NCBI RefSeq assembly: GCF_900129125.1
Contig: NZ_FQVJ01000014.1
Location: forward strand, 1 to 64,000
Source: Acidocella aminolytica 101 = DSM 11237
Lineage (GTDB): Bacteria > Pseudomonadota > Alphaproteobacteria > Acetobacterales > Acetobacteraceae
Length of the DNA stretch: 64,000 nucleotides
Direction: 5' to 3'
The translations under genes were made by a program, and so were the position numbers. A model generated the notes under the pieces. The model did no database searches. It was given only the letters and a program-made list of their open reading frames with translations, and was not told where the DNA came from. Position 1 is the first letter of the stretch, and every line of letters starts with the position of its first letter. This document shows, in pieces, positions 1-64,000 of this stretch.

Positions 1-267
1 AGTCGAGCGGCCACGCTTGGCAAGGTTTTGAAACAATCTCTCCCAAACGCCGCGCTCGGCCCAGCGCACAAACCGGTTATAAATCGTCGTCGGAGGGCCA
101 TATTCTGGCGGGCAATCGCACCAGCGGCAACCGCTTTTCAGCACATGCAGGATGCCGCTCAGTACTTTCCGGTCATCAACACGCGCTTTGCCGCGCACAT
201 CAGTTGGCAAAAGTGGCTCAATCTTCGCCCATTGCTCGTCAGACAACCAAAATAAATTCCGTCGCAT
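1..267 (-). CDS. IS5-family transposase, N-terminal part (cut by window edge)
   Basis: Reading the minus strand from an ATG at 267 gives 89 uninterrupted codons that run off the left edge. The product starts MRRNLFWLSDEQWAKIEPLL and continues with a segment containing GILHVLKSGCRWCDCP and YNRFVRWAERGVWERLF. This is the DUF4096-type N-terminal domain of IS5-family DDE transposases. The catalytic residues would lie beyond the window. The outer end of the element should fall within about 268-300, where a GC-rich stretch changes to AT-rich DNA, but I cannot place the terminal repeat. The next gene lacks an obvious native start, so this IS may have inserted at its 5' end. Confidence 0.85.
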   Translation of the reverse strand, partial: MRRNLFWLSDEQWAKIEPLLPTDVRGKARVDDRKVLSGILHVLKSGCRWCDCPPEYGPPTTIYNRFVRWAERGVWERLFQNLAKRGRST

Positions 268-332
268 GTGCCCTCCCGAATCGGGGACAGCGAATCATCA
301 GACCAAGGAAATAGCAATAGAGTTATTGGGTT

Positions 333-2447
333 TTGACCCTAGAAATATCCAAAAACCTGCATGGTGATGACGCTCGACTGATCGATCTTTTCGCTCAGAT
401 TATTGCAGACTGTAGCTATCGCTGTGGCAAATTAATGCCGGATGTCCCATTATTTTGGCAACCGCATATTCTGTTTTCTTGCATTGCAGATTCTTCTAGT
501 CTTGCTGAGTCGATGGACTCGCCTCAGTCCGTAGACGACTTTATCCATGTAGTAACTTCAGTGGAAGTGGATACAAAACGCCCGGGACAGTTTTGCTTGC
601 ATGTGGATGTACGCGCTGTATTCGCCGGGCTTAACGCAGCCAAAGATGGAGCTTTCGAAGTTAGATGTTTAATAGAAACAATTAAAAAATGTCAAGCCGT
701 GTGTGGCTTAGAGTTGCCTGAAGATTTTGGACAGCGGCTGTCCCACTTCGCAGTAGAACCTGCTCGTTATCACTTAAGAATTACCCCCCAGAACGTAGAT
801 GTTCCTTTATATGTGGATCCGATTATTCCCTCTCCTACCGATTATAAGCTTGCACGCAAACAACTGGCCGCGGAAATCATGGCGCTTGGCTTAACTCCAG
901 GGGAATATGATCTATCAGATGCTAAGGCCAGAATCGATCCAGCCAGCGCCAGCCTACGCCTTCATATAGAGAAGAGACTTGCATCTCTGAACAGGCACCA
1001 GCTTCTGCAGACATTCATAGAGCAACATGATGCACTGCTGGTTGCCGAGAGAATGAAAATCCAGCGAGTCCATCAGAGCCTTGCACACGCAGTGGAATAC
1101 GACCGCTTAAATGCTGTTGAAAGTGCGCGCAAAGAGTTTGGTACTATGGCTCGCCACTATAGATACCTTCTGGAGAAAACTATCAGCTCATCAGCGACTA
1201 GTAATGGCGAAGTCACGGAGGGCATCGTGCGTGAGCTGGTGGGTTTGGTTGATTGGTACATGGTACTGACCGGAGCCAGCGACACTCTTCATAACGGCGT
1301 CGATGTGGGAGGCGTTAAGATAGACGAATCGTATATTCCAGAGATTTTCTATTCGGAAGGTTACGACAATCGGGAGGAGGCATTTTTACGGGAATATGCA
1401 AAGTCGAGGCTGGGGCTCGGTGCAAACGATGAGGATGCTGTAAAGGGTGAATCGAAAGACTTGCTGTCCTCAGAGAGACTCAAGAGCGCTTTCATGATTG
1501 ATTTGGGTTTTGACCTACAGAACATGCTTACCGCTCTTGTAGTTTTGTCACAAGCTCAGCGCCACGGTTTTGGCGATGAACTTGCGCTGTCTTATGCTGC
1601 ACCTCCAGGTCGTATCGCACAGGGACTAGCTGATAGCATTGAAGGACTTGACCTCGCCGAGGCTACAAAAATCACGGCATTTCTTACAATTACGGAAGCA
1701 GGCGTTCGTAGACTGTCGGGACGGGATGTGGACGAGGCTGATGTTCCTTACTGGGAGCACAACAAGCGAATCCATCGATATGCCATCAGGCCGCTGGTGC
1801 TCGATGGAACGGATTTACGGTGGGGAGCCGAGATGGCCAGTCGAGCAATGTACAACTGGATGTCAGCTGTACAAGACGGCTATCTCCCGGCGGACTTTGG
1901 ATGGCCTAATGTTGAGCCGGTCATTCGTGAGGTTAAGGAGAGTATCGAAAAGAGGTTGGAGGTTCGCACTGAGGAGATATTTCGTCGGCATACTAAATTT
2001 GTCCTGCGAGGCATCGACTTCTTCAAACGGTTCCGAAGCGAGGGATTTGAAGACGTGGGTGATTTTGACGTCTTCGCGTACTGGCCAGATACCAACCTGC
2101 TCGTGACAGTTGAGTGCAAATACAACCAACCACCGTTTACGGTGAAAGATGGCCGCCGGCTCCGTGATAGGATATTTGGCAAGGCTGAGAACGATAGGGC
2201 TGGTCAGTTCAGCCGTATCCTACGCCGCAGGCAGTTTCTTGAACAGAACCGTTCAAAGTTGCTCAAACTGCTGACGTGGCCGCAATCGGAGACCGTCTCG
2301 TTCAGAAATTTCGAGCTCTACGTGAGTCGTGACGTGTACTATTGGATGGTTCATCCGCCTTACCCTGTCCCAACACAGTTTGTTCGAATCGACACCTTGG
2401 ACACTTGGATCAAGACTGAACTGATCCCCCCCTGCCTCAATGACTGA
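333..2447 (+). CDS. Large uncharacterised protein with C-terminal PD-(D/E)XK nuclease-like motif
   Basis: A 704-codon frame opens just right of the IS fragment. The only early start is TTG at 333, right after an in-frame stop at 318, with no good ribosome binding site, so the true N-terminus may have been lost. Near the C-terminus the product reads GDFDVFAYWPDTNLLVTVEC followed by K. That gives acidic residues D577/D579 followed 15 residues later by E594-x-K596, the arrangement of PD-(D/E)XK restriction-endonuclease-like folds. The basic helix before it (RRHTKFVLRGIDFFKRF) could bind nucleic acid. The first 550 residues resemble nothing I recognise and contain no Walker motif. Lower GC content than the core chromosome and flanking IS elements suggest acquired DNA. 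A defence or DNA-processing role is inference only. Confidence 0.75.
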   Translation: MTLEISKNLHGDDARLIDLFAQIIADCSYRCGKLMPDVPLFWQPHILFSCIADSSSLAESMDSPQSVDDFIHVVTSVEVDTKRPGQFCLHVDVRAVFAGLNAAKDGAFEVRCLIETIKKCQAVCGLELPEDFGQRLSHFAVEPARYHLRITPQNVDVPLYVDPIIPSPTDYKLARKQLAAEIMALGLTPGEYDLSDAKARIDPASASLRLHIEKRLASLNRHQLLQTFIEQHDALLVAERMKIQRVHQSLAHAVEYDRLNAVESARKEFGTMARHYRYLLEKTISSSATSNGEVTEGIVRELVGLVDWYMVLTGASDTLHNGVDVGGVKIDESYIPEIFYSEGYDNREEAFLREYAKSRLGLGANDEDAVKGESKDLLSSERLKSAFMIDLGFDLQNMLTALVVLSQAQRHGFGDELALSYAAPPGRIAQGLADSIEGLDLAEATKITAFLTITEAGVRRLSGRDVDEADVPYWEHNKRIHRYAIRPLVLDGTDLRWGAEMASRAMYNWMSAVQDGYLPADFGWPNVEPVIREVKESIEKRLEVRTEEIFRRHTKFVLRGIDFFKRFRSEGFEDVGDFDVFAYWPDTNLLVTVECKYNQPPFTVKDGRRLRDRIFGKAENDRAGQFSRILRRRQFLEQNRSKLLKLLTWPQSETVSFRNFELYVSRDVYYWMVHPPYPVPTQFVRIDTLDTWIKTELIPPCLND

Positions 2448-2536
2448 GTATATCAGGAACACCACTTTAGCGGCTGCTTTCGGAAAAGTGCCCGGTCCCC
2501 TGGAGCGGCGATAATGGGCGCATACCGTCCGTCTTA

Positions 2537-3468
2537 GAGCCTGAACGAAAAAGATAGTTGAGCGATTTCAGTTGGCTGTGATTCTGTTGGTTTGCCACAA
2601 CTGACGGAATCACGATGACTTGGACTGAAACCGCCCGTGCGCGATACTGCCGGGATGAGCTGCGCTATTCAAGCGACCTTACTGATGCCGAATGGGCGTT
2701 GATTGCCCCTTTCATGCCTGCGCCGGCGCCACGGGGACGGCCGCGCTCTGTCGCTCTGCGCGTGATTGTTGAAGCGATTCTCTATATGTTGTCGACTGGC
2801 TGCCAATGGCGGCAACTGCCCAGGGAGTTTGCGCCCTTCACAACGGTGCAGGCATATTTTTACCGTTTCAGCCGTGACGGCACGCTGTCGCGCATCAATC
2901 ATGCCCTGGTCATGATGGCACGGGAACTGGCTGGACGCTCGGCATCGCCAACCGCGGGCGTGATCGATAGCCAGTCGGTGAAAACGACCGAGGCGGGCGG
3001 GCCGCGCGGGTTCGATGCGGGTAAGAAGATCAAGGGGCGTAAGCGGCATATCGTCACTGACACGCTCGGGAACCTGGTCGGGCTTGTTATCCATCCCGCC
3101 GATGTTCAAGACCGCGATGGCGCGCCCGGCGTGCTCAAATCCATCCGCAAGAAATATCCCTCGCTGCGGCATGTCTTCGCCGATGGCGGCTATGCCGGGC
3201 CTAAGCTGCAAGGACGTCTCGAAAAGATCGGGAAATGGACCATCCAAATCGTAAAGCGCTCCGACACCGCAGAAGGATTTGAACTCCTGCCACGCCGATG
3301 GGTTGTCGAGAGGACCTTTGCTTGGCTCGGCAGATGCCGCCGCCTCGCCAAAGATTTCGACGCAACAATCGCCAGTGCTACCGCATGGCTCCTACTCGCA
3401 CACATCCGTAGGCTCACAAGAAAAATCACACACCAAAGTTAGAAAGGCTGGCATTCAGAGTCAGGCTC
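2537..3468 (+). mobile_element. IS1031-type insertion sequence (IS5 family), complete
   Basis: The element is 932 bp long. Both ends begin GAGCCTGA when read inward, and it is flanked by a direct TTA at 2534-2536 and 3469-3471. This fits the 3-bp TNA target duplication and approximately 930-bp size of the IS1031 group. It encodes one transposase with an intact DDE triad. An intact target duplication suggests a fairly recent, unrearranged insertion. Confidence 0.9.
2615..3442 (+). CDS. IS1031-like DDE transposase
   Basis: The product is 275 aa, close to the usual length for IS1031 transposases. It carries an N-terminal DUF4096-like region (LTDAEWALIAPFMP ... LYMLSTGCQWRQLP) and a DDE_Tnp_1 catalytic core. 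Likely catalytic residues are D118 (VIDSQS), D190 (VFADGGYAG) and E232 (RRWVVERTFAWLGR, the Y/W-(2)-R-(3)-E-(6)-R/K type signature). The frame is complete, starts at ATG and ends 26 bp before the element boundary, so the gene is likely functional. It is a different IS5 lineage from the fragment at 1-267, judging by sequence. Confidence 0.95.
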   Translation: MTWTETARARYCRDELRYSSDLTDAEWALIAPFMPAPAPRGRPRSVALRVIVEAILYMLSTGCQWRQLPREFAPFTTVQAYFYRFSRDGTLSRINHALVMMARELAGRSASPTAGVIDSQSVKTTEAGGPRGFDAGKKIKGRKRHIVTDTLGNLVGLVIHPADVQDRDGAPGVLKSIRKKYPSLRHVFADGGYAGPKLQGRLEKIGKWTIQIVKRSDTAEGFELLPRRWVVERTFAWLGRCRRLAKDFDATIASATAWLLLAHIRRLTRKITHQS

Positions 3469-3471
3469 TTA

Positions 3472-3818
3472 TATTTTTATTTTAGACGGCCAGGATGGGC
3501 GTCGTCCGCCGCTTTGGTGAAGAAAATGAGATTAGCCGCCAACTTCAGGCACAGGCCGTACCGGCAGGTGACGACCCTATCCGGCCATAGGGACGCCGCG
3601 ACGAGAATCCCAATACCGGTCATTCGCTGGCGTCGGCCTGCAACGGCTCTGCCCCCATGACGGACATTTAGCCATAAATGATGTGATCTCGGAGCCGGAC
3701 ATTCTGTGCTACCTGCTGGTGGCGCCCTTGGCCTATCTCGGGCGCCAACCGCTGGTGACGCAGCTGGCGCCTTTCTAGCAATCTCCCGCCCTGGATGGCG
3801 GAGAGGCGCCCCGGTTGA
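3472..3818. other. 347-bp stretch with a decayed coding remnant
   Basis: No complete gene is visible between the IS and the SphA-like gene. A plus-strand frame of about 66 codons without a start codon ends at about 3779; its last part reads SEPDILCYLLVAPLAYLGRQ, which looks like genuine protein but which I do not recognise. It may be the 3' end of a gene cut by the IS or by an older rearrangement. Confidence 0.35.
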
Positions 3819-4757
3819 CTAGAGGGGGAAGAACAGGCGCAGTGAAACGCTCGTTCCGTCCGCGCCGGAATCCGACGCCGTGAGCGTACGGGTAAAATAC
3901 CCTGTCGCCGTAAGAGGCCCGAAATCATACGCCAGCAACGCACCCATTGCGATCTCGTGTGGCGCACCGAAAGTAGGATGGCCGGGGCCATAGAAGTTGC
4001 CGGTGTTGCTGTCCGACGTGAACTGCGTGTCGTAGAACCCAACGGCTCCAGCTTCCCATTTGCCAAAATGCTTGGCCGCAGTGAGGTCAAGGAAGAGCTG
4101 GTCGCCAGACGTGTAGTCCGTAGCGTTGTTCTTGGTGTTGAAGTCGTAGAGCGCGTGCGCCGTCAGGTTATAGCCATTGCCCAAATAGCTGATCGACGTC
4201 TCGGGCTGGATGGTCCAGAAATTGTTCCCGACATTGACCAAAGACGTCTTGCTGTACTGTCCCACCGGCGGAAAAAAGCCGAACGCCGTGGTGATGAATA
4301 AATTCGGAGCCGGAGACCAGGACAGGTTGATCGGCGTGATGCCGGGATTGGCGAAAGCGGCTTTAGTGAAGGTTCCCTTAGGGTTGGGCGGCGGCAGGTT
4401 GGACACGGAGGTATTCACCATCGGGAAGACAACGAAGCCCATTTCCGTCACGCCATGGAAATTCCCCGGCAGACTCCAGATAAAACGGGGCGCCGTCACG
4501 ACGGCCGTGACCTTCGCGCCATTGACAGCGCTCATGAATGGGTCGGTATTCTGTACTTCCGTGATCCCCGAAGTGTCCTCCAGCCAGAAGCCGGGGGGCG
4601 GATTAGCACCCGCCGGTATACCCAGCGAGGAGCCGGGGGCGTAGGCATATGGAGCGCCCGGCTCGCGTGCCGCGGCGGTGCCAGTTGCGGCCAGCATCGC
4701 GGCGCCGAGCAGAAGGCCAAGGCGCAGGGGGTGGGATGTGTTGGTGCTCGCGTGCAT
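3819..4757 (-). CDS. SphA-like outer-membrane channel for aromatic compounds
   Basis: The 312-aa product has a clear signal peptide (MHASTNTSHPLRLGLLLGAA, then an Ala-rich cleavage region at about residue 30). It is followed by beta-strand-rich sequence typical of the Phenol_MetA_deg (SphA/MetA-pathway) family. Landmarks include GQYSKTSLVNVGNNFWTIQP, LTAHALYDFN and a C-terminal alternating strand ending FFPL. Members are predicted outer-membrane barrels found in aromatic degradation operons. It lies downstream of the MFS gene on the same strand with a gap of about 194 bp that contains a small CGGTGC/GCACCG stem-loop (4866-4881). Together they could move substrate across both membranes. The specific substrate is not visible. 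Confidence 0.75.
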   Translation of the reverse strand: MHASTNTSHPLRLGLLLGAAMLAATGTAAAREPGAPYAYAPGSSLGIPAGANPPPGFWLEDTSGITEVQNTDPFMSAVNGAKVTAVVTAPRFIWSLPGNFHGVTEMGFVVFPMVNTSVSNLPPPNPKGTFTKAAFANPGITPINLSWSPAPNLFITTAFGFFPPVGQYSKTSLVNVGNNFWTIQPETSISYLGNGYNLTAHALYDFNTKNNATDYTSGDQLFLDLTAAKHFGKWEAGAVGFYDTQFTSDSNTGNFYGPGHPTFGAPHEIAMGALLAYDFGPLTATGYFTRTLTASDSGADGTSVSLRLFFPL

Positions 4758-4951
4758 GATTTCCTCGGGCGTCTAATGTTTATTTCGAAACTTTTTGTGC
4801 TGCGCTGGGAAAGCCGGGGCTAGCGTGTCCCTGCCTTCGCGCCGACTGACGGCGCCGAAGGGGCGCGGTGCCTAAGCACCGGCGCGAAGATGTAGGGGGT
4901 TCGCGTAGACCGTCCGGCAGGCGGGGCGACGGGACCGCCCAGCCTTGATCT

Positions 4952-6229
4952 TTAAATCTCTGGTGCCTGCGGTTGCGGCACCGAAACACCGGCTTCGCGC
5001 GTTGTGTCCTTAAGCCGGGCCGGGGCGGTCTCGCGCAGGAAGAGGCTGTTGGAGAAGGCTGCCAGGACACCCGCAAGCGCGAGATACGGGATGTACTGGA
5101 TGCCATAGTGCTGAGCCACAAAGCCGCCGATGATGGGCACGCCGCCGCCGCCGAAGATCTCGCCGATGCAGACCACGACGCCTGGCGCCGTCGCCATCAG
5201 TGCGGGCGGCACAGACTCCGCGCTGATAGGCCCGACGGTAAGCGCTACCAGCGAGTAAGTGAAGAACTGCATAACGAACATCAGCCCGAACAGCAGGTCT
5301 GGCGACGCGCCGGTCTGGATGAAGAGATAAAGCGATAGCGCCGCGCACAGGCTAGAGATCAGCATCACCGGTTTGCGGCCCAGGCGGTCGGAGAGCGGAG
5401 CCAGCACCAGCGCTCCGGCGGCGCCGCCAAAACCGATCGACGAGAGCACAAAGCCCATCGACGGCACGCTCAGGTGCAGATAGTCCACAAGATAGCTGGG
5501 CAACATCGCACCCAGGGTGATCTGGCAGGTCAGCAGGACGATCATGGCCATGATGTTGAGGATGATGTTCCTGTACTGGAACACGTCGGTCCATTTGTGG
5601 GCACTAGGGTCATGCACCACGGTGTGTTCCACATGAGCGAGTTCCGCAGGCGACTTCAGCACTCGGAACAGCATATACGCGACAGTGAAGCCGAACGGCG
5701 TGACCAGGACAAAAATCCAGCGCCAATCCATCACGTGCAGCAGGTTCGTCACCAGCAGCGGCGCCAGCGCCTGGCCGAAAAGCGGCAGCATCATCTGCTC
5801 GATGCCGATATTCTGGCCCTGGCGGCTGGGCTTGGACGCCTCCATGGTCGCGGCGATGCTCGGCGCCGTATAGGCGCCGTCGGCAAAGCCCATCACCGCC
5901 CGCAGCAGCAGCATCGTGATGAGGCTGGTGGCTAGGCCACTGATGCCAACCAGCACCGAGAAGACCGTGACCGTGATGAGCACCACCCGCCGGCGCCCGA
6001 ACAGATCGGAAAGCCGACCGGCGAACAGGGCGGCGATACCCCAGGCTATCGACAAAACGCCCGCAATTTCACCGAGATTTTGGTAGGTGAAGTGGAGATC
6101 CTTCATGATTGCAGGAAACATCGGAAAGATCATGAAACGGTCGAGACCGACAAGACCAAAGGCAAGTGATAGCAAGATCACAGCCTTTACTTCGTATGCC
6201 GTGTCCCATGGCTGCGTTTTAGCGGACAT
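4952..6229 (-). CDS. MFS transporter, probably aromatic acid:H+ symporter-like
   Basis: The 425-aa protein has twelve predicted membrane segments. It carries the MFS loop 2-3 signature GRLSDLFGRRRVVL in the first half and its repeat SDRLGRKPVMLISS in the second. An early acidic residue in helix 1 (GLVGLDRFMIFPMFP) resembles the AAHS aromatic-acid symporters. It sits between the MhpR-like regulator and the SphA-like porin on the same strand. The natural inference is uptake of a phenylpropanoid or hydroxy-aromatic acid used by the divergent catabolic genes. Start ATG at 6229. Confidence 0.85.
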   Translation of the reverse strand: MSAKTQPWDTAYEVKAVILLSLAFGLVGLDRFMIFPMFPAIMKDLHFTYQNLGEIAGVLSIAWGIAALFAGRLSDLFGRRRVVLITVTVFSVLVGISGLATSLITMLLLRAVMGFADGAYTAPSIAATMEASKPSRQGQNIGIEQMMLPLFGQALAPLLVTNLLHVMDWRWIFVLVTPFGFTVAYMLFRVLKSPAELAHVEHTVVHDPSAHKWTDVFQYRNIILNIMAMIVLLTCQITLGAMLPSYLVDYLHLSVPSMGFVLSSIGFGGAAGALVLAPLSDRLGRKPVMLISSLCAALSLYLFIQTGASPDLLFGLMFVMQFFTYSLVALTVGPISAESVPPALMATAPGVVVCIGEIFGGGGVPIIGGFVAQHYGIQYIPYLALAGVLAAFSNSLFLRETAPARLKDTTREAGVSVPQPQAPEI

Positions 6230-6391
6230 TATGGTTCCCCAAGTTTTCTTTTCGCCTCTGGCGGCGTGTTTTTACCGGCCATGACGTTTTGTTTCTGGAC
6301 GTTGAAGCGGATGCCTGTATTGCCAACATTTCATCTTCAAACCGGAGCCGAACACACTACCGGTCTGGCGCGCCAACCAAAACTTGGAACC

Positions 6392-6406
6392 GTCCACAAG
6401 GTGGAC
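6392..6406. promoter_or_regulatory. Inverted repeat upstream of the MFS gene (possible operator)
   Basis: GTCCAC at 6392-6397 and GTGGAC at 6401-6406 form a perfect 6-bp inverted repeat with a 3-bp spacer. It lies in the 192-bp gap between the regulator gene and the MFS start. It could be an IclR-type operator or simply a stem near the regulator's stop codon. No experiment or second copy supports either reading. Confidence 0.3.
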
Positions 6407-6421
6407 ATCACCCGAGCCTTA

Positions 6422-7219
6422 TCAATCGCTTGCTTCGGCCAGTTTCTGTTCGATGAGCGTCTTCGTCTCCCGCATCGGCTCCAGGCAGCGGGCAACGCCT
6501 TCCTCGGCGCTGACGGCGCGCGCCATCCAGATTACGCTGATGCAGCCCAGGAGCCGTCCGGCGATAAGAATGGGCAGGGAGAGCGAGCCGGTATGCGGCC
6601 AGATCTCGCCGCCTTGGCGCAGGCCGTAGCCACGCCGGCGCGTCGCCGCGATGAGACGGTTCACCTGGACCTCATTGCGGGCCAAAACGTCGTGGGGGTC
6701 CGACGATTTCGCGAGCATGGCGAGCAGCGCCTCGCGCTCCTGGGCTGGTGCGAAAGAGATGTAGGCGAGGCCAGAGGCGCAGGCGAGGAGCGGCAACTCA
6801 CACCCGACCATGTTGCGGTCGATGGATAACGGAGCGACCCGGTGGGTGGTGTCATGAATCACCATCTTCATTCCCTCCAGCGTGGAGACATCGCAGGGCC
6901 AGGAAATGCGCCGGGTCAGGTCTGTCAGCGCCGGTCCGGCGATGGCTGTAATCCACTGCTCATCCTCAAACCCCTCGGCGAGTCCGCGCACCCGCAGGCG
7001 CAGGTGGAAATGCTCGTCGGCGGTGCGGCGGCCCACATAGCCCTCGTCCAGCAGGGTTTGTAGCAGCCGGTACACGGTGGCGCGTGGCACACCGGTTTCC
7101 CGCGCCAGGGTGAGGGCAGTGGCGCTGCCAAGGCGGTTGAGGGCGGCCAGCACGGCCAGGCCACGGTTAAAGGAGCGGATGGGCTTTGATTTCATCTCGT
7201 GCGTCCGCGCAGTGGACAT
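6422..7219 (-). CDS. IclR-family regulator, MhpR-like
   Basis: The frame opens at 7303, but that start coincides with the start of the divergent hydroxylase gene. I prefer the internal ATG at 7219 (MSTARTHEMKSKPIRSFNRG, 265 aa); ATG at 7195 is also possible. An N-terminal winged helix (GLAVLAALNRLGSATALTLA, RATVYRLLQTLLDEGYV) is followed by an IclR effector domain. Segments such as EGFEDEQWI, WPCDVSTLEG, TTHRVAPLS and MVGCELPLLACASGL closely follow the pattern of E. coli MhpR. MhpR activates the 3-hydroxyphenylpropionate operon. The divergent MhpA-like gene makes this assignment plausible. It probably responds to an aromatic acid. Confidence 0.85.
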   Translation of the reverse strand: MSTARTHEMKSKPIRSFNRGLAVLAALNRLGSATALTLARETGVPRATVYRLLQTLLDEGYVGRRTADEHFHLRLRVRGLAEGFEDEQWITAIAGPALTDLTRRISWPCDVSTLEGMKMVIHDTTHRVAPLSIDRNMVGCELPLLACASGLAYISFAPAQEREALLAMLAKSSDPHDVLARNEVQVNRLIAATRRRGYGLRQGGEIWPHTGSLSLPILIAGRLLGCISVIWMARAVSAEEGVARCLEPMRETKTLIEQKLAEASD

Positions 7220-7302
7220 TTTGAAAATCGACTTTGCCGTGCCTACGGCGCAGCGGCAAGGTCCCCGGCAACAACGATACGTTTTGCTGGAGAGAAAGTT
7301 CA
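7220..7302. promoter_or_regulatory. Divergent control region between regulator and hydroxylase genes
   Basis: About 83 bp separate the preferred regulator start (7219) from the hydroxylase ATG (7303). It should hold both promoters and the regulator's operator. An AGAGA run lies about 10 bp before the hydroxylase ATG. No clear sigma-70 boxes can be named with confidence. Confidence 0.45.
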
Positions 7303-8799
7303 ATGACGGGCACTATGACGGGCCAGGATTATCCGCAGGAAGCCGACATTGTGATCGTGGGCTGTGGGCCGGTGGGCGCCATGCTGGCCAACCTGCTGGG
7401 TATGCAAGGCATAACCACGCTGGTCCTCGATCGCGAAGCCGCGATCTACAACCTGCCTCGCGCCATACAGTTTGACGACGAGGTGATGCGCCTTTTGCAG
7501 ACAGCCGGACTCGCCGAGGAGATGGCGCCACTGGTGCGGGTGGTGCCGGGGATGCGCTTTGTCGATGACACGGGCCGCCTGCTGCTCGACTGGTCGCGCC
7601 CGGTGGAATGCGGCCGTCAGGGTTGGAGCGAGAGTTACCGCTTCCATCAGCCGGAACTGGAGCAGGTGCTGCGCGACGGGCTGTCCCGCTTCCCAGGTGT
7701 CTCGCTCCGCCTGCGCAGCTCCGTGTTCGCCATCGACCAGGAGCCTGACGCCGCCGTGGTCCGCTGCGAGGACCTTACGACCGGGCGGCTGCATCGTTGC
7801 CGGGCGCGCTACGTGGTCGGCTGCGACGGCGCGGGCTCGCTGGTGCGGCGGCTGATCGGCGAGAACATGGATGATCTCGGCTTCAACGAGCGCTGGCTCG
7901 TGGTTGACGTGCTGCTCAAGCGCCCGCGCCCGGATCTCGGCGACCACAGCGTGCAGCATTGCAGCAAGCAGCGTCCGGCGACCTATGTCCGCGGCATCGG
8001 CGAGCGCCGGCGCTGGGAGATCACCGTGCTACCGGGCGACGACGAGGCGCGCATCGTCCAGCCCGGCTTCGTGCGGGAGCTGCTCTCGCGTTGGGTGTCG
8101 CCCGAGGAGATCGACATCGAGCGTTCCGCGCTCTACACGTTCCGCTCCGCCGTCGCGACAAAGTGGCGCAGCGGACGGCTGCTGATTGCTGGCGATGCGG
8201 CGCATCTGACGCCGCCATTCCTGGGCCAGGGCATGTGCGCGGGAATGCGCGATGTCGGCAATCTTGCCTGGAAGCTGGGCCGGGTCCTGCGCGGCCTCAA
8301 CGATGACAGCCTGCTCGACACCTACCAGAGCGAGCGTGCCCCGCATGTCCGTGAGTATATCGAGTTGGCGGTCCGGCTGGGCGGTCTGATCAATACCAAA
8401 GCCATGGCGGATGCCGTGCCGCGCAGCGTCCTGGACGGCGCCGAGGTCGCGCAGATGCGCTCGATCAAGCCGCGCCTCGGGCCCGGCATCGCCAATGGCT
8501 GGAACGGCCACTCCGGCGAGATCGCGCCGCAGCCGCTCCTGTATGGGGGCCAGCGCCTCGACGACGCTGTAGGGTACCGCTACGCCGCCGTGATGGAGCC
8601 GAGCTTCGCTGCACAGCTCCCCCGCGAAACCTGGGTCCGCCTGGAGGCCCGCGACGCCACCATTGTCACCGGTGACGGAGAAATCGGCGCTTGGCTGCGC
8701 GATGCGGGGGCTCCTGCGGTGCTGGTGCGTCCCGACCGCTACGTGCTGGGTGCCGCACATTCAAACCAGGAGCTGGCGGCCCTAGCGGCGCTTATCTGA
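7303..8799 (+). CDS. MhpA-like FAD-dependent aromatic hydroxylase (3-(3-hydroxyphenyl)propionate type)
   Basis: The 498-aa protein is a class A flavin monooxygenase. The FAD ADP-binding fold is at residues 15-45 (ADIVIVGCGPVGAMLANLLG, G20-x-G-x-x-G25). The second FAD motif is at about 297 (GDAAHLTPPFLGQGM), and the linking DG motif is GCDGAGS. LPRAIQFDDEVMRLLQTAGL and QPELEQVLRDGL are typical of the MhpA/PheA group. MhpA hydroxylates 3-(3-hydroxyphenyl)propionate or 3-hydroxycinnamate with NADH and O2 to the 2,3-dihydroxy compound. At 498 aa it is shorter than E. coli MhpA (about 550), mainly in the C-terminal thioredoxin-like region. ATG at 7303 is preferred to an upstream start because the flavin fold begins immediately after it. 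It heads a plus-strand operon continuing to 11719. Confidence 0.85.
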   Translation: MTGTMTGQDYPQEADIVIVGCGPVGAMLANLLGMQGITTLVLDREAAIYNLPRAIQFDDEVMRLLQTAGLAEEMAPLVRVVPGMRFVDDTGRLLLDWSRPVECGRQGWSESYRFHQPELEQVLRDGLSRFPGVSLRLRSSVFAIDQEPDAAVVRCEDLTTGRLHRCRARYVVGCDGAGSLVRRLIGENMDDLGFNERWLVVDVLLKRPRPDLGDHSVQHCSKQRPATYVRGIGERRRWEITVLPGDDEARIVQPGFVRELLSRWVSPEEIDIERSALYTFRSAVATKWRSGRLLIAGDAAHLTPPFLGQGMCAGMRDVGNLAWKLGRVLRGLNDDSLLDTYQSERAPHVREYIELAVRLGGLINTKAMADAVPRSVLDGAEVAQMRSIKPRLGPGIANGWNGHSGEIAPQPLLYGGQRLDDAVGYRYAAVMEPSFAAQLPRETWVRLEARDATIVTGDGEIGAWLRDAGAPAVLVRPDRYVLGAAHSNQELAALAALI

Positions 8800-8827
8800 C
8801 ACCCCCGAAAACCAAAGGAATATTCAC

Positions 8828-9676
8828 GTGCAACTCATCTCATTCATCAAGGCCGACTGCCTCAGCTATGGTGCCGTGAAGGACGACGGCGTTGTCGATC
8901 TCGTGCGTCGTTTTGGCGATCGCTGGCCGACTTTGCGCGCTCTGCTCGCCGCGGGCGCGCTGGCCGAGGCAGAGCGTGCCGTGCACGACTCTCCTGCCGA
9001 TTTTACGCTCGAGGGGCTGGAGCTGGCGCCGGTGATCCCCGACCCCGATAAAATCATCTGCGTTGGGCTTAACTACCGCGACCATGTCGCCGAGACCGGC
9101 CGCACCGTTACCCCCAACCCGGCGCTGTTCGCCCGCTTTGCTGGCAGCCAGATTGGCCACCTGCAGCCACTGATCAAGCCCACCGTCTCCGACATGCTGG
9201 ACTATGAGGGCGAACTGGCCGTCGTCATCGGCAAAGAAGGCCGCCACATCCCGGCCGAGCAGGCACTTGAGTACGTGGCGGGCTATTCCTGCTACAATGA
9301 CGGCAGCGTGCGCGACTGGCAACTCCACACCAGCCAGTATCTCGCTGGCAAGACATTCGCGGGCACCGGCGCCTTCGGCCCCTGGCTCGTCACCGCCGAC
9401 GAGATTCCCGACCCCGCGGCGCTGACGCTGGAAACCCGGCTGAACGGCGAGGTGGTGCAGCACAGCGAGACGCGCCTGATGATCACTCCGGTGCCGCAGC
9501 TCATCGCTTACATCTCCACCGTCCTGCCGCTGCTGCCCGGCGATGTCATCGTCTCAGGCACGCCCGGTGGCGTGGGGATGAAGCGCACGCCGCCGCTTTA
9601 CATGCGTGTGGGCGATGTGGTCGAGGTGGAGGTCAGCGGTATCGGCGTGCTGCGCAACACAGTCGTGGCGGAGTAG
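8828..9676 (+). CDS. Fumarylacetoacetate hydrolase-family protein
   Basis: The 282-aa product starts with GTG at 8828, 8 bp after AAGGAA. Its C-terminal two thirds is a FAH fold with the divalent-metal site E127-G-E129 (DYEGELAVVIGK), an acidic residue in CYNDGSVRDWQ, and the glycine-rich strand LLPGDVIVSGTPGGVG. FAH-family members hydrolyse or isomerise acylpyruvates and hydroxymuconates, or hydrate 2-hydroxypentadienoates. In this operon it would act on the ring-cleavage product of the next gene's dioxygenase. The exact reaction (hydrolase, hydratase or decarboxylase) cannot be read from sequence. Confidence 0.85.
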   Translation: MQLISFIKADCLSYGAVKDDGVVDLVRRFGDRWPTLRALLAAGALAEAERAVHDSPADFTLEGLELAPVIPDPDKIICVGLNYRDHVAETGRTVTPNPALFARFAGSQIGHLQPLIKPTVSDMLDYEGELAVVIGKEGRHIPAEQALEYVAGYSCYNDGSVRDWQLHTSQYLAGKTFAGTGAFGPWLVTADEIPDPAALTLETRLNGEVVQHSETRLMITPVPQLIAYISTVLPLLPGDVIVSGTPGGVGMKRTPPLYMRVGDVVEVEVSGIGVLRNTVVAE

Positions 9677-9680
9677 GACG

Positions 9681-10667
9681 ATGGAACAGCACTCCGAATT
9701 TACGGCGCTCGGCTATCTGGGCATAGGCTCGGCGCGGCTCGATGACTGGAGCTCCTACGCCACGCGGCTGCTGGGGATGCAAATGGCGGATCGCGGCGGC
9801 ACGATGCGCGCCTTCCGCATGGATGACCGCAAGCAGCGCCTAGTGGTGACCGGGGAGGCAAGCGAAGGGCTCGCCTTTTTGGGCTGGGAGGTGACGGACG
9901 CGGCAGCACTGGAACGGCTGGCGGCACGGCTTGACGCAAGCGGCGTGGCGGTGCGCCGCGCTCCGCACGCCCTGGCCGATGAGCGTCTTGTCGCCGATCT
10001 CATCCTGTTCGACGACCCGGCGGGGAACCGGCTGGAAGCCTTCCACGGCGCTGCCGTGGCGGACGAGCCGCTCCGTCCGGGCCGGCCCATTTCGGGCTTC
10101 CGCACCGGGCCGCTCGGTATGGGGCATGCCGTGCTCCACACCGAGAACACCGAAGCGCTGCTGCCCTTCTACCGCGACCTGCTGGGGTTTCGCGTCAGCG
10201 ACTACGGCCTGACGCCCTATCCGCTCTACTTCTTCCACATCAACGGCCGCCACCACAGCTTCGCCATGGTCGGTTCGGGCCGGCGGGGCATGCACCATTT
10301 CATGGTGGAGTACTGCCAGCTCGACGATGTCGGCCAGGGCTACGACCTCGCGCAGCTTGAGGAAAACCGCCTCGCCTACACGCTGGGGCGGCACACCAAC
10401 GACTACATGACCTCCTTCTACACCCACACGCCCTCGGGCTTTTTCGTGGAGACGGGCTGGGGCGGGCGTATCGTGGACCCGGCCACCTGGCAGTCGCATG
10501 AAACTTTCGATGGCCCCAGCCTGTGGGGGCATGAGCGCCTCTACTTGGAAGAGGCGCCGCGCGCCCGCCTGCGTGAGATGCGTCTGTCCGCCGCGGCGCG
10601 CGGCATACGTGCACCGGTAGTCCTGCCAGACTGCCCCTGGGCGCAGGAGATTCTCGCCGCCGGCTGA
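9681..10667 (+). CDS. Type I extradiol ring-cleavage dioxygenase (VOC superfamily)
   Basis: ATG at 9681 lies 4 bp after the stop of the FAH gene, so translation is probably coupled; 328 aa result. Two VOC modules are present, as in BphC. The likely Fe(II) ligands are H149 (MGHAVLHTEN), H205/H206 (GMHHFMVEY) and E257 (GFFVETGWG), matching BphC spacing. These enzymes open catechols next to the diol. The usual Mhp pathway uses a structurally unrelated class III dioxygenase (MhpB), so this operon pairs an MhpA-like hydroxylase with a different class of ring-cleavage enzyme. The product would feed the adjacent FAH-family enzyme. Confidence 0.88.
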   Translation: MEQHSEFTALGYLGIGSARLDDWSSYATRLLGMQMADRGGTMRAFRMDDRKQRLVVTGEASEGLAFLGWEVTDAAALERLAARLDASGVAVRRAPHALADERLVADLILFDDPAGNRLEAFHGAAVADEPLRPGRPISGFRTGPLGMGHAVLHTENTEALLPFYRDLLGFRVSDYGLTPYPLYFFHINGRHHSFAMVGSGRRGMHHFMVEYCQLDDVGQGYDLAQLEENRLAYTLGRHTNDYMTSFYTHTPSGFFVETGWGGRIVDPATWQSHETFDGPSLWGHERLYLEEAPRARLREMRLSAAARGIRAPVVLPDCPWAQEILAAG

Positions 10668-10708
10668 ACCGAAGGCGGGAACTATAAAAAAATCAGGAGA
10701 GTGTATCC

Positions 10709-11719
10709 GTGACAACAATAAAAACTCTGCCGCTGGTCCAAGACGGCATTATCATCACTGCCGCTGGCGGGCCGGACGTGCTCCACGCCACCCGTTTGCC
10801 CGTGCCGGTCCCCGGCCCCGGCGAGGTTCTCGTAAGGGTCGCGGCAGCCGGCGTGAACCGGCACGACTGTAACCAGCGCCGTATGGGCCCCAGCTACGAC
10901 CCCAACCCCGTCCCCGGCCTGGAGGTCTCGGGCATCATTGTGGCGCTGGGCGAGGGTGTGCCGCAAACACGGCTGGGAGAGCGCGTGGCCGCTCTCGTCC
11001 AAGGCGGCGGCTATGCGCAATACGCCCTCGGCCCGGCGGAATTGGCCCTGCCGGTGCCCGAAGGGCTGACCCTCACCGAGGCGGCGGCGCTTCCTGAAGC
11101 GCTGTTCACGGCCTGGTTCAATTTCTTCGACGTGCTGCGCCTGCGCCCGGGCGAACGTGTGCTCATCCATGGTGGCACCAGCGGGGTCGCCTCCCTGGCC
11201 ATTCCCGCGCTCACCGCCTGCGGCTACGAGGTTTTCGCGACCTGCGGGAACGCGCGCAAATGCGAAGCGGCCATCGGCTTCGGTGCCCGTGCCGCCTTCG
11301 ATTATCACGCCTCGGACCTCGCGGCACGGGTGAAGGGTGCCACTGGCGGGCATGGCGTGGACGTCATCCTCGACGTCTCGGCCGGGGCGCATCTTGCCAA
11401 AGACCTTGAGATGCTCGCGCCTGATGGGCGCATCGGCCATCTCTCGGCAGGCGGCGGCAAGCTGCTGGAAGTGCCGCTGCGCACGCTCATGGCCAAGTGC
11501 CTCTCCATCACCGGCTCGCTGCTGCGCCCGCTGCCGCTCACGCGCAAGCGGGTGGTCGCCGAGCAGGTGCGCCGCGAGGTCTGGCCGCTGCTGGGGACGC
11601 AGGTGCGCCCGGTGATCGCCGCGACCTTCCCGCTCCTGGACGCAGCAGCCGCCCACGCCGCGATCGAGCAAGGCGAGCACGTGGGTAAGATCTTGCTCAC
11701 CGTGGACGCCGGACAATGA
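10709..11719 (+). CDS. Zinc-free MDR-type NAD(P)H:quinone oxidoreductase
   Basis: The 336-aa protein starts GTG at 10709 after an AGGAGA site. It has the PIG3/QOR-type medium-chain dehydrogenase layout: GroES-like N-terminal domain (GEVLVRVAAAGVNRHDCNQR) and a Rossmann domain with the nucleotide site RVLIHGGTSGVASLAIPAL. It lacks the structural and catalytic zinc cysteines. Members reduce quinones or activated enones with NADPH. In this operon it could detoxify quinones formed from catechols or reduce an unsaturated side chain; either is inference. Its stop overlaps the ATG of the truncated CoA-transferase gene. Confidence 0.85.
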   Translation: MTTIKTLPLVQDGIIITAAGGPDVLHATRLPVPVPGPGEVLVRVAAAGVNRHDCNQRRMGPSYDPNPVPGLEVSGIIVALGEGVPQTRLGERVAALVQGGGYAQYALGPAELALPVPEGLTLTEAAALPEALFTAWFNFFDVLRLRPGERVLIHGGTSGVASLAIPALTACGYEVFATCGNARKCEAAIGFGARAAFDYHASDLAARVKGATGGHGVDVILDVSAGAHLAKDLEMLAPDGRIGHLSAGGGKLLEVPLRTLMAKCLSITGSLLRPLPLTRKRVVAEQVRREVWPLLGTQVRPVIAATFPLLDAAAAHAAIEQGEHVGKILLTVDAGQ

Positions 11720-11826
11720 ACAAGCTCTACTCCTCGCTCGAGGCCGCGCTGGACGGCGTGCTGTTCGACGGCATGACGATCTTGTCCGGTGGTTTCGGCC
11801 TTTCCGGCAATCCGGAAAGTCTCCGC
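11716..11826 (+). pseudogene. 5' fragment of 3-oxoacid CoA-transferase subunit A gene
   Basis: From ATG at 11716 (overlapping the previous stop as ATGA) the frame reads MNKLYSSLEAALDGVLFDGM and then TILSGGFGLSGNPESL. This is the start of the succinyl/acetoacetyl-CoA transferase A subunit, including the GGFGL glycine loop. Similarity ends at about 11820, where unrelated AT-richer DNA begins; the frame stops at 11901 inside it. Only about 37 of some 230 codons remain. The B-subunit gene is absent. The operon was evidently cut here by insertion or deletion. Confidence 0.85.
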
Positions 11827-12126
11827 CTATTTTCTATCAAAATGTTTGTTGATCCGTTCAATTTCAAAGATGAAATCCATCAAGGGGCTTTCAAGGCGTA
11901 AAAGCCACATCGAAAACATCAGGAACGCTGATAGGACGGCGAATAAAATCAGGATCAAGGTGATACATCTGCCCAGCCAACCATGAATATGGCCGACCTC
12001 CGCATAAATCAGCCATGTGCTGACTAAAGGCACGAACAGAAGTGTTAGGTATTTTGCTTTATGGTGGGATGGTTTCGCTTTCGGGACTTTAACCATGGCT
12101 GCCTGCTGGCCTGAGGTTTCCGCCAC
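11827..12126 (-). CDS. Small two-helix membrane protein, unknown
   Basis: The 99-aa product has a basic N-terminus (KVPKAKPSHHKAKYL) and two hydrophobic segments (LTLLFVPLVSTWLIYAEVG and CITLILILFAVLSAFLMFSM). I recognise no family. Its stop lies exactly at the junction with the truncated CoA-transferase gene, so it belongs to the inserted DNA. It overlaps the upstream minus-strand gene by 38 bp, suggesting a two-gene unit. Base composition is lower in GC than the catabolic cluster. Confidence 0.5.
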   Translation of the reverse strand: MAETSGQQAAMVKVPKAKPSHHKAKYLTLLFVPLVSTWLIYAEVGHIHGWLGRCITLILILFAVLSAFLMFSMWLLRLESPLMDFIFEIERINKHFDRK

Positions 12127-12424
12127 TCAAGTCGACGAAATCTTCTTCGTTTAATTGATGGAATTGCCGGAATGTATGCAAATACGTTTCCGCCGCTACA
12201 ATTGCATCATGAGTGTTCTTGAACTCTTGCGGCTTTCCGCCTTCCTGAAGCAACCCCCAAGCATTTCCAGAAGAATTCTCATAGACAAGCGGAACTAAGA
12301 CGACCCATGGCTTACCGCGTTTGGAACGACAGACTTCCGCTTCGCCGATACGAACAAAGCAGTTTGCATCGCGTTTTTGCCAAGGAAACTGGATGTTTTG
12401 CTTTGTGCTTTTTGAGGTTTTCAA
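12089..12424 (-). CDS. Hypothetical protein, unknown
   Basis: The 111-aa frame starts MKTSKSTKQNIQFPWQKRDA and contains ANCFVRIGEAEVCRSKRGKP and a mixed alpha/beta pattern. No catalytic motif or named domain is apparent. It is the probable first gene of a pair with the membrane protein at 11827-12126. It sits next to the structured-repeat region, in what looks like imported DNA. Confidence 0.45.
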   Translation of the reverse strand: MKTSKSTKQNIQFPWQKRDANCFVRIGEAEVCRSKRGKPWVVLVPLVYENSSGNAWGLLQEGGKPQEFKNTHDAIVAAETYLHTFRQFHQLNEEDFVDLSGGNLRPAGSHG

Positions 12425-12469
12425 TTGGTATTCGTGCCTTTATGCGTGGACCGAAAAAAGTCCGCACAC

Positions 12470-12870
12470 CACCAGCCGCACAAAAGATTGTGCGGGGCCT
12501 TGCTCTACGATGTAAGAGTGGGGGCGTGCTTCAGCTCATCCCGGCCGTTGGAACCGAGGTTTAAGGGGCAAAAATTACCCGCGGTTGTCCTGATGAAGCG
12601 ATGCTATAATGGGGTTGGCGACATTTTGACCTCCGAGCGGCTCGTCGGCGGTACGCCCCCGCGACATGCTCTTCAACCCTGATCGGGGAGTTCGAAAACC
12701 GAGCTTAACCGGTCCCATGGACCTTTAGTTCGAGGAACCTGGACATACGTCCATGGCTCCCCGACCAACTGGTCAAAGGAATTCGGTACCATATCGGCTG
12801 ATACCAAACCGTTAAGCTAGAGGTTTCGACGCCCCAGCTCTGCGCGTACAGAGCCGGAACCAATATAGCA
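12470..12870 (+). ncRNA. Candidate structured RNA (multi-helix, possible HEARO/omega-RNA-like), family unproven
   Basis: No reading frame explains this 400-nt stretch, but perfect complementary segments nest within it. They are: 12476-12483 with 12488-12495 (8 bp, AAGA loop); 12520-12527 with 12653-12660 (8 bp); 12528-12533 with 12594-12599; 12552-12556 with 12582-12586; 12683-12690 with 12757-12764 (8 bp), enclosing 12715-12722 with 12749-12756 (8 bp) and a GTTC-GAG-GAAC hairpin; and 12837-12842 with 12849-12854. Segment 12612-12617 can pair with 12674-12679 across a helix boundary, giving a pseudoknot. Such an architecture in mobile DNA resembles IscB-associated omega RNA (HEARO), but no IscB gene (RuvC/HNH) is nearby. 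The transcribed strand is uncertain; plus is a guess. A group I or II intron remnant is an alternative. Confidence 0.5.
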
Positions 12871-13355
12871 TGCTTAATTTAACTTAAAAGAGGCACAACG
12901 AATTCAGTCGAACGCCATCATTTCAAGAAGCCAGCTTTGAATTCGATACATTTGAAATGTCTCCATCCGCCGAGCACCGCCTTGCTGAACGCGATGTGAT
13001 GGGCTGTTCTCGCGTGCGTTAAGCCGCGATGCAAACCACGAGGATAGCCACGTGTCGATGCAGCGCATGGAGATCGTGACGGGGAGCGGCATGTGTCGCC
13101 GCCGGTCGCTGTCCGCTGTCCGCTGTCCGCTGTCCGCCGGAGGATGTCGGCGGACCGTGGGGATGTGAAGAATTCCTCAAGGCAATCGCGGACCCGTCCA
13201 CGAACGTTACCAGGAAACGGTGGAATGGCGGGGCGAGGAGGGCTTCGATCCGACCGCCATCGACATCGCCTCGATCGAAGCGAGGCTCAGAGAGCTCGGC
13301 CGACGCTGGGCACCAAGATCCAAGGCGAAGTCTCGACGGAAGACCGGGTAGCCAC
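12871..13355. other. Gene-poor stretch with tandem repeat and coding remnant
   Basis: Four exact tandem copies of GCTGTCC lie at 13108-13135. From about 13180 a plus-strand frame without a start codon runs to a stop at 13349-13351. It contains RYQETVEWRGEEGFDPTAID and then ASIEARLRELGRRWAP, which looks like the 3' end of a real but unrecognised gene. Nothing else in this stretch is convincing. Confidence 0.35.
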
Positions 13356-13586
13356 CTATTCCGGCCGCGTGAACAGTGCCCGAAACATCTCCTCCGACCG
13401 CTTCAGACCTTCGTCCGTCAGGACCAGCGACTTGGCCTTGTTCACCGGGTCGGCGATCAGCCCCTTCTCATAAAGACGATCCGTCACATTCCAATCGAAG
13501 CTCTTCCACGCGCATCGCTCGTTGTGCAGCGTCAGCCACAGCAGCGCCAGAACGGCATCGTCGATCTTGTCGGTGTCAATCTCCAT
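13356..13586 (-). CDS. DUF6429-family small protein
   Basis: The 76-aa product begins MEIDTDKIDDAVLALLWLTL and contains ERCAWKSFDWNVTDRLYEKG, then IADPVNKAKSLVLTDEGL. This is the typical full-length pattern of DUF6429 proteins, which are common near transposons in proteobacteria. The predicted fold is a small winged-helix-like alpha/beta protein; function is unknown. It is intact and lies beside a broken gene remnant on the opposite strand, consistent with a transposon scar. Confidence 0.8.
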   Translation of the reverse strand: MEIDTDKIDDAVLALLWLTLHNERCAWKSFDWNVTDRLYEKGLIADPVNKAKSLVLTDEGLKRSEEMFRALFTRPE

Positions 13587-13674
13587 GCCACCACTTTAGC
13601 ACAGACAATCATGCCTGCCTCGGCGCTCGGCGGAGGCTTACTTTGAAATGTTATTTTGGTTGGATTTATCGGAG

Positions 13675-13914
13675 CTAGAACGGTTGTTGAGGCTTGAAGC
13701 CGACTTCTCCTGCTAAGCCAAAGTTGATGCCAGCATTCTTAAGCGCGGCCTCTATGGCCTTCAGATTACTAACATTCAACGGCGGGGTTTCGGTGGGCCC
13801 CATGGATTCCGCTTTAACAATAGTCATTCGAGATACGCCTGCTAGGTTAGCAAGTTCCTCGGCAGTAATTCCAAGATATCCCCGCGCCGCTCTGATTTGA
13901 CCACTTGTAATCAT
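13675..13914 (-). CDS. HTH (XRE-type) DNA-binding protein
   Basis: The frame opens at 13953 but the domain starts at the ATG at 13914 (MITSGQIRAARGYLGITAEE), giving 79 aa. A helix-turn-helix covers about residues 5-35 (LGITAEELANLAGVSRMTIV). The C-terminal part (LKAIEAALKNAGINF) resembles small phage and plasmid XRE repressors. It is oriented away from the PD-(D/E)XK/FtsH-like gene pair, with about 230 bp of AT-rich DNA between them, so it may repress that pair. That role is inferred from position. Confidence 0.75.
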   Translation of the reverse strand: MITSGQIRAARGYLGITAEELANLAGVSRMTIVKAESMGPTETPPLNVSNLKAIEAALKNAGINFGLAGEVGFKPQQPF

Positions 13915-14082
13915 AGAATCACCATTCGGCACGTATCTACTGACTAGCGACAAAAAAATCTACGCATAAAGAAAATTATACTTTTTGATAAAATAAATTA
14001 TCATTTTGATTGTAATTGGTCGAGGAGCTGTGTATTGTGTTTTTGGGGATGCGCTTTTGCCCCACCTCCACTGAAAACCAAC

Positions 14083-14117
14083 GGCTGGGGAGTGTGCGCT
14101 AACACACTGTCCCAGCC
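14083..14117 (+). promoter_or_regulatory. Strong stem-loop in the leader of the PD-(D/E)XK/FtsH-like operon
   Basis: GGCTGGG (14083-14089) pairs with CCCAGCC (14111-14117), and the inner AGTGTG (14091-14096) pairs with CACACT (14103-14108), leaving a 6-nt loop. It lies 28 bp before the ATG at 14145 and is not followed by a T-run. It could be an operator, a leader-RNA control element or a transcript-stabilising hairpin. Confidence 0.45.
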
Positions 14118-14144
14118 TGGCCCAACGCATAAAGGAAAGACACT

Positions 14145-14825
14145 ATGCATCAGGTTAAGCCAATTATGCCGCAACGCTGCGGCGCCGACCAGTCGACGCC
14201 CGCTTCCTCTTGTCCCCGGACGCCTGTCCGGCCCGAGGCCAACCCAACCCAGCGATATCCTTTTGCCGACCGCCCCAACGGTGACCCAGCACGCGCAATT
14301 ATGACAGGCCAAGCGGGCGTCAATCTCGTGCTATCATGCTTGCTGGGCTGGGGTGTGGCGACACACCCGGCCATGGAGGGGCTTCCCTACGACCTCATCG
14401 TCGACGTACCCGACCTCGATTTGCTGCGCATCCAGGTCAAGACAATGAGCTATCCGCGCAATGATTTGTGGTCATTTACGATGAAACGGGGCTTTTACCG
14501 GTCGAGGAAGGGCATGTTCGCCTATGGCAAAGGCGATTTCGACATCGCCGCCTTTGTATGCCTATCGCTGAAAAAGCTGTTTTTCGTGGCGGCACCTATC
14601 TCCCGTATCTCCGTGCCCACCGGGGCGGTGCTGCATAAAGATTCAGAGACCGCTACGTTCCACCGCGCCATCCAGACCATCCAGAAGCGCCGCTTGGCCG
14701 ATAATCTGGCCTGGCTGGCGTCAATGACACCCGCCCCCACGCCCCCCGCGCCTGCAGCGGCCTCCATACAACCGGTTCCCGGTCGCACCCGTCTGTCCGC
14801 TCAATCATTGCTGCTCGTGCACTAA
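14145..14825 (+). CDS. PD-(D/E)XK endonuclease-like protein
   Basis: The 226-aa product has a low-complexity N-terminus to about residue 50. It is followed by GQAGVNLVLSCLLGWGVATH and EGLPYDLIVDVPDLDLLRIQ, then VKTM. D83, D87 and the Q97-x-K99 triplet match the PD(D/E)XK endonuclease family seen in group I intron-associated nucleases and similar small DNA-binding proteins (Pfam PF11645-like). The C-terminus is Pro/Ala-rich and probably disordered. AAAGGAAAG lies just before the ATG. The next gene begins 14 bp downstream on the same strand, so the two are probably co-transcribed. Whether it cuts DNA, or only binds it, is not visible. Residues 53-226 would also make a complete domain from an internal ATG. 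Confidence 0.7.
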   Translation: MHQVKPIMPQRCGADQSTPASSCPRTPVRPEANPTQRYPFADRPNGDPARAIMTGQAGVNLVLSCLLGWGVATHPAMEGLPYDLIVDVPDLDLLRIQVKTMSYPRNDLWSFTMKRGFYRSRKGMFAYGKGDFDIAAFVCLSLKKLFFVAAPISRISVPTGAVLHKDSETATFHRAIQTIQKRRLADNLAWLASMTPAPTPPAPAAASIQPVPGRTRLSAQSLLLVH

Positions 14826-14839
14826 TCAGGGGAAATTTC

Positions 14840-16939
14840 ATGTCAAAACATATGCAGATGCCGCGCGCTTCGCGCGCGGCCGGGATGGATGCTGTCTTGC
14901 CGCTTGAGGACGAGCTTTTCGAGGATGCGCCAGAGTTTGCGAAGCCCGCTTTGCCGCCCGAATGTGAGGCGCTTCTGGGCTGGCAGATGACGCAATCTGC
15001 CCTGAAGCCGTTCAACTTTCGCTTGCCGCTCGGATTCTACGTCGTGCTGGTCCATGACCAGAGCTGGGTCTCGGTTGTGGCTGAGATGCTGCGCACGGTC
15101 TATGTTTACGGCCCGTATTGCCGACCTGACCAAGTCGACGCACCGCCTATCCAGAGGCCCAACATCCAGCTCCTGGGAGCGCGTACGCCCATCACGACTG
15201 TTAAAATCCCTCGCGCCGACGACGCCAATAATACCACGAGCCGGGTTTCCATTGAGGCCCGCATCGCCAAGTTTCTGGGCGAGGGAACGTCCGCGTGCTT
15301 TGTGACCAGCGACTTGTCGGAATTGCCAACTCCCCTGCAGGCCATGGCTGACCGTGTTATCGAGGTTCCCGCACCCTCCCGGCGCTTTCTGAGGGCGATG
15401 CTGCGTAAAATTGCGCCGCCTCACGGGAGGCTGGATTATCGGGGACTAGACTGCGCTGGCCTTACACCCACCATGCTTTCGCTGGCCTACCGCAACGGCA
15501 CCAGCGCCCAAGGCTATCTCCAGCGCCTGCACCGCCTCTTAGCAACTGGCCAGCCGCAGCCATTGGCGCGTCAAAGCAAACCCATCACCCCTCTCTCTGC
15601 CCTGCATGGTGTCGATGACGCCAAAAGCTGGGCCAATGAACTCAAAGCCGATCTGGGTTTGTATCGCGCCGCAAAACTGACATGGGATGACGTGCCAAGC
15701 AGCGCTTTGTTCAACGGCCCGAGCGGCACCGGCAAAACCAGTTTGGCCCAGGCCATTGCCGAGGACTGCCAGCTGAATTTCATCGGGACCAGCTATTCCG
15801 ATTGGCAAAGCGCCGGCAGCGGGCATTTGGGTGATGTCATTCGTACCCTGCGGGCCGCATTTGCAGAGGCCCGCGCGCGCAGGCCGTCCGTCCTGTTCAT
15901 CGACGAGCTAGATAGCATCGGCACACGCAAGGCTGGAAGCGCGCAGCGCGAAGAATGGTGGCGGGTTATTATCAATGCGCTTCTCGAAGAGATGGATGGC
16001 CGCGCGGATAATGAAGGCGTTGTACTCCTGGCCGCCTCCAATCACCCGGAGGCCATCGACCCGGCCATCCTGCGCTCAGGACGGCTGGACCGGCACATCG
16101 CTGTGGCGTTGCCAACGGCCTCTGCACTTGCCGCCATTTATCATGACCAACTGGCTACCAGCCCCCATGACGGCACCCTAGATTTTGCCCAGCTGGGTGA
16201 CTTTAGCGCGGGGCTAACGGGGGCTGACGTCAAGAAACATTGCGCTGACGCCCGCCGTCGTGCCCGGCTCGCAAAGCGCCCGTTGACGCAGGCCGACGTT
16301 ATTCAAGTCATCACAGGCGAAGAAAGTTCAGCGAGCCCGGATGATTTATGGCGCATTGCTGTGCATGAGTGCGGGCACGCCATTGCCGCTTATAATTCAC
16401 CAGCCCTTGAGGTCGGCATGCTGTCGATTTTACGGCGCGGGGATATTGCCGGCAGCGCGACGTTCAAGCTGCGCAGCTCCCATGTGACGGCGGACTCCCT
16501 GCATGCCTATCTCATTGCCATGCTGGCGGGGCGGGCTGCGGAGGAGGTTTTGCTTGGCCAGGTCAGCTCCGGTGCCGGTGGGCCGGAGGGGAGCGACCTC
16601 AGCCGGGCGACGCGTCTGGCAGCAGAGGCAGAATTTTCACTCGGGCTCGGCGAGGACCGTCTGGCATGGCTCGATCTGTCGCAGCCTGGCCGCCTGACTT
16701 CGCTTCTGACAACGCGCCCCGATGTAGAACGTCTAATCGCCACGCGCATCCGCGATGCATACGCCGCTGCCAAGGCGCTTATCGAAGCCCAACAGCAAAC
16801 GATCCTCAGATTGGCACAATGCCTGCTCAAGGCCCGCGTCATGAGCAGCGCCGACATCCAGCGATTTGTTGGCGAGGTCAGGTGCAGTTCCGTTATCAAA
16901 TTGCCCTTAGCAACAATGCCCCGTCAGACAATACATTAA
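14840..16939 (+). CDS. Soluble FtsH-like AAA+ zinc metalloprotease
   Basis: The 699-aa protein keeps the FtsH core but not its membrane anchor. Walker A is G293-PSGTGKT-300, Walker B is VLFIDELD with D355/E356, and the second region of homology ends in RSGRLDRHIA. The M41 zinc site is H509-E-C-G-H513, and a third ligand candidate is D586 (EGSDLSRAT). The first 250 residues are a different, soluble domain with no transmembrane segment, unlike housekeeping FtsH. The AAA+ module should unfold substrates and the M41 domain degrade them in the cytoplasm. It follows the PD-(D/E)XK gene by 14 bp and faces the MobF relaxase gene convergently, so it belongs to mobile DNA. Substrate unknown. The start is preceded by AGGGGAAA. 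Confidence 0.85.
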   Translation: MSKHMQMPRASRAAGMDAVLPLEDELFEDAPEFAKPALPPECEALLGWQMTQSALKPFNFRLPLGFYVVLVHDQSWVSVVAEMLRTVYVYGPYCRPDQVDAPPIQRPNIQLLGARTPITTVKIPRADDANNTTSRVSIEARIAKFLGEGTSACFVTSDLSELPTPLQAMADRVIEVPAPSRRFLRAMLRKIAPPHGRLDYRGLDCAGLTPTMLSLAYRNGTSAQGYLQRLHRLLATGQPQPLARQSKPITPLSALHGVDDAKSWANELKADLGLYRAAKLTWDDVPSSALFNGPSGTGKTSLAQAIAEDCQLNFIGTSYSDWQSAGSGHLGDVIRTLRAAFAEARARRPSVLFIDELDSIGTRKAGSAQREEWWRVIINALLEEMDGRADNEGVVLLAASNHPEAIDPAILRSGRLDRHIAVALPTASALAAIYHDQLATSPHDGTLDFAQLGDFSAGLTGADVKKHCADARRRARLAKRPLTQADVIQVITGEESSASPDDLWRIAVHECGHAIAAYNSPALEVGMLSILRRGDIAGSATFKLRSSHVTADSLHAYLIAMLAGRAAEEVLLGQVSSGAGGPEGSDLSRATRLAAEAEFSLGLGEDRLAWLDLSQPGRLTSLLTTRPDVERLIATRIRDAYAAAKALIEAQQQTILRLAQCLLKARVMSSADIQRFVGEVRCSSVIKLPLATMPRQTIH

Positions 16940-17016
16940 CAACCAAGCACTCGGCATCCGGGGGAAGGCTGTGACGACGGCCTTCCCTCATCTACATATC
17001 AGCCAACATATCCCCC

Positions 17017-19851
17017 CTACATGCTCGGCCCTGGCAGTTCATCGCTGGCTGGAGTGGCAGTGGAGCTATCAATGACCGGCGCAGGCGCATAAGCGTTCAG
17101 TTCGGCTGAAGTCTTTAACCCGCCTCGGCCCTGAGACCCTACCTCGCCGGGATAGTTTTCTTTACGTGCAAACTCTGCATAAGGCGGCACTCTGACCTGA
17201 CTTTCACCTGTATTTGGGAGCTTACTTGTTTCAGGCACCAGCTTGCGCGCGAACTCACGATTAAGCTTCGGTCTAGCAATCGCTACTGCTGGTGTCAGAA
17301 CATCCAGCGCATTACGCGGCCGGGTGACGCGCTCCATCGACTTGCCGACAATGGTCGCAATAGCCGTATCGCTGCGCATATCTTCAGCTTGCACCGGGTC
17401 TTCCATTGCATGTTTGCTCACATTCAGCACGCTATCCTCAAAACGTGGGACGCTACTTTTGTCGATAAAGACTTCCAGGCTTTCCCGGTGACGTGTCATT
17501 GCCACCAAGGCAGAACGCCGGTCTTCTTTCGAAGCAAACCATAACGTACGTTCCCAGGTCGCGCCCTGCGCGGCATGAGCCGTTACCGCATAGGCGTGCT
17601 GCATGACAATTGGCTTGCCTTTAACACCACTATTCATCAACGCGTCTGCGCTACAACTGACTTCGCGTCCATCTTCAAGGTAAAGCGTCAAATATCGGCT
17701 CTCATGGTCAATATTTTCAACAACAATGCGGCTGGCGTTGCGCAGCACGATTCCGCCAACATGTGCCTCCGCCCCCAAAATCAGCTTATCACCAACGGCC
17801 AATTTCAACTCCACCGGCTTTGAACCTTTTTTCCGACCTCGCGGAAATGCTTTGATGGTCAAATCCGGGCCATGCACAAGGCCAATACCACGCGCCACTT
17901 GCCGAAAGACTGCGTTCAGTGCCGTTACCTGGTCGTTTGTTGCCGCTAGCCCAACCGCGTCCCCATGTGCGCGCTTATAAGCTTCCACCATTTGGCCCAA
18001 GACAGCGTCTCTGTCGTCACCAACCCTGATGTCCCCACGTGTCGCATACTCATGCAACGCGTCGGCGATTTCGCCGTCCTGTGCCTTCATGCTGGCCTTG
18101 CGCTGCCAATCATGCCGCTGCCTTCGGATATAGCGGATTTGCTGGCTGCCTATGGCATCACTCAATAGCGCCAACGGATCTCCGCGCGACACAGAAGCTA
18201 TCTGATTGGAATCACCTTGCAGCACCAGTTTTGCACCAGCAGCATTTACTCTCTGCAGCAACTCAAGCATCTGAGCTGTACTGCTCATGCCGGCTTCATC
18301 CATTAAGATGACGTCGCTGGCTTGCAACGCGAGTTTACCTTTGCGCAAATCAGATAGAAGCTTATCAAGCGCTAGACATAGGCCGTCATGGTTCAATTCA
18401 CGCTTCAGAGTTTCAGCGGCAGTCCAACTTGGTGCCACCAATATCAAACACCGCTTGTCACAGGCGCATGCGGTCTGTAGCCCACTCGCCGACGTTGTCT
18501 TGCCGACCCCAGGACCGCCTTCCACAACAGCGACACCGTTCGCCGCCAATGCGTGGAGGATGGCAGTGCGCTGTTCATCGCTGAACTTATCATTCGACAA
18601 AGCTGCCGCTAGCGCCGGCTGGCTGAAGCCGACACTCAAATCGTTTTGTCTGCGCTTGGCGACGGCTATGACCTCCTGCTCTTGGTCAATAACGGCCTGC
18701 GTCGTCATGAGACCATCGTACTTGAGGTAAATGATTTCTTCACTCTGCATAACACGTTGAAGCTCGATGCTCACCTCTGTGGCCGTGCATTTTCCTACGG
18801 CAAGGGAGAGAGCCTCGGCTTCAATCTCGGTTTCCTTAAAAATGGACTGGTTCAGGAGAAGATTGGCAATTGCTTGTTGAACAACGTCAACACCGTTCGC
18901 CTTACTTTCTTGTGCCGTTCGACTGACAGGCGTCCTATCAAGTTGGCACCACAAATCGTTCTGCTGAACGCCAATCTCTAACGCTTCTTTCTGCCAAAGC
19001 TCATCCAGCAATCGAAAGCTAGGCAAATCATCCTTACTGCCACGCGTCTTCAGCGCGAGTGCATCTATTGCCTTCAAATGACCTGCTGTGTGAGGCAAGC
19101 CGGTCTTTTTTGCGGCCTTTAAAATCTGCTTACGCCGCTTTGACCATCTATCCGCCAATTCCGCCGGCTGTCCCTTGAGTATAAAATTGTGGTCCCGGTC
19201 AGACTCTACTGCCACGCCACATAGCTCTAACCGCTCCGCAAGCTTCAAACGGAACAAAGCCCCCATGGCTTTGTGCACTTCGCAAAGCTTTTCATTGTTG
19301 ATAGCCCTGATTGAGCCGTCTGCACGTTGTCCTATATTCAACAGCGCCGCATGGATATGTGCCTGAGGGTCACCTTCGCGGCTGGTCCTGTGGCGATAGA
19401 GGGCTGCCACCAAGCCACTCATAGACTCGCGCTTTTTACCGCCTTTCCCTGTGCGGGCTTCAAGCAAGCCACGTCCGAGTATCTCGCCCAATGCTTCCCG
19501 AACGGACGCCATCAGCATCTTGTCTAGCCTCGCCCGTTGCGGTGCATCACTGACCGTCCATAAAGCCGTCCAGGGCTTTGGCGCGCTGAACGTCAGGTCG
19601 CATCCGGCGCGGTGTTTATCGCCTCGGCCAGTGACAATCCTCCTGCCAGTAACCGGATGTCGTCCCTGGGCCATGCGTTTCACGGCGATAGCTTCCGCCG
19701 TGCTGCCGTCCTCTAAAATCCAGCTCCCCGGACACCAGATTTGGCCGGGTGGCTCCTCGTTCGAATCAGTGTAATAGGCTAATGTCTGGCCTGCTTTCTG
19801 CGTGCTGTCTGTCAAATATTCGATGGACGAGAGCGGTGTAACCTTCAACAT
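17017..19851 (-). CDS. MobF-family relaxase-helicase (TraA/TrwC-like)
   Basis: The 944-aa protein joins an HUH relaxase to a RecD-type helicase. The metal site is H154 ... H165-I-H167 in the segment HRTSREGDPQAHIHAALLN. The N-terminus has the tyrosine-rich AYYTDS typical of TrwC. The helicase Walker A is GGPGVGKTT (about 446-453), with DEAGM as Walker B and AYAVTAHAAQGATW as a late SF1 motif. Such proteins nick oriT, stay bound to the 5' end and unwind DNA during conjugative transfer. No coupling protein or type IV secretion genes are in the window, so the element would be mobilisable rather than self-transmissible. The intergenic stretch upstream holds a candidate oriT. Confidence 0.9.
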   Translation of the reverse strand: MLKVTPLSSIEYLTDSTQKAGQTLAYYTDSNEEPPGQIWCPGSWILEDGSTAEAIAVKRMAQGRHPVTGRRIVTGRGDKHRAGCDLTFSAPKPWTALWTVSDAPQRARLDKMLMASVREALGEILGRGLLEARTGKGGKKRESMSGLVAALYRHRTSREGDPQAHIHAALLNIGQRADGSIRAINNEKLCEVHKAMGALFRLKLAERLELCGVAVESDRDHNFILKGQPAELADRWSKRRKQILKAAKKTGLPHTAGHLKAIDALALKTRGSKDDLPSFRLLDELWQKEALEIGVQQNDLWCQLDRTPVSRTAQESKANGVDVVQQAIANLLLNQSIFKETEIEAEALSLAVGKCTATEVSIELQRVMQSEEIIYLKYDGLMTTQAVIDQEQEVIAVAKRRQNDLSVGFSQPALAAALSNDKFSDEQRTAILHALAANGVAVVEGGPGVGKTTSASGLQTACACDKRCLILVAPSWTAAETLKRELNHDGLCLALDKLLSDLRKGKLALQASDVILMDEAGMSSTAQMLELLQRVNAAGAKLVLQGDSNQIASVSRGDPLALLSDAIGSQQIRYIRRQRHDWQRKASMKAQDGEIADALHEYATRGDIRVGDDRDAVLGQMVEAYKRAHGDAVGLAATNDQVTALNAVFRQVARGIGLVHGPDLTIKAFPRGRKKGSKPVELKLAVGDKLILGAEAHVGGIVLRNASRIVVENIDHESRYLTLYLEDGREVSCSADALMNSGVKGKPIVMQHAYAVTAHAAQGATWERTLWFASKEDRRSALVAMTRHRESLEVFIDKSSVPRFEDSVLNVSKHAMEDPVQAEDMRSDTAIATIVGKSMERVTRPRNALDVLTPAVAIARPKLNREFARKLVPETSKLPNTGESQVRVPPYAEFARKENYPGEVGSQGRGGLKTSAELNAYAPAPVIDSSTATPASDELPGPSM

Positions 19852-20322
19852 ACTTTATAATCTCTTTTGCGCTTTAAATTGTTTGGAAATGCTTTGCGCT
19901 CAGAGAGTCGCACTCTTACCCGCCAGCCTGACGCATCACTTCCAAATGCAACGCTAAAGAATCATATTCAAAGAACACAAGAAAATTTTGACAGCCTACA
20001 ATAATAATTCACCAACCAAAGCTTTTCATGTCGACCAAAAAAATGAACCCGCAGGGTGCGTTCGGTGTGCCAAAAGAATGAACTGTTTGAGGCAAGCGCA
20101 CCTCAAACAGGCGGGAAGGTAGCTCTGCTCAAATGAGGAAGGTTCATCTAGCTGACGATATACGAACATCATTATGATTTAGAATGACGTTGGCGGGACT
20201 AAGATAAACCATATCCGGAGATAAATCCAAGCTATTTATTTTAATATTTTCTGTCGATTTTTCTGGCTTTGAGAATCTCACTTCAGGCTTTGTGAGGAGG
20301 TAGTCAGAGAGGACACATAACG
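19852..20322. other. 471-bp intergenic region with candidate oriT
   Basis: The gap between the divergent relaxase gene and the 128-aa gene is AT-rich and contains a perfect 10-bp inverted repeat, CTGTTTGAGG (20083-20092) and CCTCAAACAG (20101-20110), with an 8-nt loop. In MobF systems oriT usually lies just upstream of the relaxase gene and includes such repeats near the nick. The nick site itself cannot be read by eye. The gap must also hold the promoters of both genes. Confidence 0.45.
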
Positions 20323-20709
20323 ATGAATGACGAAGATTTTGCGACTAAACTTGACGCTGCTTTTGCGAGCCTTCTGGCAAAGCCACGGGAGCCTCGAGGT
20401 CGGCGCGCTATTCTTGCCGCGCAGATTGAGAAAATCAGAGAAGCTATTGCACGCGGTTACACGGTTAGTGAGATTCTTGACGAACTGCGGGCCCATGGCG
20501 TGCATATTTCCCGCGCTCTTCTTCGTCAGGTCATGGCGGAGGCTGACAACGCAAAGCAAGGCAAGAAGCCACGAAAGCAACAGGTGGGCGTGCCCTCGTC
20601 ACAAGAAATGCCAAAGCTAGTCAACGTACCTGCAGGGCAAGTTTTTCCTGGTGAGCCTGAGCATGAAGAGGTGCCCCTGAATTTCGTCCTTACCAACGGC
20701 GAAGATTAG
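20323..20709 (+). CDS. Putative relaxosome accessory / DNA-binding protein
   Basis: The 128-aa product begins MNDEDFATKLDAAFASLLAK and has a basic helical segment (QIEKIREAIARGYTVSEILD, then ELRAHGVHISRALLRQVMAE) that reads like a helix-turn-helix. The C-terminus is acidic and Pro-rich. I do not recognise the family. Its place beside the candidate oriT and opposite the MobF relaxase suggests an accessory protein of the relaxosome or a regulator; this is inference. GAGAGGACAC lies before the ATG. Confidence 0.55.
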   Translation: MNDEDFATKLDAAFASLLAKPREPRGRRAILAAQIEKIREAIARGYTVSEILDELRAHGVHISRALLRQVMAEADNAKQGKKPRKQQVGVPSSQEMPKLVNVPAGQVFPGEPEHEEVPLNFVLTNGED

Positions 20710-20731
20710 TTCGATTGGCGAGCGAGCACGG

Positions 20732-20823
20732 AAGATGGCCAACAATTTTCAAACAAGTCAAAGGCAACACTTTAGCCTTGCGGAAGCCCCAGTACAAAGC
20801 GGCGAGCCGAACTTGGCCATCTT
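20732..20823. repeat. Long-spaced 11-bp inverted repeat
   Basis: AAGATGGCCAA at 20732-20742 recurs inverted as TTGGCCATCTT at 20813-20823, perfect over 11 bp with a 70-bp spacer. It lies upstream of the small gene and the serine recombinase gene. It may be a recombinase or repressor site. Nothing else in the 183-bp gap is evident. Confidence 0.45.
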
Positions 20824-20892
20824 ACAATGTGCAAGTCGCCACTCAACTGTAGTCGTCATTCAGGCCCGAATTAAAGCGATGGAGGGCGCAAA

Positions 20893-21138
20893 ATGAGACG
20901 CCCTCAACCGTCTACTCAATTTGACTGTTTCATGGTGTCAAAAACCTTGAAGGGCCAGGATGAATGGCAAATATTAGACGGCTTGCCTCCCGACATCCCT
21001 GTCAGCCAATCCGAAATTGAAGTGATACAAAGGTACTGCCGTGACGCCCTTGAAACCATCTTCCGCTCAGCTCCTCATGCCAGCGATACGCGCAGCCCTA
21101 TACCTGCGCGTATCGACAGGAAGGCAGGCAGAAAATGA
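20893..21138 (+). CDS. Small hypothetical protein upstream of serine recombinase
   Basis: The 81-aa frame starts ATG (MRRPQPSTQFDCFMVSKTLK) and includes DIPVSQSEIEVIQRYCRDAL. It overlaps the start of the recombinase gene by 62 bp in another frame. Small frames in this place often precede large serine recombinases. No motif identifies it. It may encode a directionality factor or be spurious. Confidence 0.4.
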   Translation: MRRPQPSTQFDCFMVSKTLKGQDEWQILDGLPPDIPVSQSEIEVIQRYCRDALETIFRSAPHASDTRSPIPARIDRKAGRK

Positions 21139-22738
21139 CCTCTCGATACCCGACCAGCGGCGCCAAACAGAGGCATATTGCCTTGCCAAAGGGTGGGTGG
21201 TCTCGGAAGCGTTTATCGAGCCTGGCGCATCGGCAACAGATGATAAACGACCAGAATTTCAAAGGCTCATGGAGGCTGTCTCCGCGAAGCCAAAGAGATT
21301 TGAAGTCGTGGTCGTCCACTCGTTTTCTCGGTTTTTTAGAGACCATTTTGAACTAGAGTTTAACGTCCGACGTTTGCAGAAGCTGGGCGTTCGTTTGGTC
21401 TCAATCACACAGGAATTAGATGATAGCCCTTCATCAAATATGATGCGGCAAATCTTGGCGATGTTCGACGAATATCAATCCAAAGAGAACGCCAAGCATA
21501 CACTAAGGGCAATGCGGGAAAATGCCCGGCAAGGATTCTGGAACGGCTCCCGCGCGCCATTTGGTTATCGCGCAGTGGAGGCGGAGAAGAGAGGGCAAAA
21601 GGTCAAGAAGCGGCTCGATATTGACCCTGTCCAGGCTGAAGCTGTGAGGTTGATTTTTGACCTATACTTAGACGGCGACGGCCAATCAGGCGGCCTTGGC
21701 CTCAAAGCCCTCGTAAACAGATTAAATTCGCAAGGCATGCGGACCCAATCAGGGGCAAAGTTCTCCTGCAAATTCGTCCACGAAGTTTTGACCCGGCCGG
21801 CCTATACCGGGAATCACAGGTTTGACGTGACTGAAGCCAAGACTGGGCGCAAAAAACCTGACGAAGAGATGATTGCGGTAAAGATTCCAGCCATTATCAC
21901 AGCCAGCCGCTTTGCGGCCGTGCAGGATAAGTTAAGGCTTAATGCTCCCCGCGTGACAGCCCCTCGGATTGTGAATAGCCCGTGCCTGCTGACCAGCATG
22001 GCTGTCTGCGCAACATGCGGCGGCGGCATGACGCTGCGGACCGGAAAAAATGGCCGATATAGATACTACACCTGCGCCTCGCAGGCTCGCAAAGGTAAGA
22101 CCGCCTGCAAGGGGCGGTCAATTCGCATGGACCTGCTCGACACACTGGTAATGCAGCACTTGGCCGAGCGTCTTCTGACAAAGGAGCGCTTAGGGGAGGT
22201 TTTGGGATCGCTGCTGGCGCAGTACGCGGCCAATCAGAACAGCGATGCTGCGCGCGCTGAAAGCCTTCGTACCGCTGCACGGGAGGCTGAACAGAAGCTT
22301 CATCGCATGTACGCCGCCATCGAAGACGGCATTATCGAGCTCTCCGACCCAACCCTTAAAGCGCGCCTCGACGCACTTAAGGCGCGGCGCGATGAGACAA
22401 AACGGCTTTCTGAGATGGCAGACGCCCCGGCTGGGATTGCGCCGCACATTACGGAAGAGATGATCGACAATTTCGCGCGCGGTTTGCAGGGAAGGTTACT
22501 AGACGGGCCCGTTGCCATGAGAAAGGCATATGCCCAAGCGATTGTAGATCGCATCGAGGTAGACGACCGAGAAATCCGAATTTTTGGCCGTAAGGATAAG
22601 CTGCTCAGCCAACTGATGTCCGAAAAGCCAAAACTACGTTCAAAAGTTCTCAGTTTTGGACGGCAATGGCGTCCCCAAGGGGATTCGAACCCCTGTTACC
22701 GCCGTGAAAGAGACGTTTATAAGACTGTCTCTGTCTAA
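21077..22738 (+). CDS. Large serine recombinase
   Basis: From the ATG at 21077 (MPAIRAALYLRVSTGRQAEN) the product is 553 aa. The resolvase domain has catalytic S13 in RVSTGRQ and downstream SFSRFFRD and the DEYQSKENAKHTLR helix. This is followed by a Recombinase domain (GFWNGSRAPFGYRAVEAE), a zinc-ribbon segment (CATCGGGMTLRTG ... YYTCASQARKGKTACKG) and a coiled-coil C-terminus. It probably integrates or excises the surrounding mobile DNA. Its last codons run through the 44-bp tRNA-Glu repeat and then into the neighbouring element, so its present C-terminus (after RRER) is a by-product of the later tRNA-site insertion. The earlier GTG at 21041 is a less likely start. Confidence 0.88.
   Translation: MPAIRAALYLRVSTGRQAENDLSIPDQRRQTEAYCLAKGWVVSEAFIEPGASATDDKRPEFQRLMEAVSAKPKRFEVVVVHSFSRFFRDHFELEFNVRRLQKLGVRLVSITQELDDSPSSNMMRQILAMFDEYQSKENAKHTLRAMRENARQGFWNGSRAPFGYRAVEAEKRGQKVKKRLDIDPVQAEAVRLIFDLYLDGDGQSGGLGLKALVNRLNSQGMRTQSGAKFSCKFVHEVLTRPAYTGNHRFDVTEAKTGRKKPDEEMIAVKIPAIITASRFAAVQDKLRLNAPRVTAPRIVNSPCLLTSMAVCATCGGGMTLRTGKNGRYRYYTCASQARKGKTACKGRSIRMDLLDTLVMQHLAERLLTKERLGEVLGSLLAQYAANQNSDAARAESLRTAAREAEQKLHRMYAAIEDGIIELSDPTLKARLDALKARRDETKRLSEMADAPAGIAPHITEEMIDNFARGLQGRLLDGPVAMRKAYAQAIVDRIEVDDREIRIFGRKDKLLSQLMSEKPKLRSKVLSFGRQWRPQGDSNPCYRRERDVYKTVSV
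22667..22710. repeat. Distal attachment-site copy (44-bp direct repeat of tRNA-Glu 3' half)
   Basis: These 44 bp are identical to 35934-35977, which form the CCA end, T-arm, variable loop and anticodon-loop side of tRNA-Glu(TTC). Bases just outside differ at both ends (A versus T on the left, A versus G on the right), so identity is exactly 44 bp. This copy has no 5' tRNA half and is not a tRNA gene. It marks the far end of the integrated element. Confidence 0.92.
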
Positions 22739-22852
22739 TCTAGTCAATTTATACTGTTGGTTTATATAGTATTTTATTCGTCCGTGTTTGTTCTTGTATA
22801 ATGAGGTGTAACAATATATATTAGACATATATTTGACATTTGAGGTGATTAG

Positions 22853-24145
22853 ATGGCCCGCACTGTTCGCGATGCCAGACTTGAAAGCCGGAACGCCCGA
22901 AGCACCCTGAAACCATCGGGCAAGCCTTACTATCGGTCTATCGATGAGGGATTGCACCTAGGCTATCGCAAAGGCGTCCGCGGAGGAGGCAAGTGGGTTA
23001 TGCGCCGCTATTTGGGCGACCAGAATTATGCTGTTGAGGTTATCGGCACATCTGACGACAACCTGGACGCGGATGGCGAAGAAGTCCTCACCTTCTCCCA
23101 GGCCCAAAATAAAGCACGGGGATTGTTTATCCAAGCGCGTCGCCGCGCTGCTGGACTGCCTGAAGACGCAGGCCCTTATACAGTCCAAAAGGCCGTTGAA
23201 GAATATCTGGTCTGGTTGGAACAAAGCCGGAAGTCGGCCAAGGATTCTCGGTCACGCGCCGAAGCGCTAATTTATCCAATCTTGGGAAGCGTGGAGTGCG
23301 CGAAGTTGACGAATGTGCAGATCCGCAACTGGCGAGATGGCGTGGCCAAGGCTCCCCCCCGCCTGCGTACCCAAAAAGGGAAAGAGCAGAAATTCAAGGA
23401 GGTTGATCTTGATGACCCTGAAGAAATCCGGCGCCGCCAAGCATCTACTAACCGCGTCCTGACAATCCTGAAGGCGGCTCTCAATCATGCGTGGAGGGAA
23501 CACAAAATTGCTTCCGATGACGCTTGGCGCCGGGTTCAGCCGTTTAAAGAGGCTGACGCGGCTCGCGTGCGTTATCTGACGCTTGCCGAGGCTAAGAGAC
23601 TGATAAATGCCGCACAAGGTAGCTTCCGCCCGCTGGTTCAGCTGGCGTTGCTCACAGGTTGCCGCTTTGGGGAGTTGGCTGCACTGAGGGTTGCGGACTT
23701 TAACCCTGACTCCGGAACACTGCACATTCGGACCAGCAAAAGCGGCAAAGGGCGGCACGTTGTACTGACCGAAGAAGGGGTAGCGCTGTCTAAAGCGCTA
23801 ACCCTGGGCAAAGCCTCTACTGACCTGCTCCTTACCCGTGACGGCGGGGAGCCTTGGAAGAAATCAACACAGACGCGCCCGATGGATGAAGCGTGCAAGG
23901 CCGCGAAGATCGCACCGGCTATCGGCTTTCACATACTCAGGCACACCTATGCTAGCCTAAGCATCATGAACGGCGCCCCCCTATTGGTGGTGGCCCGCAA
24001 CCTCGGACACGCTGACACGCGGATGGTTGAGAAGCATTATGGTCACTTGAGTGCAACCTACATGGCCGAGGCAGTGCGGGCTGCGGCGCCACGGTTTGGG
24101 ATGGAGCGAGGCAATAACATCACACGAATTGAGGACGTGGCATGA
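22853..24145 (+). CDS. Tyrosine recombinase (integrase)
   Basis: The 430-aa protein has an N-terminal arm-binding region, a SAM-like core-binding domain (about 105-235) and a catalytic domain with all expected residues. These are R271 (TGCRFGEL), a lysine in SKSGKGRHVV, H360-x-x-R363 (HILRHTYASL), H386 (NLGHADT) and the nucleophile Y396 (EKHYGHL). It starts 142 bp from the att copy at 22667-22710, the usual place for the integrase of a tRNA-targeting element. The next gene overlaps its stop by ATGA. The upstream AT-rich 100 bp should hold its promoter and arm sites. Confidence 0.95.
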   Translation: MARTVRDARLESRNARSTLKPSGKPYYRSIDEGLHLGYRKGVRGGGKWVMRRYLGDQNYAVEVIGTSDDNLDADGEEVLTFSQAQNKARGLFIQARRRAAGLPEDAGPYTVQKAVEEYLVWLEQSRKSAKDSRSRAEALIYPILGSVECAKLTNVQIRNWRDGVAKAPPRLRTQKGKEQKFKEVDLDDPEEIRRRQASTNRVLTILKAALNHAWREHKIASDDAWRRVQPFKEADAARVRYLTLAEAKRLINAAQGSFRPLVQLALLTGCRFGELAALRVADFNPDSGTLHIRTSKSGKGRHVVLTEEGVALSKALTLGKASTDLLLTRDGGEPWKKSTQTRPMDEACKAAKIAPAIGFHILRHTYASLSIMNGAPLLVVARNLGHADTRMVEKHYGHLSATYMAEAVRAAAPRFGMERGNNITRIEDVA

Positions 24146-24834
24146 GCCGGGCAAGCGGTACGATGGTAGATGATAAGATTAGTTGTGAAGAGTTTACGGC
24201 TGAAATAATCCACACGATCTTGGAATCGGGAGTAATGAAGTCAGGGAATATCCCGAAGCAAGGCGATCCGGCATGTGAAGCGCTTGCAGGACTATGCAAT
24301 CACTACCGTAAGGAGGTATTGTTTACGAACGAACCTTGGCAAGCTAAGAAGCAGAAAAAAAATAAGATTACAAAATCAATACAATCACTTCTCGCATTAC
24401 TGCCTGAATATCGTGAAAGTTATAAGAGCAGGGTGTCGGAGGCTGAGTTGTGGGTGCGAGAAAGTACAGACGACGCAACCCGTGAGATTCTGAAGAATCT
24501 TTTCAAGAGAGCAGATATTGAGAGGCAAGTATTTGAGAGCCTGTTGAGTTCTTTATCCCAGGCAATCGATATGGATATTCCCAGGCTGGAGGATGAACGA
24601 ATAGCTAATGGAGATGGGAAGCGGACAAATTGGGACGAACCTCTATACCTCGTGTTCAAGGGCCGCGTTCCCTCCGCATCAGACCGGGATGCGTTCCGCT
24701 TCATAGCTGCTGTCAATAATAGAATTCGTGGGATTTGTGCTCCAATCGAAGAAAGCAAGATAGAATCTATACGCCAAAACCTAATGACACGGGGAACGCT
24801 TAGGCTTGAATTCCGGCCGTCCGGTGACTTTTAG
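24142..24834 (+). CDS. Hypothetical protein coupled to the integrase gene
   Basis: The 230-aa product starts at an ATG overlapping the integrase stop (ATGA), so the two are translationally coupled. It is largely helical and charged (KKQKKNKITKSIQSLLALLP, NLFKRADIERQVFESLLSSL), with no signal peptide, membrane segment or recognisable motif. AT content is higher than in the integrase gene. A cargo or integration-control role is possible but not shown. Confidence 0.65.
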   Translation: MSRASGTMVDDKISCEEFTAEIIHTILESGVMKSGNIPKQGDPACEALAGLCNHYRKEVLFTNEPWQAKKQKKNKITKSIQSLLALLPEYRESYKSRVSEAELWVRESTDDATREILKNLFKRADIERQVFESLLSSLSQAIDMDIPRLEDERIANGDGKRTNWDEPLYLVFKGRVPSASDRDAFRFIAAVNNRIRGICAPIEESKIESIRQNLMTRGTLRLEFRPSGDF

Positions 24835-24961
24835 GGTATGTAGATAACACAATCATCTGTTTCTACTATGTAGAAACGCCACTCAGCCAAATTTACAAAT
24901 TCAATTCAGAATCTCATTCGGCAATATAACCTCCATAGACAAACGCAAACAAAGGTGATCT

Positions 24962-25156
24962 ATGCGAGACGTTGTATTTACCGTTGATGAGTTCTGCAAA
25001 AACAACAAGATTTGCCGAGCTACTTATTATAATCTCAAAAATCGTGGCATGGGACCGGCTGAGCTTAGGCTTGGCCGCGCCGTGCGTATTACTCAAGACG
25101 CGGAAGCCGCTTGGCATCGCAAGATGCAGGCAACGGTCGAGGAAGTGCGCACTTAA
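24962..25156 (+). CDS. AlpA/excisionase-like HTH protein
   Basis: The 64-aa protein reads MRDVVFTVDEFCKNNKICRA followed by TYYNLKNRGMGP and RLGRAVRITQDAEAAWHRKM. This is the winged-helix pattern of MerR-like AlpA/Xis proteins (F-x-V-D-E-F-C, a Y-x-L recognition segment, then a basic wing). In P4-like satellites such proteins control excision or activate the integrase. AAAGGTGATCT lies just before the ATG. An inverted repeat follows its stop. Confidence 0.75.
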   Translation: MRDVVFTVDEFCKNNKICRATYYNLKNRGMGPAELRLGRAVRITQDAEAAWHRKMQATVEEVRT

Positions 25157-25161
25157 AAGGA

Positions 25162-25189
25162 GCAGCCGCCCAGTTTCCCGAGCGGCTGC
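25162..25189. terminator. Stem-loop after the excisionase-like gene
   Basis: GCAGCCGC (25162-25169) and GCGGCTGC (25182-25189) form a perfect 8-bp stem with a 12-nt loop, 5 bp after the stop codon. No T-run follows, so it is a weak or factor-assisted terminator, or an RNA end structure. Confidence 0.45.
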
Positions 25190-25275
25190 GAGTAACGGCA
25201 AAACACTACCAACACTGACAAAAGGTAGATTGCCCGCTCAATGCCGCATTTCAAGAATTTCTGAAAGAAAATTGA

Positions 25276-26466
25276 ATGCAGCAAACGCTTCCGAAGAATA
25301 CAGACCTTGTCCTAAAGTACCGCCCCTTGGCTGCCAAATTAGCTCGGAAATCCTATGTCGATTATGAAGATCTCGCTTACTTTGATCTTCTAGACCTTCA
25401 ACAGGTAGCTTTGATTGGGTCATTCAAAGCTGCCAATAAATATGATCCAAAAAAAGCTAGCTTTGGAACCTATTCTCGATTTTGGATTAAGGCTGAGCTT
25501 GAACAGTTTGTAAGAGAAAATATTTCAACTGTTAAAACCCCCAAAGGGGTGAAAGGGGTTGCCGACGAAGGATTGAATCAACCATCCCTTCAAAAAGATG
25601 GGGAGAGTGCGGAAAACGCCCTGCAAGATACACTCATCTCTGATCCAGAGGATGATCCTAAGTCTGTCGTCTTGTGTGGCATGGAGCGTGCTCAGCTTTC
25701 CTTTGAACAGGATGCAATCGCCCGCTGGATGCTTCGGGAAGCTGAGAAAGCTCTCAAACCAAGAGAAGCCGAAGTTTACCGCTACCGTCGTATCAAGGGC
25801 GAGACACTGAACGCTATCTCCTCGCGGCTTGAAGTCAGCTTGGAGCGCGTCCGGCAGATTGAGGTGAAGGCACAAGAAAAAATCGATGCAGCTTTGAAGG
25901 CACTCAATCAAGCGTTGGAGGATGGCTCACTCATTATCCCTTGGGGGGAAATCAATAAGCAGTTCAACAACGCCTATCGGACATGCGGTAACGCCCGCAA
26001 AAAGCTTACTCCCCAAAATGGTTGGCGCCCAGTACTTACGGATATCCATAAGGAAATCTTGAAGACGCGCTGGCTTTTGGAACCATACAAGCCTGGACAC
26101 AGCGCTGCATTGCCCGGCCAATCCCGAAAGACCCACAACCGGGAAAGCTTAGAAAGCCTTGCTCAGCGGCTTCCGTTGCCTTCCAGCCGCTTCACAGATC
26201 CGGTTGACCATGTCCGGCAGCTTGAAATTGAAGCACTGCGCTATGTCGCGGGTGGCTGGGGTGCGCCTGCATATGACCCAGCTGACAATGCCACCCGGCG
26301 CGCAGGTTGGGGTTGTGCTGGGCGTGGCTTGTCATCAACCGTTGCCGATGAAGGCGCTTTGGAGGCTCGCAGGATGGCCACCCGAGCTGCTGAGGCGAAG
26401 AAAGCCGCTGAGCGTTTGGCAGCACGGCAGCGCGCCCGCGCGGCTAGGCTGACGTGGGCAACATGA
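25276..26466 (+). CDS. Element-borne sigma-70-family protein with extra C-terminal domain
   Basis: The 396-aa product has sigma region 2 at about residues 9-82, with YEDLAYFDLLDLQQVALIGS, YDPKKASFGTYSRFWIKAEL and an aromatic-rich -10 segment. Region 4 is at about 159-205 (LKPREAEVYRYRRIKGETLN, SLERVRQIEVKAQEKIDAAL). Between them is an acidic linker instead of a normal region 3. About 190 residues of unknown, finally Ala/Arg-rich sequence follow. RpoH, RpoD and SigA-type factors are its relatives, but it is not the housekeeping copy (RpoH is at 37772). It would direct RNA polymerase to element promoters, or to helper-phage or host genes. Start ATG at 25276; no strong ribosome site. Confidence 0.8.
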   Translation: MQQTLPKNTDLVLKYRPLAAKLARKSYVDYEDLAYFDLLDLQQVALIGSFKAANKYDPKKASFGTYSRFWIKAELEQFVRENISTVKTPKGVKGVADEGLNQPSLQKDGESAENALQDTLISDPEDDPKSVVLCGMERAQLSFEQDAIARWMLREAEKALKPREAEVYRYRRIKGETLNAISSRLEVSLERVRQIEVKAQEKIDAALKALNQALEDGSLIIPWGEINKQFNNAYRTCGNARKKLTPQNGWRPVLTDIHKEILKTRWLLEPYKPGHSAALPGQSRKTHNRESLESLAQRLPLPSSRFTDPVDHVRQLEIEALRYVAGGWGAPAYDPADNATRRAGWGCAGRGLSSTVADEGALEARRMATRAAEAKKAAERLAARQRARAARLTWAT

Positions 26467-26498
26467 TCCTTTCACTCCCTTCACTCTATCCACTCTTA

Positions 26499-26537
26499 AA
26501 AGGCTTGGTTGCTGAACGCTCCAAGCCTTTCGTTTTT
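26499..26537 (+). terminator. Intrinsic terminator after the sigma-like gene
   Basis: AAAGGCTTGG (26499-26508) pairs perfectly with CCAAGCCTTT (26521-26530), and CGTTTTT follows. It lies 32 bp after the sigma-like gene stop and before the primase-helicase ATG at 26549, so it separates the two transcription units, at least partly. Confidence 0.8.
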
Positions 26538-26548
26538 AAGGAACACTA

Positions 26549-28651
26549 ATGCAACTCGACCAGAACGGTCTGACTCCCTCCAAACCTGAAAACGTATCTC
26601 ATCCAGACCTGATGCCAGCATTTAATATTGACTTCCTCGCCTCATCCTCTCGCTGGGTGGCGTGGCGCAACCAAGAGCGCAACGGTAAAATCACGAAAGT
26701 GCCTTATGCTGCGGTTAATCGTATGGCCAAGGCGAATGATCCGGCAACATGGCTTCTCCACGACCAGGCGGAATCTTTGGCTGCTCAGATTGTCGGTCCA
26801 TTGGGTGGCGGCATTGGCATTCAGCTTGGGGAGCATGAGGGCATTGCCCTGGGTGGCATTGATCTTGATAGTTGCCGGGATGAAGGCGGCATCATTGCCG
26901 AATGGGCGCAGGACATTATCGAGCGCTTTGCCTCATACACAGAAGTCAGCCCGTCCGGCACGGGGGTGAAAATCTTTTTCCGCTATGACGGTGCGGATCT
27001 TCCGCAGATTCAGCACGTCATGGGCAGTGCATCGGGGAAGGCATGGAAGCGCCCCGGCAAAGAGCATCCGCCAGCCATCGAACTGCATCTCTGCACCCGC
27101 TACTTTGCGGTGACGGGCGATAAGCTGCCAGACGTACCGACGGAACTGGTGCATATTGAGCGTGAGGCAATCGAAAGCCTGATTCTCAACACCGGTCCCG
27201 CGTTCTGCCGCGACAAGAAGCCCTGTAAGACGGACGGCAACGCACGGCAAAAAATTATCCTTCCTGGGCATCGGGGCAGCAGCGATAAGAGCCGCAGCGC
27301 GATTGCTTTCAGCATTGGCGTCAGGATCAAACGGACCGGTGGCAGCCGCGAAGATCTTAAAGAGGCTTTGCGGACCCACAGCACGGATACGGCGAACTGG
27401 CTTTATGAAAAGGGCTTGCCGGATGGTGAGCGGGAATTGTCCCGCATCTGGGAACGCGCCGGGCTGATGCCGGATGGCCAAGAAATGCCGTCATGGTTTC
27501 CGCAGCTTCAGAAGAACGAAAAATCGGAGCCGCTGGGCAATCTTGCAAATGCCATGATTGCGTTACGCCATGATGAGCAGCTTCAAGACACGCTTGGGTA
27601 TGACGAGATGCAGCGCACGGTCTTTCTGATGCGGCCTGAGCGGCGCCCGGTGACGGACGTGGATGTAAGCGGCGTACAGGAATATCTCCAACTGAAGGGG
27701 CTGCGTAGCATCTCAAAAGACACCATGCACCAAGCGATTGACGCCTATGCACATGAACTGAAGTTTCACCCGGTTCAGGATTATCTCAACAGCTTAAAGT
27801 GGGATGGCGAACCACGCTTGGCGGGATGGCTTAACGCCTATCTCGGGGTTGAGCAGAACGCCTACGCCAGCGGGATTGGCACAATGTTTATGATCTCGAT
27901 GGTTGCCCGCGTGTTTCAGCCGGGCTGCAAGTGCGATTACATGCTGGTGCTGGAAGGCGCCCAGGGCGCGCGAAAATCCACGGCTTGCGCTATTCTGGGC
28001 GGCACTTGGTTCTCCGATAATCTCCCAGACGTGCGGAACGGGGGGAAAGATGTAGCGATGCATCTTAACGGCAAATGGCTAATCGAGGTGGCGGAAATGT
28101 CAGCCCTTGATAAAGCTGAAGCCGCAGCCCTCAAGGCATTCATCACGCGCCCAGTAGAACGCTACCGCCCTACCTATGGGCGCAAGGAAGTAATCGAGCA
28201 GCGCCAATGCGTGTTCATTGGTACAACCAATAAGACCGCATATCTCCGCGATGAGACGGGTGGGCGGCGCTTCTGGCCGGTTAAGGTTGGCATCATCGAT
28301 ACGGATGCACTCACCCGCGACCGCGACCAATTGTTTGCCGAAGCAGCGGCACGTTACCAGCGTGGTGAAAAATGGTGGCCGGATGGATCATTTGAGACTG
28401 AGCATATCAAACCGCAGCAGGAAGCGCGCTATGAAGCCGACGCCTGGGAGCATGAAATTGCCCGCTATCTGGTGACGCAAAGCAAGGTGACTGTTGGACA
28501 AGTAGCAAAAGAAGCGCTGCACATCGAAACGCCAAAACTAGGCACTTCAGAACAGCGCCGGATCGCCGCAGCTTTGGAACGCTTGGGTTGGAAACGCGGG
28601 AACAGGACAGAAGCAGGGCGCTGGTGGATTCCTGGCGAAAGTGCGTCATGA
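26549..28651 (+). CDS. Primase/VapE-type superfamily 3-like helicase
   Basis: The 700-aa protein has an N-terminal primase-polymerase-like domain (RWVAWRNQERNGKITKVPYA, GIALGGIDLDSC, SPSGTGVKIFFRYDG, ELHLCTRYFAVTG). A C-terminal virulence-associated E ATPase domain follows, with Walker A G470-AQGARKST-478 and VIEVAEMSALDKAEA-like Walker B sequence (KWLIEVAEMSALDKAEAAAL). GTTNKTAYLRDETGGRRFWP is diagnostic of VapE. Such primase-helicase fusions are the replication initiators of satellites and some phages. The last codons overlap the first iteron, so initiator and origin are physically joined. The ATG is preceded by AAGGAACACTA. Confidence 0.9.
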   Translation: MQLDQNGLTPSKPENVSHPDLMPAFNIDFLASSSRWVAWRNQERNGKITKVPYAAVNRMAKANDPATWLLHDQAESLAAQIVGPLGGGIGIQLGEHEGIALGGIDLDSCRDEGGIIAEWAQDIIERFASYTEVSPSGTGVKIFFRYDGADLPQIQHVMGSASGKAWKRPGKEHPPAIELHLCTRYFAVTGDKLPDVPTELVHIEREAIESLILNTGPAFCRDKKPCKTDGNARQKIILPGHRGSSDKSRSAIAFSIGVRIKRTGGSREDLKEALRTHSTDTANWLYEKGLPDGERELSRIWERAGLMPDGQEMPSWFPQLQKNEKSEPLGNLANAMIALRHDEQLQDTLGYDEMQRTVFLMRPERRPVTDVDVSGVQEYLQLKGLRSISKDTMHQAIDAYAHELKFHPVQDYLNSLKWDGEPRLAGWLNAYLGVEQNAYASGIGTMFMISMVARVFQPGCKCDYMLVLEGAQGARKSTACAILGGTWFSDNLPDVRNGGKDVAMHLNGKWLIEVAEMSALDKAEAAALKAFITRPVERYRPTYGRKEVIEQRQCVFIGTTNKTAYLRDETGGRRFWPVKVGIIDTDALTRDRDQLFAEAAARYQRGEKWWPDGSFETEHIKPQQEARYEADAWEHEIARYLVTQSKVTVGQVAKEALHIETPKLGTSEQRRIAAALERLGWKRGNRTEAGRWWIPGESAS

Positions 28652-28836
28652 AAGTGCGTCATGCCGTTTTTAATCCTCGATAAACTGAGATGGAAAACGA
28701 CAAACATAAATGCACTGATGCCCCTCAACCATGACGCACCATGACGCAAAATCCCCTATGTAGCGGTTTGGCGAATAGGGGATATTGTTCAGGAGTATAT
28801 ATAAGGGGATGTGTCAGATGCGTCATGTGCGTCATG
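28641..28836. other. Candidate replication origin: six iterons around an AT-rich segment
   Basis: GTGCGTCATG occurs at 28641-28650, 28654-28663 and 28827-28836, and as ATGCGTCATG at 28818-28827. It also occurs inverted at 28730-28739 and, with one mismatch, at 28740-28749. Between the copies lie a 9-bp inverted repeat (ATCCCCTAT 28751-28759, ATAGGGGAT 28775-28783) and an AT-rich stretch with TATATATAA (about 28797-28804). Iterons flanking AT-rich DNA directly beside the initiator gene are the layout of satellite origins such as those of SaPIs. Confidence 0.75.
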
Positions 28837-28985
28837 ATTCAGCCGAGAACTCCACGAGCGCATGTCTAGCTAAGGGTTTTGAGAGAGGCTGATGAACGCT
28901 CAAAAACCTCCGAGTTTTTAGATAATAAATACATCCAACCTTTGATATGGAGAAAATCATTTTAAAGCAGCCTGAATAGCGAAAC
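28837..28985. other. AT-rich intergenic region downstream of the iterons
   Basis: No gene or strong repeat is seen between the iteron cluster and the next small frame. The DNA is AT-rich (for example ATAATAAATACATCC) and may serve as the duplex-opening part of the origin and as a promoter for the small-gene row. Confidence 0.4.
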
Positions 28986-29249
28986 GTGATAGCAAAGAAT
29001 TTCCGCGTCAGTTACATAAATTCCAAATTTTTAGACTGGTATATTTTCACAGAGTTATGGATTTTCTGGATTGTTCGCGCACTTCAGTTTGGAAACCTTT
29101 CCCCTTATTGTTTTGAGTGGAAAAACGATGAAACCGCCCATACAAGGCGGAAACAAACAACAATAGAAGACATTAGAGTGTTGTTATTTAATGCTTCTAT
29201 TGAATTTAAGTCCCGTTCTATCCAATATATGACCTATAACTACTGCTGA
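28986..29249 (+). CDS. Doubtful small ORF, aromatic-rich
   Basis: A GTG-started 87-codon frame (MIAKNFRVSYINSKFLDWYI) lies in AT-rich DNA downstream of the origin. Composition (many W, Y, F and I) is as expected for chance translation of AT-rich sequence, and there is no clear ribosome site. Listed because nothing else occupies the stretch. Confidence 0.2.
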   Translation: MIAKNFRVSYINSKFLDWYIFTELWIFWIVRALQFGNLSPYCFEWKNDETAHTRRKQTTIEDIRVLLFNASIEFKSRSIQYMTYNYC

Positions 29250-29263
29250 GATACCCCCAAAAC

Positions 29264-29614
29264 ATGCCCAAGATAGGCCCCCATTCATCTGCTGTTGCCC
29301 TGGCAAAGCTGGATGGAAGGACAAAGGAAGCACGGCGTCTGAAAGAGATACGAACGGAACTCTGCGAGCATCTCGGAGGCACCCCATCCTCTACCCAGAC
29401 CATCCTGATTGACCGCGTGGCCATCCTTCTCCTTCGCCTGGAGATCATGGACGCAAAGGCCCTGGACGGCACGCCGATGACTGACCATGACCAGCGCGCC
29501 TATTTGGCCTGGGCTAACGCTCTGAGCCGGATGCTGCGGCATCTAGGACTGAAGGGCCAAGCAGGGAAGCCACCAACCCTGGCGGACGTCTTGAAGGCCA
29601 CAAAAGGCACATAG
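29264..29614 (+). CDS. Phage-type small protein upstream of terminase (possible small terminase subunit)
   Basis: The 116-aa product reads MPKIGPHSSAVALAKLDGRT, then KEARRLKEIRTELCEHLGG, and later TDHDQRAYLAWANALSRMLR. I recall similar proteins encoded upstream of large terminase genes in alphaproteobacterial prophages; they are of unproven function. Length, basic N-terminus and helical content fit a DNA-binding small terminase subunit, but no motif proves it. It is the first convincing gene of the plus-strand row that ends with the large terminase. Confidence 0.65.
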   Translation: MPKIGPHSSAVALAKLDGRTKEARRLKEIRTELCEHLGGTPSSTQTILIDRVAILLLRLEIMDAKALDGTPMTDHDQRAYLAWANALSRMLRHLGLKGQAGKPPTLADVLKATKGT

Positions 29615-29766
29615 GCGCGATGCCCTCTATTCACCCGGCTCGAAAGCGGCGGGTGTTCCTCGGATTAGACGGTGAGTGCCGAGGCGCCAACAAAAACCCC
29701 GTCAGCCCGCGCAGCCCGACCTTTACGGCTGGCGGCGGGCACCCCCTCCCACAACAGGAAAACGCT

Positions 29767-29985
29767 ATGCCTGAACATGAAATAGACCCGATTGAGGTTG
29801 TCGAAGTCGTCCTTCGGAATGCCAAATTCGGCAATGATAACGTGGACAAGGTTATCAAGTTTCTGAAGGCCAACCGGCCCGAAACAGAAGCCCAGATGGC
29901 CGCAGATCGCGCGATCTTGCAAGAGCAGCAAGAGAAGTTTGTCGAGCGCTTCCCGAACAGCAAACGCCTGGGGGGCACCCTTTAA
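29767..29985 (+). CDS. Small acidic phage-type protein
   Basis: The frame is open from 29620, but ATG at 29767, after an AGGAAAACGCT site, gives a well-behaved 72-aa product (MPEHEIDPIEVVEVVLRNAK, later FVERFPNSKRLGGTL). The end motif F-P-x-S-x-R-L-G resembles the end of the protein at 30181 (RFPEAARLGK), so the two may be related or bind a common partner. Its stop overlaps the next ATG by one base (TAATG). Confidence 0.6.
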   Translation: MPEHEIDPIEVVEVVLRNAKFGNDNVDKVIKFLKANRPETEAQMAADRAILQEQQEKFVERFPNSKRLGGTL

Positions 29986-30176
29986 TGGGCAAATCCTCCA
30001 AAAAGCTGACCCTTGAGGAGTGTGAAGAACGCGGACGGCAGATCGCACTCCGCAAAATGGCGAAGGACGCCGCACTTGAAGAGGCCGCGTCTGCCAAGCC
30101 GGAGATGGCGTTTGATGTTTGGCCGCCCCTCGTAACTCAGAAAGCCCGCAAGGCGGCTTCAACAAAGAAGGACTAA
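29985..30176 (+). CDS. Small basic protein of the terminase operon
   Basis: The 63-aa, Lys/Glu-rich product (MGKSSKKLTLEECEERGRQI) starts in the TAATG overlap with the previous gene, which supports real translation. No domain is recognised. The charged helical sequence could bind nucleic acid or a partner protein. Confidence 0.55.
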   Translation: MGKSSKKLTLEECEERGRQIALRKMAKDAALEEAASAKPEMAFDVWPPLVTQKARKAASTKKD

Positions 30177-30180
30177 CCAA

Positions 30181-30384
30181 TTGGTTGAACAATCCCCTTT
30201 AGACCGGGCTTGCGCCATTTTGCGCGAAACCAAAATGCCGGAAAGCAACATTGCCAAGGTCCGCAACCATCTTGCGCGGCTGCTGGAGCAAGGCGCCAGT
30301 GAAGGCGAGAAAGGCGAAATGGCCCAGGATGGCGCCAACGTTTATCATAGCCGGTTCCCCGAAGCGGCGAGGTTGGGCAAGTAA
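30181..30384 (+). CDS. Small protein of the terminase operon
   Basis: The 67-aa frame starts with TTG at 30181 (MVEQSPLDRACAILRETKMP), 4 bp after the previous stop, and its stop overlaps the next start (TAATG). It ends YHSRFPEAARLGK, resembling the C-terminus of the 29767 product. Tight packing makes it likely real. Function unknown. Confidence 0.5.
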   Translation: MVEQSPLDRACAILRETKMPESNIAKVRNHLARLLEQGASEGEKGEMAQDGANVYHSRFPEAARLGK

Positions 30385-31097
30385 TGGCGCTTATCCGCAA
30401 ACAGAAGCCCGAAGCCACACCAGCCCGGCAGGCATTGGCAACCGCGCTGGCTGAATACCGCGAATTGCTGGGCCAAATCGAGGCCCAGAACAACGCCGAA
30501 GCCGCCGCGCAACGGCAGATCGAGACCTACCGCAACGCCATGTATGAGGCGCAGGGTAGGCTTGACCAGGCGCAAGAGGACGCAGCCGAATATATGCTGG
30601 CCCAGGCGACAGGCCGCGCCATGGAGCGGCCTGTAACAGCCCCCCAGGCCCGTGCAGATCTGGAAGCCGCCAAGAGCAACATGGAAGCGGCAAAGGCGGC
30701 AGAAGCCGAACTGAAGCGCCAGGGTGCGCACCTTCCGCAATCCCTGCAATGGCGCAAGGAAAAGCTGACCAAGGCTGCGGCGGCAGTTGTCGCGGACCTT
30801 CCCGAACCCGTCCGGCTAGTGGAGCGCTTCCAGCAGTTGCAGCGCGAAATTCTGGAAACCGGCCACGCGATTATGTGGCTTAGCAGCGTTGGCGCCTTGG
30901 ATATGGGCCGGGTTGAGGTGCAAGGCGAATATGGCAAAATGCTGGAATTTTCCGCAGCCGAGAAGGCGATTAACGCACTGACGCAGACGCCGGGGCAATG
31001 GAAAGTGGAGCAGACAGACCGGGGCGCGGACTTTGAACGGCTGGCTATCTTTTACGACGCGCTCCAACGCGACCCTGACGCTGTGTTCCAGGGCTGA
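30384..31097 (+). CDS. Coiled-coil protein of the terminase operon
   Basis: The 237-aa product is dominated by Ala/Glu/Gln-rich heptad sequence from about residue 15 to 135 (RQIETYRNAMYEAQGRLDQA, RADLEAAKSNMEAAKAAEAE), consistent with a long coiled coil. The C-terminal 90 residues look globular. It starts in a TAATG overlap and ends 3 bp before the large terminase gene. A scaffold or terminase partner is conceivable but not shown. Confidence 0.65.
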   Translation: MALIRKQKPEATPARQALATALAEYRELLGQIEAQNNAEAAAQRQIETYRNAMYEAQGRLDQAQEDAAEYMLAQATGRAMERPVTAPQARADLEAAKSNMEAAKAAEAELKRQGAHLPQSLQWRKEKLTKAAAAVVADLPEPVRLVERFQQLQREILETGHAIMWLSSVGALDMGRVEVQGEYGKMLEFSAAEKAINALTQTPGQWKVEQTDRGADFERLAIFYDALQRDPDAVFQG

Positions 31098-31100
31098 GCG

Positions 31101-32525
31101 ATGCCGGAAGCGAACATTCTTGAAGCAATGGACCATCCGCAGATCTTCGCGCCCCACTTCAAAGGGGACACGTGGGGCTTCTGGCGCATGGTCCTGGCCG
31201 CGTTGTTTGCCTTGCCGATGGATGACAAGACTCTGGCGTTGTACCGGCAGCATACAGGCCGTACAGCGCCGCCTGAGGCCCCCTTCACAGAGATGGCGCT
31301 GGTTATCGGGCGGCGTGGCGGCAAGAGCCAAATCCTGGCTCTGATTGCCGTCTATCTGGCCTGCTTCCGGGATTACGAACCTTATCTGTCACCGGGCGAG
31401 GTTGCCACCATTGCGATCATCGCAGCCGACCGCAACCAAGCACGCACGATTTTTCGTTACGTCAAAGGCTTGCTTTCGTCAGTGCCGGTTCTCGCTCCAA
31501 TGGTCGAGGATGAAACCAAGGAAACGCTAACGCTCAACAACCGCGTGCAGATTGAGATTGCTACGGCCAGCTTCAGGGTGACGCGCGGCTATACCTTCGC
31601 GGCGGTGCTGGCGGATGAGACGGCTTTCTGGCGCGATGAATCTTCAGCCAACCCGGACACGGAGATCTTTCGTGCCCTGCGCCCTGGGCTGGCGACCATC
31701 CCCAATTCGCTGCTGCTGAATGCTTCCAGCCCCTATCGCCGCGCTGGAATTCTCTGGAAAGCCTACCAGCGCAACTATGGCAAAGATGGCGCGCGCGTGC
31801 TGGTGGTGAAGGCGTCCACGTCAGAAGCCAATCCCAAAATCAATCCCGCCATTATTGCCGAGGCGTACGAGGAAGATCCCGAAAGCGCCGCGTGTGAGTA
31901 TGGCGGCGAATTCCGCACTGACATTGCGGACTTTATCTCTCGCAGCGTGCTGGAAGCCTGCATTGAAACCGGCTGCCATGAGCGCCCCCGCGTGGCCGCC
32001 GCAGGGCGCTATGTGGCCTTTATCGATGCGGCTGGTGGGTCTGGCACAGACAGCATGACCATGGCCATCGCGCATGAGGATAAGACACTGGGGCCTGTGC
32101 TGGACGTACTCCGCGAACGCAAGCCGCCTTTCAGCCCGGAAAGTGTGGTGATGGAGTTTGCCGCTACACTGAAATCATACGGGATCTATAAAGCAGAATC
32201 TGACAAATGGGGCGGCGATTGGGTTGGTGAAGCCTTCCGCAAGCAGGGCATCACGGTCACCCCCAGCGCTGCGCCGAAGTCGGAAATCTACCGCGAGTTG
32301 CTGCCCCTGCTGAACGCGCACAAGTGTAGCCTGCTCGATCATCCCAGGCTGGTGCAGCAGCTTTGCGGCCTGGAACGCCGGACAGCACGCGGGGGCCGCG
32401 ACAGCATCGATCATGCTCCCAACGCGCACGATGACGTGGCCAACGCCGCAGCGGGCGCCTTGGTACTGGTAAGCAAAGCGCCTGCGATGATGGTTTTCAC
32501 CAAAGCATTTTTGGATAGGATATGA
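31101..32525 (+). CDS. Terminase large subunit
   Basis: The 474-aa protein has the two-domain layout of TerL. The ATPase has Walker A G70-RRGGK75-S and Walker B VLADETAFW with D172/E173. The motor motif LLNASSPYRRAG resembles the coupling motif. The RNase H-like nuclease contributes AFIDAAGGSGTDS and late acidic residues in NAHDDVANAAAGAL. Such enzymes package phage DNA into a procapsid. Here no portal or capsid gene follows, so packaging would have to use structural proteins of another phage. The start is 3 bp after the previous stop. Confidence 0.9.
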   Translation: MPEANILEAMDHPQIFAPHFKGDTWGFWRMVLAALFALPMDDKTLALYRQHTGRTAPPEAPFTEMALVIGRRGGKSQILALIAVYLACFRDYEPYLSPGEVATIAIIAADRNQARTIFRYVKGLLSSVPVLAPMVEDETKETLTLNNRVQIEIATASFRVTRGYTFAAVLADETAFWRDESSANPDTEIFRALRPGLATIPNSLLLNASSPYRRAGILWKAYQRNYGKDGARVLVVKASTSEANPKINPAIIAEAYEEDPESAACEYGGEFRTDIADFISRSVLEACIETGCHERPRVAAAGRYVAFIDAAGGSGTDSMTMAIAHEDKTLGPVLDVLRERKPPFSPESVVMEFAATLKSYGIYKAESDKWGGDWVGEAFRKQGITVTPSAAPKSEIYRELLPLLNAHKCSLLDHPRLVQQLCGLERRTARGGRDSIDHAPNAHDDVANAAAGALVLVSKAPAMMVFTKAFLDRI

Positions 32526-32562
32526 TGACATTAAAGGGTTCGTTTGAGAGGAGCCGTTCATA

Positions 32563-33021
32563 ATGGACGGCTCCAACCATCCAGCCGCCCCGGAAAAACC
32601 CGCTGGCGTAAATGCCGCACACCGGGAAACGGCAATCTGCATCGAGATCAGGCCCCCGCTTTTACGCTCCCCTCATTCTGGTGGACCGCTAGTGGACCGG
32701 GCGCGGTGCGAGATCGACGGTGTACTCTATCAGGCCGAGAGCAAAAACGGGGCTATCTGTGAATTGTGCCGGGTGCTGGTTGCTGCTGGTGTATCGGATG
32801 CCCCGTGGCAGGCTTTCAGGGGCGGCAAGCTGGCTATGACCGGGCCGTCTATTCACCGCATGGCGCAGCGTATGGTCTCCGAGGGGGACAAACACGGCCC
32901 GCGCTGGGAGAGGTGGAGGCCCTACCCGGAGCGATGCCTTAAACCCCCGCGCGCGTGTTTACGGGGCAGACTAAGCGCAGCTTTGAGCGTTCGGAACATG
33001 TGGCTGAATGGATGCGGCTGA
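32563..33021 (+). CDS. Hypothetical protein downstream of terminase, 3' end possibly frameshifted
   Basis: The 152-aa frame starts ATG (MDGSNHPAAPEKPAGVNAAH). Its middle reads like real protein (AWQ-like segment DAPWQAFRGGKLAMTGPSIH). The final 30 residues (PPRACLRGRLSAALSV) look like out-of-frame translation. Another frame from about 32955 gives a plausible tail, FTGQTKRSFERSEHVAEWMR, ending near 33072. A frameshift at about 32935-32955, or two overlapping genes, would explain this. No family recognised. Confidence 0.5.
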   Translation: MDGSNHPAAPEKPAGVNAAHRETAICIEIRPPLLRSPHSGGPLVDRARCEIDGVLYQAESKNGAICELCRVLVAAGVSDAPWQAFRGGKLAMTGPSIHRMAQRMVSEGDKHGPRWERWRPYPERCLKPPRACLRGRLSAALSVRNMWLNGCG

Positions 33022-33114
33022 CGGGAACCAAGGCGCAAGTTACGCCAGTGAAAAGTCGTCGAGAAGATGGGTAAGGCGAACCAGGGGGGCGATGCCATTG
33101 GCTACAGTTGTTGC

Positions 33115-33918
33115 TTATTCGATGGGGGTTTCGATGAATCCTTCAGGATAACCACGCCCCATGACTTCAAAAGTCGCATCACCTTGGGAATGGATATGCA
33201 AAATCGCCTCGGGCTTAAGAGGGCGCGTGACGCAGAAGTCGAAGCCACGTTCTTCCGACTTGCAGCCGATAAATCCAGCAAACGTCGACAGGATATTACT
33301 AGCCGCTGAATAGATCGAATTTGTTGCATCGAGCGGCGCACGAATTTCAATAATTCGCGCTTTTCCGATAGTTTGCAGCAGAGATTTTATTTCAGTATCT
33401 TTCTGCCAGAAGTAAATGCCTTCACCGCCCCAGTTGTTAAGCAAAAGTTCGACTAGGCAGCTTTGGGTCGAAATTGGATTCGAGGTCATCCAAAATTGAC
33501 CAGATCGAATGTCACCTTGCTCGTGAAAGGGGCTGGACTCGAATATCCTTTGAGCATTTTGCGCTAGGATTATGCCCGCTGAAACTTGTGCTGAAAGTCT
33601 CTTTTTGATTCCCTCTAAGCTGGATAGAATGAGTCCCTCGCGCTGCATCGCCTGCACTTCTTCATCGGTCATGCGCGTGTAATGCCATGCCCGGATTGAG
33701 CGCTCAGCCATGAAGGGCATGAGGCTTTCCTTTAACGCTTGATATGGCTTTGAATAAGGATTCGATGGAGGATAGACTTGGTGATTTGACGCCTCTCGTT
33801 CAAGAAACAGTCTATGATCGGTTTCTAGATATTGTTGAATTAGTCCCGTAGCGGCCCATAAGAGCTCAAGCAAATCATCATCGAATGTTTCGACATTCCA
33901 AACGTCGATAAATGTCAT
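33115..33918 (-). CDS. Cargo protein of the element, unknown (HYT motif)
   Basis: The 267-aa product starts MTFIDVWNVETFDDDLLELL. From about residue 75 it reads RAWHYTRMTDEEVQAMQREG, then LILSSLEGIKKRL. An H-Y-T followed by a helix and a Gly-containing turn is reminiscent of several NAD-binding ADP-ribosyltransferase-fold families, but the later acidic motif is not obvious. The C-terminal part contains FAGFIGCKSEERGFDF. It is oriented against the terminase operon in AT-richer DNA, as cargo genes often are. Function is open. Confidence 0.65.
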   Translation of the reverse strand: MTFIDVWNVETFDDDLLELLWAATGLIQQYLETDHRLFLEREASNHQVYPPSNPYSKPYQALKESLMPFMAERSIRAWHYTRMTDEEVQAMQREGLILSSLEGIKKRLSAQVSAGIILAQNAQRIFESSPFHEQGDIRSGQFWMTSNPISTQSCLVELLLNNWGGEGIYFWQKDTEIKSLLQTIGKARIIEIRAPLDATNSIYSAASNILSTFAGFIGCKSEERGFDFCVTRPLKPEAILHIHSQGDATFEVMGRGYPEGFIETPIE

Positions 33919-34010
33919 GTACCTTTCAACCTCACCCCAGCCTCGCCTCAGTTCTCAGGAATGAACCCCATCCAGCGAATTCTAGGCACGCTTGATTAAA
34001 AGAAGGCCGA

Positions 34011-34331
34011 TTATTCTTCCCAAACTCGAGATTGCTCATTCCCCCAACCTTCTTTTTGCGATTTACTTAGGCCGGGATTTTTTTTCAATTTGAAAAAAAC
34101 ACGATCAGGTACGTCAGCAGGACGCCAACCCAAGATGATTCCAGCAAACCATGATGTTTTGTCCTGGTATTCGTGGAGATGAAGTTCAGCTCCAATCGCT
34201 TTCTCTGCAATGTCTGGCGTAATATGCCAACGTCCGCTTTCAAATACTCCGCCCCCGATGTGTGTTAAATTGCCTGATTGTTGGCCAGACTTTGCTATCA
34301 CATGCAGGCGGATGAGGCGGGATTTTTTCAC
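34011..34331 (-). CDS. Small hypothetical protein paired with an RHH protein
   Basis: The 106-aa product (MKKSRLIRLHVIAKSGQQSG) contains GGGVFESGRWHITPDIAEKA and KTSWFAGIILGWRPADVPDR. It overlaps the upstream ribbon-helix-helix gene by 4 bp (ATGA), so they form a pair. The GGVFESGRWHI-type sequence suggests a small beta-rich domain. Toxin-antitoxin organisation is possible from size and arrangement, but the toxin family is not recognised. Confidence 0.6.
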   Translation of the reverse strand: MKKSRLIRLHVIAKSGQQSGNLTHIGGGVFESGRWHITPDIAEKAIGAELHLHEYQDKTSWFAGIILGWRPADVPDRVFFKLKKNPGLSKSQKEGWGNEQSRVWEE

Positions 34332-34522
34332 TTGGCTTCGCGCGCCTTCTCCAGCCCCAGCTCAATCAGCCGACGGATTGCTTCTGCATCGCGTTTCACC
34401 CGGTGCTCGAACTGATAATTCTCAATCCTCTTCCAGAGGCCTGTGGGCAGCGAGACACTTTTCCTGATAATCGGATCGGGCGATTCTTCGGACATATCAT
34501 CACAATAGAAGTTTTGCACCAA
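34328..34522 (-). CDS. Ribbon-helix-helix (CopG/ParD-like) DNA-binding protein
   Basis: The 64-aa frame (or 55 aa from the ATG at 34495) contains RKSVSLPTGLWKRIENYQFE and AEAIRRLIELGLEKAREAK. This is a short beta strand with alternating hydrophobics followed by two helices, the RHH fold of CopG/ParD/Arc-type repressors. It probably autoregulates the two-gene unit with the 34011 gene. The stop overlaps the next start. Confidence 0.75.
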   Translation of the reverse strand: MVQNFYCDDMSEESPDPIIRKSVSLPTGLWKRIENYQFEHRVKRDAEAIRRLIELGLEKAREAK

Positions 34523-34962
34523 TGGTGCAAATGGTGCTTGATCGCTTGTGCGCAGCGGCGCAATGGTGCGTTTGCACCACTCGACTGGACGTGGAAGGTG
34601 GATGCTCCCCGCCTAACCCTGAACATGGAGAGAGAGTTTCCCATGTCCAAAACTGTAGACAGCCCTACCATACCAACCCCGCGCCGCCGCAACCTGCTTG
34701 CGATGGCGCCGCTTGCCGCGATGGCCGCAACCATGCCCGACAGACCGCGCAAACGCCATTACGCCTGCCTTGTATAAAGCCCATAGCCTTTCCCGCGCCT
34801 TGGATTTTATGGCGCGCATCTGTTGAGGCGGTGAATAACGCGGCTTATGACGCCATCATTGCCGCTTTCGACAATGCCGAAGCCCTTTGTGGAGATTTAA
34901 GGAAGGCAGCAGCATGAGCGAAGCAACCAAATACCCAGAAGGATGAGGCGGAATGACCATCC
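34523..34962 (+). pseudogene. Remnant of a small Acetobacteraceae-type gene with frameshifts
   Basis: This stretch lacks an intact gene. A plus-strand frame starting ATG at 34643 reads MSKTVDSPTIPTPRRRNLLA, then MAPLAAMAATMP, a twin-Arg-like N-terminus, and is soon out of frame at about 34735. A later frame gives NNAAYDAIIAAFDNAEALCG and ends at 34917. I recall small proteins of this layout in acetic acid bacteria. Internal deletion plus frameshift is the likely history. Confidence 0.4.
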
Positions 34963-35244
34963 CTACCTCCACCATAGAAGGTGACGGGCAGGATCACACT
35001 CGACAAAAATTTCAGTTACACCGCCCGTCTTTTCACGACCGGATTCGCAACTCCCCTCTGTTTCTGGGTGCTTGAGACGCCACCAAGCTTGCCTGACGAC
35101 GAGGTCTTTTCCATATGGCTCTGGCTTATTGGGGCGCTGAATTGACAAATAGCTACCGATAGCAGGCACTTTAGGTAAATCGAATTTCAAGCTATAATTG
35201 GGCTTAAGACAACCAACTTCTCTATCAACAATGACTTGAGGCAT
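34963..35244 (-). CDS. Hypothetical protein divergent from the ART-like gene
   Basis: The frame opens at 35316, but ATG at 35244 (MPQVIVDREVGCLKPNYSLK) avoids overlap with the divergent gene and gives 93 aa. The sequence KVPAIGSYLSIQRPNKPEPY has the look of a compact beta domain. With the ART-like gene starting at 35308, 63 bp of AT-rich DNA would serve as a shared promoter. It could be the partner or immunity protein of that gene; this is positional inference only. Confidence 0.5.
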   Translation of the reverse strand: MPQVIVDREVGCLKPNYSLKFDLPKVPAIGSYLSIQRPNKPEPYGKDLVVRQAWWRLKHPETEGSCESGREKTGGVTEIFVECDPARHLLWWR

Positions 35245-35307
35245 GTCACATTCTTCCGAAATAGAAACATTATCAAGCAGTTCAGGGTCGTACCAAAAGA
35301 CAATTTG

Positions 35308-35859
35308 ATGAACCAAAAAGATTTTTTTAATGCTCTTTTCGGTGCGGCCCCTGAGGATACGCGCGAACTTATCCCAAGGAATGTCGATTTAGAGTTTTCA
35401 TTATCCTTGGTCACAGAAGTTGAGCGACGCTCACCATTATCTCTAGCTGTCAAAATCATTCTTCATTCATTATGGATAGAACGAGGACACTTCATTCGCA
35501 GCTGTCTGAATGACGATGATATGCTTGCTGATTTCTTGTGGCGGTCTCTTCCCTTGTATTCTGGAGGGGGGCGAGAGTTATACCGGGGAGAAGCCGTTAA
35601 AAGGTGGATTCAAGGCCGTGTGGGGTTCTGCTGGACGGATAAACTGGAAATCGCGGAAATGTTCGCCAAAGGTTATAACGCCTTAGAACCGGATGGAGGT
35701 GTTGTCCTAAAAACTTTTTGTCCCAAAGAGGCAATAATCTCTGAGCCTAACAATCACAGCAGATGGCTGGGGGAGAATGAGTATACTGTCGATTCACGAC
35801 GCTGCCATACTATCGAAGAAATATGTCGTTATCCGGCTGTTAAAGGCAACACAGTCTAA
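35308..35859 (+). CDS. Putative ADP-ribosyltransferase-fold protein
   Basis: ATG at 35308 (MNQKDFFNALFGAAPEDTRE) gives 183 aa; the frame is open from 35236. The C-terminal half has the order of motifs of the R-S-E class of ADP-ribosyltransferases: R93 in ELYRGEAV, then GFCWTDKLEIAEMFAKGYNA (the S/C-W-T plus A-x-x-F-A pattern), then E156-N-E158-Y in GENEYTVD. NAD would be the donor; target unknown. It lies next to the intact tRNA-Glu, at the cargo end of the element, where toxins and anti-phage genes are common. Base composition is AT-rich relative to the core. Confidence 0.65.
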   Translation: MNQKDFFNALFGAAPEDTRELIPRNVDLEFSLSLVTEVERRSPLSLAVKIILHSLWIERGHFIRSCLNDDDMLADFLWRSLPLYSGGGRELYRGEAVKRWIQGRVGFCWTDKLEIAEMFAKGYNALEPDGGVVLKTFCPKEAIISEPNNHSRWLGENEYTVDSRRCHTIEEICRYPAVKGNTV

Positions 35860-35933
35860 GGATAAATAAGGCGGTATATTATCCAAATATTGGACAACCA
35901 AGAAATCAAACTAATTTAAGTGCCTGATTTTAT

Positions 35934-36009
35934 TGGCGTCCCCAAGGGGATTCGAACCCCTGTTACCGCCGTGAAAGGGCGATGTCCTAGGCCTCTAGAC
36001 GATGGGGAC
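35934..36009 (-). tRNA. tRNA-Glu (TTC anticodon), CCA encoded
   Basis: On the minus strand from 36009 the sequence starts GTCCCCATCGTCTAGAGGCC and ends with acceptor strand TGGGGAC, discriminator G and CCA (35934-35936). The anticodon loop CTTTCAC carries TTC, and the T-loop is GGTTCGAATCC. Its 3' 44 bp are repeated at 22667-22710, so this gene is the integration target and was kept whole by the element. Confidence 0.97.
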
Positions 36010-36031
36010 TAAAGGTGGGCCGCTCCTTAAG

Positions 36032-36208
36032 CTACTGTGGCTTTGATGACAAGCGGGGGGAGGCAGGTTTTTTTGCCCGCTCGTAGCGGCCTTTCTGGCA
36101 GGCGGCGGAGCAATATTTCACATTTTCCCAGTTTTTGGCCCATTTTCGCCGCCAGGCGAAAGGGCGGCCACAGGCCGGACAAATTTTTTCCGGCCTTTTG
36201 GTGGTCAT
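36032..36208 (-). CDS. DUF2256 zinc-ribbon-like small protein
   Basis: From ATG at 36208 the 58-aa product reads MTTKRPEKICPACGRPFAWR, then RKWAKNWENVKYCSAACQKG. C-x2-C with a later C-x3-C and the G-R-P-F-x-W-R-x-K-W core are diagnostic of DUF2256. It probably binds zinc; function unknown. Its ATG overlaps the stop of the upstream DUF6476-like gene (ATGA), suggesting an operon on the minus strand. Confidence 0.85.
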   Translation of the reverse strand: MTTKRPEKICPACGRPFAWRRKWAKNWENVKYCSAACQKGRYERAKKPASPRLSSKPQ

Positions 36209-36561
36209 GGGCTGGCCAGCGCCACGCGGGTTTGCCCGGTGGCGGGGTTCAGCAGTAGCAGCCTGTCGCCTGTGGGGCCGCTGACCCATATCGCTACATC
36301 CCCTCCGGCTGAGGCGATGCCGGAAATATGCTCGCCCGGTGCCAGCTTGGCCGCTGCCACGCTGGCGGGCGGCAGGGCGGGGGGTACGGCACCGGGGGCA
36401 GGTGCAGCGGCTTCATGCGGGGGCGTTGGCGGCGCATTGAAACTGGCATAGAGACGGTGAATGACCGTGCCGACAACCACAGTGGTCCCGACAATGATCA
36501 ATACCCCTAAGACGCCCACCAGTACCTTCAAGCCTCGTAAATTCTGTGGTTGATCCTGCAT
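36205..36561 (-). CDS. Single-pass membrane protein, DUF6476-like
   Basis: From ATG at 36561 the 118-aa product has one membrane helix (LKVLVGVLGVLIIVGTTVVV). It is followed by a Pro/Ala-rich linker and a small periplasmic beta domain (GDVAIWVSGPTGDRLLLLNP). Alphaproteobacterial DUF6476 proteins look like this and commonly sit divergent to an rluD-type gene, as here. The two 5' ends overlap by about 16 bp if the rluD-like start at 36546 is right. Confidence 0.75.
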   Translation of the reverse strand: MQDQPQNLRGLKVLVGVLGVLIIVGTTVVVGTVIHRLYASFNAPPTPPHEAAAPAPGAVPPALPPASVAAAKLAPGEHISGIASAGGDVAIWVSGPTGDRLLLLNPATGQTRVALASP

Positions 36562-37520
36562 ATCACTCCATCCTGGCGGCGCCCGATTCGTCCGGTCACC
36601 GGCTTGATTCCTACCTCGCGGGGCGCATCGGCACCATCTCACGCTCGCGCGTCAAGGCCCTAATCCTCGAAGGCGCATGCGAACGCGACGGTCAGGTGAC
36701 CACCGACCCGTCTGAAACTGTGCAGCCCGGCGCAACCTATCGCCTGATGCAACCCCCCGCGGCCCCAGCCTTGCCCCAGGCGCAAGACCTGCCGCTCGAC
36801 ATTCTGTACGAGGATTCCGTCTTGCTGGTATTGAACAAGCCGGCCGGCATGGTGGTGCATCCCGCCCCCGGCAATCCGGATGGCACGCTCGTCAACGCAT
36901 TAATCGCCCATTGCGGCGACAGCCTGACCGGCATTGGCGGCGAGCGTCGCCCGGGAATCGTGCACAGGCTCGATAAGGACACCTCAGGCGTCATGGTGGT
37001 GGCTAAGACTGAGCTGGCGCTCACCCGCCTCTCTGCCGCCTTCGCCGCGCGGGATCTTGAGCGTGAATATAAGGCACTGTGCTGGGGGCTGCTGAATCCT
37101 GCCGCCGGGCGGATCGACGGCGATATCGGCCGCGATCCAAGGGACCGGAAACGCATGGCGGTGGTCACCCGTAACGGCAAGCCAGCGGCCACCAATTACC
37201 GCGTGTTGCGCCAAGTCGGGTTGGCGGCGGCGCTCATCGCCTGCCGGCTGGAAACCGGGCGCACGCACCAAATCCGGGTCCACATGGCGCATATAGGCTA
37301 CCCGCTTATCGGGGATCCGGTTTATCTCCGCCGCCGTCCGGCCGCCGCAAAACTGTTGCCGCAGCCTGCCCGCGACCTCGCATTGGACTTCCCGCGCCAA
37401 GCCCTACACGCTGAGACGCTGGGCTTCGCGCATCCTCTGTCCGGCGCCCCCTTGCGTTTCCAGGCCCCAACCCCGGACGATTTTAATGATCTGGTGGGCG
37501 CATTGCTCTCATGCACTTAA
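36546..37520 (+). CDS. rluD: RluD-type 23S rRNA pseudouridine synthase
   Basis: The 324-aa protein has an N-terminal S4 domain (HRLDSYLAGRIGTISRSRVK) and the RluA-family catalytic motif GIVHRLDKDTSGVMVVAKT with the catalytic Asp in HRLDKDT. Later RTHQIRVHMAHIGYPLIGDP is typical of RluC/RluD. It should convert uridines of 23S rRNA helix 69 to pseudouridine. GTG at 36546 is the earliest start. The gene lies immediately upstream of rpoH, a common arrangement in alphaproteobacteria. Confidence 0.88.
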   Translation: MVDPAYHSILAAPDSSGHRLDSYLAGRIGTISRSRVKALILEGACERDGQVTTDPSETVQPGATYRLMQPPAAPALPQAQDLPLDILYEDSVLLVLNKPAGMVVHPAPGNPDGTLVNALIAHCGDSLTGIGGERRPGIVHRLDKDTSGVMVVAKTELALTRLSAAFAARDLEREYKALCWGLLNPAAGRIDGDIGRDPRDRKRMAVVTRNGKPAATNYRVLRQVGLAAALIACRLETGRTHQIRVHMAHIGYPLIGDPVYLRRRPAAAKLLPQPARDLALDFPRQALHAETLGFAHPLSGAPLRFQAPTPDDFNDLVGALLSCT

Positions 37521-37545
37521 ATCAGGACCAAGACAGTCGTTTTTG

Positions 37546-37574
37546 TTGACTAGTACGGACGAACGTACATAAAC
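37546..37574 (+). promoter_or_regulatory. Possible promoter upstream of rpoH
   Basis: TTGACT at 37546-37551 followed after 17 bp by ATAAAC (37569-37574) resembles a sigma-70 promoter in the 251-bp gap before rpoH. The remaining leader of about 200 nt could carry RNA-level control, but no clear thermosensor fold can be named. Confidence 0.4.
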
Positions 37575-37771
37575 TCCTCTCTAAGAGCTACTTGGTGACC
37601 GGGAGTCTTCGCCGCAACCTTTCTGGCTTTTTATCCTCCCTTAAGGGCAGGATGAAAAACAGATGTTAAGGTCGATTTCGTTCTAAGGGTAGCGAACCTG
37701 TCCCTTTGTGCGGTGCTGGGTAAGCCAGGCTGCAGCTTCCGGGGCAAACAAAGAGTAAGAGGAGTATCCGT

Positions 37772-38680
37772 ATGGCCTCCACTGTTAGCAATTCGATGTC
37801 CGACGTCAGCTTGACCCGGTACATGCAAGAAATCCGCCGGTATCCCATGTTGACCCAGGCGGAGGAAGAGAAGCTTGCCCGCGCTTGGCGCGATAATGGC
37901 GACCAGTCAGCCGCGCACAAGCTTGTCAATTCCCATCTGCGCCTCGTGGCGAAAATCGCCATGGGTTACCGCGGCTATGGTCTGCCAGTCTCGGAACTTA
38001 TTTCCGAGGGCAATGTCGGCATGATGCAGGCTGTCCGCCGTTTCGATCCAGACCGTGGCTTCCGTCTTTCCACATACGCAATGTGGTGGATCCGTGCCGC
38101 GATCCAAGAATATATTCTGCATAGCTGGTCCCTTGTGAAAATGGGCACCACAGCCGCGCAGAAAAAGCTGTTCTTCAACCTCCGCCGCCTCAAAGGTCAG
38201 ATGCAGGCGATTGATGATGGCGATCTACACCCCGAGCAGGTGACCAAGATCGCCAAACTGCTGGATGTGCCGGAACAGGACGTGGTGCAGATGAACCGCC
38301 GCCTCTCCTCGCCGGACAATTCCCTCAACGCCCCCATCAAGATGGACGGCGAAGGGGAGTGGCAAGACTGGCTGGTCGATGATTCTGAGAGCCAGGAAGT
38401 CGAGATGGCTGAGCGTGAGGAGCTGACAGGCCGCAAGGCCTTGTTGGCCAACGCGCTCAAGACCCTCTCCGAGCGTGAGCGTCATATCCTCACCGAGCGC
38501 CGCCTGCAGGACAACCCGACCACGCTGGAAGATCTCTCCCAGCACTACAACATCTCGCGCGAGCGTGTACGCCAGATCGAGGTGCGCGCGTTCGAGAAGC
38601 TGCAAAAATCCATGAAGACCCAGGTGGCCGAGCAGCGTCAGGCGGCCAGCGCCAACGCGGCGTCCCTGCTGCTCAACTAA
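37772..38680 (+). CDS. rpoH: Heat-shock sigma factor RpoH (sigma-32)
   Basis: The 302-aa protein has sigma region 1.2/2 (SLTRYMQEIRRYPMLTQAEE, NSHLRLVAKIAMGYRGYGLP, RGFRLSTYAMWWIRAAIQEY) and the RpoH box QKKLFFNLRRLK. Region 4 is LSERERHILTERRL ... SRERVRQIEVRAFEKLQ. Length and motifs are standard for alphaproteobacterial RpoH. It directs RNA polymerase to chaperone and protease promoters. AAGAGGAG precedes the ATG. A strong terminator follows. Confidence 0.97.
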   Translation: MASTVSNSMSDVSLTRYMQEIRRYPMLTQAEEEKLARAWRDNGDQSAAHKLVNSHLRLVAKIAMGYRGYGLPVSELISEGNVGMMQAVRRFDPDRGFRLSTYAMWWIRAAIQEYILHSWSLVKMGTTAAQKKLFFNLRRLKGQMQAIDDGDLHPEQVTKIAKLLDVPEQDVVQMNRRLSSPDNSLNAPIKMDGEGEWQDWLVDDSESQEVEMAEREELTGRKALLANALKTLSERERHILTERRLQDNPTTLEDLSQHYNISRERVRQIEVRAFEKLQKSMKTQVAEQRQAASANAASLLLN

Positions 38681-38702
38681 CCCGCCTTCCAGCGGCAACA
38701 AA

Positions 38703-38730
38703 AAACCGGGGCCAAAAGCCCCGGTTTTTT
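38703..38730 (+). terminator. Intrinsic terminator between rpoH and dksA
   Basis: AAACCGGGGC (38703-38712) pairs with GCCCCGGTTT (38718-38727) around a CAAAA loop, with a T-run on the plus strand and an A-run in front. It can end rpoH transcripts, and dksA transcripts from the other side. Confidence 0.92.
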
Positions 38731-38734
38731 ATGC

Positions 38735-39151
38735 TTAATCATCGCGGTGGACTTTTTCCATCCGCTCATGGCGCTCCTGTGCCTCGATGGAGAGTGTGGC
38801 GATCGGCCGTGCTTCCAGCCGCTTCAGCCCAATCGGCTCGCCGGTTTCCTCGCAATAGCCGTAGGTGCCGGTCTCAATCCGCTCCAGCGCTTGGTCGATC
38901 TTGCCGATCAGCTTGCGTGCCCGGTCCCGTGTGCGCAGTTCCAACGCCCGGTCGGTTTCCACGCTGGCGCGGTCGGTAATATCGGCCTCTAGGATTCCCC
39001 CTTCGCCTAAGGAGGCCAGGGTGCCATTGGCCTCTTTCACCAGATCGCCACGCCAACGCAGCAATTTCTGGCGAAAATACTCCGCCTGCATCGGATTCAT
39101 AAACTCTTCGTCGTCCGATGGACGGTAATCCGGTGGCAAAGAAATCAGCAT
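38735..39151 (-). CDS. dksA: DksA-family RNA polymerase-binding factor
   Basis: The 138-aa protein reads MLISLPPDYRPSDDEEFMNP and then the coiled-coil with the tip ILEADITDRASVETDRALEL. The zinc-finger region (YGYCEETGEPIGLKRLEARP) keeps just the first cysteine. Loss of the other three cysteines is usual in alphaproteobacterial DksA, which binds no zinc. With ppGpp it tunes rRNA and amino-acid promoters. It is convergent with rpoH. The D-x-x-D/A pattern at the coiled-coil tip is present (ADITDRAS). Confidence 0.92.
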   Translation of the reverse strand: MLISLPPDYRPSDDEEFMNPMQAEYFRQKLLRWRGDLVKEANGTLASLGEGGILEADITDRASVETDRALELRTRDRARKLIGKIDQALERIETGTYGYCEETGEPIGLKRLEARPIATLSIEAQERHERMEKVHRDD

Positions 39152-39393
39152 GCCGTCAGATCCTTAAATCTGTCGGGCGAGTCCTGTTACCCGCCCCCTT
39201 ACTCTAGTCGTGCGGGCTTATAGCGATGCCCCGGGAACAAGCCAAGGCCGGGCGGCCGACTAGATTGGCGTATTTACACCGTTTTTTTACTTTGCTTCCG
39301 GCGGGCGTTAGGTGGAAAATGAAGTGTTGCAGCGCTGATTTGCCCATTCCTGGACCGAATCAAGCCACAGATGCGCCTTAATGCTGCGGCTGA

Positions 39394-40179
39394 ATGAGTA
39401 CCATGAACATCGAACCCCGCTTTGTTTCCGAAGCGTCCCCCATTGCCGCCTCCGCGCCGCTTATCTCGGTGGTGGTGCCGGTTCATAACGAGGCGCCAAA
39501 TCTGGAGCCTCTGATCACCGCCATCAGCACGGCGCTGGCCGGGTTTGATCATGAAATCGTCTATGTTGACGATGGAAGTGCCGATAACACGCCGCAAGTC
39601 CTGGCCGGGCTGGCGCACACCCTGCCCACTCTGGTCCGGGTGCGGCACAAGCAAAGCTGCGGGCAGAGCGGTGCAGTCATCACCGGGGTCAAAACCGCGC
39701 GTGGCACCTATATCGCCACGCTGGATGGCGATGGCCAGAACGACCCGGCAGACATCCCCTCGATGCTGGAAGCCATGTATGCCGCCGAAGCCAAAGGTCT
39801 GCGCCCGGTGCTCATCGCCGGGCATCGTGTCAACCGTCAGGACACCAACGCGAAGCGCTACGGCTCCCGCATCGCCAATAAGGTCCGCGCCTGGGCGCTG
39901 AAGGATGCCACGCCGGACACGGGCTGCGGCCTCAAGCTGTTCCGGCGCGAAGCGTTTCTGGACCTGCCGCATTTCGACCATATCCACCGCTTTCTGCCCG
40001 CTTTGTTCATCCGTGCGGGCGGGCAGGTGGTCTCCGTGCCGGTGCGCCACCACGCCCGCGCCCATGGCGCCTCGCATTACAATAACTGGCAGCGCCTGAA
40101 GGTCGGCTTGGTAGACCTTGCCGGTGTCGCTTGGCTCCAGCGCCGCTGGAAGGTGCCGCATATCGAGGGACGGGAATGA
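39394..40179 (+). CDS. GT2 glycosyltransferase (dolichol/undecaprenyl-phosphate sugar synthase-like)
   Basis: The 261-aa protein has the GT-A fold motifs ISVVVPVHNEAPNLEPLITA, IVYVDDGSADNT, ATLDGDGQNDPADI (DxD-like) and DTGCGLKLFRREAFLDLPHF. This is the DPM1/ArnC-like subgroup that loads sugars on polyprenyl phosphate. No membrane helices are visible, so it is a soluble or peripheral enzyme. The next gene (TVP38-type) starts in its stop (ATGA). The GT39-like enzyme at 61213 would use such a lipid-linked sugar; that link is inference. Start ATG at 39394 or 39406. Confidence 0.85.
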   Translation: MSTMNIEPRFVSEASPIAASAPLISVVVPVHNEAPNLEPLITAISTALAGFDHEIVYVDDGSADNTPQVLAGLAHTLPTLVRVRHKQSCGQSGAVITGVKTARGTYIATLDGDGQNDPADIPSMLEAMYAAEAKGLRPVLIAGHRVNRQDTNAKRYGSRIANKVRAWALKDATPDTGCGLKLFRREAFLDLPHFDHIHRFLPALFIRAGGQVVSVPVRHHARAHGASHYNNWQRLKVGLVDLAGVAWLQRRWKVPHIEGRE

Positions 40180-40847
40180 ACAAAGCCGCGCCGCGCGCTG
40201 TTGCCAACCCCGCCGCCAAGGCGCTGAAACCGGCGCTTATGGCGGGTGGATTGATCGCCATCGCGGCCGCCTTGCCGCTGCTGGGCCATGGCGCGGCGCA
40301 GGCGACGCTGGCCGCCGCCTTATCCGACGGCAGTTTGCGCGGGCAAAGCGTTTTTCTCCTGCTCGCCACCGTTCTCGTCGCCATCGGCCTCCCGCGGCAG
40401 ATTCCGGCCTTTGTCGCGGGCTATGCGTTTGGCCCCTGGTACGGCACCGCCATCGCTCTGGTGGCGCAAATTTTGGCATGCAGCCTGGACTTCATTTGGG
40501 CCCGTGCCATCGCACAGGGGTACTGCCGCCATAAATTCGGCGCCCGGCTGGCCTGGGTGGACCGCGTTTTGGCGCGTCACCCCTTCACGTCCACGCTGAT
40601 GCTGCGGCTTATGCCCATCGGCAATAATCTGCTGCTTAATCTGGCGGCGGGGCTGACATCGGTGCGGATGCTGCCCTTCCTGGGCGCGTCCGCCATTGGA
40701 TTTATTCCGCAAACGCTGGTTTTTGCCCTGCTGGGCAAGGGCAGCGCGCCGGACCATCTGCATCTGTTGCTGCTCGGCGGCGCCACCTTCCTGGCGTCGG
40801 CCTTGTTGGGTTTGTTGTTGCTCCGCTGGAACCGCCCCGCCATATAG
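40176..40847 (+). CDS. TVP38/TMEM64-family membrane protein
   Basis: From the ATG overlapping the previous stop, 223 aa with several membrane segments (MAGGLIAIAAALPLLGHGAA, VFLLLATVLVAIGLPRQIPA, LGLLLLRWNRPAI). The core is GLPRQIPAFVAGYAFGPWYG and later RLMPIGNNLLLNLAAGLTSV, the VTT/SNARE-associated domain. Members are lipid-scramblase or transporter candidates. Coupling to the glycosyltransferase suggests work on a lipid-linked intermediate, by inference. Confidence 0.82.
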   Translation: MNKAAPRAVANPAAKALKPALMAGGLIAIAAALPLLGHGAAQATLAAALSDGSLRGQSVFLLLATVLVAIGLPRQIPAFVAGYAFGPWYGTAIALVAQILACSLDFIWARAIAQGYCRHKFGARLAWVDRVLARHPFTSTLMLRLMPIGNNLLLNLAAGLTSVRMLPFLGASAIGFIPQTLVFALLGKGSAPDHLHLLLLGGATFLASALLGLLLLRWNRPAI

Positions 40848-40852
40848 GCGGC

Positions 40853-42079
40853 ATGCAAGGCGCCTCTCCGCATCCTGGCCTCAGTTTCCGCGCATTTGTC
40901 GCCACTGTCGCGGTGATTCAAACCATTGTTGCCCTGGCCATCGACATGATGGTGCCCGCCCTGGGCGATATTGCCGCCGCCCTGCATCTGGGCGACGGCA
41001 ATGCGCGGCAATGGGTCATTGCCAGCTTTGTCATTAGCTTCGGTGTCAGCCAGTTGCTTTACGGGCTGGTGGCAGACCGGTTCGGGCGCAAGCCACTGCT
41101 TGTCCTGTGCCTGCTGCTGTACGTGCTGGGCAGCTTTTCCGCCGCCCTGGCGTCCGGCTTCCCGGCGCTGTTGACTGCCCGCGCCCTGCAAGGCTTCGGC
41201 GCCGCCGGGGCGCAGGTGCTGGTAACGGCAGTCATCCGCGACTGCTATGCCGGGCGGCTGATGGCCAAGGTGAACTCGCTCTCCTTCATGGTGTTTCTCT
41301 CCGCCCCTATCATCGCCCCCTGGTTGGGGCAGGAACTTCTGAGCATCGCGCCCTGGCAAGCCATCTTCATCGCGCTGGGGGGGTATGCCTGTCTGACCGC
41401 GCTCTGGGTCCTCTGGCGCCTGCCGGAGACCATGCACCCGCAAGACCGCCGCCCCTTGGTATGGCAAGCCTTCAGCGTTGCCGCCGGGCAAACGCTACGC
41501 AACCGCACCGCCCTGGGCTACACGCTTGCGGCCATGCTGCTGCTGGGGGCGTGGCTGGGCTTCATCAACTCCGCCCAGCAGGTCTTTGCGGAGGTGTTCG
41601 ACGCGCCCAAGCTGTTTCCGCTGGTCTTTGCCATCTGCTCGGTCAGCATGGCCATTGCCGCGCTCACCAACGCTCGGCTTGTGGAACGCTTCGGTATGCG
41701 TCGCCTTTCCCATGCTGCCTTGGTCGGGTTCATTTTGGTGTCCTGCGGCCAGGCTTTCAGCACCTTTACAGGGCAAGGGACGCTGCTGCATTTCGCTGTG
41801 CTGCAAACCGCTATGATGTTCAGCTTCGGCCTTCTGGCCGGAAATTTCTCCGCTATTTCCATGGAGCCCCTGGGCCATATCGCCGGCACCGCCGCTGCCG
41901 TGCAGGGTTTCATCATCATGTTCGGCTCCGCGCTTATAGGCATTTTCATTGGCCTGCGCTTCAACGGCACGCTACACCCGCTGACGCTGGGGTTTTGCGT
42001 CAGCGGGGGACTGGGGCTCGTGGTGGTTACCCTCGCCGAGCGCGGCCGCCTGTTCCACCCCCATGGCGCCGGATATTGA
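40853..42079 (+). CDS. Bcr/CflA-type MFS multidrug transporter
   Basis: The 408-aa, 12-helix protein begins with helix 1 motif ALAIDMMVPALGDIAAALHL. It carries LVADRFGRKPLLVLCLLLYV (loop 2-3) and ALQGFGAAGAQVLVTAVIRD, the pattern of the DHA1 Bcr/CflA drug-efflux group. It follows the TVP38 gene by 5 bp. Its 3' end overlaps the convergent ATPase gene by 53 bp. Substrate not predictable. Confidence 0.85.
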   Translation: MQGASPHPGLSFRAFVATVAVIQTIVALAIDMMVPALGDIAAALHLGDGNARQWVIASFVISFGVSQLLYGLVADRFGRKPLLVLCLLLYVLGSFSAALASGFPALLTARALQGFGAAGAQVLVTAVIRDCYAGRLMAKVNSLSFMVFLSAPIIAPWLGQELLSIAPWQAIFIALGGYACLTALWVLWRLPETMHPQDRRPLVWQAFSVAAGQTLRNRTALGYTLAAMLLLGAWLGFINSAQQVFAEVFDAPKLFPLVFAICSVSMAIAALTNARLVERFGMRRLSHAALVGFILVSCGQAFSTFTGQGTLLHFAVLQTAMMFSFGLLAGNFSAISMEPLGHIAGTAAAVQGFIIMFGSALIGIFIGLRFNGTLHPLTLGFCVSGGLGLVVVTLAERGRLFHPHGAGY

Positions 42080-44594
42080 ACCCGCCATGCGGATGCAGCA
42101 CCTTGTTGAGCACGCTGATAAACGCCAGCTGATGCCGCCCGCGGTTTTCCATCAACCGGTACGTGCCCAGCTTGGCGAAATCCATGAGCACGAACCAGAC
42201 CAGATCATACAGCCAGATCAGCCCGATCTGCCCCCAACTGATGGGCGTCATCAGCCAGCCAAAGCCCACGAACATCACACCGACAATCTGTGTGGCAATA
42301 ATCGCTGAGAATAGCTGCCATGACGGATAAGGCCGAGCCCAGAACGGGTGCCGCGTGCGGGTGGAAAACAGCAGCAAATGCCCGCCGACGATAAACCGCA
42401 GGAACATCATCGTCTGCCCCTCTGTCACGGAGGCATGCAGCCAGTCCCGCGCGAGCAGATACAGCCCGAAACTCTGCGCCAGCGCTAGCACCCCCAGCAC
42501 AGAGGAAATCGCAAGCAACCGGTTCATTTCCCACCGCACTGGCTTGCTGGGCAGTTCCGCATTGTCCCAGGCGATGGTCATGATCGGAATATCATCCAGC
42601 AGCGCCAGCAGAATGATCATGATGGTGGTCAGCGGGTAGAGATTCCAAATCAGCATCGTCGCCACCACGAACACCATGATGCTCAGCGTCATGGCGATCC
42701 TGTAGATGGTGTAGCTCATCATCCGCTCGAAAATCCGCCGTGCTTCCTCCACCGCGCTGATAATCACGGAGAGCCCCGGGGCGGTGAGAATCAAGCTGGC
42801 GGCACTGCGCGCGGCATCCGTGGCGCCGGAGACAGCAATGCCCACCTCGGCCTGTTTCAAAGCCGGGGCGTCATTCACCCCATCCCCGGTCATGGCGACG
42901 ATATGTCCTTCATCCTGCAAGGCTTTAACGATGGCGTATTTATGCTCGGGAAAAACCTCCGCGAACCCGTCGGCCTGCTCCACCAGCCCGCCCAGCTCCG
43001 CGCCATCCTTCAACACCGTTGAGGCGGGGAGGATATTAGTGCCCAGCCCCAACTGCCCGGAAATTTCCCGCGCGATGGCGGTATTGTCACCGGTCACCAT
43101 CTTCACTTCGATCCCATGCGCCCGCGCGGCCTCAATGGTCTCGCGTGAATCCACGCGCGGCGGGTCAAACAGCGGTAAAATGCCTAGAAACCGCCAGTTC
43201 GCGCCCTCATCCGCGCGCGCCACGCCCAGCGTGCGGTAGCCCTTCGCGGCTTCTTCCTCAACAATCTTTGCCGCCTGCGCCTGCTGCGCGTTATCCAGCG
43301 CACACAGCGCCATAATCACCTGCGGCGCGCCCTTGGTGACACGGAACTCCTTTCCATCCCACGCCACGGTTGCCTCGGTGCGCTTATGCGTCGGGTCAAA
43401 GGGCGTGAAGGCACGTTGCTCATAACGTCCCAGCGCGTCTTTATCCCGTACGCCCTCCAGCACCGCGAGGTCGATGGCGTCATCATGGTTCTCGCGCTTG
43501 CAGGCCAGGGCCGCCGCTAGCGTCACCTCATCCGCGGGCTCATTACCCAAGGTCAGCGGCGTGCCCAGTGTCAGCTTGTTCTGCGTCAGCGTGCCGGTCT
43601 TGTCCGAGCACAGCACGGTAATGCCCGCCATTTCCTCAATTGACTCCAACCGCGAGACAATGGCCTTCATGCGGGAGAGCGCCAGCGCTCCCAGCGCCAT
43701 GGTCACGGACAACACGGCCGGCAGCGCCACGGGAATAGACGCCACCACCACAATCAGCACGAAGGACAGCAAGGTCAGCACCGGCAACCCGCGCTCCAGC
43801 TCCACCCCTATCAGCAGCGCCGAAAGCCCCACCGCGCAGATAATCAGCAGGTTGCCGATGTGCAGTACCGCCTTTTGGAAATGCGACACCGCCCCGGCGC
43901 TTTGCACCAGCTTGGCGGTCCGGCCGAAAAACGTATTGCCGCCGGTGGCATAAATGGCGGCGACCATCTCGCCCTCTTTCACCACCGTGCTGGAATATGC
44001 CACCCCGCCCGGCTTGCGCGTCACCGGCAAGGACTCACCCGTGAGTGCCGATTGGTCGATCGAAAGATAACCCCCCTCCAGCAGCTTCACATCGGCGGGC
44101 ACCACATCGCCTAGCCGCAGCCTTACGATGTCGCCGGGCACGAGGTCGGCGGCGTCAATCTCCGTCCAGTTGCCGCCGCGCTTCACGCGAGCCTTCAGGG
44201 CCAGCTGGCGTTTCAGCGCATCTAGCGCATCCGCCGCCGACGCCTCCTGCCAAAAGCCGATCCCGCCATTGATCAGCAGCATCGCGACAATCACCGCAAA
44301 ACTCCGCCAATCCTCATTCACGGCGGAAAGCACGCCCGCCGCCTCAATCATCCACGGGATCGGTCCCCAGAAATAGCCCAGCATCCGCTGCCAGGCTGAA
44401 ACATGTGTCTCAGCCAGCGCGTTCGGCCCGGTTTGCGCCAAACGTTTCGCGGCTTCCTCGGCGCTCAGCCCGTCCGCGCTCACCTGCAAGCGTGCCAGCG
44501 TCTCCTCCGGGCTCAGATTTTCAAATTCATTCTGGGGTTTGCCGGGTGGGGCCTTGCCCTTTTTCACGCCCGGCTGATCCGTCTCAGTGCCCAT
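42027..44594 (-). CDS. P-type H+-transporting ATPase (plasma-membrane type, P3A)
   Basis: The 855-aa protein has the cation-ATPase N-terminal domain (LSPEETLARLQVSADGLSAE), the actuator loop LTGESLPVTRKPGG and the phosphorylation site CSDKTGTLTQNKL. The hinge is MTGDGVNDAPALKQAEVGIA. P3A-specific sequence includes IASIPVALPAVLSVTMALGA-type helix 4 and IYRIAMTLSIMVFVVATMLI. Yeast/plant-like proton pumps of this type occur in bacteria and archaea, often in acid-loving species, where they export protons. The N-terminus is Lys/Pro-rich. Its 305-bp upstream region carries the promoter. The 3' end overlaps the MFS gene on the other strand. Confidence 0.92.
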   Translation of the reverse strand: MGTETDQPGVKKGKAPPGKPQNEFENLSPEETLARLQVSADGLSAEEAAKRLAQTGPNALAETHVSAWQRMLGYFWGPIPWMIEAAGVLSAVNEDWRSFAVIVAMLLINGGIGFWQEASAADALDALKRQLALKARVKRGGNWTEIDAADLVPGDIVRLRLGDVVPADVKLLEGGYLSIDQSALTGESLPVTRKPGGVAYSSTVVKEGEMVAAIYATGGNTFFGRTAKLVQSAGAVSHFQKAVLHIGNLLIICAVGLSALLIGVELERGLPVLTLLSFVLIVVVASIPVALPAVLSVTMALGALALSRMKAIVSRLESIEEMAGITVLCSDKTGTLTQNKLTLGTPLTLGNEPADEVTLAAALACKRENHDDAIDLAVLEGVRDKDALGRYEQRAFTPFDPTHKRTEATVAWDGKEFRVTKGAPQVIMALCALDNAQQAQAAKIVEEEAAKGYRTLGVARADEGANWRFLGILPLFDPPRVDSRETIEAARAHGIEVKMVTGDNTAIAREISGQLGLGTNILPASTVLKDGAELGGLVEQADGFAEVFPEHKYAIVKALQDEGHIVAMTGDGVNDAPALKQAEVGIAVSGATDAARSAASLILTAPGLSVIISAVEEARRIFERMMSYTIYRIAMTLSIMVFVVATMLIWNLYPLTTIMIILLALLDDIPIMTIAWDNAELPSKPVRWEMNRLLAISSVLGVLALAQSFGLYLLARDWLHASVTEGQTMMFLRFIVGGHLLLFSTRTRHPFWARPYPSWQLFSAIIATQIVGVMFVGFGWLMTPISWGQIGLIWLYDLVWFVLMDFAKLGTYRLMENRGRHQLAFISVLNKVLHPHGGFNIRRHGGGTGGRARRG

Positions 44595-44899
44595 GCCTGT
44601 TCCCCTTTCTTCGCACTGTCATGACGCCCGCCAAGCCTGCAAGGCGCGTTGCCATGCGGCCTTAGCTGCCGCTTAGCCGCCGCTTAGACGCGCTTGCCTG
44701 AAACAAAGCCTATGGATGAGCAGCCAAGTGACAGTCATGAAGATTGCTCCCCACCCAGCGGACAGTCAGTTCCGATGAGCGCATGAAACCCTCCATGCGC
44801 GGACGAGCCCCTTAGTAGGCGGCATTGCGGCGAAGCGTCTTGATGAAGATCAAGAGCGGGGAAAATTAAAAGGTAACGGTTTGTATTTCCGGTGTTTGC
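44595..44899. other. 305-bp intergenic region upstream of the ATPase gene
   Basis: It holds the ATPase ribosome site (AAAGGGGAACAGGC on the minus strand) and short GCCGCTTAG repeats at about 44665-44690. A TCTTGAT/ATCAAGA stem (44838-44844, 44849-44855) lies downstream of the YeiH gene and may help end its transcript, though no T-run follows. No gene is seen. Confidence 0.5.
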
Positions 44900-45943
44900 T
44901 CAGGCGTGGCCAATCGCCAGAAACCGGATCAGGAACAAGCTGATCACCCCCAGCACCAGCAGCGAGATCGACACTGCCAGCGTCACACGCGGCCCGGCCG
45001 AGGCTACGGAACGCACATCCACCCCCAACCCCAGCGCAGCCATGGAAACGCTGGTCAACAACGCCGAGGTCAGCTTGATCGGCCCCAGCAAGATCAGCGG
45101 TACCAGCCCAAAGCCGCGCGCCGTCAGCAAGGCCAGAAAGCCGACAATAAACCAGGGCAGAAGTTGTTTTAGCGGCGGCAGGCCGCGCGTCTGCCCAGCG
45201 CTGCGAGCGGAGCCAACCGCTAGCGCCGCCACCACGGGCCCAAGCATCAGCACGCGCACCAGCTTCACCACCGTGCCCACTTGGTTGGCCAGCGCGCCAA
45301 TGGGCAAAGTCGCGGCCATTACCTGCGGCACCGCGTAAACGGTTAGCCCGGCCAGCACGCCATATTGGGTCAGGTCCAGATGCAACACCGGCGCCAGTAG
45401 CGGCAGCAGCAGAACCACTGCAACACCCAGTACCGCCGTAAACGCGATGGACGAGGCAATGTCGTGCGCTTCCGCGCCAATCACCGGCGCCACGGCGGCA
45501 ATGGCGGAGTTGCCGCAGATGGAATTGCCGCACGCCACCAGCAGCGCCAGCTTGCCATGCAGTTTCAGCACCCGGCAAATGGTGTAGCTGGCGATAATTG
45601 ACAGCACCACCGCCGCCACAATTCCCACTAGCAGCCGCCCGCCCAGCGCCATCACCGTACTAGCGCTCACCGTGGCGCCCAGCAGCATCACCGCGATTTC
45701 CAGCAGCGTCTTGGCCGAAAAAGAAATACCAGCCCGCCACGCTGGGCCGGGCACCCAGAAGGTTCTGACAATCAGCCCCAGCAAAATCGCCAGCACCAGC
45801 GCCTCCAGCCAGACCGCGCCAAACGCCGCCTGCTCAACGCGCTGCAGCCCCTCCGCCAAAGCGGTCAACGCGATACACAGCCCAAACCCTGGAAAAATAT
45901 TCTTTATTGAAAGCATTGCGGCCAAATAATTATCTATTTTCAT
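44900..45943 (-). CDS. YeiH-family (UPF0324) putative sulfate exporter
   Basis: The frame opens at 46132 inside the divergent LysR gene; ATG at 45943 (MKIDNYLAAMLSIKNIFPGF) gives 347 aa, normal for the family. About ten hydrophobic segments are visible. Signature pieces are LLVACGNSICGNSAIAAVAP and VYAVPQVMAATLPIGALANQ. YeiH proteins are membrane proteins linked to sulfur or anion export. The divergent LysR-type gene is probably its regulator, as in the E. coli yeiE-yeiH pair. Confidence 0.85.
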   Translation of the reverse strand: MKIDNYLAAMLSIKNIFPGFGLCIALTALAEGLQRVEQAAFGAVWLEALVLAILLGLIVRTFWVPGPAWRAGISFSAKTLLEIAVMLLGATVSASTVMALGGRLLVGIVAAVVLSIIASYTICRVLKLHGKLALLVACGNSICGNSAIAAVAPVIGAEAHDIASSIAFTAVLGVAVVLLLPLLAPVLHLDLTQYGVLAGLTVYAVPQVMAATLPIGALANQVGTVVKLVRVLMLGPVVAALAVGSARSAGQTRGLPPLKQLLPWFIVGFLALLTARGFGLVPLILLGPIKLTSALLTSVSMAALGLGVDVRSVASAGPRVTLAVSISLLVLGVISLFLIRFLAIGHA

Positions 45944-46025
45944 TAAAAAAATCAGAAATTTCCGTTCAAACCGTTCTGGTTTTCTGTTTAATAACGCTGA
46001 ACCGTGCGCTGGCCCTGATGATTGC

Positions 46026-46910
46026 ATGACCCTTGACCAACTCCGTATCTTCATCGCCGTCGCGGCGCGCGAGCATGTGAAACAAGCGGCTTCAGTGCTG
46101 CATCTTAGCCCCTCCGCGGTCAGCGCCGCCATTCAGGCGCTGGAAGCACGCCATGGCGTACCGTTGTTTGAGCGTGTGGGCCGGGGCATCCGGCTGACCC
46201 AGGCCGGGCATTTATTTCTGGCCCAGGCCCAAACCGTGCTGGCACAGGCCGATGCCGCCGAAGCATTGCTGGAGGAACTAGCGGGTGGCACGCGCGGGCG
46301 TCTGGTTTTGGGTGCCAGCCAGACCATCGCCAGCTATTGGCTGCCCCGGCATTTGGCGTCGTTCAGGCTGGCCAACCCTGAAATTGAGCTTGAGCTGAGC
46401 ATCGGCAACAGCGCTACCGTCGCGGAGGCCGTGCGCCAGGGACGCGCGGAGCTGGGGTTTATCGAAGGCGAGGTGCAAGAACCGGACCTGCTGCGCACCC
46501 AGGTCGCCCGCGATGCAATGGTGCTGTTGGTCGCCCCCGGTCATGGCTGGGGGCGCAAGGTCAACCAGGCGGAGATCACCGCGACCCCCTGGGTGCTGCG
46601 TGAACCCGGCTCCGGCACCCGCGCGGTTTTTGAAACCGCAATGGCGGCCCGTGACATCGACCCCGCCAGCCTGAACCTAGCGCTGGAACTCCCTTCTAAC
46701 GAGGCCGTGCGCGGCGCGGTGGAGGCAGGGTTGGGGGCAACTATCCTCTCCAGCTCCGTGGCTGCGCCAAGTCTGGAGGCCGGGCTGCTGCGGCAAGTAG
46801 AATTTCCCCTGCCGGACCGTAGTTTCTACCTTCTGCGCGCGGCAAAAACCCGTTCCAGCCCAGCGGCCCGAGCCTTCATGGCGCGGCTGGGCGTCAGCGT
46901 GGCTCAGTAA
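46026..46910 (+). CDS. LysR-family regulator, YeiE-like
   Basis: The 294-aa protein has an N-terminal winged HTH (MTLDQLRIFIAVAAREHVKQ, AASVLHLSPSAVSAAIQALE) and a periplasmic-binding-like effector domain (GRLVLGASQTIASYWLPRHL). The sequence follows the CysL/YeiE type that controls yeiH-like genes. The 82-bp gap to the YeiH start should hold both promoters and the operator. Its 3' end overlaps the convergent tamB by 7 bp. Confidence 0.88.
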   Translation: MTLDQLRIFIAVAAREHVKQAASVLHLSPSAVSAAIQALEARHGVPLFERVGRGIRLTQAGHLFLAQAQTVLAQADAAEALLEELAGGTRGRLVLGASQTIASYWLPRHLASFRLANPEIELELSIGNSATVAEAVRQGRAELGFIEGEVQEPDLLRTQVARDAMVLLVAPGHGWGRKVNQAEITATPWVLREPGSGTRAVFETAMAARDIDPASLNLALELPSNEAVRGAVEAGLGATILSSSVAAPSLEAGLLRQVEFPLPDRSFYLLRAAKTRSSPAARAFMARLGVSVAQ

Positions 46911-49900
46911 TTGAACTGGTAGCTGAGCCCAACGCTGCTGCTGTCTTGGCCGGTGCTGTCCGTGCCGGTGGAGCTTTGTAGCTTCAACCCTTTATAAAGA
47001 TTGATCTCCACATTGGCTTTTGTGCCTGCACCGCTGGTGGACTGGCTGGCTCCCACATACACGCCCGGCGCCACATATCGCCCCGCTTCAACAGACGGCG
47101 CGCCCGAGCCCGAGCTTCCCAGGGAAAGTTGGTCCAGACCCAATGCGTTGCGTACCGAATCCAGTGGCGAGAACCCACCGCCCACACCCGAAATCTGCGC
47201 CAGTGCCGCCGCCAGAGAGGCCGCCTGGAACGGCGACAGGCTGGCCGCGCTCTGCGCGAACAAAAGCTGGGCAAGAATTTCATCAGACGGCAAGGGCGGT
47301 GAGCTGGTCAGGGTGATCTTGGGCTTGGAGGCCGTGCCGCCAATAATCAGCGTGGCGGTGCCGTTATCGCTGGTGTTGGTGGTGGCCTCCAGATCCAGCG
47401 CCGGAATAAACCCGCCGCCATTAAACGCGATACTGCCCGAGGTGAATTGCAGCGTTTTCCCCGCCAGGGAGAAATTGCCGCGAATCAGCTTAAATCCGCC
47501 CGAAGGCTGCGGGTTGGCCGCCGTGCCGCCAAGCTTCAGGTCACCACCTAGCTCGGCAAACAGCCCATCACCACGGATAAAGATCTGGTTCTGCGCCTGC
47601 ACGTCCAGCGCCAGATGAATCGGCGGTGCAGGGGGGGCAGCGGCCTTGGGGGCCGTGGGCGCAGTGCTGGCATCATGGATCGGCAGATTGGCGACCGAGG
47701 CAGGCAGCGATTTTGGAATATTGATATTCGCCTTCAGAATATGAATCGACCCGCCCAGCGTTGAAGCGCTTTTCAGCCCGCCTCTCAGCGTCAGTGCGGC
47801 GTTCAGGGTCTCGGTCAGCAGGTCAGAGGCAATCGGCGTGGCATGGTCCGCGTTCAGGGCCAGATTCACCGGCAGGGTCGGATTGCCGAGATTGATGGTG
47901 CCATGGCCGGTAATCTTGCCTTGTCCCGCCGTGGCGGAGAGGCTTTGCAGCGTGATCAGCTTGTCAGCGGCGGCGATATTCGCGCTGATATCCGTCAGAT
48001 TTAGGCCAGAGGCGATGTTCTGCACCATGCCCTTGGCCAGTTTCATAGAGCCATCGGCGCGTGGCGCCTTGGGCGTGCCGGCGACACGCATATTGGTCGT
48101 CACCACCCCCCGCACCAGATTGCCGCTAGCCGTCAGCAGAGGGTCCAGCAGCTTCAGATTCAGGTGCCCGGCCAGGGTCAGGTCCATCGGCCCTGTCATA
48201 TTGAGTGGTGCGGTGCCGTTCAGGGTCAGGTTCACATTTGGCCCGGCCTTCACCGACAGATTCAGCCCGGTGCTACGCCCCTTCAGTTGCGCCGTGGCGT
48301 TGATATTGGCGGGCGGCAGAGAAGCAGCGGGGCCGCTCTCATCCTTCAGTTTTTGCGCTCTAAGCGTAATCCGCCCGGTGGGGGCCTGCGGCGTTCCGGC
48401 AAGCTGCATGTCGGTGGTGACAAGACCGCTCAGCTTCGTGTTCATCTTGGCCAGAACCGGGTTGAGTACGGGCAGATTTACCCGCCCGCTCACCGCCAGC
48501 TTCATTGGCCCGGTCATGGTCAGAGGGGCGGTGCCTCGCGCTCTAAGATCCAGATCTTGCCCAGCGAGGGCGGCGAGATTCACATCCACGCTGTTGCCGT
48601 GCAGCTTCGCGGTGCCGGAGAGGTTGGCGGCGGGCAGGCCTTCGGTGCTTTTGCTGATATAACGCAGCCCCGTGGCGTTGAGCGTCACTGTTCCGCCCGG
48701 AGCTTTTGGCGTTCCGGTCACGTCGGCGGTGAGATTCACAATTCCCGCCGCATCCAGGCTGGGCTCGAACAGCTTAGCCAGCGCCAGATCCAAATTCCTC
48801 ACCGTCGCCTTGACCTTCATCTCGGGCGAGAGCGTGCCATCCAGCGCGATGCTGGCCTTATCTAGAGCTAGATCCAGATGCCGCACGGTAATGTCCGGCT
48901 TGGTGACAATGTCCGCCGGGCCGCGCAGCCGGGCGTTCAGCCCGTGCCACACAGCATCCAGCCTGGTGACATGCGCACTCCGTGCCGGAGCATCGACCAC
49001 CCCGGCCAGTTTCAGGCGGGCGGGGTAGGAGATGAGCCGCGCGATCGTCGCATCCGCCTGCACCGCCAGCGCGTCCAGCTTGCCTTCGGCGCTCACCGTG
49101 CCGTTCACCGCGCCAACGGAGGGTGTGGCCACAACATCCTTCGCCCACACATCCAGCTTCAGCGCTTGGTCATCCTGGTAAGCAAAATCCGCCTTCGCCG
49201 CGCCGCGCATCCTGGTGCCGGTAAACACATCGAAATCCGCCAGCGCCCCCAGCGTCAGGCTGGCCGTGCCGGTGGGCAGCTTGGCTCCGGCGGCCAAATT
49301 CAAATCCGCCACTGCGTCCAGGGACTTCCAAGTTGCCTTGGTCAGCGTCACACTGGCCGCGCCGGTTTTGTCAAGGCTGAACGCGGCATCCAGCATCAGT
49401 GGCGCTCCGGCCAGCGTGCCGGTGCCAGTGAGCGTGCCGTGCGGCGTGGCCGGCAGATGCGTGGCGTGCAGCGTGACCTTGAACGCGCCGGAGGGTACGT
49501 CCGGCACCGTGACATTACCGGTGAGGTCAGCATCCGCCGTAAAATCCTGCGGGTTGCCAGCTACGTGGCTGTGCAGTTGCACGGCCCCGGTAAGGCGCGG
49601 CGCCAGTGTGGCAAGGCTGTCCAGCTTAGCGTCGGTAATCAGGTCAATACGTTTTTCATCCAGCGTGCCATGGCCGTTCAGGCTGAATTGCGGGCCATCC
49701 AGCGCCACTTGGCCCAGCGTTACCTTCTTGCCTTGTAGGCTGGCGAGAATAGACAAATCCGTGCGCCCGGACAGTAGCTTGTCCAGCCCGGCGGGGGCCT
49801 GGGTCAACTCCACATGGCCTTTCAGCGCCAAGGTCGCGCCGTCTTTCTTGCCGGTCTGCTTCACCACCAGATGCAGCCGGGTCTCCCCGATGAGCGATTG

Positions 49901-50740
49901 CTTGGCGAGGTTACCGAACGGCGCCAAAGCAGGCACCGTCAATGTTACATCCGCGAATGGATGATTAGGGTCCAGCCCCAACCTCCCGGCCATGTTCAGC
50001 TTCGCCGCGCCCAGCGCCAGCGCGGCATTCAGGTTGGCGGCGTCACGCGGGCCGCTCAGCGCCACCTTCATGGTCAGCGGCAGCCGGACATCCGGCCCCG
50101 AGAAATGGCCGATCAACCCGTCCGGCGGCTCGTTCACATATAGCTTCATCGCCACGTTTCGCGGGTCCAGCGTGGCGGAGAGCAGATAATCCGCCTTGCC
50201 ATCCGGCGTGGTGGCGTCCAGCGTGATGTTCCCATGCTGGGCGTCGCGCAGATGGGTGGAACCGATGACATGCAGTGCCACCGCCTCGCCCGCGAGGGAG
50301 GGCGCAATTCGCAGCGTGCCGATCTCCAGCTTGTCGAGATTCAGCCGCCAGGCGGGCAGACTGCTCTTGCCGCTGCTCTTGCTTTTGCCCGCCGGGTAGG
50401 CCGGGCTTCGCGTCATGTCGATGCTCTGGGCGGTGAGCGCCAGCACGGACACATTGCCCCTCAGAAGCGCCAGCGGCGACCATTTCAGCTCAACCTGCCG
50501 GCCGGAGAGCCAAGCCCCCTTGGGGTCCATCACCTCAAAACGGGCCAGCTTGATATCCGCCGGAAAATGCCCGCCTAGGCCGCTAAGATGGATATAATCC
50601 GCGCCGTATTTATTAATCTCGCGCAACGCGAATTGGCGTCCGGCCTCGCTATTCAGCGCCACCACCAGCCCGGCCGCCAGCACCAGCAGCAAAACCAGCA
50701 GCGCCAGAAGCCCAAGGAGAATCCGTTTCAGCCAGCGCAT
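46904..50740 (-). CDS. tamB: Translocation and assembly module protein TamB
   Basis: The 1278-aa protein has an N-terminal signal anchor (LKRILLGLLALLVLLLVLAA) and a very long repeat-rich beta structure. It ends in the DUF490/TamB domain with QIFIRGDGLFAELGGDLKLG, GTASKPKITLTSSPPLPSDE, ILAQLLFAQS and the terminal LSYQFNY. TamB spans the periplasm and works with TamA in outer-membrane protein assembly and lipid transport. It is encoded 4 bp after tamA on the same strand. The internal near-repeats (LTMTGPMKLAVSGRVNLPVL and LNMTGPMDLTLAGHLNLKLL) show duplication of a beta module. Confidence 0.93.
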   Translation of the reverse strand: MRWLKRILLGLLALLVLLLVLAAGLVVALNSEAGRQFALREINKYGADYIHLSGLGGHFPADIKLARFEVMDPKGAWLSGRQVELKWSPLALLRGNVSVLALTAQSIDMTRSPAYPAGKSKSSGKSSLPAWRLNLDKLEIGTLRIAPSLAGEAVALHVIGSTHLRDAQHGNITLDATTPDGKADYLLSATLDPRNVAMKLYVNEPPDGLIGHFSGPDVRLPLTMKVALSGPRDAANLNAALALGAAKLNMAGRLGLDPNHPFADVTLTVPALAPFGNLAKQSLIGETRLHLVVKQTGKKDGATLALKGHVELTQAPAGLDKLLSGRTDLSILASLQGKKVTLGQVALDGPQFSLNGHGTLDEKRIDLITDAKLDSLATLAPRLTGAVQLHSHVAGNPQDFTADADLTGNVTVPDVPSGAFKVTLHATHLPATPHGTLTGTGTLAGAPLMLDAAFSLDKTGAASVTLTKATWKSLDAVADLNLAAGAKLPTGTASLTLGALADFDVFTGTRMRGAAKADFAYQDDQALKLDVWAKDVVATPSVGAVNGTVSAEGKLDALAVQADATIARLISYPARLKLAGVVDAPARSAHVTRLDAVWHGLNARLRGPADIVTKPDITVRHLDLALDKASIALDGTLSPEMKVKATVRNLDLALAKLFEPSLDAAGIVNLTADVTGTPKAPGGTVTLNATGLRYISKSTEGLPAANLSGTAKLHGNSVDVNLAALAGQDLDLRARGTAPLTMTGPMKLAVSGRVNLPVLNPVLAKMNTKLSGLVTTDMQLAGTPQAPTGRITLRAQKLKDESGPAASLPPANINATAQLKGRSTGLNLSVKAGPNVNLTLNGTAPLNMTGPMDLTLAGHLNLKLLDPLLTASGNLVRGVVTTNMRVAGTPKAPRADGSMKLAKGMVQNIASGLNLTDISANIAAADKLITLQSLSATAGQGKITGHGTINLGNPTLPVNLALNADHATPIASDLLTETLNAALTLRGGLKSASTLGGSIHILKANINIPKSLPASVANLPIHDASTAPTAPKAAAPPAPPIHLALDVQAQNQIFIRGDGLFAELGGDLKLGGTAANPQPSGGFKLIRGNFSLAGKTLQFTSGSIAFNGGGFIPALDLEATTNTSDNGTATLIIGGTASKPKITLTSSPPLPSDEILAQLLFAQSAASLSPFQAASLAAALAQISGVGGGFSPLDSVRNALGLDQLSLGSSGSGAPSVEAGRYVAPGVYVGASQSTSGAGTKANVEINLYKGLKLQSSTGTDSTGQDSSSVGLSYQFNY

Positions 50741-50744
50741 GGGA

Positions 50745-52565
50745 TCAGAACGCCTCCCCCAGCCCGATATAAAGCGCGAACGCGCTGCTGCCCGCCGTGC
50801 GCTTCATCGGAAACGCGATATCCGCGCGGATTGGGCCGATTGAGGTGTAATACCGCGCGCCAAGCCCCATACCAACCCGCACGGTGCCCTTAAACGGCGC
50901 GGAACCCGCACTCACTTGCCCGGCATCAATAAACGGCACGATGCCGATGCTCTTGGTGATATGCTGGCGGAATTCGAAATTTATGGCATCCATCGCCAGC
51001 CCGCCTTCTGGTTTGTCATCCGGGAAAAGCGGCCCGATAGTCTGGTAGGAATAACCGCGCACCGTGCCCGAGCCGCCCGCGTAAAAGCGCTGGTCCGGTG
51101 GTACGCCAAACTGGCTAGTGCCCTGAATACTGCCCACCACCCCATGCATGGCCACAACTCCCCAAGCCTTGCGTTCCACCGGCCAGTACACGGAGCCGGT
51201 GCCCAGCAGAATCACGAACGGGCTGTGAGTGTTGCCCACCACCGGGTAGGTGGGGGTGGCGGTGAAGGTGAGCGTATGGCCGCGCGTGGGCTCCAGTACG
51301 CTGTTAGAGGTGTCCCAGGTGAAATTAATGGGAAATTGCGCCAGTACATAGGTACGCGTCACGCCTTCCTGGTACACGCGCTCATTGATGAAGCTGGGGC
51401 CGTAGCTGATGCTGGTATTGGCGGTGATTGGCCGTGAGAGCGAGGCGCCCAGCAAGATCCCGGTGCGGTTATAAGCAGTGAGGGATTCCTTCAGCCCCTC
51501 GACGGAGAGGGTGAGCGTCTGCCTGCGTACATAATAATCCGGCTTGGTAAACACGCCTTTGAGGTCATAGCCCGGGGCGGTGGTGCCGGTGCCGCCCAGC
51601 CCGTTGGCGGTGGCCGAGAGCGTGAAGGTCTCCGCCCGGCCGAACACATTGCGGTCCTTCCAACTCGTCCCGATGGAAAAGCCGGTATCCGTGGCATAAG
51701 CGCCGGAGAGCGAGACGGTATGCCGCTTCATTTCCGCGACATGAAAGGTAATCGGCACCTGTCCATCGGTCGCCTTCTCCGCAGGTACCGGCGTCACGGA
51801 GGAGAAAACGCCCAGCCCCAGCAACGATGTCCGCGCATTCTGTAACGCGGTGTCGGAGTAAGGTTGCCCGGCATGCAGTCTGATATGTCGGCGCAGGAAG
51901 TCAGGCTTGGTGCGTTTCAAGCCGGAGAAGCTGACTTGGCCGATATCCACGCGCGGGCCGGGTGTCACACTATAGCTCACATTCAGCGTGTGCTGGTTTT
52001 GGTTGGCCACGGCATAAGGTGGGCTGACCTTGGCGAAGGCATAGCCCGCATTGCGAAGGTCCTTGGTCAGCCTGCCCTGGGCGGCGAGCACAGGTGCCGC
52101 ATCCGCTGTCTGCCCGGCATGAATCCCCGGCCGCGCCTTGAAGCCCGTGGGCAGGCCGGTGATATCAACCTTCCCTAGCGTGAAAAGCGGCCCTTTATCG
52201 GTTTTGACCTCGATTTTCGCTTGGCCCGCATCCGGCAGCTTGTTGAGATGCGCAAGCAGCGCCGGGTCATCCAGCGTCATGCCGTCGATGGTAATGTGGG
52301 TCTGTCCGGCATCATAACCCAGCGAATGTAGCACAGTGATAAACTGCTTCTCATCCGCCCGCGCCCGGCCGATCAAAGCGAACGGGGCAGGGGGCAGCTT
52401 GGTTTGCAGCGAGACCAGCGTGGAGGTTTGCTTCAACAGCCCGTCGAGCTGCGTATTGCCGGAGGGCGCGAACATAACATTGTAGTGTACCGGGTCCGCC
52501 CCTTGCGCGGCATTACCGCCGAGGGTCAGGCACAGGCACAGAAGAGGTTTGGTCCACCGGCGCAT
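50745..52565 (-). CDS. tamA: TamA (Omp85-family outer-membrane protein)
   Basis: ATG at 52565 gives a signal peptide (MRRWTKPLLCLCLTLGGNAA, cleavage after about residue 23) and 606 aa. POTRA-like repeats fill roughly residues 40-270 (for example PGPRVDIGQVSFSGLKRTKP). The C-terminal barrel includes FYAGGSGTVRGYSYQTIGPL, the VRGY/F-type L6 motif, and ends in F (GLGEAF). It partners TamB in the adjacent gene. Confidence 0.92.
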   Translation of the reverse strand: MRRWTKPLLCLCLTLGGNAAQGADPVHYNVMFAPSGNTQLDGLLKQTSTLVSLQTKLPPAPFALIGRARADEKQFITVLHSLGYDAGQTHITIDGMTLDDPALLAHLNKLPDAGQAKIEVKTDKGPLFTLGKVDITGLPTGFKARPGIHAGQTADAAPVLAAQGRLTKDLRNAGYAFAKVSPPYAVANQNQHTLNVSYSVTPGPRVDIGQVSFSGLKRTKPDFLRRHIRLHAGQPYSDTALQNARTSLLGLGVFSSVTPVPAEKATDGQVPITFHVAEMKRHTVSLSGAYATDTGFSIGTSWKDRNVFGRAETFTLSATANGLGGTGTTAPGYDLKGVFTKPDYYVRRQTLTLSVEGLKESLTAYNRTGILLGASLSRPITANTSISYGPSFINERVYQEGVTRTYVLAQFPINFTWDTSNSVLEPTRGHTLTFTATPTYPVVGNTHSPFVILLGTGSVYWPVERKAWGVVAMHGVVGSIQGTSQFGVPPDQRFYAGGSGTVRGYSYQTIGPLFPDDKPEGGLAMDAINFEFRQHITKSIGIVPFIDAGQVSAGSAPFKGTVRVGMGLGARYYTSIGPIRADIAFPMKRTAGSSAFALYIGLGEAF

Positions 52566-52645
52566 AGTCGTGATGTGGCAGGGTTTTGCGCCGGTTTCCA
52601 CCCTGTTAAGGCTTAACCGCTTGTAATGTCATGGAGAAAAACGGC

Positions 52646-53617
52646 TCAACGCCCGTTACGGTGCGGCTTTTCGGCCTCCGGCGCGGGGAAGCCCAGATAA
52701 TTCAGCCCCGCCAGCATATGTTTCGGCAGCGGCGCTTCCACGGTAAGGCTTCCGCCTTCCGGGTGCGGAAAAATCAGGCGCCGCGCGTGTAGATGCAGCT
52801 GGTCCGCGAAATGCTCGGAGAAAATGCCGCCATACACCTCATCCCCCAATATCGGCGTACCCAGGGCCAGACAATGCGCGCGCAACTGGTGCATCCGCCC
52901 GGTATGCGGGTTCAACTCCACCAGGGAGAATTTCTTGCCCGCCTTATCCAGCACTCGATAATCCGTAATCGCCTTCTGCGCCTCCTTATCCTTGCGCGAG
53001 GCCGGTTCGGACCGTGAAGTCTGGCCGAGATCAATCCGCTTCAGTGGCAGATCAATCCGCCCCTCAAGCTGTTCCGGCAGCCCGGCCAGCAGCGCCCAGT
53101 AGGTTTTCGCCACATCCCGTCCCCGGAACGCGGCGGACAGCTTGCTCGCCACCCGGCCTGAACGCGCGATCACCAAAATCCCGGACGTATCCCGGTCCAG
53201 CCGGTGCACCAGCTTCGGGCGTTCAGGATGGTCGCCTTGCAGCGCGTCCAGCATCCCGTCCACATGCACCGCAATGCCCGAGCCGCCCTGCACCGGCAGC
53301 CCGGCGGGTTTGTTCAGTACAATCACCGACTCGTCGCTATAGAGCACCATGCGCTCCAGCTCCTTGGTGCGGGCCTCGTCCATTTTCACCACCTGGCGCT
53401 GCTTCGGCGCCTCGGCGGGCGGCGCGATCTCGGGCACGCTCAACACATCGCCTTGCGTCAAACGGGCATTGGCTTCGGCGCGGTTGCCGTTCAGGCGGAT
53501 CTTGCCGGTACGCAGCAGTTTCTGCAGCACGCCCTGGGTGAGGCCGGGCACTTCGCGGCGCAGAAATCGGTCCAGCCGCATATCCGCCCCGGCTTCGGGT
53601 ACTTGAATCTCAGTCAT
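52646..53617 (-). CDS. RluC/RluA-family pseudouridine synthase
   Basis: ATG at 53617 overlaps the rarA stop (ATGA), giving 323 aa. An S4 domain (MRLDRFLRREVPGLTQGVLQ) precedes the catalytic LVHRLDRDTSGILVIARSGR with its Asp, and HTGRMHQLRAHCLALGTPIL. It is most like RluC, which modifies several 23S rRNA uridines; the specific target cannot be fixed. A second family member is at 36546. Confidence 0.88.
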   Translation of the reverse strand: MTEIQVPEAGADMRLDRFLRREVPGLTQGVLQKLLRTGKIRLNGNRAEANARLTQGDVLSVPEIAPPAEAPKQRQVVKMDEARTKELERMVLYSDESVIVLNKPAGLPVQGGSGIAVHVDGMLDALQGDHPERPKLVHRLDRDTSGILVIARSGRVASKLSAAFRGRDVAKTYWALLAGLPEQLEGRIDLPLKRIDLGQTSRSEPASRKDKEAQKAITDYRVLDKAGKKFSLVELNPHTGRMHQLRAHCLALGTPILGDEVYGGIFSEHFADQLHLHARRLIFPHPEGGSLTVEAPLPKHMLAGLNYLGFPAPEAEKPHRNGR

Positions 53618-54936
53618 TGCCTCTCTTCGCGCAATTTTGCCCAATAAGCGAGGCGCTTGAGGATCTCGCGTTCAAAACCGCGCTCGACGGGCCGGTAAAA
53701 ATCTGGCCGTCCCATGCCCTCGGGAAAATAATTGTCACCGGAGAACCCTTCCTCGGTGTCGTGATCGTACTGATAATCCTTCCCGTAGCCGAGATTTTTC
53801 ATCAGCTTGGTCGGCGCGTTCAGGATATTCATGGGCGGCATCAGGCTGCCGGTTTCCTTCGCTGCCCGGTTGGCAGCGCCGATGGCCTTGTAAACCGCGT
53901 TGGATTTCGGCGCCGTGGCCAGATACACCACCGCTTGCGCGATACACACCTCTCCCTCCGGCGAGCCCAGCCGTTCATAAGCTTCCCACGCGGCCAGCGC
54001 CTGGGGCAGGGCTTGCGGGTCCGCGAGGCCGATATCCTCCGCCGCGAAGCGCGTCACCCGCCGCGCGATATAGCGCGGGTCCTCCCCGCCCGCGAACATC
54101 CGCGCCAACCAGTACAACGCCGCATCCGGGTCCGAGCCGCGCATGGATTTATGTAAGGCGGAGATCAGATTATAATGCTCCTCCCGGTCCCGGTCATACA
54201 AAGCCGCTCGGCGGGAGAGCAACTGCCCCAGCGCGGCCTCATCCAGCCTTGGCTCAGGCGGCAGGGCAAAAAGCTGCTCTGCCATGTTTAGCAAGGCCCG
54301 CCCATCGCCATCCGCCATGGCGCGCAGGCTGGCCCGCGCGCCTTCGGTCAGCGGCAGTTTCTCTCCGGTCTCGTCCTCCGCCCGGCTAAGCAACTGCTCC
54401 ATCGCCGTATCGTCCAGCCGCCTCAGCACAAACACCTGGGCGCGCGAGAGTAGTGCGCCGTTCAGCGCGAAGCTGGGATTCTCAGTGGTTGCGCCAATCA
54501 GTGTGATCGTCCCCGCCTCCACCACCGGCAAAAACGCATCCTGTTGGGCGCGGTTGAAGCGGTGGATCTCATCCACGAATAAAAGCGTGGCCTTGCCCGC
54601 TCGGTGCAGGCGGGTGGCCTCGTCAAACACTTTCTTAAGGTCAGCTACGCCGGAGAACACCGCCGAAATCTGTTTGAATTGCAGCCCCGCCGCATCCGCC
54701 AACAACCTCGCGATGGTGGTTTTGCCCACCCCCGGCGGCCCCCACAAAATCAGTGAAGCCAGGGAGCCGCGCTTGAGCATCCCCGTCAGGCTGCCTTCCG
54801 GCCCCAGCAGATGGTCCTGGCCCACCACCTCGTTCAACGCTTTTGGCCGCAGCCTTTCAGCCAGTGGTTGCGGTCCAGCCGGGCGGCTGGGGGTGGGCGC
54901 GGAAGCAGCGGGGCCAAACAGATCATCATCCTGCAT
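53614..54936 (-). CDS. rarA: Replication-associated recombination protein A (RarA/MgsA)
   Basis: The 440-aa AAA+ protein reads PLAERLRPKALNEVVGQDHL, Walker A GPPGVGKTTIARLLAD, Walker B LLFVDEIHRFNRAQQDAFLP and sensor 1 IGATTENPSF. The RarA tetramerisation domain follows (SALHKSMRGSDPDAALYWLA, RMFAGGEDPRYIARR). It acts at stalled replication forks. Translation is coupled to the downstream pseudouridine synthase gene. Confidence 0.95.
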   Translation of the reverse strand: MQDDDLFGPAASAPTPSRPAGPQPLAERLRPKALNEVVGQDHLLGPEGSLTGMLKRGSLASLILWGPPGVGKTTIARLLADAAGLQFKQISAVFSGVADLKKVFDEATRLHRAGKATLLFVDEIHRFNRAQQDAFLPVVEAGTITLIGATTENPSFALNGALLSRAQVFVLRRLDDTAMEQLLSRAEDETGEKLPLTEGARASLRAMADGDGRALLNMAEQLFALPPEPRLDEAALGQLLSRRAALYDRDREEHYNLISALHKSMRGSDPDAALYWLARMFAGGEDPRYIARRVTRFAAEDIGLADPQALPQALAAWEAYERLGSPEGEVCIAQAVVYLATAPKSNAVYKAIGAANRAAKETGSLMPPMNILNAPTKLMKNLGYGKDYQYDHDTEEGFSGDNYFPEGMGRPDFYRPVERGFEREILKRLAYWAKLREERQ

Positions 54937-55027
54937 GGCGGATATTTAATCGCAACCATGCGTGCCCGCCATGGCGCGGCATCCGATTAAGATTGAAGCC
55001 TTGCCGCCTCTGCCCTAGATTTCCAGC

Positions 55028-55261
55028 ATGGCAAAAGAAAACGGCCCGGTGCTCGACATGACACCCGATGGGCAATTCGTCGAGCCGTCCAAACCCTCTT
55101 TGACGCAGATATTGCTGCGTCTCGTGGCATTCGGCCTCGCGCTCTGCGTGGGCGCGGTAATGATCTGGACGGCTTTCATCATCATCCCCATCCTGCTCGT
55201 TCTGGGTTTCGCGGGGTATTTGTTCATGCGCGGCCGGGGCGCTGGCTGGCGGTCGTTCTGA
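55028..55261 (+). CDS. Small membrane protein
   Basis: The 77-aa product has a soluble N-terminus (MAKENGPVLDMTPDGQFVEP) and two adjacent hydrophobic stretches (QILLRLVAFGLALCVGAVMI, IIIPILLVLGFAGYLFMRGR). Codon usage is like that of core genes, and a terminator follows 7 bp after the stop, which supports a real gene. Function unknown. Confidence 0.7.
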   Translation: MAKENGPVLDMTPDGQFVEPSKPSLTQILLRLVAFGLALCVGAVMIWTAFIIIPILLVLGFAGYLFMRGRGAGWRSF

Positions 55262-55266
55262 CATGA

Positions 55267-55290
55267 AAAAAGCCGGATAACTTCCGGCTT
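55267..55290 (+). terminator. Stem-loop after the small membrane protein gene
   Basis: AGCCGGA and TCCGGCT around a TAACT-type loop, preceded by an A-run and followed by TTG. It lies between the convergent small membrane protein and transglutaminase genes and may serve both. Confidence 0.7.
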
Positions 55291-55311
55291 TGCTCGGGTG
55301 GCGGGGCAGGG

Positions 55312-56181
55312 TCAGGTCAAGACCGGCTCCAGATCCACCCCCACCGTCAGAATATGCCGCCCGCCGCCCAAAATCACACCGCGCAACGGCGAGACATCGG
55401 TAAAATCCCGACCCCAGGCTAGGGTTACGTGCTCGTCCGTCGCCATTAGATTATTGGTGGGGTCAAAATCCACCCATCCGATATCAGGTCCCGCCCAAGC
55501 GCTGACCCAGGCATGGCTCTGGTCCGCTCCGCGCCGTTTTTCTTGCCCCGGAGGCGGCAGCGTGCGCAGATAGCCGGACACATAGCGCCCCGGCAGCCCC
55601 AAAGCGCGCAGACAGGCCAGCATGAAATGCGCATAATCCTGGCAGACGCCGGTGCGTGTGTGCAGAATATGCAGCGCTGTGGTGAAATTATTGGTGACGC
55701 CCGGCCTATAGCTCATCTCGGTAAAGATGCGCTGGTTCAGCTCCAGCAACGCCTCCAATATATACCGTCCCGGCCGGAAGGTCACCGCCGCATAATCCGC
55801 AACGCCGCCCCCAGGGGCCGCCAGCTTGCTGGGCAGGCAGAACTCGACCACCTCCGGCTCCTGCTGGGCCCAGGCGGCAATGGCTTCCCAGCGAGGTGTC
55901 TGGCTGGCATGCGGCGGCAGCGGCTGATTCACCTCCACTGTGGCGCTCAGCGTCACGCTGAACTGCTTATGCGCCCCGGTGAGCGAGACGCTGGTGGTGC
56001 GGTTGCCGAAATGGTCGATCTCATCGCGCCGGTTATCTGGGCCGGGGGCGATATCAAGCTGCGCCTCCCGCACAATCTGGCCGGGCCGTTCGCGCGGGAG
56101 CAGATGCATGAAATGCGTGCCGATCACTACCGGTTCGGTGTAATCATAGGTCGTGGCGTGGTTCAGGCGATAAAGCGTCAT
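55312..56181 (-). CDS. Transglutaminase-like cysteine protease-fold protein
   Basis: The 289-aa protein has a beta-sheet N-terminal domain (MTLYRLNHATTYDYTEPVVI) and a transglutaminase core with the triad Cys in RTGVCQDYAHFM, His in SHAWVSAWAG and Asp in WVDFDPTNN. In many bacteria it is encoded with circularly permuted ATP-grasp and alpha-E proteins, as here (22 bp from the next minus-strand gene). The set is thought to make or cut a peptide-like product; the chemistry is not established. Confidence 0.9.
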   Translation of the reverse strand: MTLYRLNHATTYDYTEPVVIGTHFMHLLPRERPGQIVREAQLDIAPGPDNRRDEIDHFGNRTTSVSLTGAHKQFSVTLSATVEVNQPLPPHASQTPRWEAIAAWAQQEPEVVEFCLPSKLAAPGGGVADYAAVTFRPGRYILEALLELNQRIFTEMSYRPGVTNNFTTALHILHTRTGVCQDYAHFMLACLRALGLPGRYVSGYLRTLPPPGQEKRRGADQSHAWVSAWAGPDIGWVDFDPTNNLMATDEHVTLAWGRDFTDVSPLRGVILGGGRHILTVGVDLEPVLT

Positions 56182-56202
56182 GTTATGGTGAATGTTGGCG
56201 GA

Positions 56203-58398
56203 TTATTGCGCCGCTTCCAAGAGCTCGTCCTCTTCCAGCGCGTGGGCTGCGGGCAGCAGGGTGAAGAAACGCCGCTGCACATGGTCTGAGAGCGTGCGAA
56301 GCCGCGCGCCGGCGTTGCTGAGCGTCGCGCGCAAGGCGATGCCGTTGCCCGCCAGATTGACGATATCCTGCAATAGTTGTTTGGCGGTCTCCGCATCGTC
56401 ATCGGCTCCCAACCGCTCCAGGCAGGCGCGCAAGGCGTGGCACTGATACGCCAGGGAGCGTGGGTTGGACATATCCGCCAGCAACATCGCCAAAACCGGG
56501 CCAGGCGCCATGATGCCCGCATGGCGCAGCCCGTAACTCAGCACTGAATCCGCCAGCTCAATCCCCAGCGCCATGCCCGGCTCCAGCCGTTCCACCGGAC
56601 CGTCCAGCAAAATCGCCAGCGTTTCGGCCAGCGCGTCGCCACGCTCCAGCCGCCGCCCCATTTCCAGGAACAGCCAGCCGCCATCGCGGGACATATTCTC
56701 CGCCGCGATCCCCGCAAAGGTCGCGGTGAAGCTCAGCAGGGTCGACAGCGCGGCCTCCTCGTTGGGCAGCGCCTCCGTGGCCTGCTGCAAGGCAAAGCGC
56801 ACGGTGGCGAGCATGGAGGGCGAAAGCCGCTCGGCGGAAGCATCCACCAGCCGCGCGACCTCCTTCAACAGCCCGGCAATCGGCTTGCGCCGCGCCAATG
56901 TCTGCCGCAGCAGCCGCCCGGAAATCGCAGTGCCCGCAATATCCGCCGGCAACAGCCCGGCCTGGGCCAGGCAGCGGGAGATCAGTGCCCGCTCCGCCAA
57001 GTCGCGCGGCAGGGAAGTGCCGGATTCCAGGCGCGGAATCGCCAGCAGCAGCAGCCGCACGGCGGCCTCCAGTCGTTCCACGGAGCGTCCGAGCCAGAAC
57101 AGATTATCCGCCAGCCGCGAGGGCAGGTGCGCCGCAGCCAGGAACTTCACTTTCTCGGGCGGTTCAGCGGGTTGGGCGCCGGAGATCATGCGCGGCTCCT
57201 CGCTATCCAGTACCCAAAGATCCTTGGTGCCTAGCCCGGCGGGCGCGCCTGCGGCGTTCAGCGGCAGGCCCAGACCGCCGGGCAGCACCTGCCAGTCCTG
57301 CCCGTCATGCCAGGCGAACAGCCGCAGAAAATGCGGAGCCTTGATGCTGGTGCCATCCGGTCCCAGAAACGGCGCTGTGGAGGCCAGTTCCAGACTATGC
57401 TCATCTGCCCGCTGCAACCACGGCGGCTCGCCCAGCAGCGGCTCGAACAGCTCCTGCAGATACGGCAGCAGCGCCTCTGACTCGACCAGCTTGCTGCCGG
57501 GCGCGTTCAGGATGGAGAGCACCCCGGCGCGAATGGCCCCGAACGAGCCGGGAATCCCCGCCCCTGGCCGTCCGCCTTGTTCTAGCGGATCAAGGTCGAT
57601 GCCTGACACCCCCCGGATAATCGTGGACACATGCAAAAGCCCGCTCAGCGTTTTAATATGCAGCGCGCCGTTGCGGGCCGCGAGATCGGCATGTTCGATC
57701 ATCAACACACCTAGCGCGCGGGCGAGCAGCGTGTCGTCAAAACCGTCGAACTTGTCCACCGTGCCATCGGACAGCAAGGCAACCAGCCCGCCCTCGGCCT
57801 CGCGCTGGAGGTGGTCGATCAGCATTTCCCGCGCCGGGCGGATTGAGCGCAGATCCCCCATCCTGAACAATTCCGGCAGGGTGCCGTTGGTTAGCCGCCG
57901 CAAGGTCAGCGCGTGGCCCAGCCCGGGAATCACGCCGGTATGGTCACGCATCAGCAAAAACCGCCCGTCCGGCGCGCGGATCACATCCGCCGCGTAAAGC
58001 CCCAAGCGCGGCGCGGGCAGCGGGGCAAGGGTGTGCAGCGGGCGCAGAAAATAGGGGTCGCCATAAACCAGCGCCGGCGGCAACTGGCCCCGATGCAGCA
58101 GGGTTTGTGGGCCGTACACATCCTCGAGCACCTGCGACAGCAGGTTGGCGCGCTGGCGTACAGCGTCTTCCAGCACGGCGAAATCCTCGGCGGTGAGCAG
58201 CGCGGGCAAGGGGTCGTAAAGCCGTGTAAGCTGCGACCCAAGCGGTGCCGCCAGACGCATTTGCCGGTTCAGCGCCGCCGTCCTGCGGCCCAACTCGTCA
58301 TTCCCAATCTCCCGGATGGCGGACAAAATCTGGGCCCAAGGGGCCTTGGTCCGGCCCTGGCGGTCCAGCGTTTCATCAAGCGGTGCGATCGGCTGCAT
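56203..58398 (-). CDS. Circularly permuted ATP-grasp / alpha-E fusion protein
   Basis: The 731-aa protein fuses two domains that are separate genes on the other strand at 58728-61216. Residues 1-470 are a circularly permuted ATP-grasp (LRLAAPLGSQLTRLYDPLPA, PDGRFLLMRDHTGVIPGLGH, GSKLVESEALLPYLQELFEP). Residues from about 480 are an alpha-E domain (LADNLFWLGRSVERLEAAVR, NMSRDGGWLFLEMGRRLERG). ATP-grasp enzymes ligate carboxylates to amines. Fusion of the two supports physical interaction of the separate pair. It is operonic with the transglutaminase gene. Confidence 0.9.
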   Translation of the reverse strand: MQPIAPLDETLDRQGRTKAPWAQILSAIREIGNDELGRRTAALNRQMRLAAPLGSQLTRLYDPLPALLTAEDFAVLEDAVRQRANLLSQVLEDVYGPQTLLHRGQLPPALVYGDPYFLRPLHTLAPLPAPRLGLYAADVIRAPDGRFLLMRDHTGVIPGLGHALTLRRLTNGTLPELFRMGDLRSIRPAREMLIDHLQREAEGGLVALLSDGTVDKFDGFDDTLLARALGVLMIEHADLAARNGALHIKTLSGLLHVSTIIRGVSGIDLDPLEQGGRPGAGIPGSFGAIRAGVLSILNAPGSKLVESEALLPYLQELFEPLLGEPPWLQRADEHSLELASTAPFLGPDGTSIKAPHFLRLFAWHDGQDWQVLPGGLGLPLNAAGAPAGLGTKDLWVLDSEEPRMISGAQPAEPPEKVKFLAAAHLPSRLADNLFWLGRSVERLEAAVRLLLLAIPRLESGTSLPRDLAERALISRCLAQAGLLPADIAGTAISGRLLRQTLARRKPIAGLLKEVARLVDASAERLSPSMLATVRFALQQATEALPNEEAALSTLLSFTATFAGIAAENMSRDGGWLFLEMGRRLERGDALAETLAILLDGPVERLEPGMALGIELADSVLSYGLRHAGIMAPGPVLAMLLADMSNPRSLAYQCHALRACLERLGADDDAETAKQLLQDIVNLAGNGIALRATLSNAGARLRTLSDHVQRRFFTLLPAAHALEEDELLEAAQ

Positions 58399-58727
58399 TT
58401 CGGCAGATTTAACAGAGAGGCAGGCAAGTGCCTACCTGCACCGGATACGGACAGATTTCTTGGTCCGCCGTTTGCATAGGTTTGTTTCGGACATGACGAA
58501 TCATCAGGAGGAATATCTTGCGGAGATGGAAGTTTTGCGGTCAGACTGACCGTGCACCATGACGTATCGGCGCCAAATTCTGGGTGACGCATGCTGAAAT
58601 GCTGGGCAAAAGCGGCCTGGGTGGTGTTTCTCGTGCCAGGGCATGGTCAGGCCCTGACAAATTTATTCAAGAGTTTCAAAATTTTCTGCTCCCTCTTTAC
58701 TCGCGTGCGCGCGCAGGAGGCACTGGC
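58399..58727. other. 329-bp divergent promoter region of the ATP-grasp clusters
   Basis: The stretch separates two divergent ATP-grasp genes and must carry both promoters. Short frames occur but none is convincing. A frame in phase with the plus-strand gene is open from 58584, but a better start with AGGAGG lies at 58728. Confidence 0.5.
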
Positions 58728-60203
58728 TTGAACGAAATTTTCCATAATCTGTGGCCCGAATACGATTCCGGCCGCTTCTTTTGCGAACTGACCGCCCCCC
58801 GCCCTGATGTTGGCCCTGTGCCGCAATGGTTGGCCGAACGGCTGCAAACCATTGGGCTGGAGGCACTGCGGAGCCGCGCCTCCGCCGCGGAAACGGATTT
58901 GATCGATCTCGGCGTGACCTTTACGGTCTATTCAGACGCCACGGCGATCGACCGTATCCTGCCCTTTGATTGTATCCCGCGCATCTTAACAGCCTCTGAA
59001 TGGGATCTGCTGGAGCGCGCCTGCATCCAGCGCGTGCAGACGCTGAATCTGTTTCTGGGCGATATCTACGGCAAGGGCCAAGTGGTGAAAGACGGGATTA
59101 TTCCCGCCGAGCTCGTCTATGGCAATTCCAATTACCGCCCGGAAATGAAGGATTTTCCGGTGCCCCACGGAACTTATTTGCATGTTTGCGGCATCGATAT
59201 CATCCGCGATGAAAAAGGTGACTTCCGGGTTCTGGAGGATAATGCCCGCACGCCCTCCGGCGTTTCCTACGTCATCGAAAACCGGCATCTGATGCTGCGG
59301 ACCTTCCCGGACCTGATGGCTGGCATTAAGCTCAAGCCCGTGGATGATTACGGTCGCCGCCTGCGCGCGGCCATGGCGGAGGTTGCCCCCGGCGACCATG
59401 CAGACCCGCAGGTGGTTCTGCTCTCACCGGGCATCTACAATTCCGCTTATTTCGAGCATGTGTTCCTGGCGCGTGAGATGGGCGTGCCATTAGTGGTTGG
59501 CGCTGACTTGGTGGTGGAAAAAGACCGCGTGTTCATGCGTACCACCTCCGGGCTGAAACCGGTCCACACCATCTATCGTCGTTTGAATGATGACTTCCTG
59601 GACCCTGAGGTATTCCGGCCTGACTCCATGCTGGGCGTGCCGGGTTTGATTCGTGCCTGGAAAAAAGGCAATGTCGCTATTGCCAACGCAGTGGGCACCG
59701 GCGTAGCGGATGACAAGGCGGTCTATGCCTACATGCCCCGGATCATCAAATATTATTTGGGCGAAGAACCGCTGATCCAGAACGTGGACACCCATATCTG
59801 CCGCGAGGAAGAGGGGTTGAACTACACGCTGGCGAATCTCGACAAGCTGGTCACCAAGCCGGTGGGTGAAAGCGGCGGGTATGGTATCACTATCGGCCCG
59901 CGCGCCTCCAAGGAGGAACTAGAGACTGTCCGTGAGACCATTAAGGCCAACCCTGATAACTGGATCAGCCAGCCAATGATCGGCCTCTCCGTCGGGCCAA
60001 CCTTGGCGGAAGACGGCATCGGCCCGCGCCATCTGGACCTGCGACCTTTTATTATCACGGGCCGTGATAGCTGGGTTCTGCCCGGCGGGTTATCACGAGT
60101 CGCAATGAAGAAGGGCTCGCTTATTGTGAATTCCAGCCAGGGCGGCGGGTCGAAGGACACCTGGGTACTGGCCGAACGCTATGGCCAAGGAGGCAAGTCA
60201 TGA
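58728..60203 (+). CDS. Circularly permuted type 2 ATP-grasp protein
   Basis: I choose TTG at 58728 because AGGAGG stands at 58715-58720 and the product (MNEIFHNLWPEYDSGRFFCE when TTG is read as Met) then matches the usual length of about 490 aa. The frame itself is open from 58584. Landmarks are GVTFTVYSDATAIDRILPFD, IYGKGQVVKDGIIPAELVYG, HVCGIDIIRDEKGDFRVLED, KPVGESGGYGITIGPRAS and RPFIITGRDSWVLPGGLSRV (DUF404/DUF407). It should be an ATP-dependent ligase. The alpha-E gene overlaps its stop (ATGA). Confidence 0.9.
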   Translation: MNEIFHNLWPEYDSGRFFCELTAPRPDVGPVPQWLAERLQTIGLEALRSRASAAETDLIDLGVTFTVYSDATAIDRILPFDCIPRILTASEWDLLERACIQRVQTLNLFLGDIYGKGQVVKDGIIPAELVYGNSNYRPEMKDFPVPHGTYLHVCGIDIIRDEKGDFRVLEDNARTPSGVSYVIENRHLMLRTFPDLMAGIKLKPVDDYGRRLRAAMAEVAPGDHADPQVVLLSPGIYNSAYFEHVFLAREMGVPLVVGADLVVEKDRVFMRTTSGLKPVHTIYRRLNDDFLDPEVFRPDSMLGVPGLIRAWKKGNVAIANAVGTGVADDKAVYAYMPRIIKYYLGEEPLIQNVDTHICREEEGLNYTLANLDKLVTKPVGESGGYGITIGPRASKEELETVRETIKANPDNWISQPMIGLSVGPTLAEDGIGPRHLDLRPFIITGRDSWVLPGGLSRVAMKKGSLIVNSSQGGGSKDTWVLAERYGQGGKS

Positions 60204-61216
60204 ATCATATGCGTGACCCCGGCTTGCTAGCCCGCGATGCCGAAGGGCTGTTCTGGATGGCGCGCTATCTGGAACGCGTCGAGAATATAGCCAGGCTGAT
60301 CGACGTGACCCAGAGCTTCGAAAGCCCCGGCTTTGAAACGGAAGCCTGGTACGGGCTGATTCGTATCAACGCGGACGAGGCGAATTTCCGTGAGCGCGGC
60401 TTCTCGGCCGATGCGGTGCATGTGAAGCGATTTTATCTTCTGGATAAAGGCAACAGCACGTCCATCCCCGCGTGCCTGGAAGGGGCACGGACCAATGCCC
60501 GCACGCTGCGCCCGTTGATGAGCACGGAGATGTGGAGACAAATCAATATGTTCCATCGCTTTGTCTCGCGCATTACGCCGGAGAATCTGGAAGGGGACGC
60601 GCTCTCGCGCCTCTGCACCAAGATAAAGGAGGGCGTGCAGGCCCATACCGGCATTACCCAGGGTACTCTGCACCGCGACCAGGGGTGGTATTTTTACGAG
60701 TTGGGCCGCTATATCGAACGTGCGGACCAGACCACCCGTATGCTGGACATTAAATACACCGCCCTGTTGCCGCGCGGCAAAGAGGAAAAGCGCGTGGCGG
60801 AGCTGACCCAATGGAATGCGATTTTGCGTGCCGCGGCGGGGTATCATGCGTTCAAGCGTCAGGCGCGGGCGCAGTTCGCACCGGAGGATGTGGTGCATTT
60901 TCTGCTTCGCGATCCGTCCAGCCCGCGTTCGGCCTTGCTGTGTATCCGCCGGATTGAGTCACATTTGGATGATCTGCGGCGCTATTACGGGCTGTCTACC
61001 GTGGCGGAAGCGCTGGAGCTTTCGGAGATGTTGCGTGAACTGATCTTGGAAAAGCCGCTTGGCCATATTCTCGCCACCGGGCTGCATGAATATCTGGATC
61101 TCATTCAAATCCACCTGCATGAGCTGGCGGGAGCGGTTGGTCGTGTCTTCTTCCGGGATTGGCGACCAGCCCCCATCTCAGCCCAGAAGCAGGTCCAGAC
61201 CCAGGTTAGTGCTTGA
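60200..61216 (+). CDS. Alpha-E domain protein (DUF403)
   Basis: The 338-aa, all-helical protein starts in the ATGA overlap with the ATP-grasp gene. LLARDAEGLFWMARYLERVE, NIARLIDVTQ and DQGWYFYELGRYIERADQTT are the repeated alpha-E motifs. The family always accompanies circularly permuted ATP-grasp proteins. The following gene's TTG start overlaps its stop, extending the operon to 62790. Confidence 0.92.
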   Translation: MNHMRDPGLLARDAEGLFWMARYLERVENIARLIDVTQSFESPGFETEAWYGLIRINADEANFRERGFSADAVHVKRFYLLDKGNSTSIPACLEGARTNARTLRPLMSTEMWRQINMFHRFVSRITPENLEGDALSRLCTKIKEGVQAHTGITQGTLHRDQGWYFYELGRYIERADQTTRMLDIKYTALLPRGKEEKRVAELTQWNAILRAAAGYHAFKRQARAQFAPEDVVHFLLRDPSSPRSALLCIRRIESHLDDLRRYYGLSTVAEALELSEMLRELILEKPLGHILATGLHEYLDLIQIHLHELAGAVGRVFFRDWRPAPISAQKQVQTQVSA

Positions 61217-62790
61217 GCTCTTCGACTTGTTCTGAACCGGATAAAGCGGTCCGCCCGGCTGGTGTTTCAGGCTGGGGCTGGCCGCTTTTTGTGTTTGTGC
61301 TGGCCTTGCTGCCCCGGCTGTTTGAGTTGGGACGTCAGCCTTTATGGCTGGATGAAGTGCTTACTCTCAACCGAGCCTCTTTGGCGCCGGGGGCGTTGGC
61401 GCTGAACTCTTTTCAGAACCACCACATGCCGGGCTTTTTTCTGTTGCTTTCGCCACTCACCGGACTGGGGGAGCCGCAATTCTGGCTGCGTGTGCCCTCA
61501 GCCATTTTTGGCGCCGTCGCGGTGATGCTGGTGTTCATGATCGCGGCGCGGCTGGCGGGCTGGCTGGCTGGCGGGCTGGCGGCGCTGGTTTTGGGGCTTT
61601 CACCCGCCGTGCTGGGCTTCGCGCAGGAAGCGCGCTCTTACACGCTGGTGATGACGCTGATTCTGGTGGCGCTGTATGGCGTGACCCGACTGGCGCAGGA
61701 TTTGCGCGCGGCGGGGCAAGGGTTCCGGGCCGCCAAGGCCGGGTGGTTGTGCTTTGTGCTGGGCACGGCTGCGGCGCTGGATGTGCTGGGCGATGCCGTG
61801 CCCTGGTGGCTGGCCGCGAATCTGATTTTTTTCTTCCTGCTGCCCTTCACTCCGGCGCGGTGGCGGCTTGTGCGCAATGTGCTGCTGGCGGATCTGGCGG
61901 TACTTTTGCTGACTGCGCCGCTTTATGCGCTGCTGCTGCATTATCAGGCGGAGAGCGTGGCCCACAGCCTGGGCTGGATTCCAAAGCTGGATGCAAAGCG
62001 GGTCTGGTATAATTTTGGCGCAGTATATCTGATGCATGTACCGGACTGGGTGTCGTTCCGGTTTCTGACGCGTCATGCGGTGCCGGGGGTGGTCTGGCTG
62101 GTTGACGCACTGCTGCTGGCGGCGTTGGCGGCCGCAGTCTGGCGGTTGCGGCGGCGGGTGACGCTCCTGATAGTGCTGGGCATTGCGTTCCTGCTTTTGC
62201 CGTGCCTGTTCTTGCTGCTCTCGCTTTGGCATCCTGTGCTGCTGCCGCGCTATCTCCTATGGAGCGCGGCGCCGATGGCGGTGCTGGTGGGTATTGGCGG
62301 CGCGGCGCTGCTGGAAGCACGCCCCGTGGCCGTGCGCGGGCTGGCGGTGGTGGCGGTGGCCGGGCTGTTGCTGGTGAATCTGCTTCCTTATTATAAAGAC
62401 GAGGCGAAGCCGCGCTGGGATCTGGCGGCGCAAATTCTGGCTCGGGAGTTCAGCCCCGGTGACATGATTTTATTCTCGGATGGTGGGGCGGTGCCGATTT
62501 TGAAGGTCTATCTGCCCAAGGCGGCGCGAGAGACCGTGTTGAGCCACCCTTATGGCGGCCTGCACCATGCCGAAGCGGCGCTGAACCAGGGGCGGCGCGT
62601 GTGGGTGGTGTATGGTCATGCCGGGCAGAATACCGGCACGGCACGCCAGTTTTTCGCCAAGATGCAGACGCTGGGCGTGCCCAGCAAGGTACAGGCGGCG
62701 GGGCGGCGGATTGCGATTGTGCTTTATGCACCGGGCCAGCATCTCGCCAGCTGTACGGAGCTGGCGGAGCAGGACGGGATTTGCGGCTGA
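61213..62790 (+). CDS. GT39/ArnT-like membrane glycosyltransferase
   Basis: The 525-aa protein starts with TTG overlapping the previous stop (TTGA). Helix 1 is followed by ELGRQPLWLDEVLTLNRASL, the D-E motif of the first periplasmic loop in PMT/ArnT-type enzymes. Many hydrophobic segments follow to about residue 400 and the C-terminal domain is soluble. Such enzymes move sugar from a polyprenyl-phosphate donor to lipid or protein on the outer face of the inner membrane. The acceptor is unknown. Confidence 0.82.
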   Translation: MSSSTCSEPDKAVRPAGVSGWGWPLFVFVLALLPRLFELGRQPLWLDEVLTLNRASLAPGALALNSFQNHHMPGFFLLLSPLTGLGEPQFWLRVPSAIFGAVAVMLVFMIAARLAGWLAGGLAALVLGLSPAVLGFAQEARSYTLVMTLILVALYGVTRLAQDLRAAGQGFRAAKAGWLCFVLGTAAALDVLGDAVPWWLAANLIFFFLLPFTPARWRLVRNVLLADLAVLLLTAPLYALLLHYQAESVAHSLGWIPKLDAKRVWYNFGAVYLMHVPDWVSFRFLTRHAVPGVVWLVDALLLAALAAAVWRLRRRVTLLIVLGIAFLLLPCLFLLLSLWHPVLLPRYLLWSAAPMAVLVGIGGAALLEARPVAVRGLAVVAVAGLLLVNLLPYYKDEAKPRWDLAAQILAREFSPGDMILFSDGGAVPILKVYLPKAARETVLSHPYGGLHHAEAALNQGRRVWVVYGHAGQNTGTARQFFAKMQTLGVPSKVQAAGRRIAIVLYAPGQHLASCTELAEQDGICG

Positions 62791-62802
62791 ACCGGCCATA
62801 AA

Positions 62803-62833
62803 AAACGCCGCCAGGCGGAGCTTGGCGGCGTTT
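62803..62833. terminator. Bidirectional terminator
   Basis: AAACGCCGCCA (62803-62813) pairs with TGGCGGCGTTT (62823-62833) around a 9-nt loop. It lies between the convergent GT39-like and ferredoxin reductase genes and has A/T runs on both sides. Confidence 0.9.
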
Positions 62834-62850
62834 GCAGCGAGAGACGGGCC

Positions 62851-63624
62851 TTATTTCTCGACGAAGGCTTTTTCAATTACGTACTGGCCCGGCTGGGAGT
62901 GGCTGCCTTCATCAAAGCCGCGGGCTTCCAGCATAGTCTGCAGTTCGGACAGCATTTCAGGGCTGCCGCACAGCATCACGCGATAATCCTCGGTATTGAG
63001 GGCGGGCAGGCTGAGATCAGCCTCCAGCTTGCCTTGTTCCAGCAACGCGGTGATGCGTCCGTTATGCTTGAACGGCTCGCGCGTCACCGTAGGGTAGTAG
63101 AGCAGTTTTTCCTGCGCCAACTCGCCAAAGAACTCGTCCTGCATCAGGTTTTCGACAACCTTCTCGCCGTAAGACAGTTCGTTGATGAAGCGGCAGCCAT
63201 GCACGAGAATGATTTTCTCGTACCGCTCATAGGCATCCGGGTCTTTGATGACGCTCACGAACGGTGCCAGGCCGGTGCCGGTGGAGAGCATGAGCAGATA
63301 TTTGCCCGGCTTGAGGCTGTCTTGCACCAGCGTGCCGGTGGGCTTGCCGCCGACGATGATTTCGTCGCCCGGCTGCAGCTTTTGCAGATGCTGAGTAAGC
63401 GGGCCGTTGGGCACCTTTATGGAGAAGAACTCCAGTTGGTCCTCATGATTGGCGCTGCACAGTGAATAAGCACGCAATAGCGGCCGGCCGTTGATAGGGA
63501 GGCCGATCATCACGAACTGCCCGTTAATAAAGCGCAGGCCAGGGTTCCGCGTGGTGGTGAAGCTGAACAGCCTGTCAGTCCAGTGCCGGACGGTTTTCAC
63601 CGTCTCGGTGTACATTGTCGCCAA
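62851..63624 (-). CDS. fpr: Ferredoxin/flavodoxin-NADP+ reductase
   Basis: The 257-aa protein (or 254 from the inner ATG at 63615) has the FAD-binding RAYSLCSANHEDQLEFFSIK and the NADP-binding STGTGLAPFVSVIKDP. Its C-terminus is RGFDEGSHSQPGQYVIEKAF, ending VEK, as in bacterial subclass I Fpr. It passes electrons between NADPH and ferredoxin or flavodoxin in redox-stress defence and biosynthesis. Convergent with the glycosyltransferase gene. Confidence 0.93.
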   Translation of the reverse strand: MATMYTETVKTVRHWTDRLFSFTTTRNPGLRFINGQFVMIGLPINGRPLLRAYSLCSANHEDQLEFFSIKVPNGPLTQHLQKLQPGDEIIVGGKPTGTLVQDSLKPGKYLLMLSTGTGLAPFVSVIKDPDAYERYEKIILVHGCRFINELSYGEKVVENLMQDEFFGELAQEKLLYYPTVTREPFKHNGRITALLEQGKLEADLSLPALNTEDYRVMLCGSPEMLSELQTMLEARGFDEGSHSQPGQYVIEKAFVEK

Positions 63625-63741
63625 GGTATCTTGCTCCGCACAAAAAATCTCGGCGTCTTTATACGCTCTTGCGGGGAATGTTAACCTCTATTTCGGCAAA
63701 GCAGGCCCCTAAAACGCAAAAATCTCCTCCAAAAAGGATGA

Positions 63742-64000
<259 letters not shown>

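Follow-up and report, generated by a model that had tools for sequence, protein, structure and literature searches.

What would a DNA-packaging motor do in an integrated element in which no gene for a shell is found? The question is raised by a block of 13.3 kb in Acidocella aminolytica 101 = DSM 11237, lying within a stretch of 64,000 nucleotides (contig NZ_FQVJ01000014.1; the window hereafter), which a sequence-only reading had taken for a phage satellite. Our analysis supports this interpretation: with a probability of about three in four, the window element is an integrated phage satellite with its own motor, while shell, portal and tail are supplied by a helper. We favor it because the element has a tRNA attachment site, its own integrase and replication genes, an intact-looking large terminase subunit (TerL) and no recognised shell genes, and because its layout is found elsewhere.

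Boundaries and gene content of the element

A repeat of 44 nt, 100% identical and with a spacing of 13,267, is the only direct-repeat family of at least 18 nt in the region searched (21-38 kb), and its 35-nt core has two matches in the window versus none in 100 shuffles. As the single tRNA found in the window by ARAGORN is tRNA-Glu(ttc), the right copy is the 3' end of this gene (Table 1), and the boundaries proposed from the sequence hold. On the left side a relaxase element adjoins; inside the window element itself no relaxase was found.

The proposed integrase, sigma-like protein and VapE-type primase-helicase all have family matches, and the iterons were found again, with about six copies of TGCGTCATG, counting its complement (a raw count, given without chance expectation). 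The AlpA-like factor also has a match, but of weak strength only. Terminal cargo is present as supposed, with the correction that it lies on both strands; padloc gave no match to anti-phage systems at 0.01 for nine ORFs scanned besides the coiled-coil protein.

Pfam and PHROGs were searched with 17 ORFs of the element, and ORF 34522-34917, an 87-aa ORF at 28986 and shorter ORFs stand outside this set. None of the 17 ORFs matched a family of portal, capsid, tail or lysis proteins, and no structural family other than TerL was reached at E<=0.01, in agreement with the earlier statement that no portal, protease, capsid, tail or lysis frame is seen. The tape measure, tail and protease genes known from relatives are missing from these ORFs as well. 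Like phage satellites in general, the element is small, integrated and without a complete virion gene set, and the 17 ORFs do not include the portal and major capsid genes that mark a temperate phage.

Table 1. Features of the window element (positions in the window)
Feature	Position	Strand	Evidence
attL, 44-bp repeat	22667..22710	+	within 3' end of adjacent serine recombinase gene
Tyrosine integrase, 430 aa	22853..24145	+	Pfam Phage_integrase 2.1e-23; phrog_1 1.3e-58
230-aa protein, start overlapping integrase stop	24142..24834	+	no significant family
AlpA/excisionase-like HTH (weak), 64 aa	24962..25156	+	HTH_17 E 0.076; phrog_66 E 0.0042
Sigma-70-like factor, 396 aa, with C-terminal extension	25276..26466	+	Sigma70_r4 3.9e-11, r2 2e-8
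VapE-type primase-helicase, 700 aa	26549..28651	+	VapE-like 1.2e-79
Iteron-like repeats TGCGTCATG, both orientations	28641..28837		candidate origin
Small-terminase (TerS) candidate by position, 116 aa	29264..29614	+	predicted model all-helical, pLDDT 91.8
Small protein, 72 aa (inner start; ORF from 29620)	29767..29985	+	alignable with 30181-30384; no family
Small protein, 63 aa	29985..30176	+	no family
Small protein, 67 aa, TTG start	30181..30384	+	alignable with 72-aa protein
Coiled-coil protein, 237 aa	30384..31097	+	family common to relatives; candidate scaffold/capsid-size factor
Large terminase subunit (TerL), 474 aa	31101..32525	+	phrog_2 6.8e-21; Pfam TerL_ATPase 1.6e-4
ORF after terL, 152 aa, uncertain gene	32563..33021	+	no family
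Cargo, 267 aa	33115..33918	-	no significant family
Cargo pair: 64-aa ribbon-helix-helix-like repressor and 106-aa protein	34011..34522	-	phrog_4738 3.3e-6 (64-aa)
Cargo, 117 aa, uncertain	34963..35316	-	overlaps next ORF
Cargo, 207 aa	35236..35859	+	phrog_30882 2.9e-36, PHROG of unknown function
attR, 44-bp repeat	35934..35977	+	3' end of tRNA-Glu(ttc) 35934-36009 (-)

The terminase and its neighbours

The assignment of TerL is confirmed by its PHROG match; the Pfam match lies slightly below the family's curated cut-off, and NCBIfam gave no match. Walker A, the DE of Walker B (172-173) and D309/D445 of the nuclease, as we take these motifs to be, are invariant columns in an alignment of 24 relatives. 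Judged by these residues, the phage-type packaging motor is apparently intact.

The 116-aa protein is a TerS candidate by its position. Its family occurs in 64 of 91 non-redundant TerL loci, and in 44 of those 64 it lies less than 200 bp ahead of TerL. Fold searches returned nothing at E<=0.001 in PDB or BFVD, with a BFVD "terminase small subunit" at rank 4 (E 0.85). Of the three small proteins that follow, those of 72 and 67 aa have a common RFPxxxRLG end. Both were considered as scaffolds and rejected, with E-values of 0.075 and 0.099 against a scaffold-domain HMM (database of about 25 proteins) and a hhalign probability of just 2.3%; the scaffold motif of six phage proteases is absent from both. 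For the 63-aa protein the score was E 0.002 (8.7 bits), which we take as chance.

The 237-aa coiled coil yields the sole weak structural match in the 17 ORFs, to a head-morphogenesis family resembling PmgS (E 0.065), and nothing at E<=0.001 by fold; a padloc match to JetC (6.4e-4) looks like coiled-coil noise. Its family is present in 8 of 36 related loci bounded by att repeats, and all seven carriers besides the window element have a gene of the type of Acetobacter phage phiAO1, versus 4 of the 28 loci without the coiled coil.

Related elements in other genomes

Relatives of TerL were found in 27 of 395 genomes of the order and 4 of 385 genomes of the class, with the source genome counted in both. 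On GTDB contigs TerL was present in 225 of 314 candidate stretches, and 80 were kept; an IMG/VR search with the single TerL found nothing, and one with a TerL alignment gave 133 of 174 stretches. The 91 non-redundant loci form the comparison set. An integrase lies upstream of TerL in 65 of them, and 36 of these 65 have a repeat of at least 12 bp (at least 17 bp in 31) common to the locus and a tRNA beyond TerL, the only side searched; this is a raw count without shuffle control. The missing main-cluster integrase ORF in 26 of 91 loci and the missing tRNA repeat in 29 of 65 are partly explained by contig ends. The 36 att-bounded loci measure 8,016-18,504 bp (median 13,382), and 27 of them contain a TerS-like gene.

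Generally, the same arrangement (integrase, replication genes, gene in TerS position, TerL, tRNA) is found in many other genomes, and the layout with its att site recurs in the 36 att-bounded loci, from many genera. One locus (L003) is an exception with the tRNA on the integrase side, and one TerL of the order-wide search (G164) has an internal stop. The nearest relative, L085, shows the same order of TerS candidate, coiled coil and TerL, and the window element groups with L085 and L086 in the TerL tree (support 0.90).

These loci bear on the explanation that the element is a decayed prophage, which lost its structural genes and kept terL by chance. Portal genes adjoin more distant TerLs of 43-47% identity (four IMG/VR records: L238, L214, L195 and, with a match below cut-off, L194), so portal-bearing phages with a related TerL exist, and several ORFs of the window element have no assignment. 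However, its TerL is open with invariant motif columns, the 36 loci from many genera are alike in size, order and att, and L085 keeps the central gene order, which makes decay unlikely. The objection that the same block could belong to full prophages finds no example in the 36 att-bounded loci, judged by ORFs of at least 230 aa downstream of TerL (one locus has its own capsid gene), and keeps only the distant TerLs beside portals.

Relatives are also known as circles and plasmids. For example, there are circularly closed contigs in A. pomorum (14,168 bp) and IMG/VR (four contigs of 8.2-9.8 kb), a Komagataeibacter nataicola plasmid with tandem copies of about 15.2 kb, and plasmid forms with ParA and without a listed integrase. 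Elements of this type have probably been overlooked so far, because TerL is named "hypothetical protein" by RefSeq on the two plasmids looked at.

Virion genes in the relatives and the search for a helper

Of the 36 att-bounded loci, 19 have one or more genes recognised as virion-type, coding for a tape measure, a hub, a protease or a scaffold domain. Ten of the 36 have a tape measure label, three of these by clustering only, and several virion genes resemble those of phiAO1. Such pairing of TerL with tape measures, hubs, head protease and scaffold domains argues against an integrative element or plasmid whose TerL-like ATPase-nuclease serves another purpose (e.g. DNA processing) than virion packaging. 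The ParA plasmid forms and the adjoining relaxase element would suit this second explanation, but the window element itself has no relaxase, and we consider it even less probable than decay.

The structural scan of relatives covered 55 of 84 ORFs of at least 230 aa downstream of TerL, with upstream ORFs and ORFs below 230 aa outside the set. Major-head matches came from one member among the 55, and no portal was found among the 25 of 29 families listed for them, nor in the 10 largest downstream ORFs, scanned additionally. Downstream of TerL, one att-bounded locus, L106, encodes an S78 protease and a capsid protein of HK97 type, and the IMG/VR records L217 and L234 each have a capsid gene at a distance of about 2.1 kb, without a PF04860 portal. 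These loci would fit a cf-PICI lineage in which the window element lost its head genes. Yet a capsid gene is carried by just 1 of the 36 att-bounded loci and 2 of the 41 IMG/VR records, and a layout without capsid prevails around the window element in the TerL tree, where a clade of 89 takes in 30 of 35 att-bounded members, none of four portal-bearing and one of three capsid-bearing ones, with weakly supported deeper nodes (0.33 or none). This third explanation has the slimmest chance of all.

Besides a 34-aa C-terminal stretch of TerL (41%, E 0.012), no phiAO1 homologue was found in the window element; in two Acetobacter elements this stretch reaches 53% over 34 aa (E about 2e-5, 34 proteins). 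Since it is partly a general nuclease motif and the tails vary, mimicry of phiAO1 by the TerL C-terminus is a lead only. The host genome has no match to PF05065, PF04860, PF05136 or the phiAO1 capsid protein; PF09979 had none either, and nor had the controls of the same search. Co-occurrence did not point to a helper: a phiAO1-type capsid is found in 6 of 27 satellite genomes versus about 4.9 expected (72 of 395), without enrichment.

Proposed mechanism

We propose that the integrase would recombine the element into the 3' end of tRNA-Glu, and that on induction or helper infection it would be excised by the excisionase-like HTH protein together with the integrase. The VapE primase-helicase would replicate it from the iterons, and the TerS candidate and TerL would choose satellite DNA and pump it through the portal of a helper-supplied procapsid, for transfer in particles of the helper. 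The latter is probably of the phiAO1/DUF2213 type, with a contractile tail. The coiled-coil protein may adjust how the shell assembles, and the free protease/scaffold domain, tape measure or baseplate hub of relatives may rebuild helper parts to satellite size.

A widespread group of such elements probably loads its own DNA into particles of other viruses. More tentatively, at somewhat under even odds, they would form an undescribed, widespread alphaproteobacterial satellite family, marked by its own motor (TerS candidate and TerL) in the absence of portal and capsid, in which the measuring parts (scaffold or protease domain, tape measure, hub) are also their own and the bulk comes from the helper, so that head and tail would both be hybrid; the C-terminal tail of TerL may be adapted to the portal of the helper. 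Should this hold, satellites in a large class of bacteria exploit phages by replacing the motor instead of redirecting the helper's, and relatives swap the parts on which the size of head and tail depends. Nature would then also provide a test case for the docking of a foreign terminase on a portal, with culturable, non-pathogenic Acetobacter, Komagataeibacter and Gluconobacter as hosts.

Comparison with known systems

Classical PICIs and SaPIs carry an integrase, an AlpA-type regulator and a primase-replicase, and have no TerL of their own but rely on that of the helper; P4-like satellites carry helper-exploitation genes of the sid/psu/delta type. In the window element, integrase and primase-helicase of the PICI/SaPI set are clear and AlpA is weak, and no sid/psu/delta-type family stands among the Pfam/PHROGs matches listed for the 17 ORFs. 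The likeness to the classical groups lies in integrase, primase-helicase, small size and, more weakly, the AlpA-like regulator, and scaffold-based capsid remodelling is known from these groups, whereas they use the helper's TerL and the window element encodes one (partly from the excerpted text of PMC10690885, otherwise general background).

The Pseudomonas satellite AH14b (16.8 kb) is also a small integrated element and is packed in the capsid of another prophage, but it is P4-related, and no TerL of its own appears in the excerpted description (PMC4936722). VEIMEs and Tycheposons are alike by description alone, as satellite-like integrative elements of environmental bacteria (excerpts of PMC11389934). 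PLE satellites of Vibrio cholerae replace the tape measure and baseplate hub of the helper with their own, leading to chimeric tails. PLE-like elements and cf-PICIs are said to contain putative tmp genes too, so satellite tape measures are not new as such (excerpts of PMC12987554). Relatives of the window element resemble PLE in their tape measure and/or hub, while the window element has neither and encodes a TerL. The cf-PICIs, as described in excerpts of PMC10690885 and PMC11389934, encode TerS, TerL, capsid, protease, portal and connectors; satellite-encoded TerS (a candidate here) and TerL are the likeness, and the difference is that no capsid, protease, portal or connectors were found in the window element. 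The window element is accordingly not a cf-PICI, and likeness to PLE belongs to its relatives only.

Attachment site and gene content of the element

The 44-bp repeat claimed by the sequence-only reading is borne out by a direct-repeat search and shuffles as perfect and unique. The right copy coincides with the 3' end of the sole tRNA in the window, and integration of the element is read from this repeat. The att copies enclose an integrase, a 230-aa protein, an HTH protein with weak AlpA likeness, a sigma-70-like factor and a VapE primase-helicase, followed by iteron-like repeats, a 116-aa protein (TerS-candidate by position), three small proteins, a coiled-coil protein, TerL and cargo. That no portal or capsid frame is present also held, since none was matched by the 17 element ORFs in Pfam and PHROGs (E ≤ 0.01), and TerL alone gave a structural or packaging match; the coiled-coil protein reached a head-morphogenesis family at E 0.065 (PHROGs).

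TerL is identified by PHROGs (6.8e-21), lies slightly under the Pfam cut-off and has no match in NCBIfam. The host genome has one copy of it, and across 24 aligned TerLs the motif residues of ATPase and nuclease do not vary. In some loci with TerL relatives (L-numbers), namely L040/L072, L041 and L051, TerL is about 650 aa long, extended at the C-terminus. The sigma-70-like factor, unusual for a satellite, has a 31% relative in L050.

The satellite is adjoined by a TrwC-relaxase gene and a large serine recombinase gene. AttL lies inside the 3' end of the latter, which encodes 565 aa with the satellite and 560 aa, with another C-terminus, across the empty site.

Coordinates of the element and its left flank
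Feature	Position	Strand
Left flank region	17017-22738	
TrwC-relaxase gene	17017-19851	
Large serine recombinase gene	21041-22738	
Candidate satellite	22667-35977	
attL	22667-22710	
Sigma-70-like factor	25276-26466	
116-aa TerS-candidate	29264-29614	+
237-aa coiled-coil protein	30384-31097	+
attR	35934-35977	

Distribution of relatives

With a TerL relative defined at E ≤ 1e-20, relatives occur in 27 of 395 genomes of the order (16 of 84 genera) and 4 of 385 of the class, the own genome included in both. In a GTDB contig scan, 225 of 314 candidate stretches are TerL relatives; hosts among the best 80 of these 225, which were retained, are Acetobacteraceae, Bradyrhizobium, Methylobacterium, Mesorhizobium, Rhizobium, Phyllobacterium, Nitrobacter, Afipia and other taxa; a few are MAGs that carry the labels Nitrospira, Acidobacteria and Gammaproteobacteria. 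The nearest relatives, L085 (74%) and L086 (72%), are MAG contigs from this best 80; L085 keeps the order TerS-candidate, coiled coil, TerL and also has a tail-completion gene.

After removal of 18 duplicates from 109 loci, 91 remained. A relative of the 116-aa protein precedes TerL in 64 of them (within 200 bp in 44), and a main-cluster integrase lies upstream of TerL in 65. The search for tRNA repeats covered the region beyond TerL, where 36 of these 65 loci share a 13–55 bp repeat with a tRNA. The arrangement integrase, TerL, tRNA repeat occurs in 36 loci including the window; these elements span 8,016–18,504 bp (median 13,382), with integrase and TerL on the same strand in 33.

Portal and capsid genes in relatives

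Downstream of TerL, the 35 att-bounded relatives contain 84 ORFs of at least 230 aa, of which 55 were scanned together, the 10 largest apart, and 19 belong to already identified clusters or are near-duplicates. Major-head matches came from one of the 55, with no portal among the matches listed (25 of 29 families), and none was found in the 10 largest. The capsid gene downstream of TerL is that of L106 (Jiella), assigned by coordinates. PF05065 was found in 30 of 61 genomes searched and, L106 excepted, lies outside the elements in the genomes compared.

Among 41 IMG/VR records, PF04860 is present in 7 and PF05065 in 6. A portal lies within 2.5 kb of TerL in L238, L214, L195 and L194 and more than 30 kb away in L179, L184 and L216; L217 and L234, both without PF04860, carry a capsid gene 2.1 kb beyond TerL. 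As to relatives within full prophages, no portal was seen in the ORFs of at least 230 aa scanned downstream of TerL in the 35 att-bounded relatives, but TerLs of 43–47% identity stand beside portals in the first four records, indicating that the family of the satellite TerL also serves real phages.

Virion-type genes and phiAO1

Profile matches in relatives include a DUF2213 head maturation protease, tail completion, Dit-like, baseplate hub and tape measure proteins. By label, at least one virion-type gene occurs in 19 of 36 att-bounded elements and a tape measure in 10, three of these only via clustering with confirmed ones. In one set of ten large relative ORFs, six are tape measures (PHROGs), those of L033, L133 and L144 have no match, and that of L161 matches solely a family of unknown function. 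In other scans, the large ORFs of L037, L050 and L138 are tape measures.

Acetobacter phage phiAO1 is one of a group of phages of acetic acid bacteria that are reported to have contractile tails (PMC8566455). Satellite proteases match its protease in the protease domain only (52–67% identity), and the C-terminal scaffold part is matched by a separate satellite protein (32–50% over 42–93 aa). Identities are 28–35% for the hub, 35–39% for Dit-like and 25–31% for completion proteins, and two satellite tape measures match only at the N-terminus. Of the 36 att-bounded elements, 8 have a member of the coiled-coil family; phiAO1-type genes accompany it in 7 of 7 besides the window, against 4 of 28 elements without it, counts that are not independent as several of the elements are from Acetobacter. 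This association is the only pointer to a putative phiAO1-like helper for the window element.

In phiAO1 (L056, LC644971.1), host-type genes (catalase, superoxide dismutase, peroxiredoxin, sorbosone dehydrogenase) are interspersed, and capsid genes near-identical to its own occur in other Acetobacter genomes; phiAO1 is possibly a domesticated particle.

Free forms

Among 89 loci examined, many of them less than whole contigs, an A. pomorum contig (L048) and IMG/VR contigs L174, L177, L186 and L242 carry terminal repeats of 51–123 bp, as would be expected of closed circles. In the K. nataicola plasmid NZ_CP134887.1 (L252), the first 2.8 kb is repeated at 15,225, and two copies of satellite-type TerL are present together with DUF2213, VapE and ParA; no integrase is annotated in its first 18 kb. 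This relative of the satellite thus exists in plasmid form, with its copies in tandem; an IS1182 transposase is annotated close to one of them. Contig titles give coverages of 66.7 (A. pomorum) and 335 (K. nataicola), without a baseline for comparison.

Proposed mechanism and comparison with known satellites

Judging from its gene families, the window element would be capable of excision, replication and packaging and would depend on a helper. Most likely, the TerS-candidate/TerL pair would load satellite DNA via the portal of the helper. Among the papers listed in literature searches, none describes such a family by title or abstract start, though an already described equivalent may exist.

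In PLEs, replacement of tape measure and hub has been demonstrated (PMC12987554), which makes it plausible that the tape measures and hubs of the relatives replace those of the helper. By gene content, L106, L217 and L234, with their own capsid and no PF04860 portal, are intermediate between motor-only and cf-PICI-like satellites.
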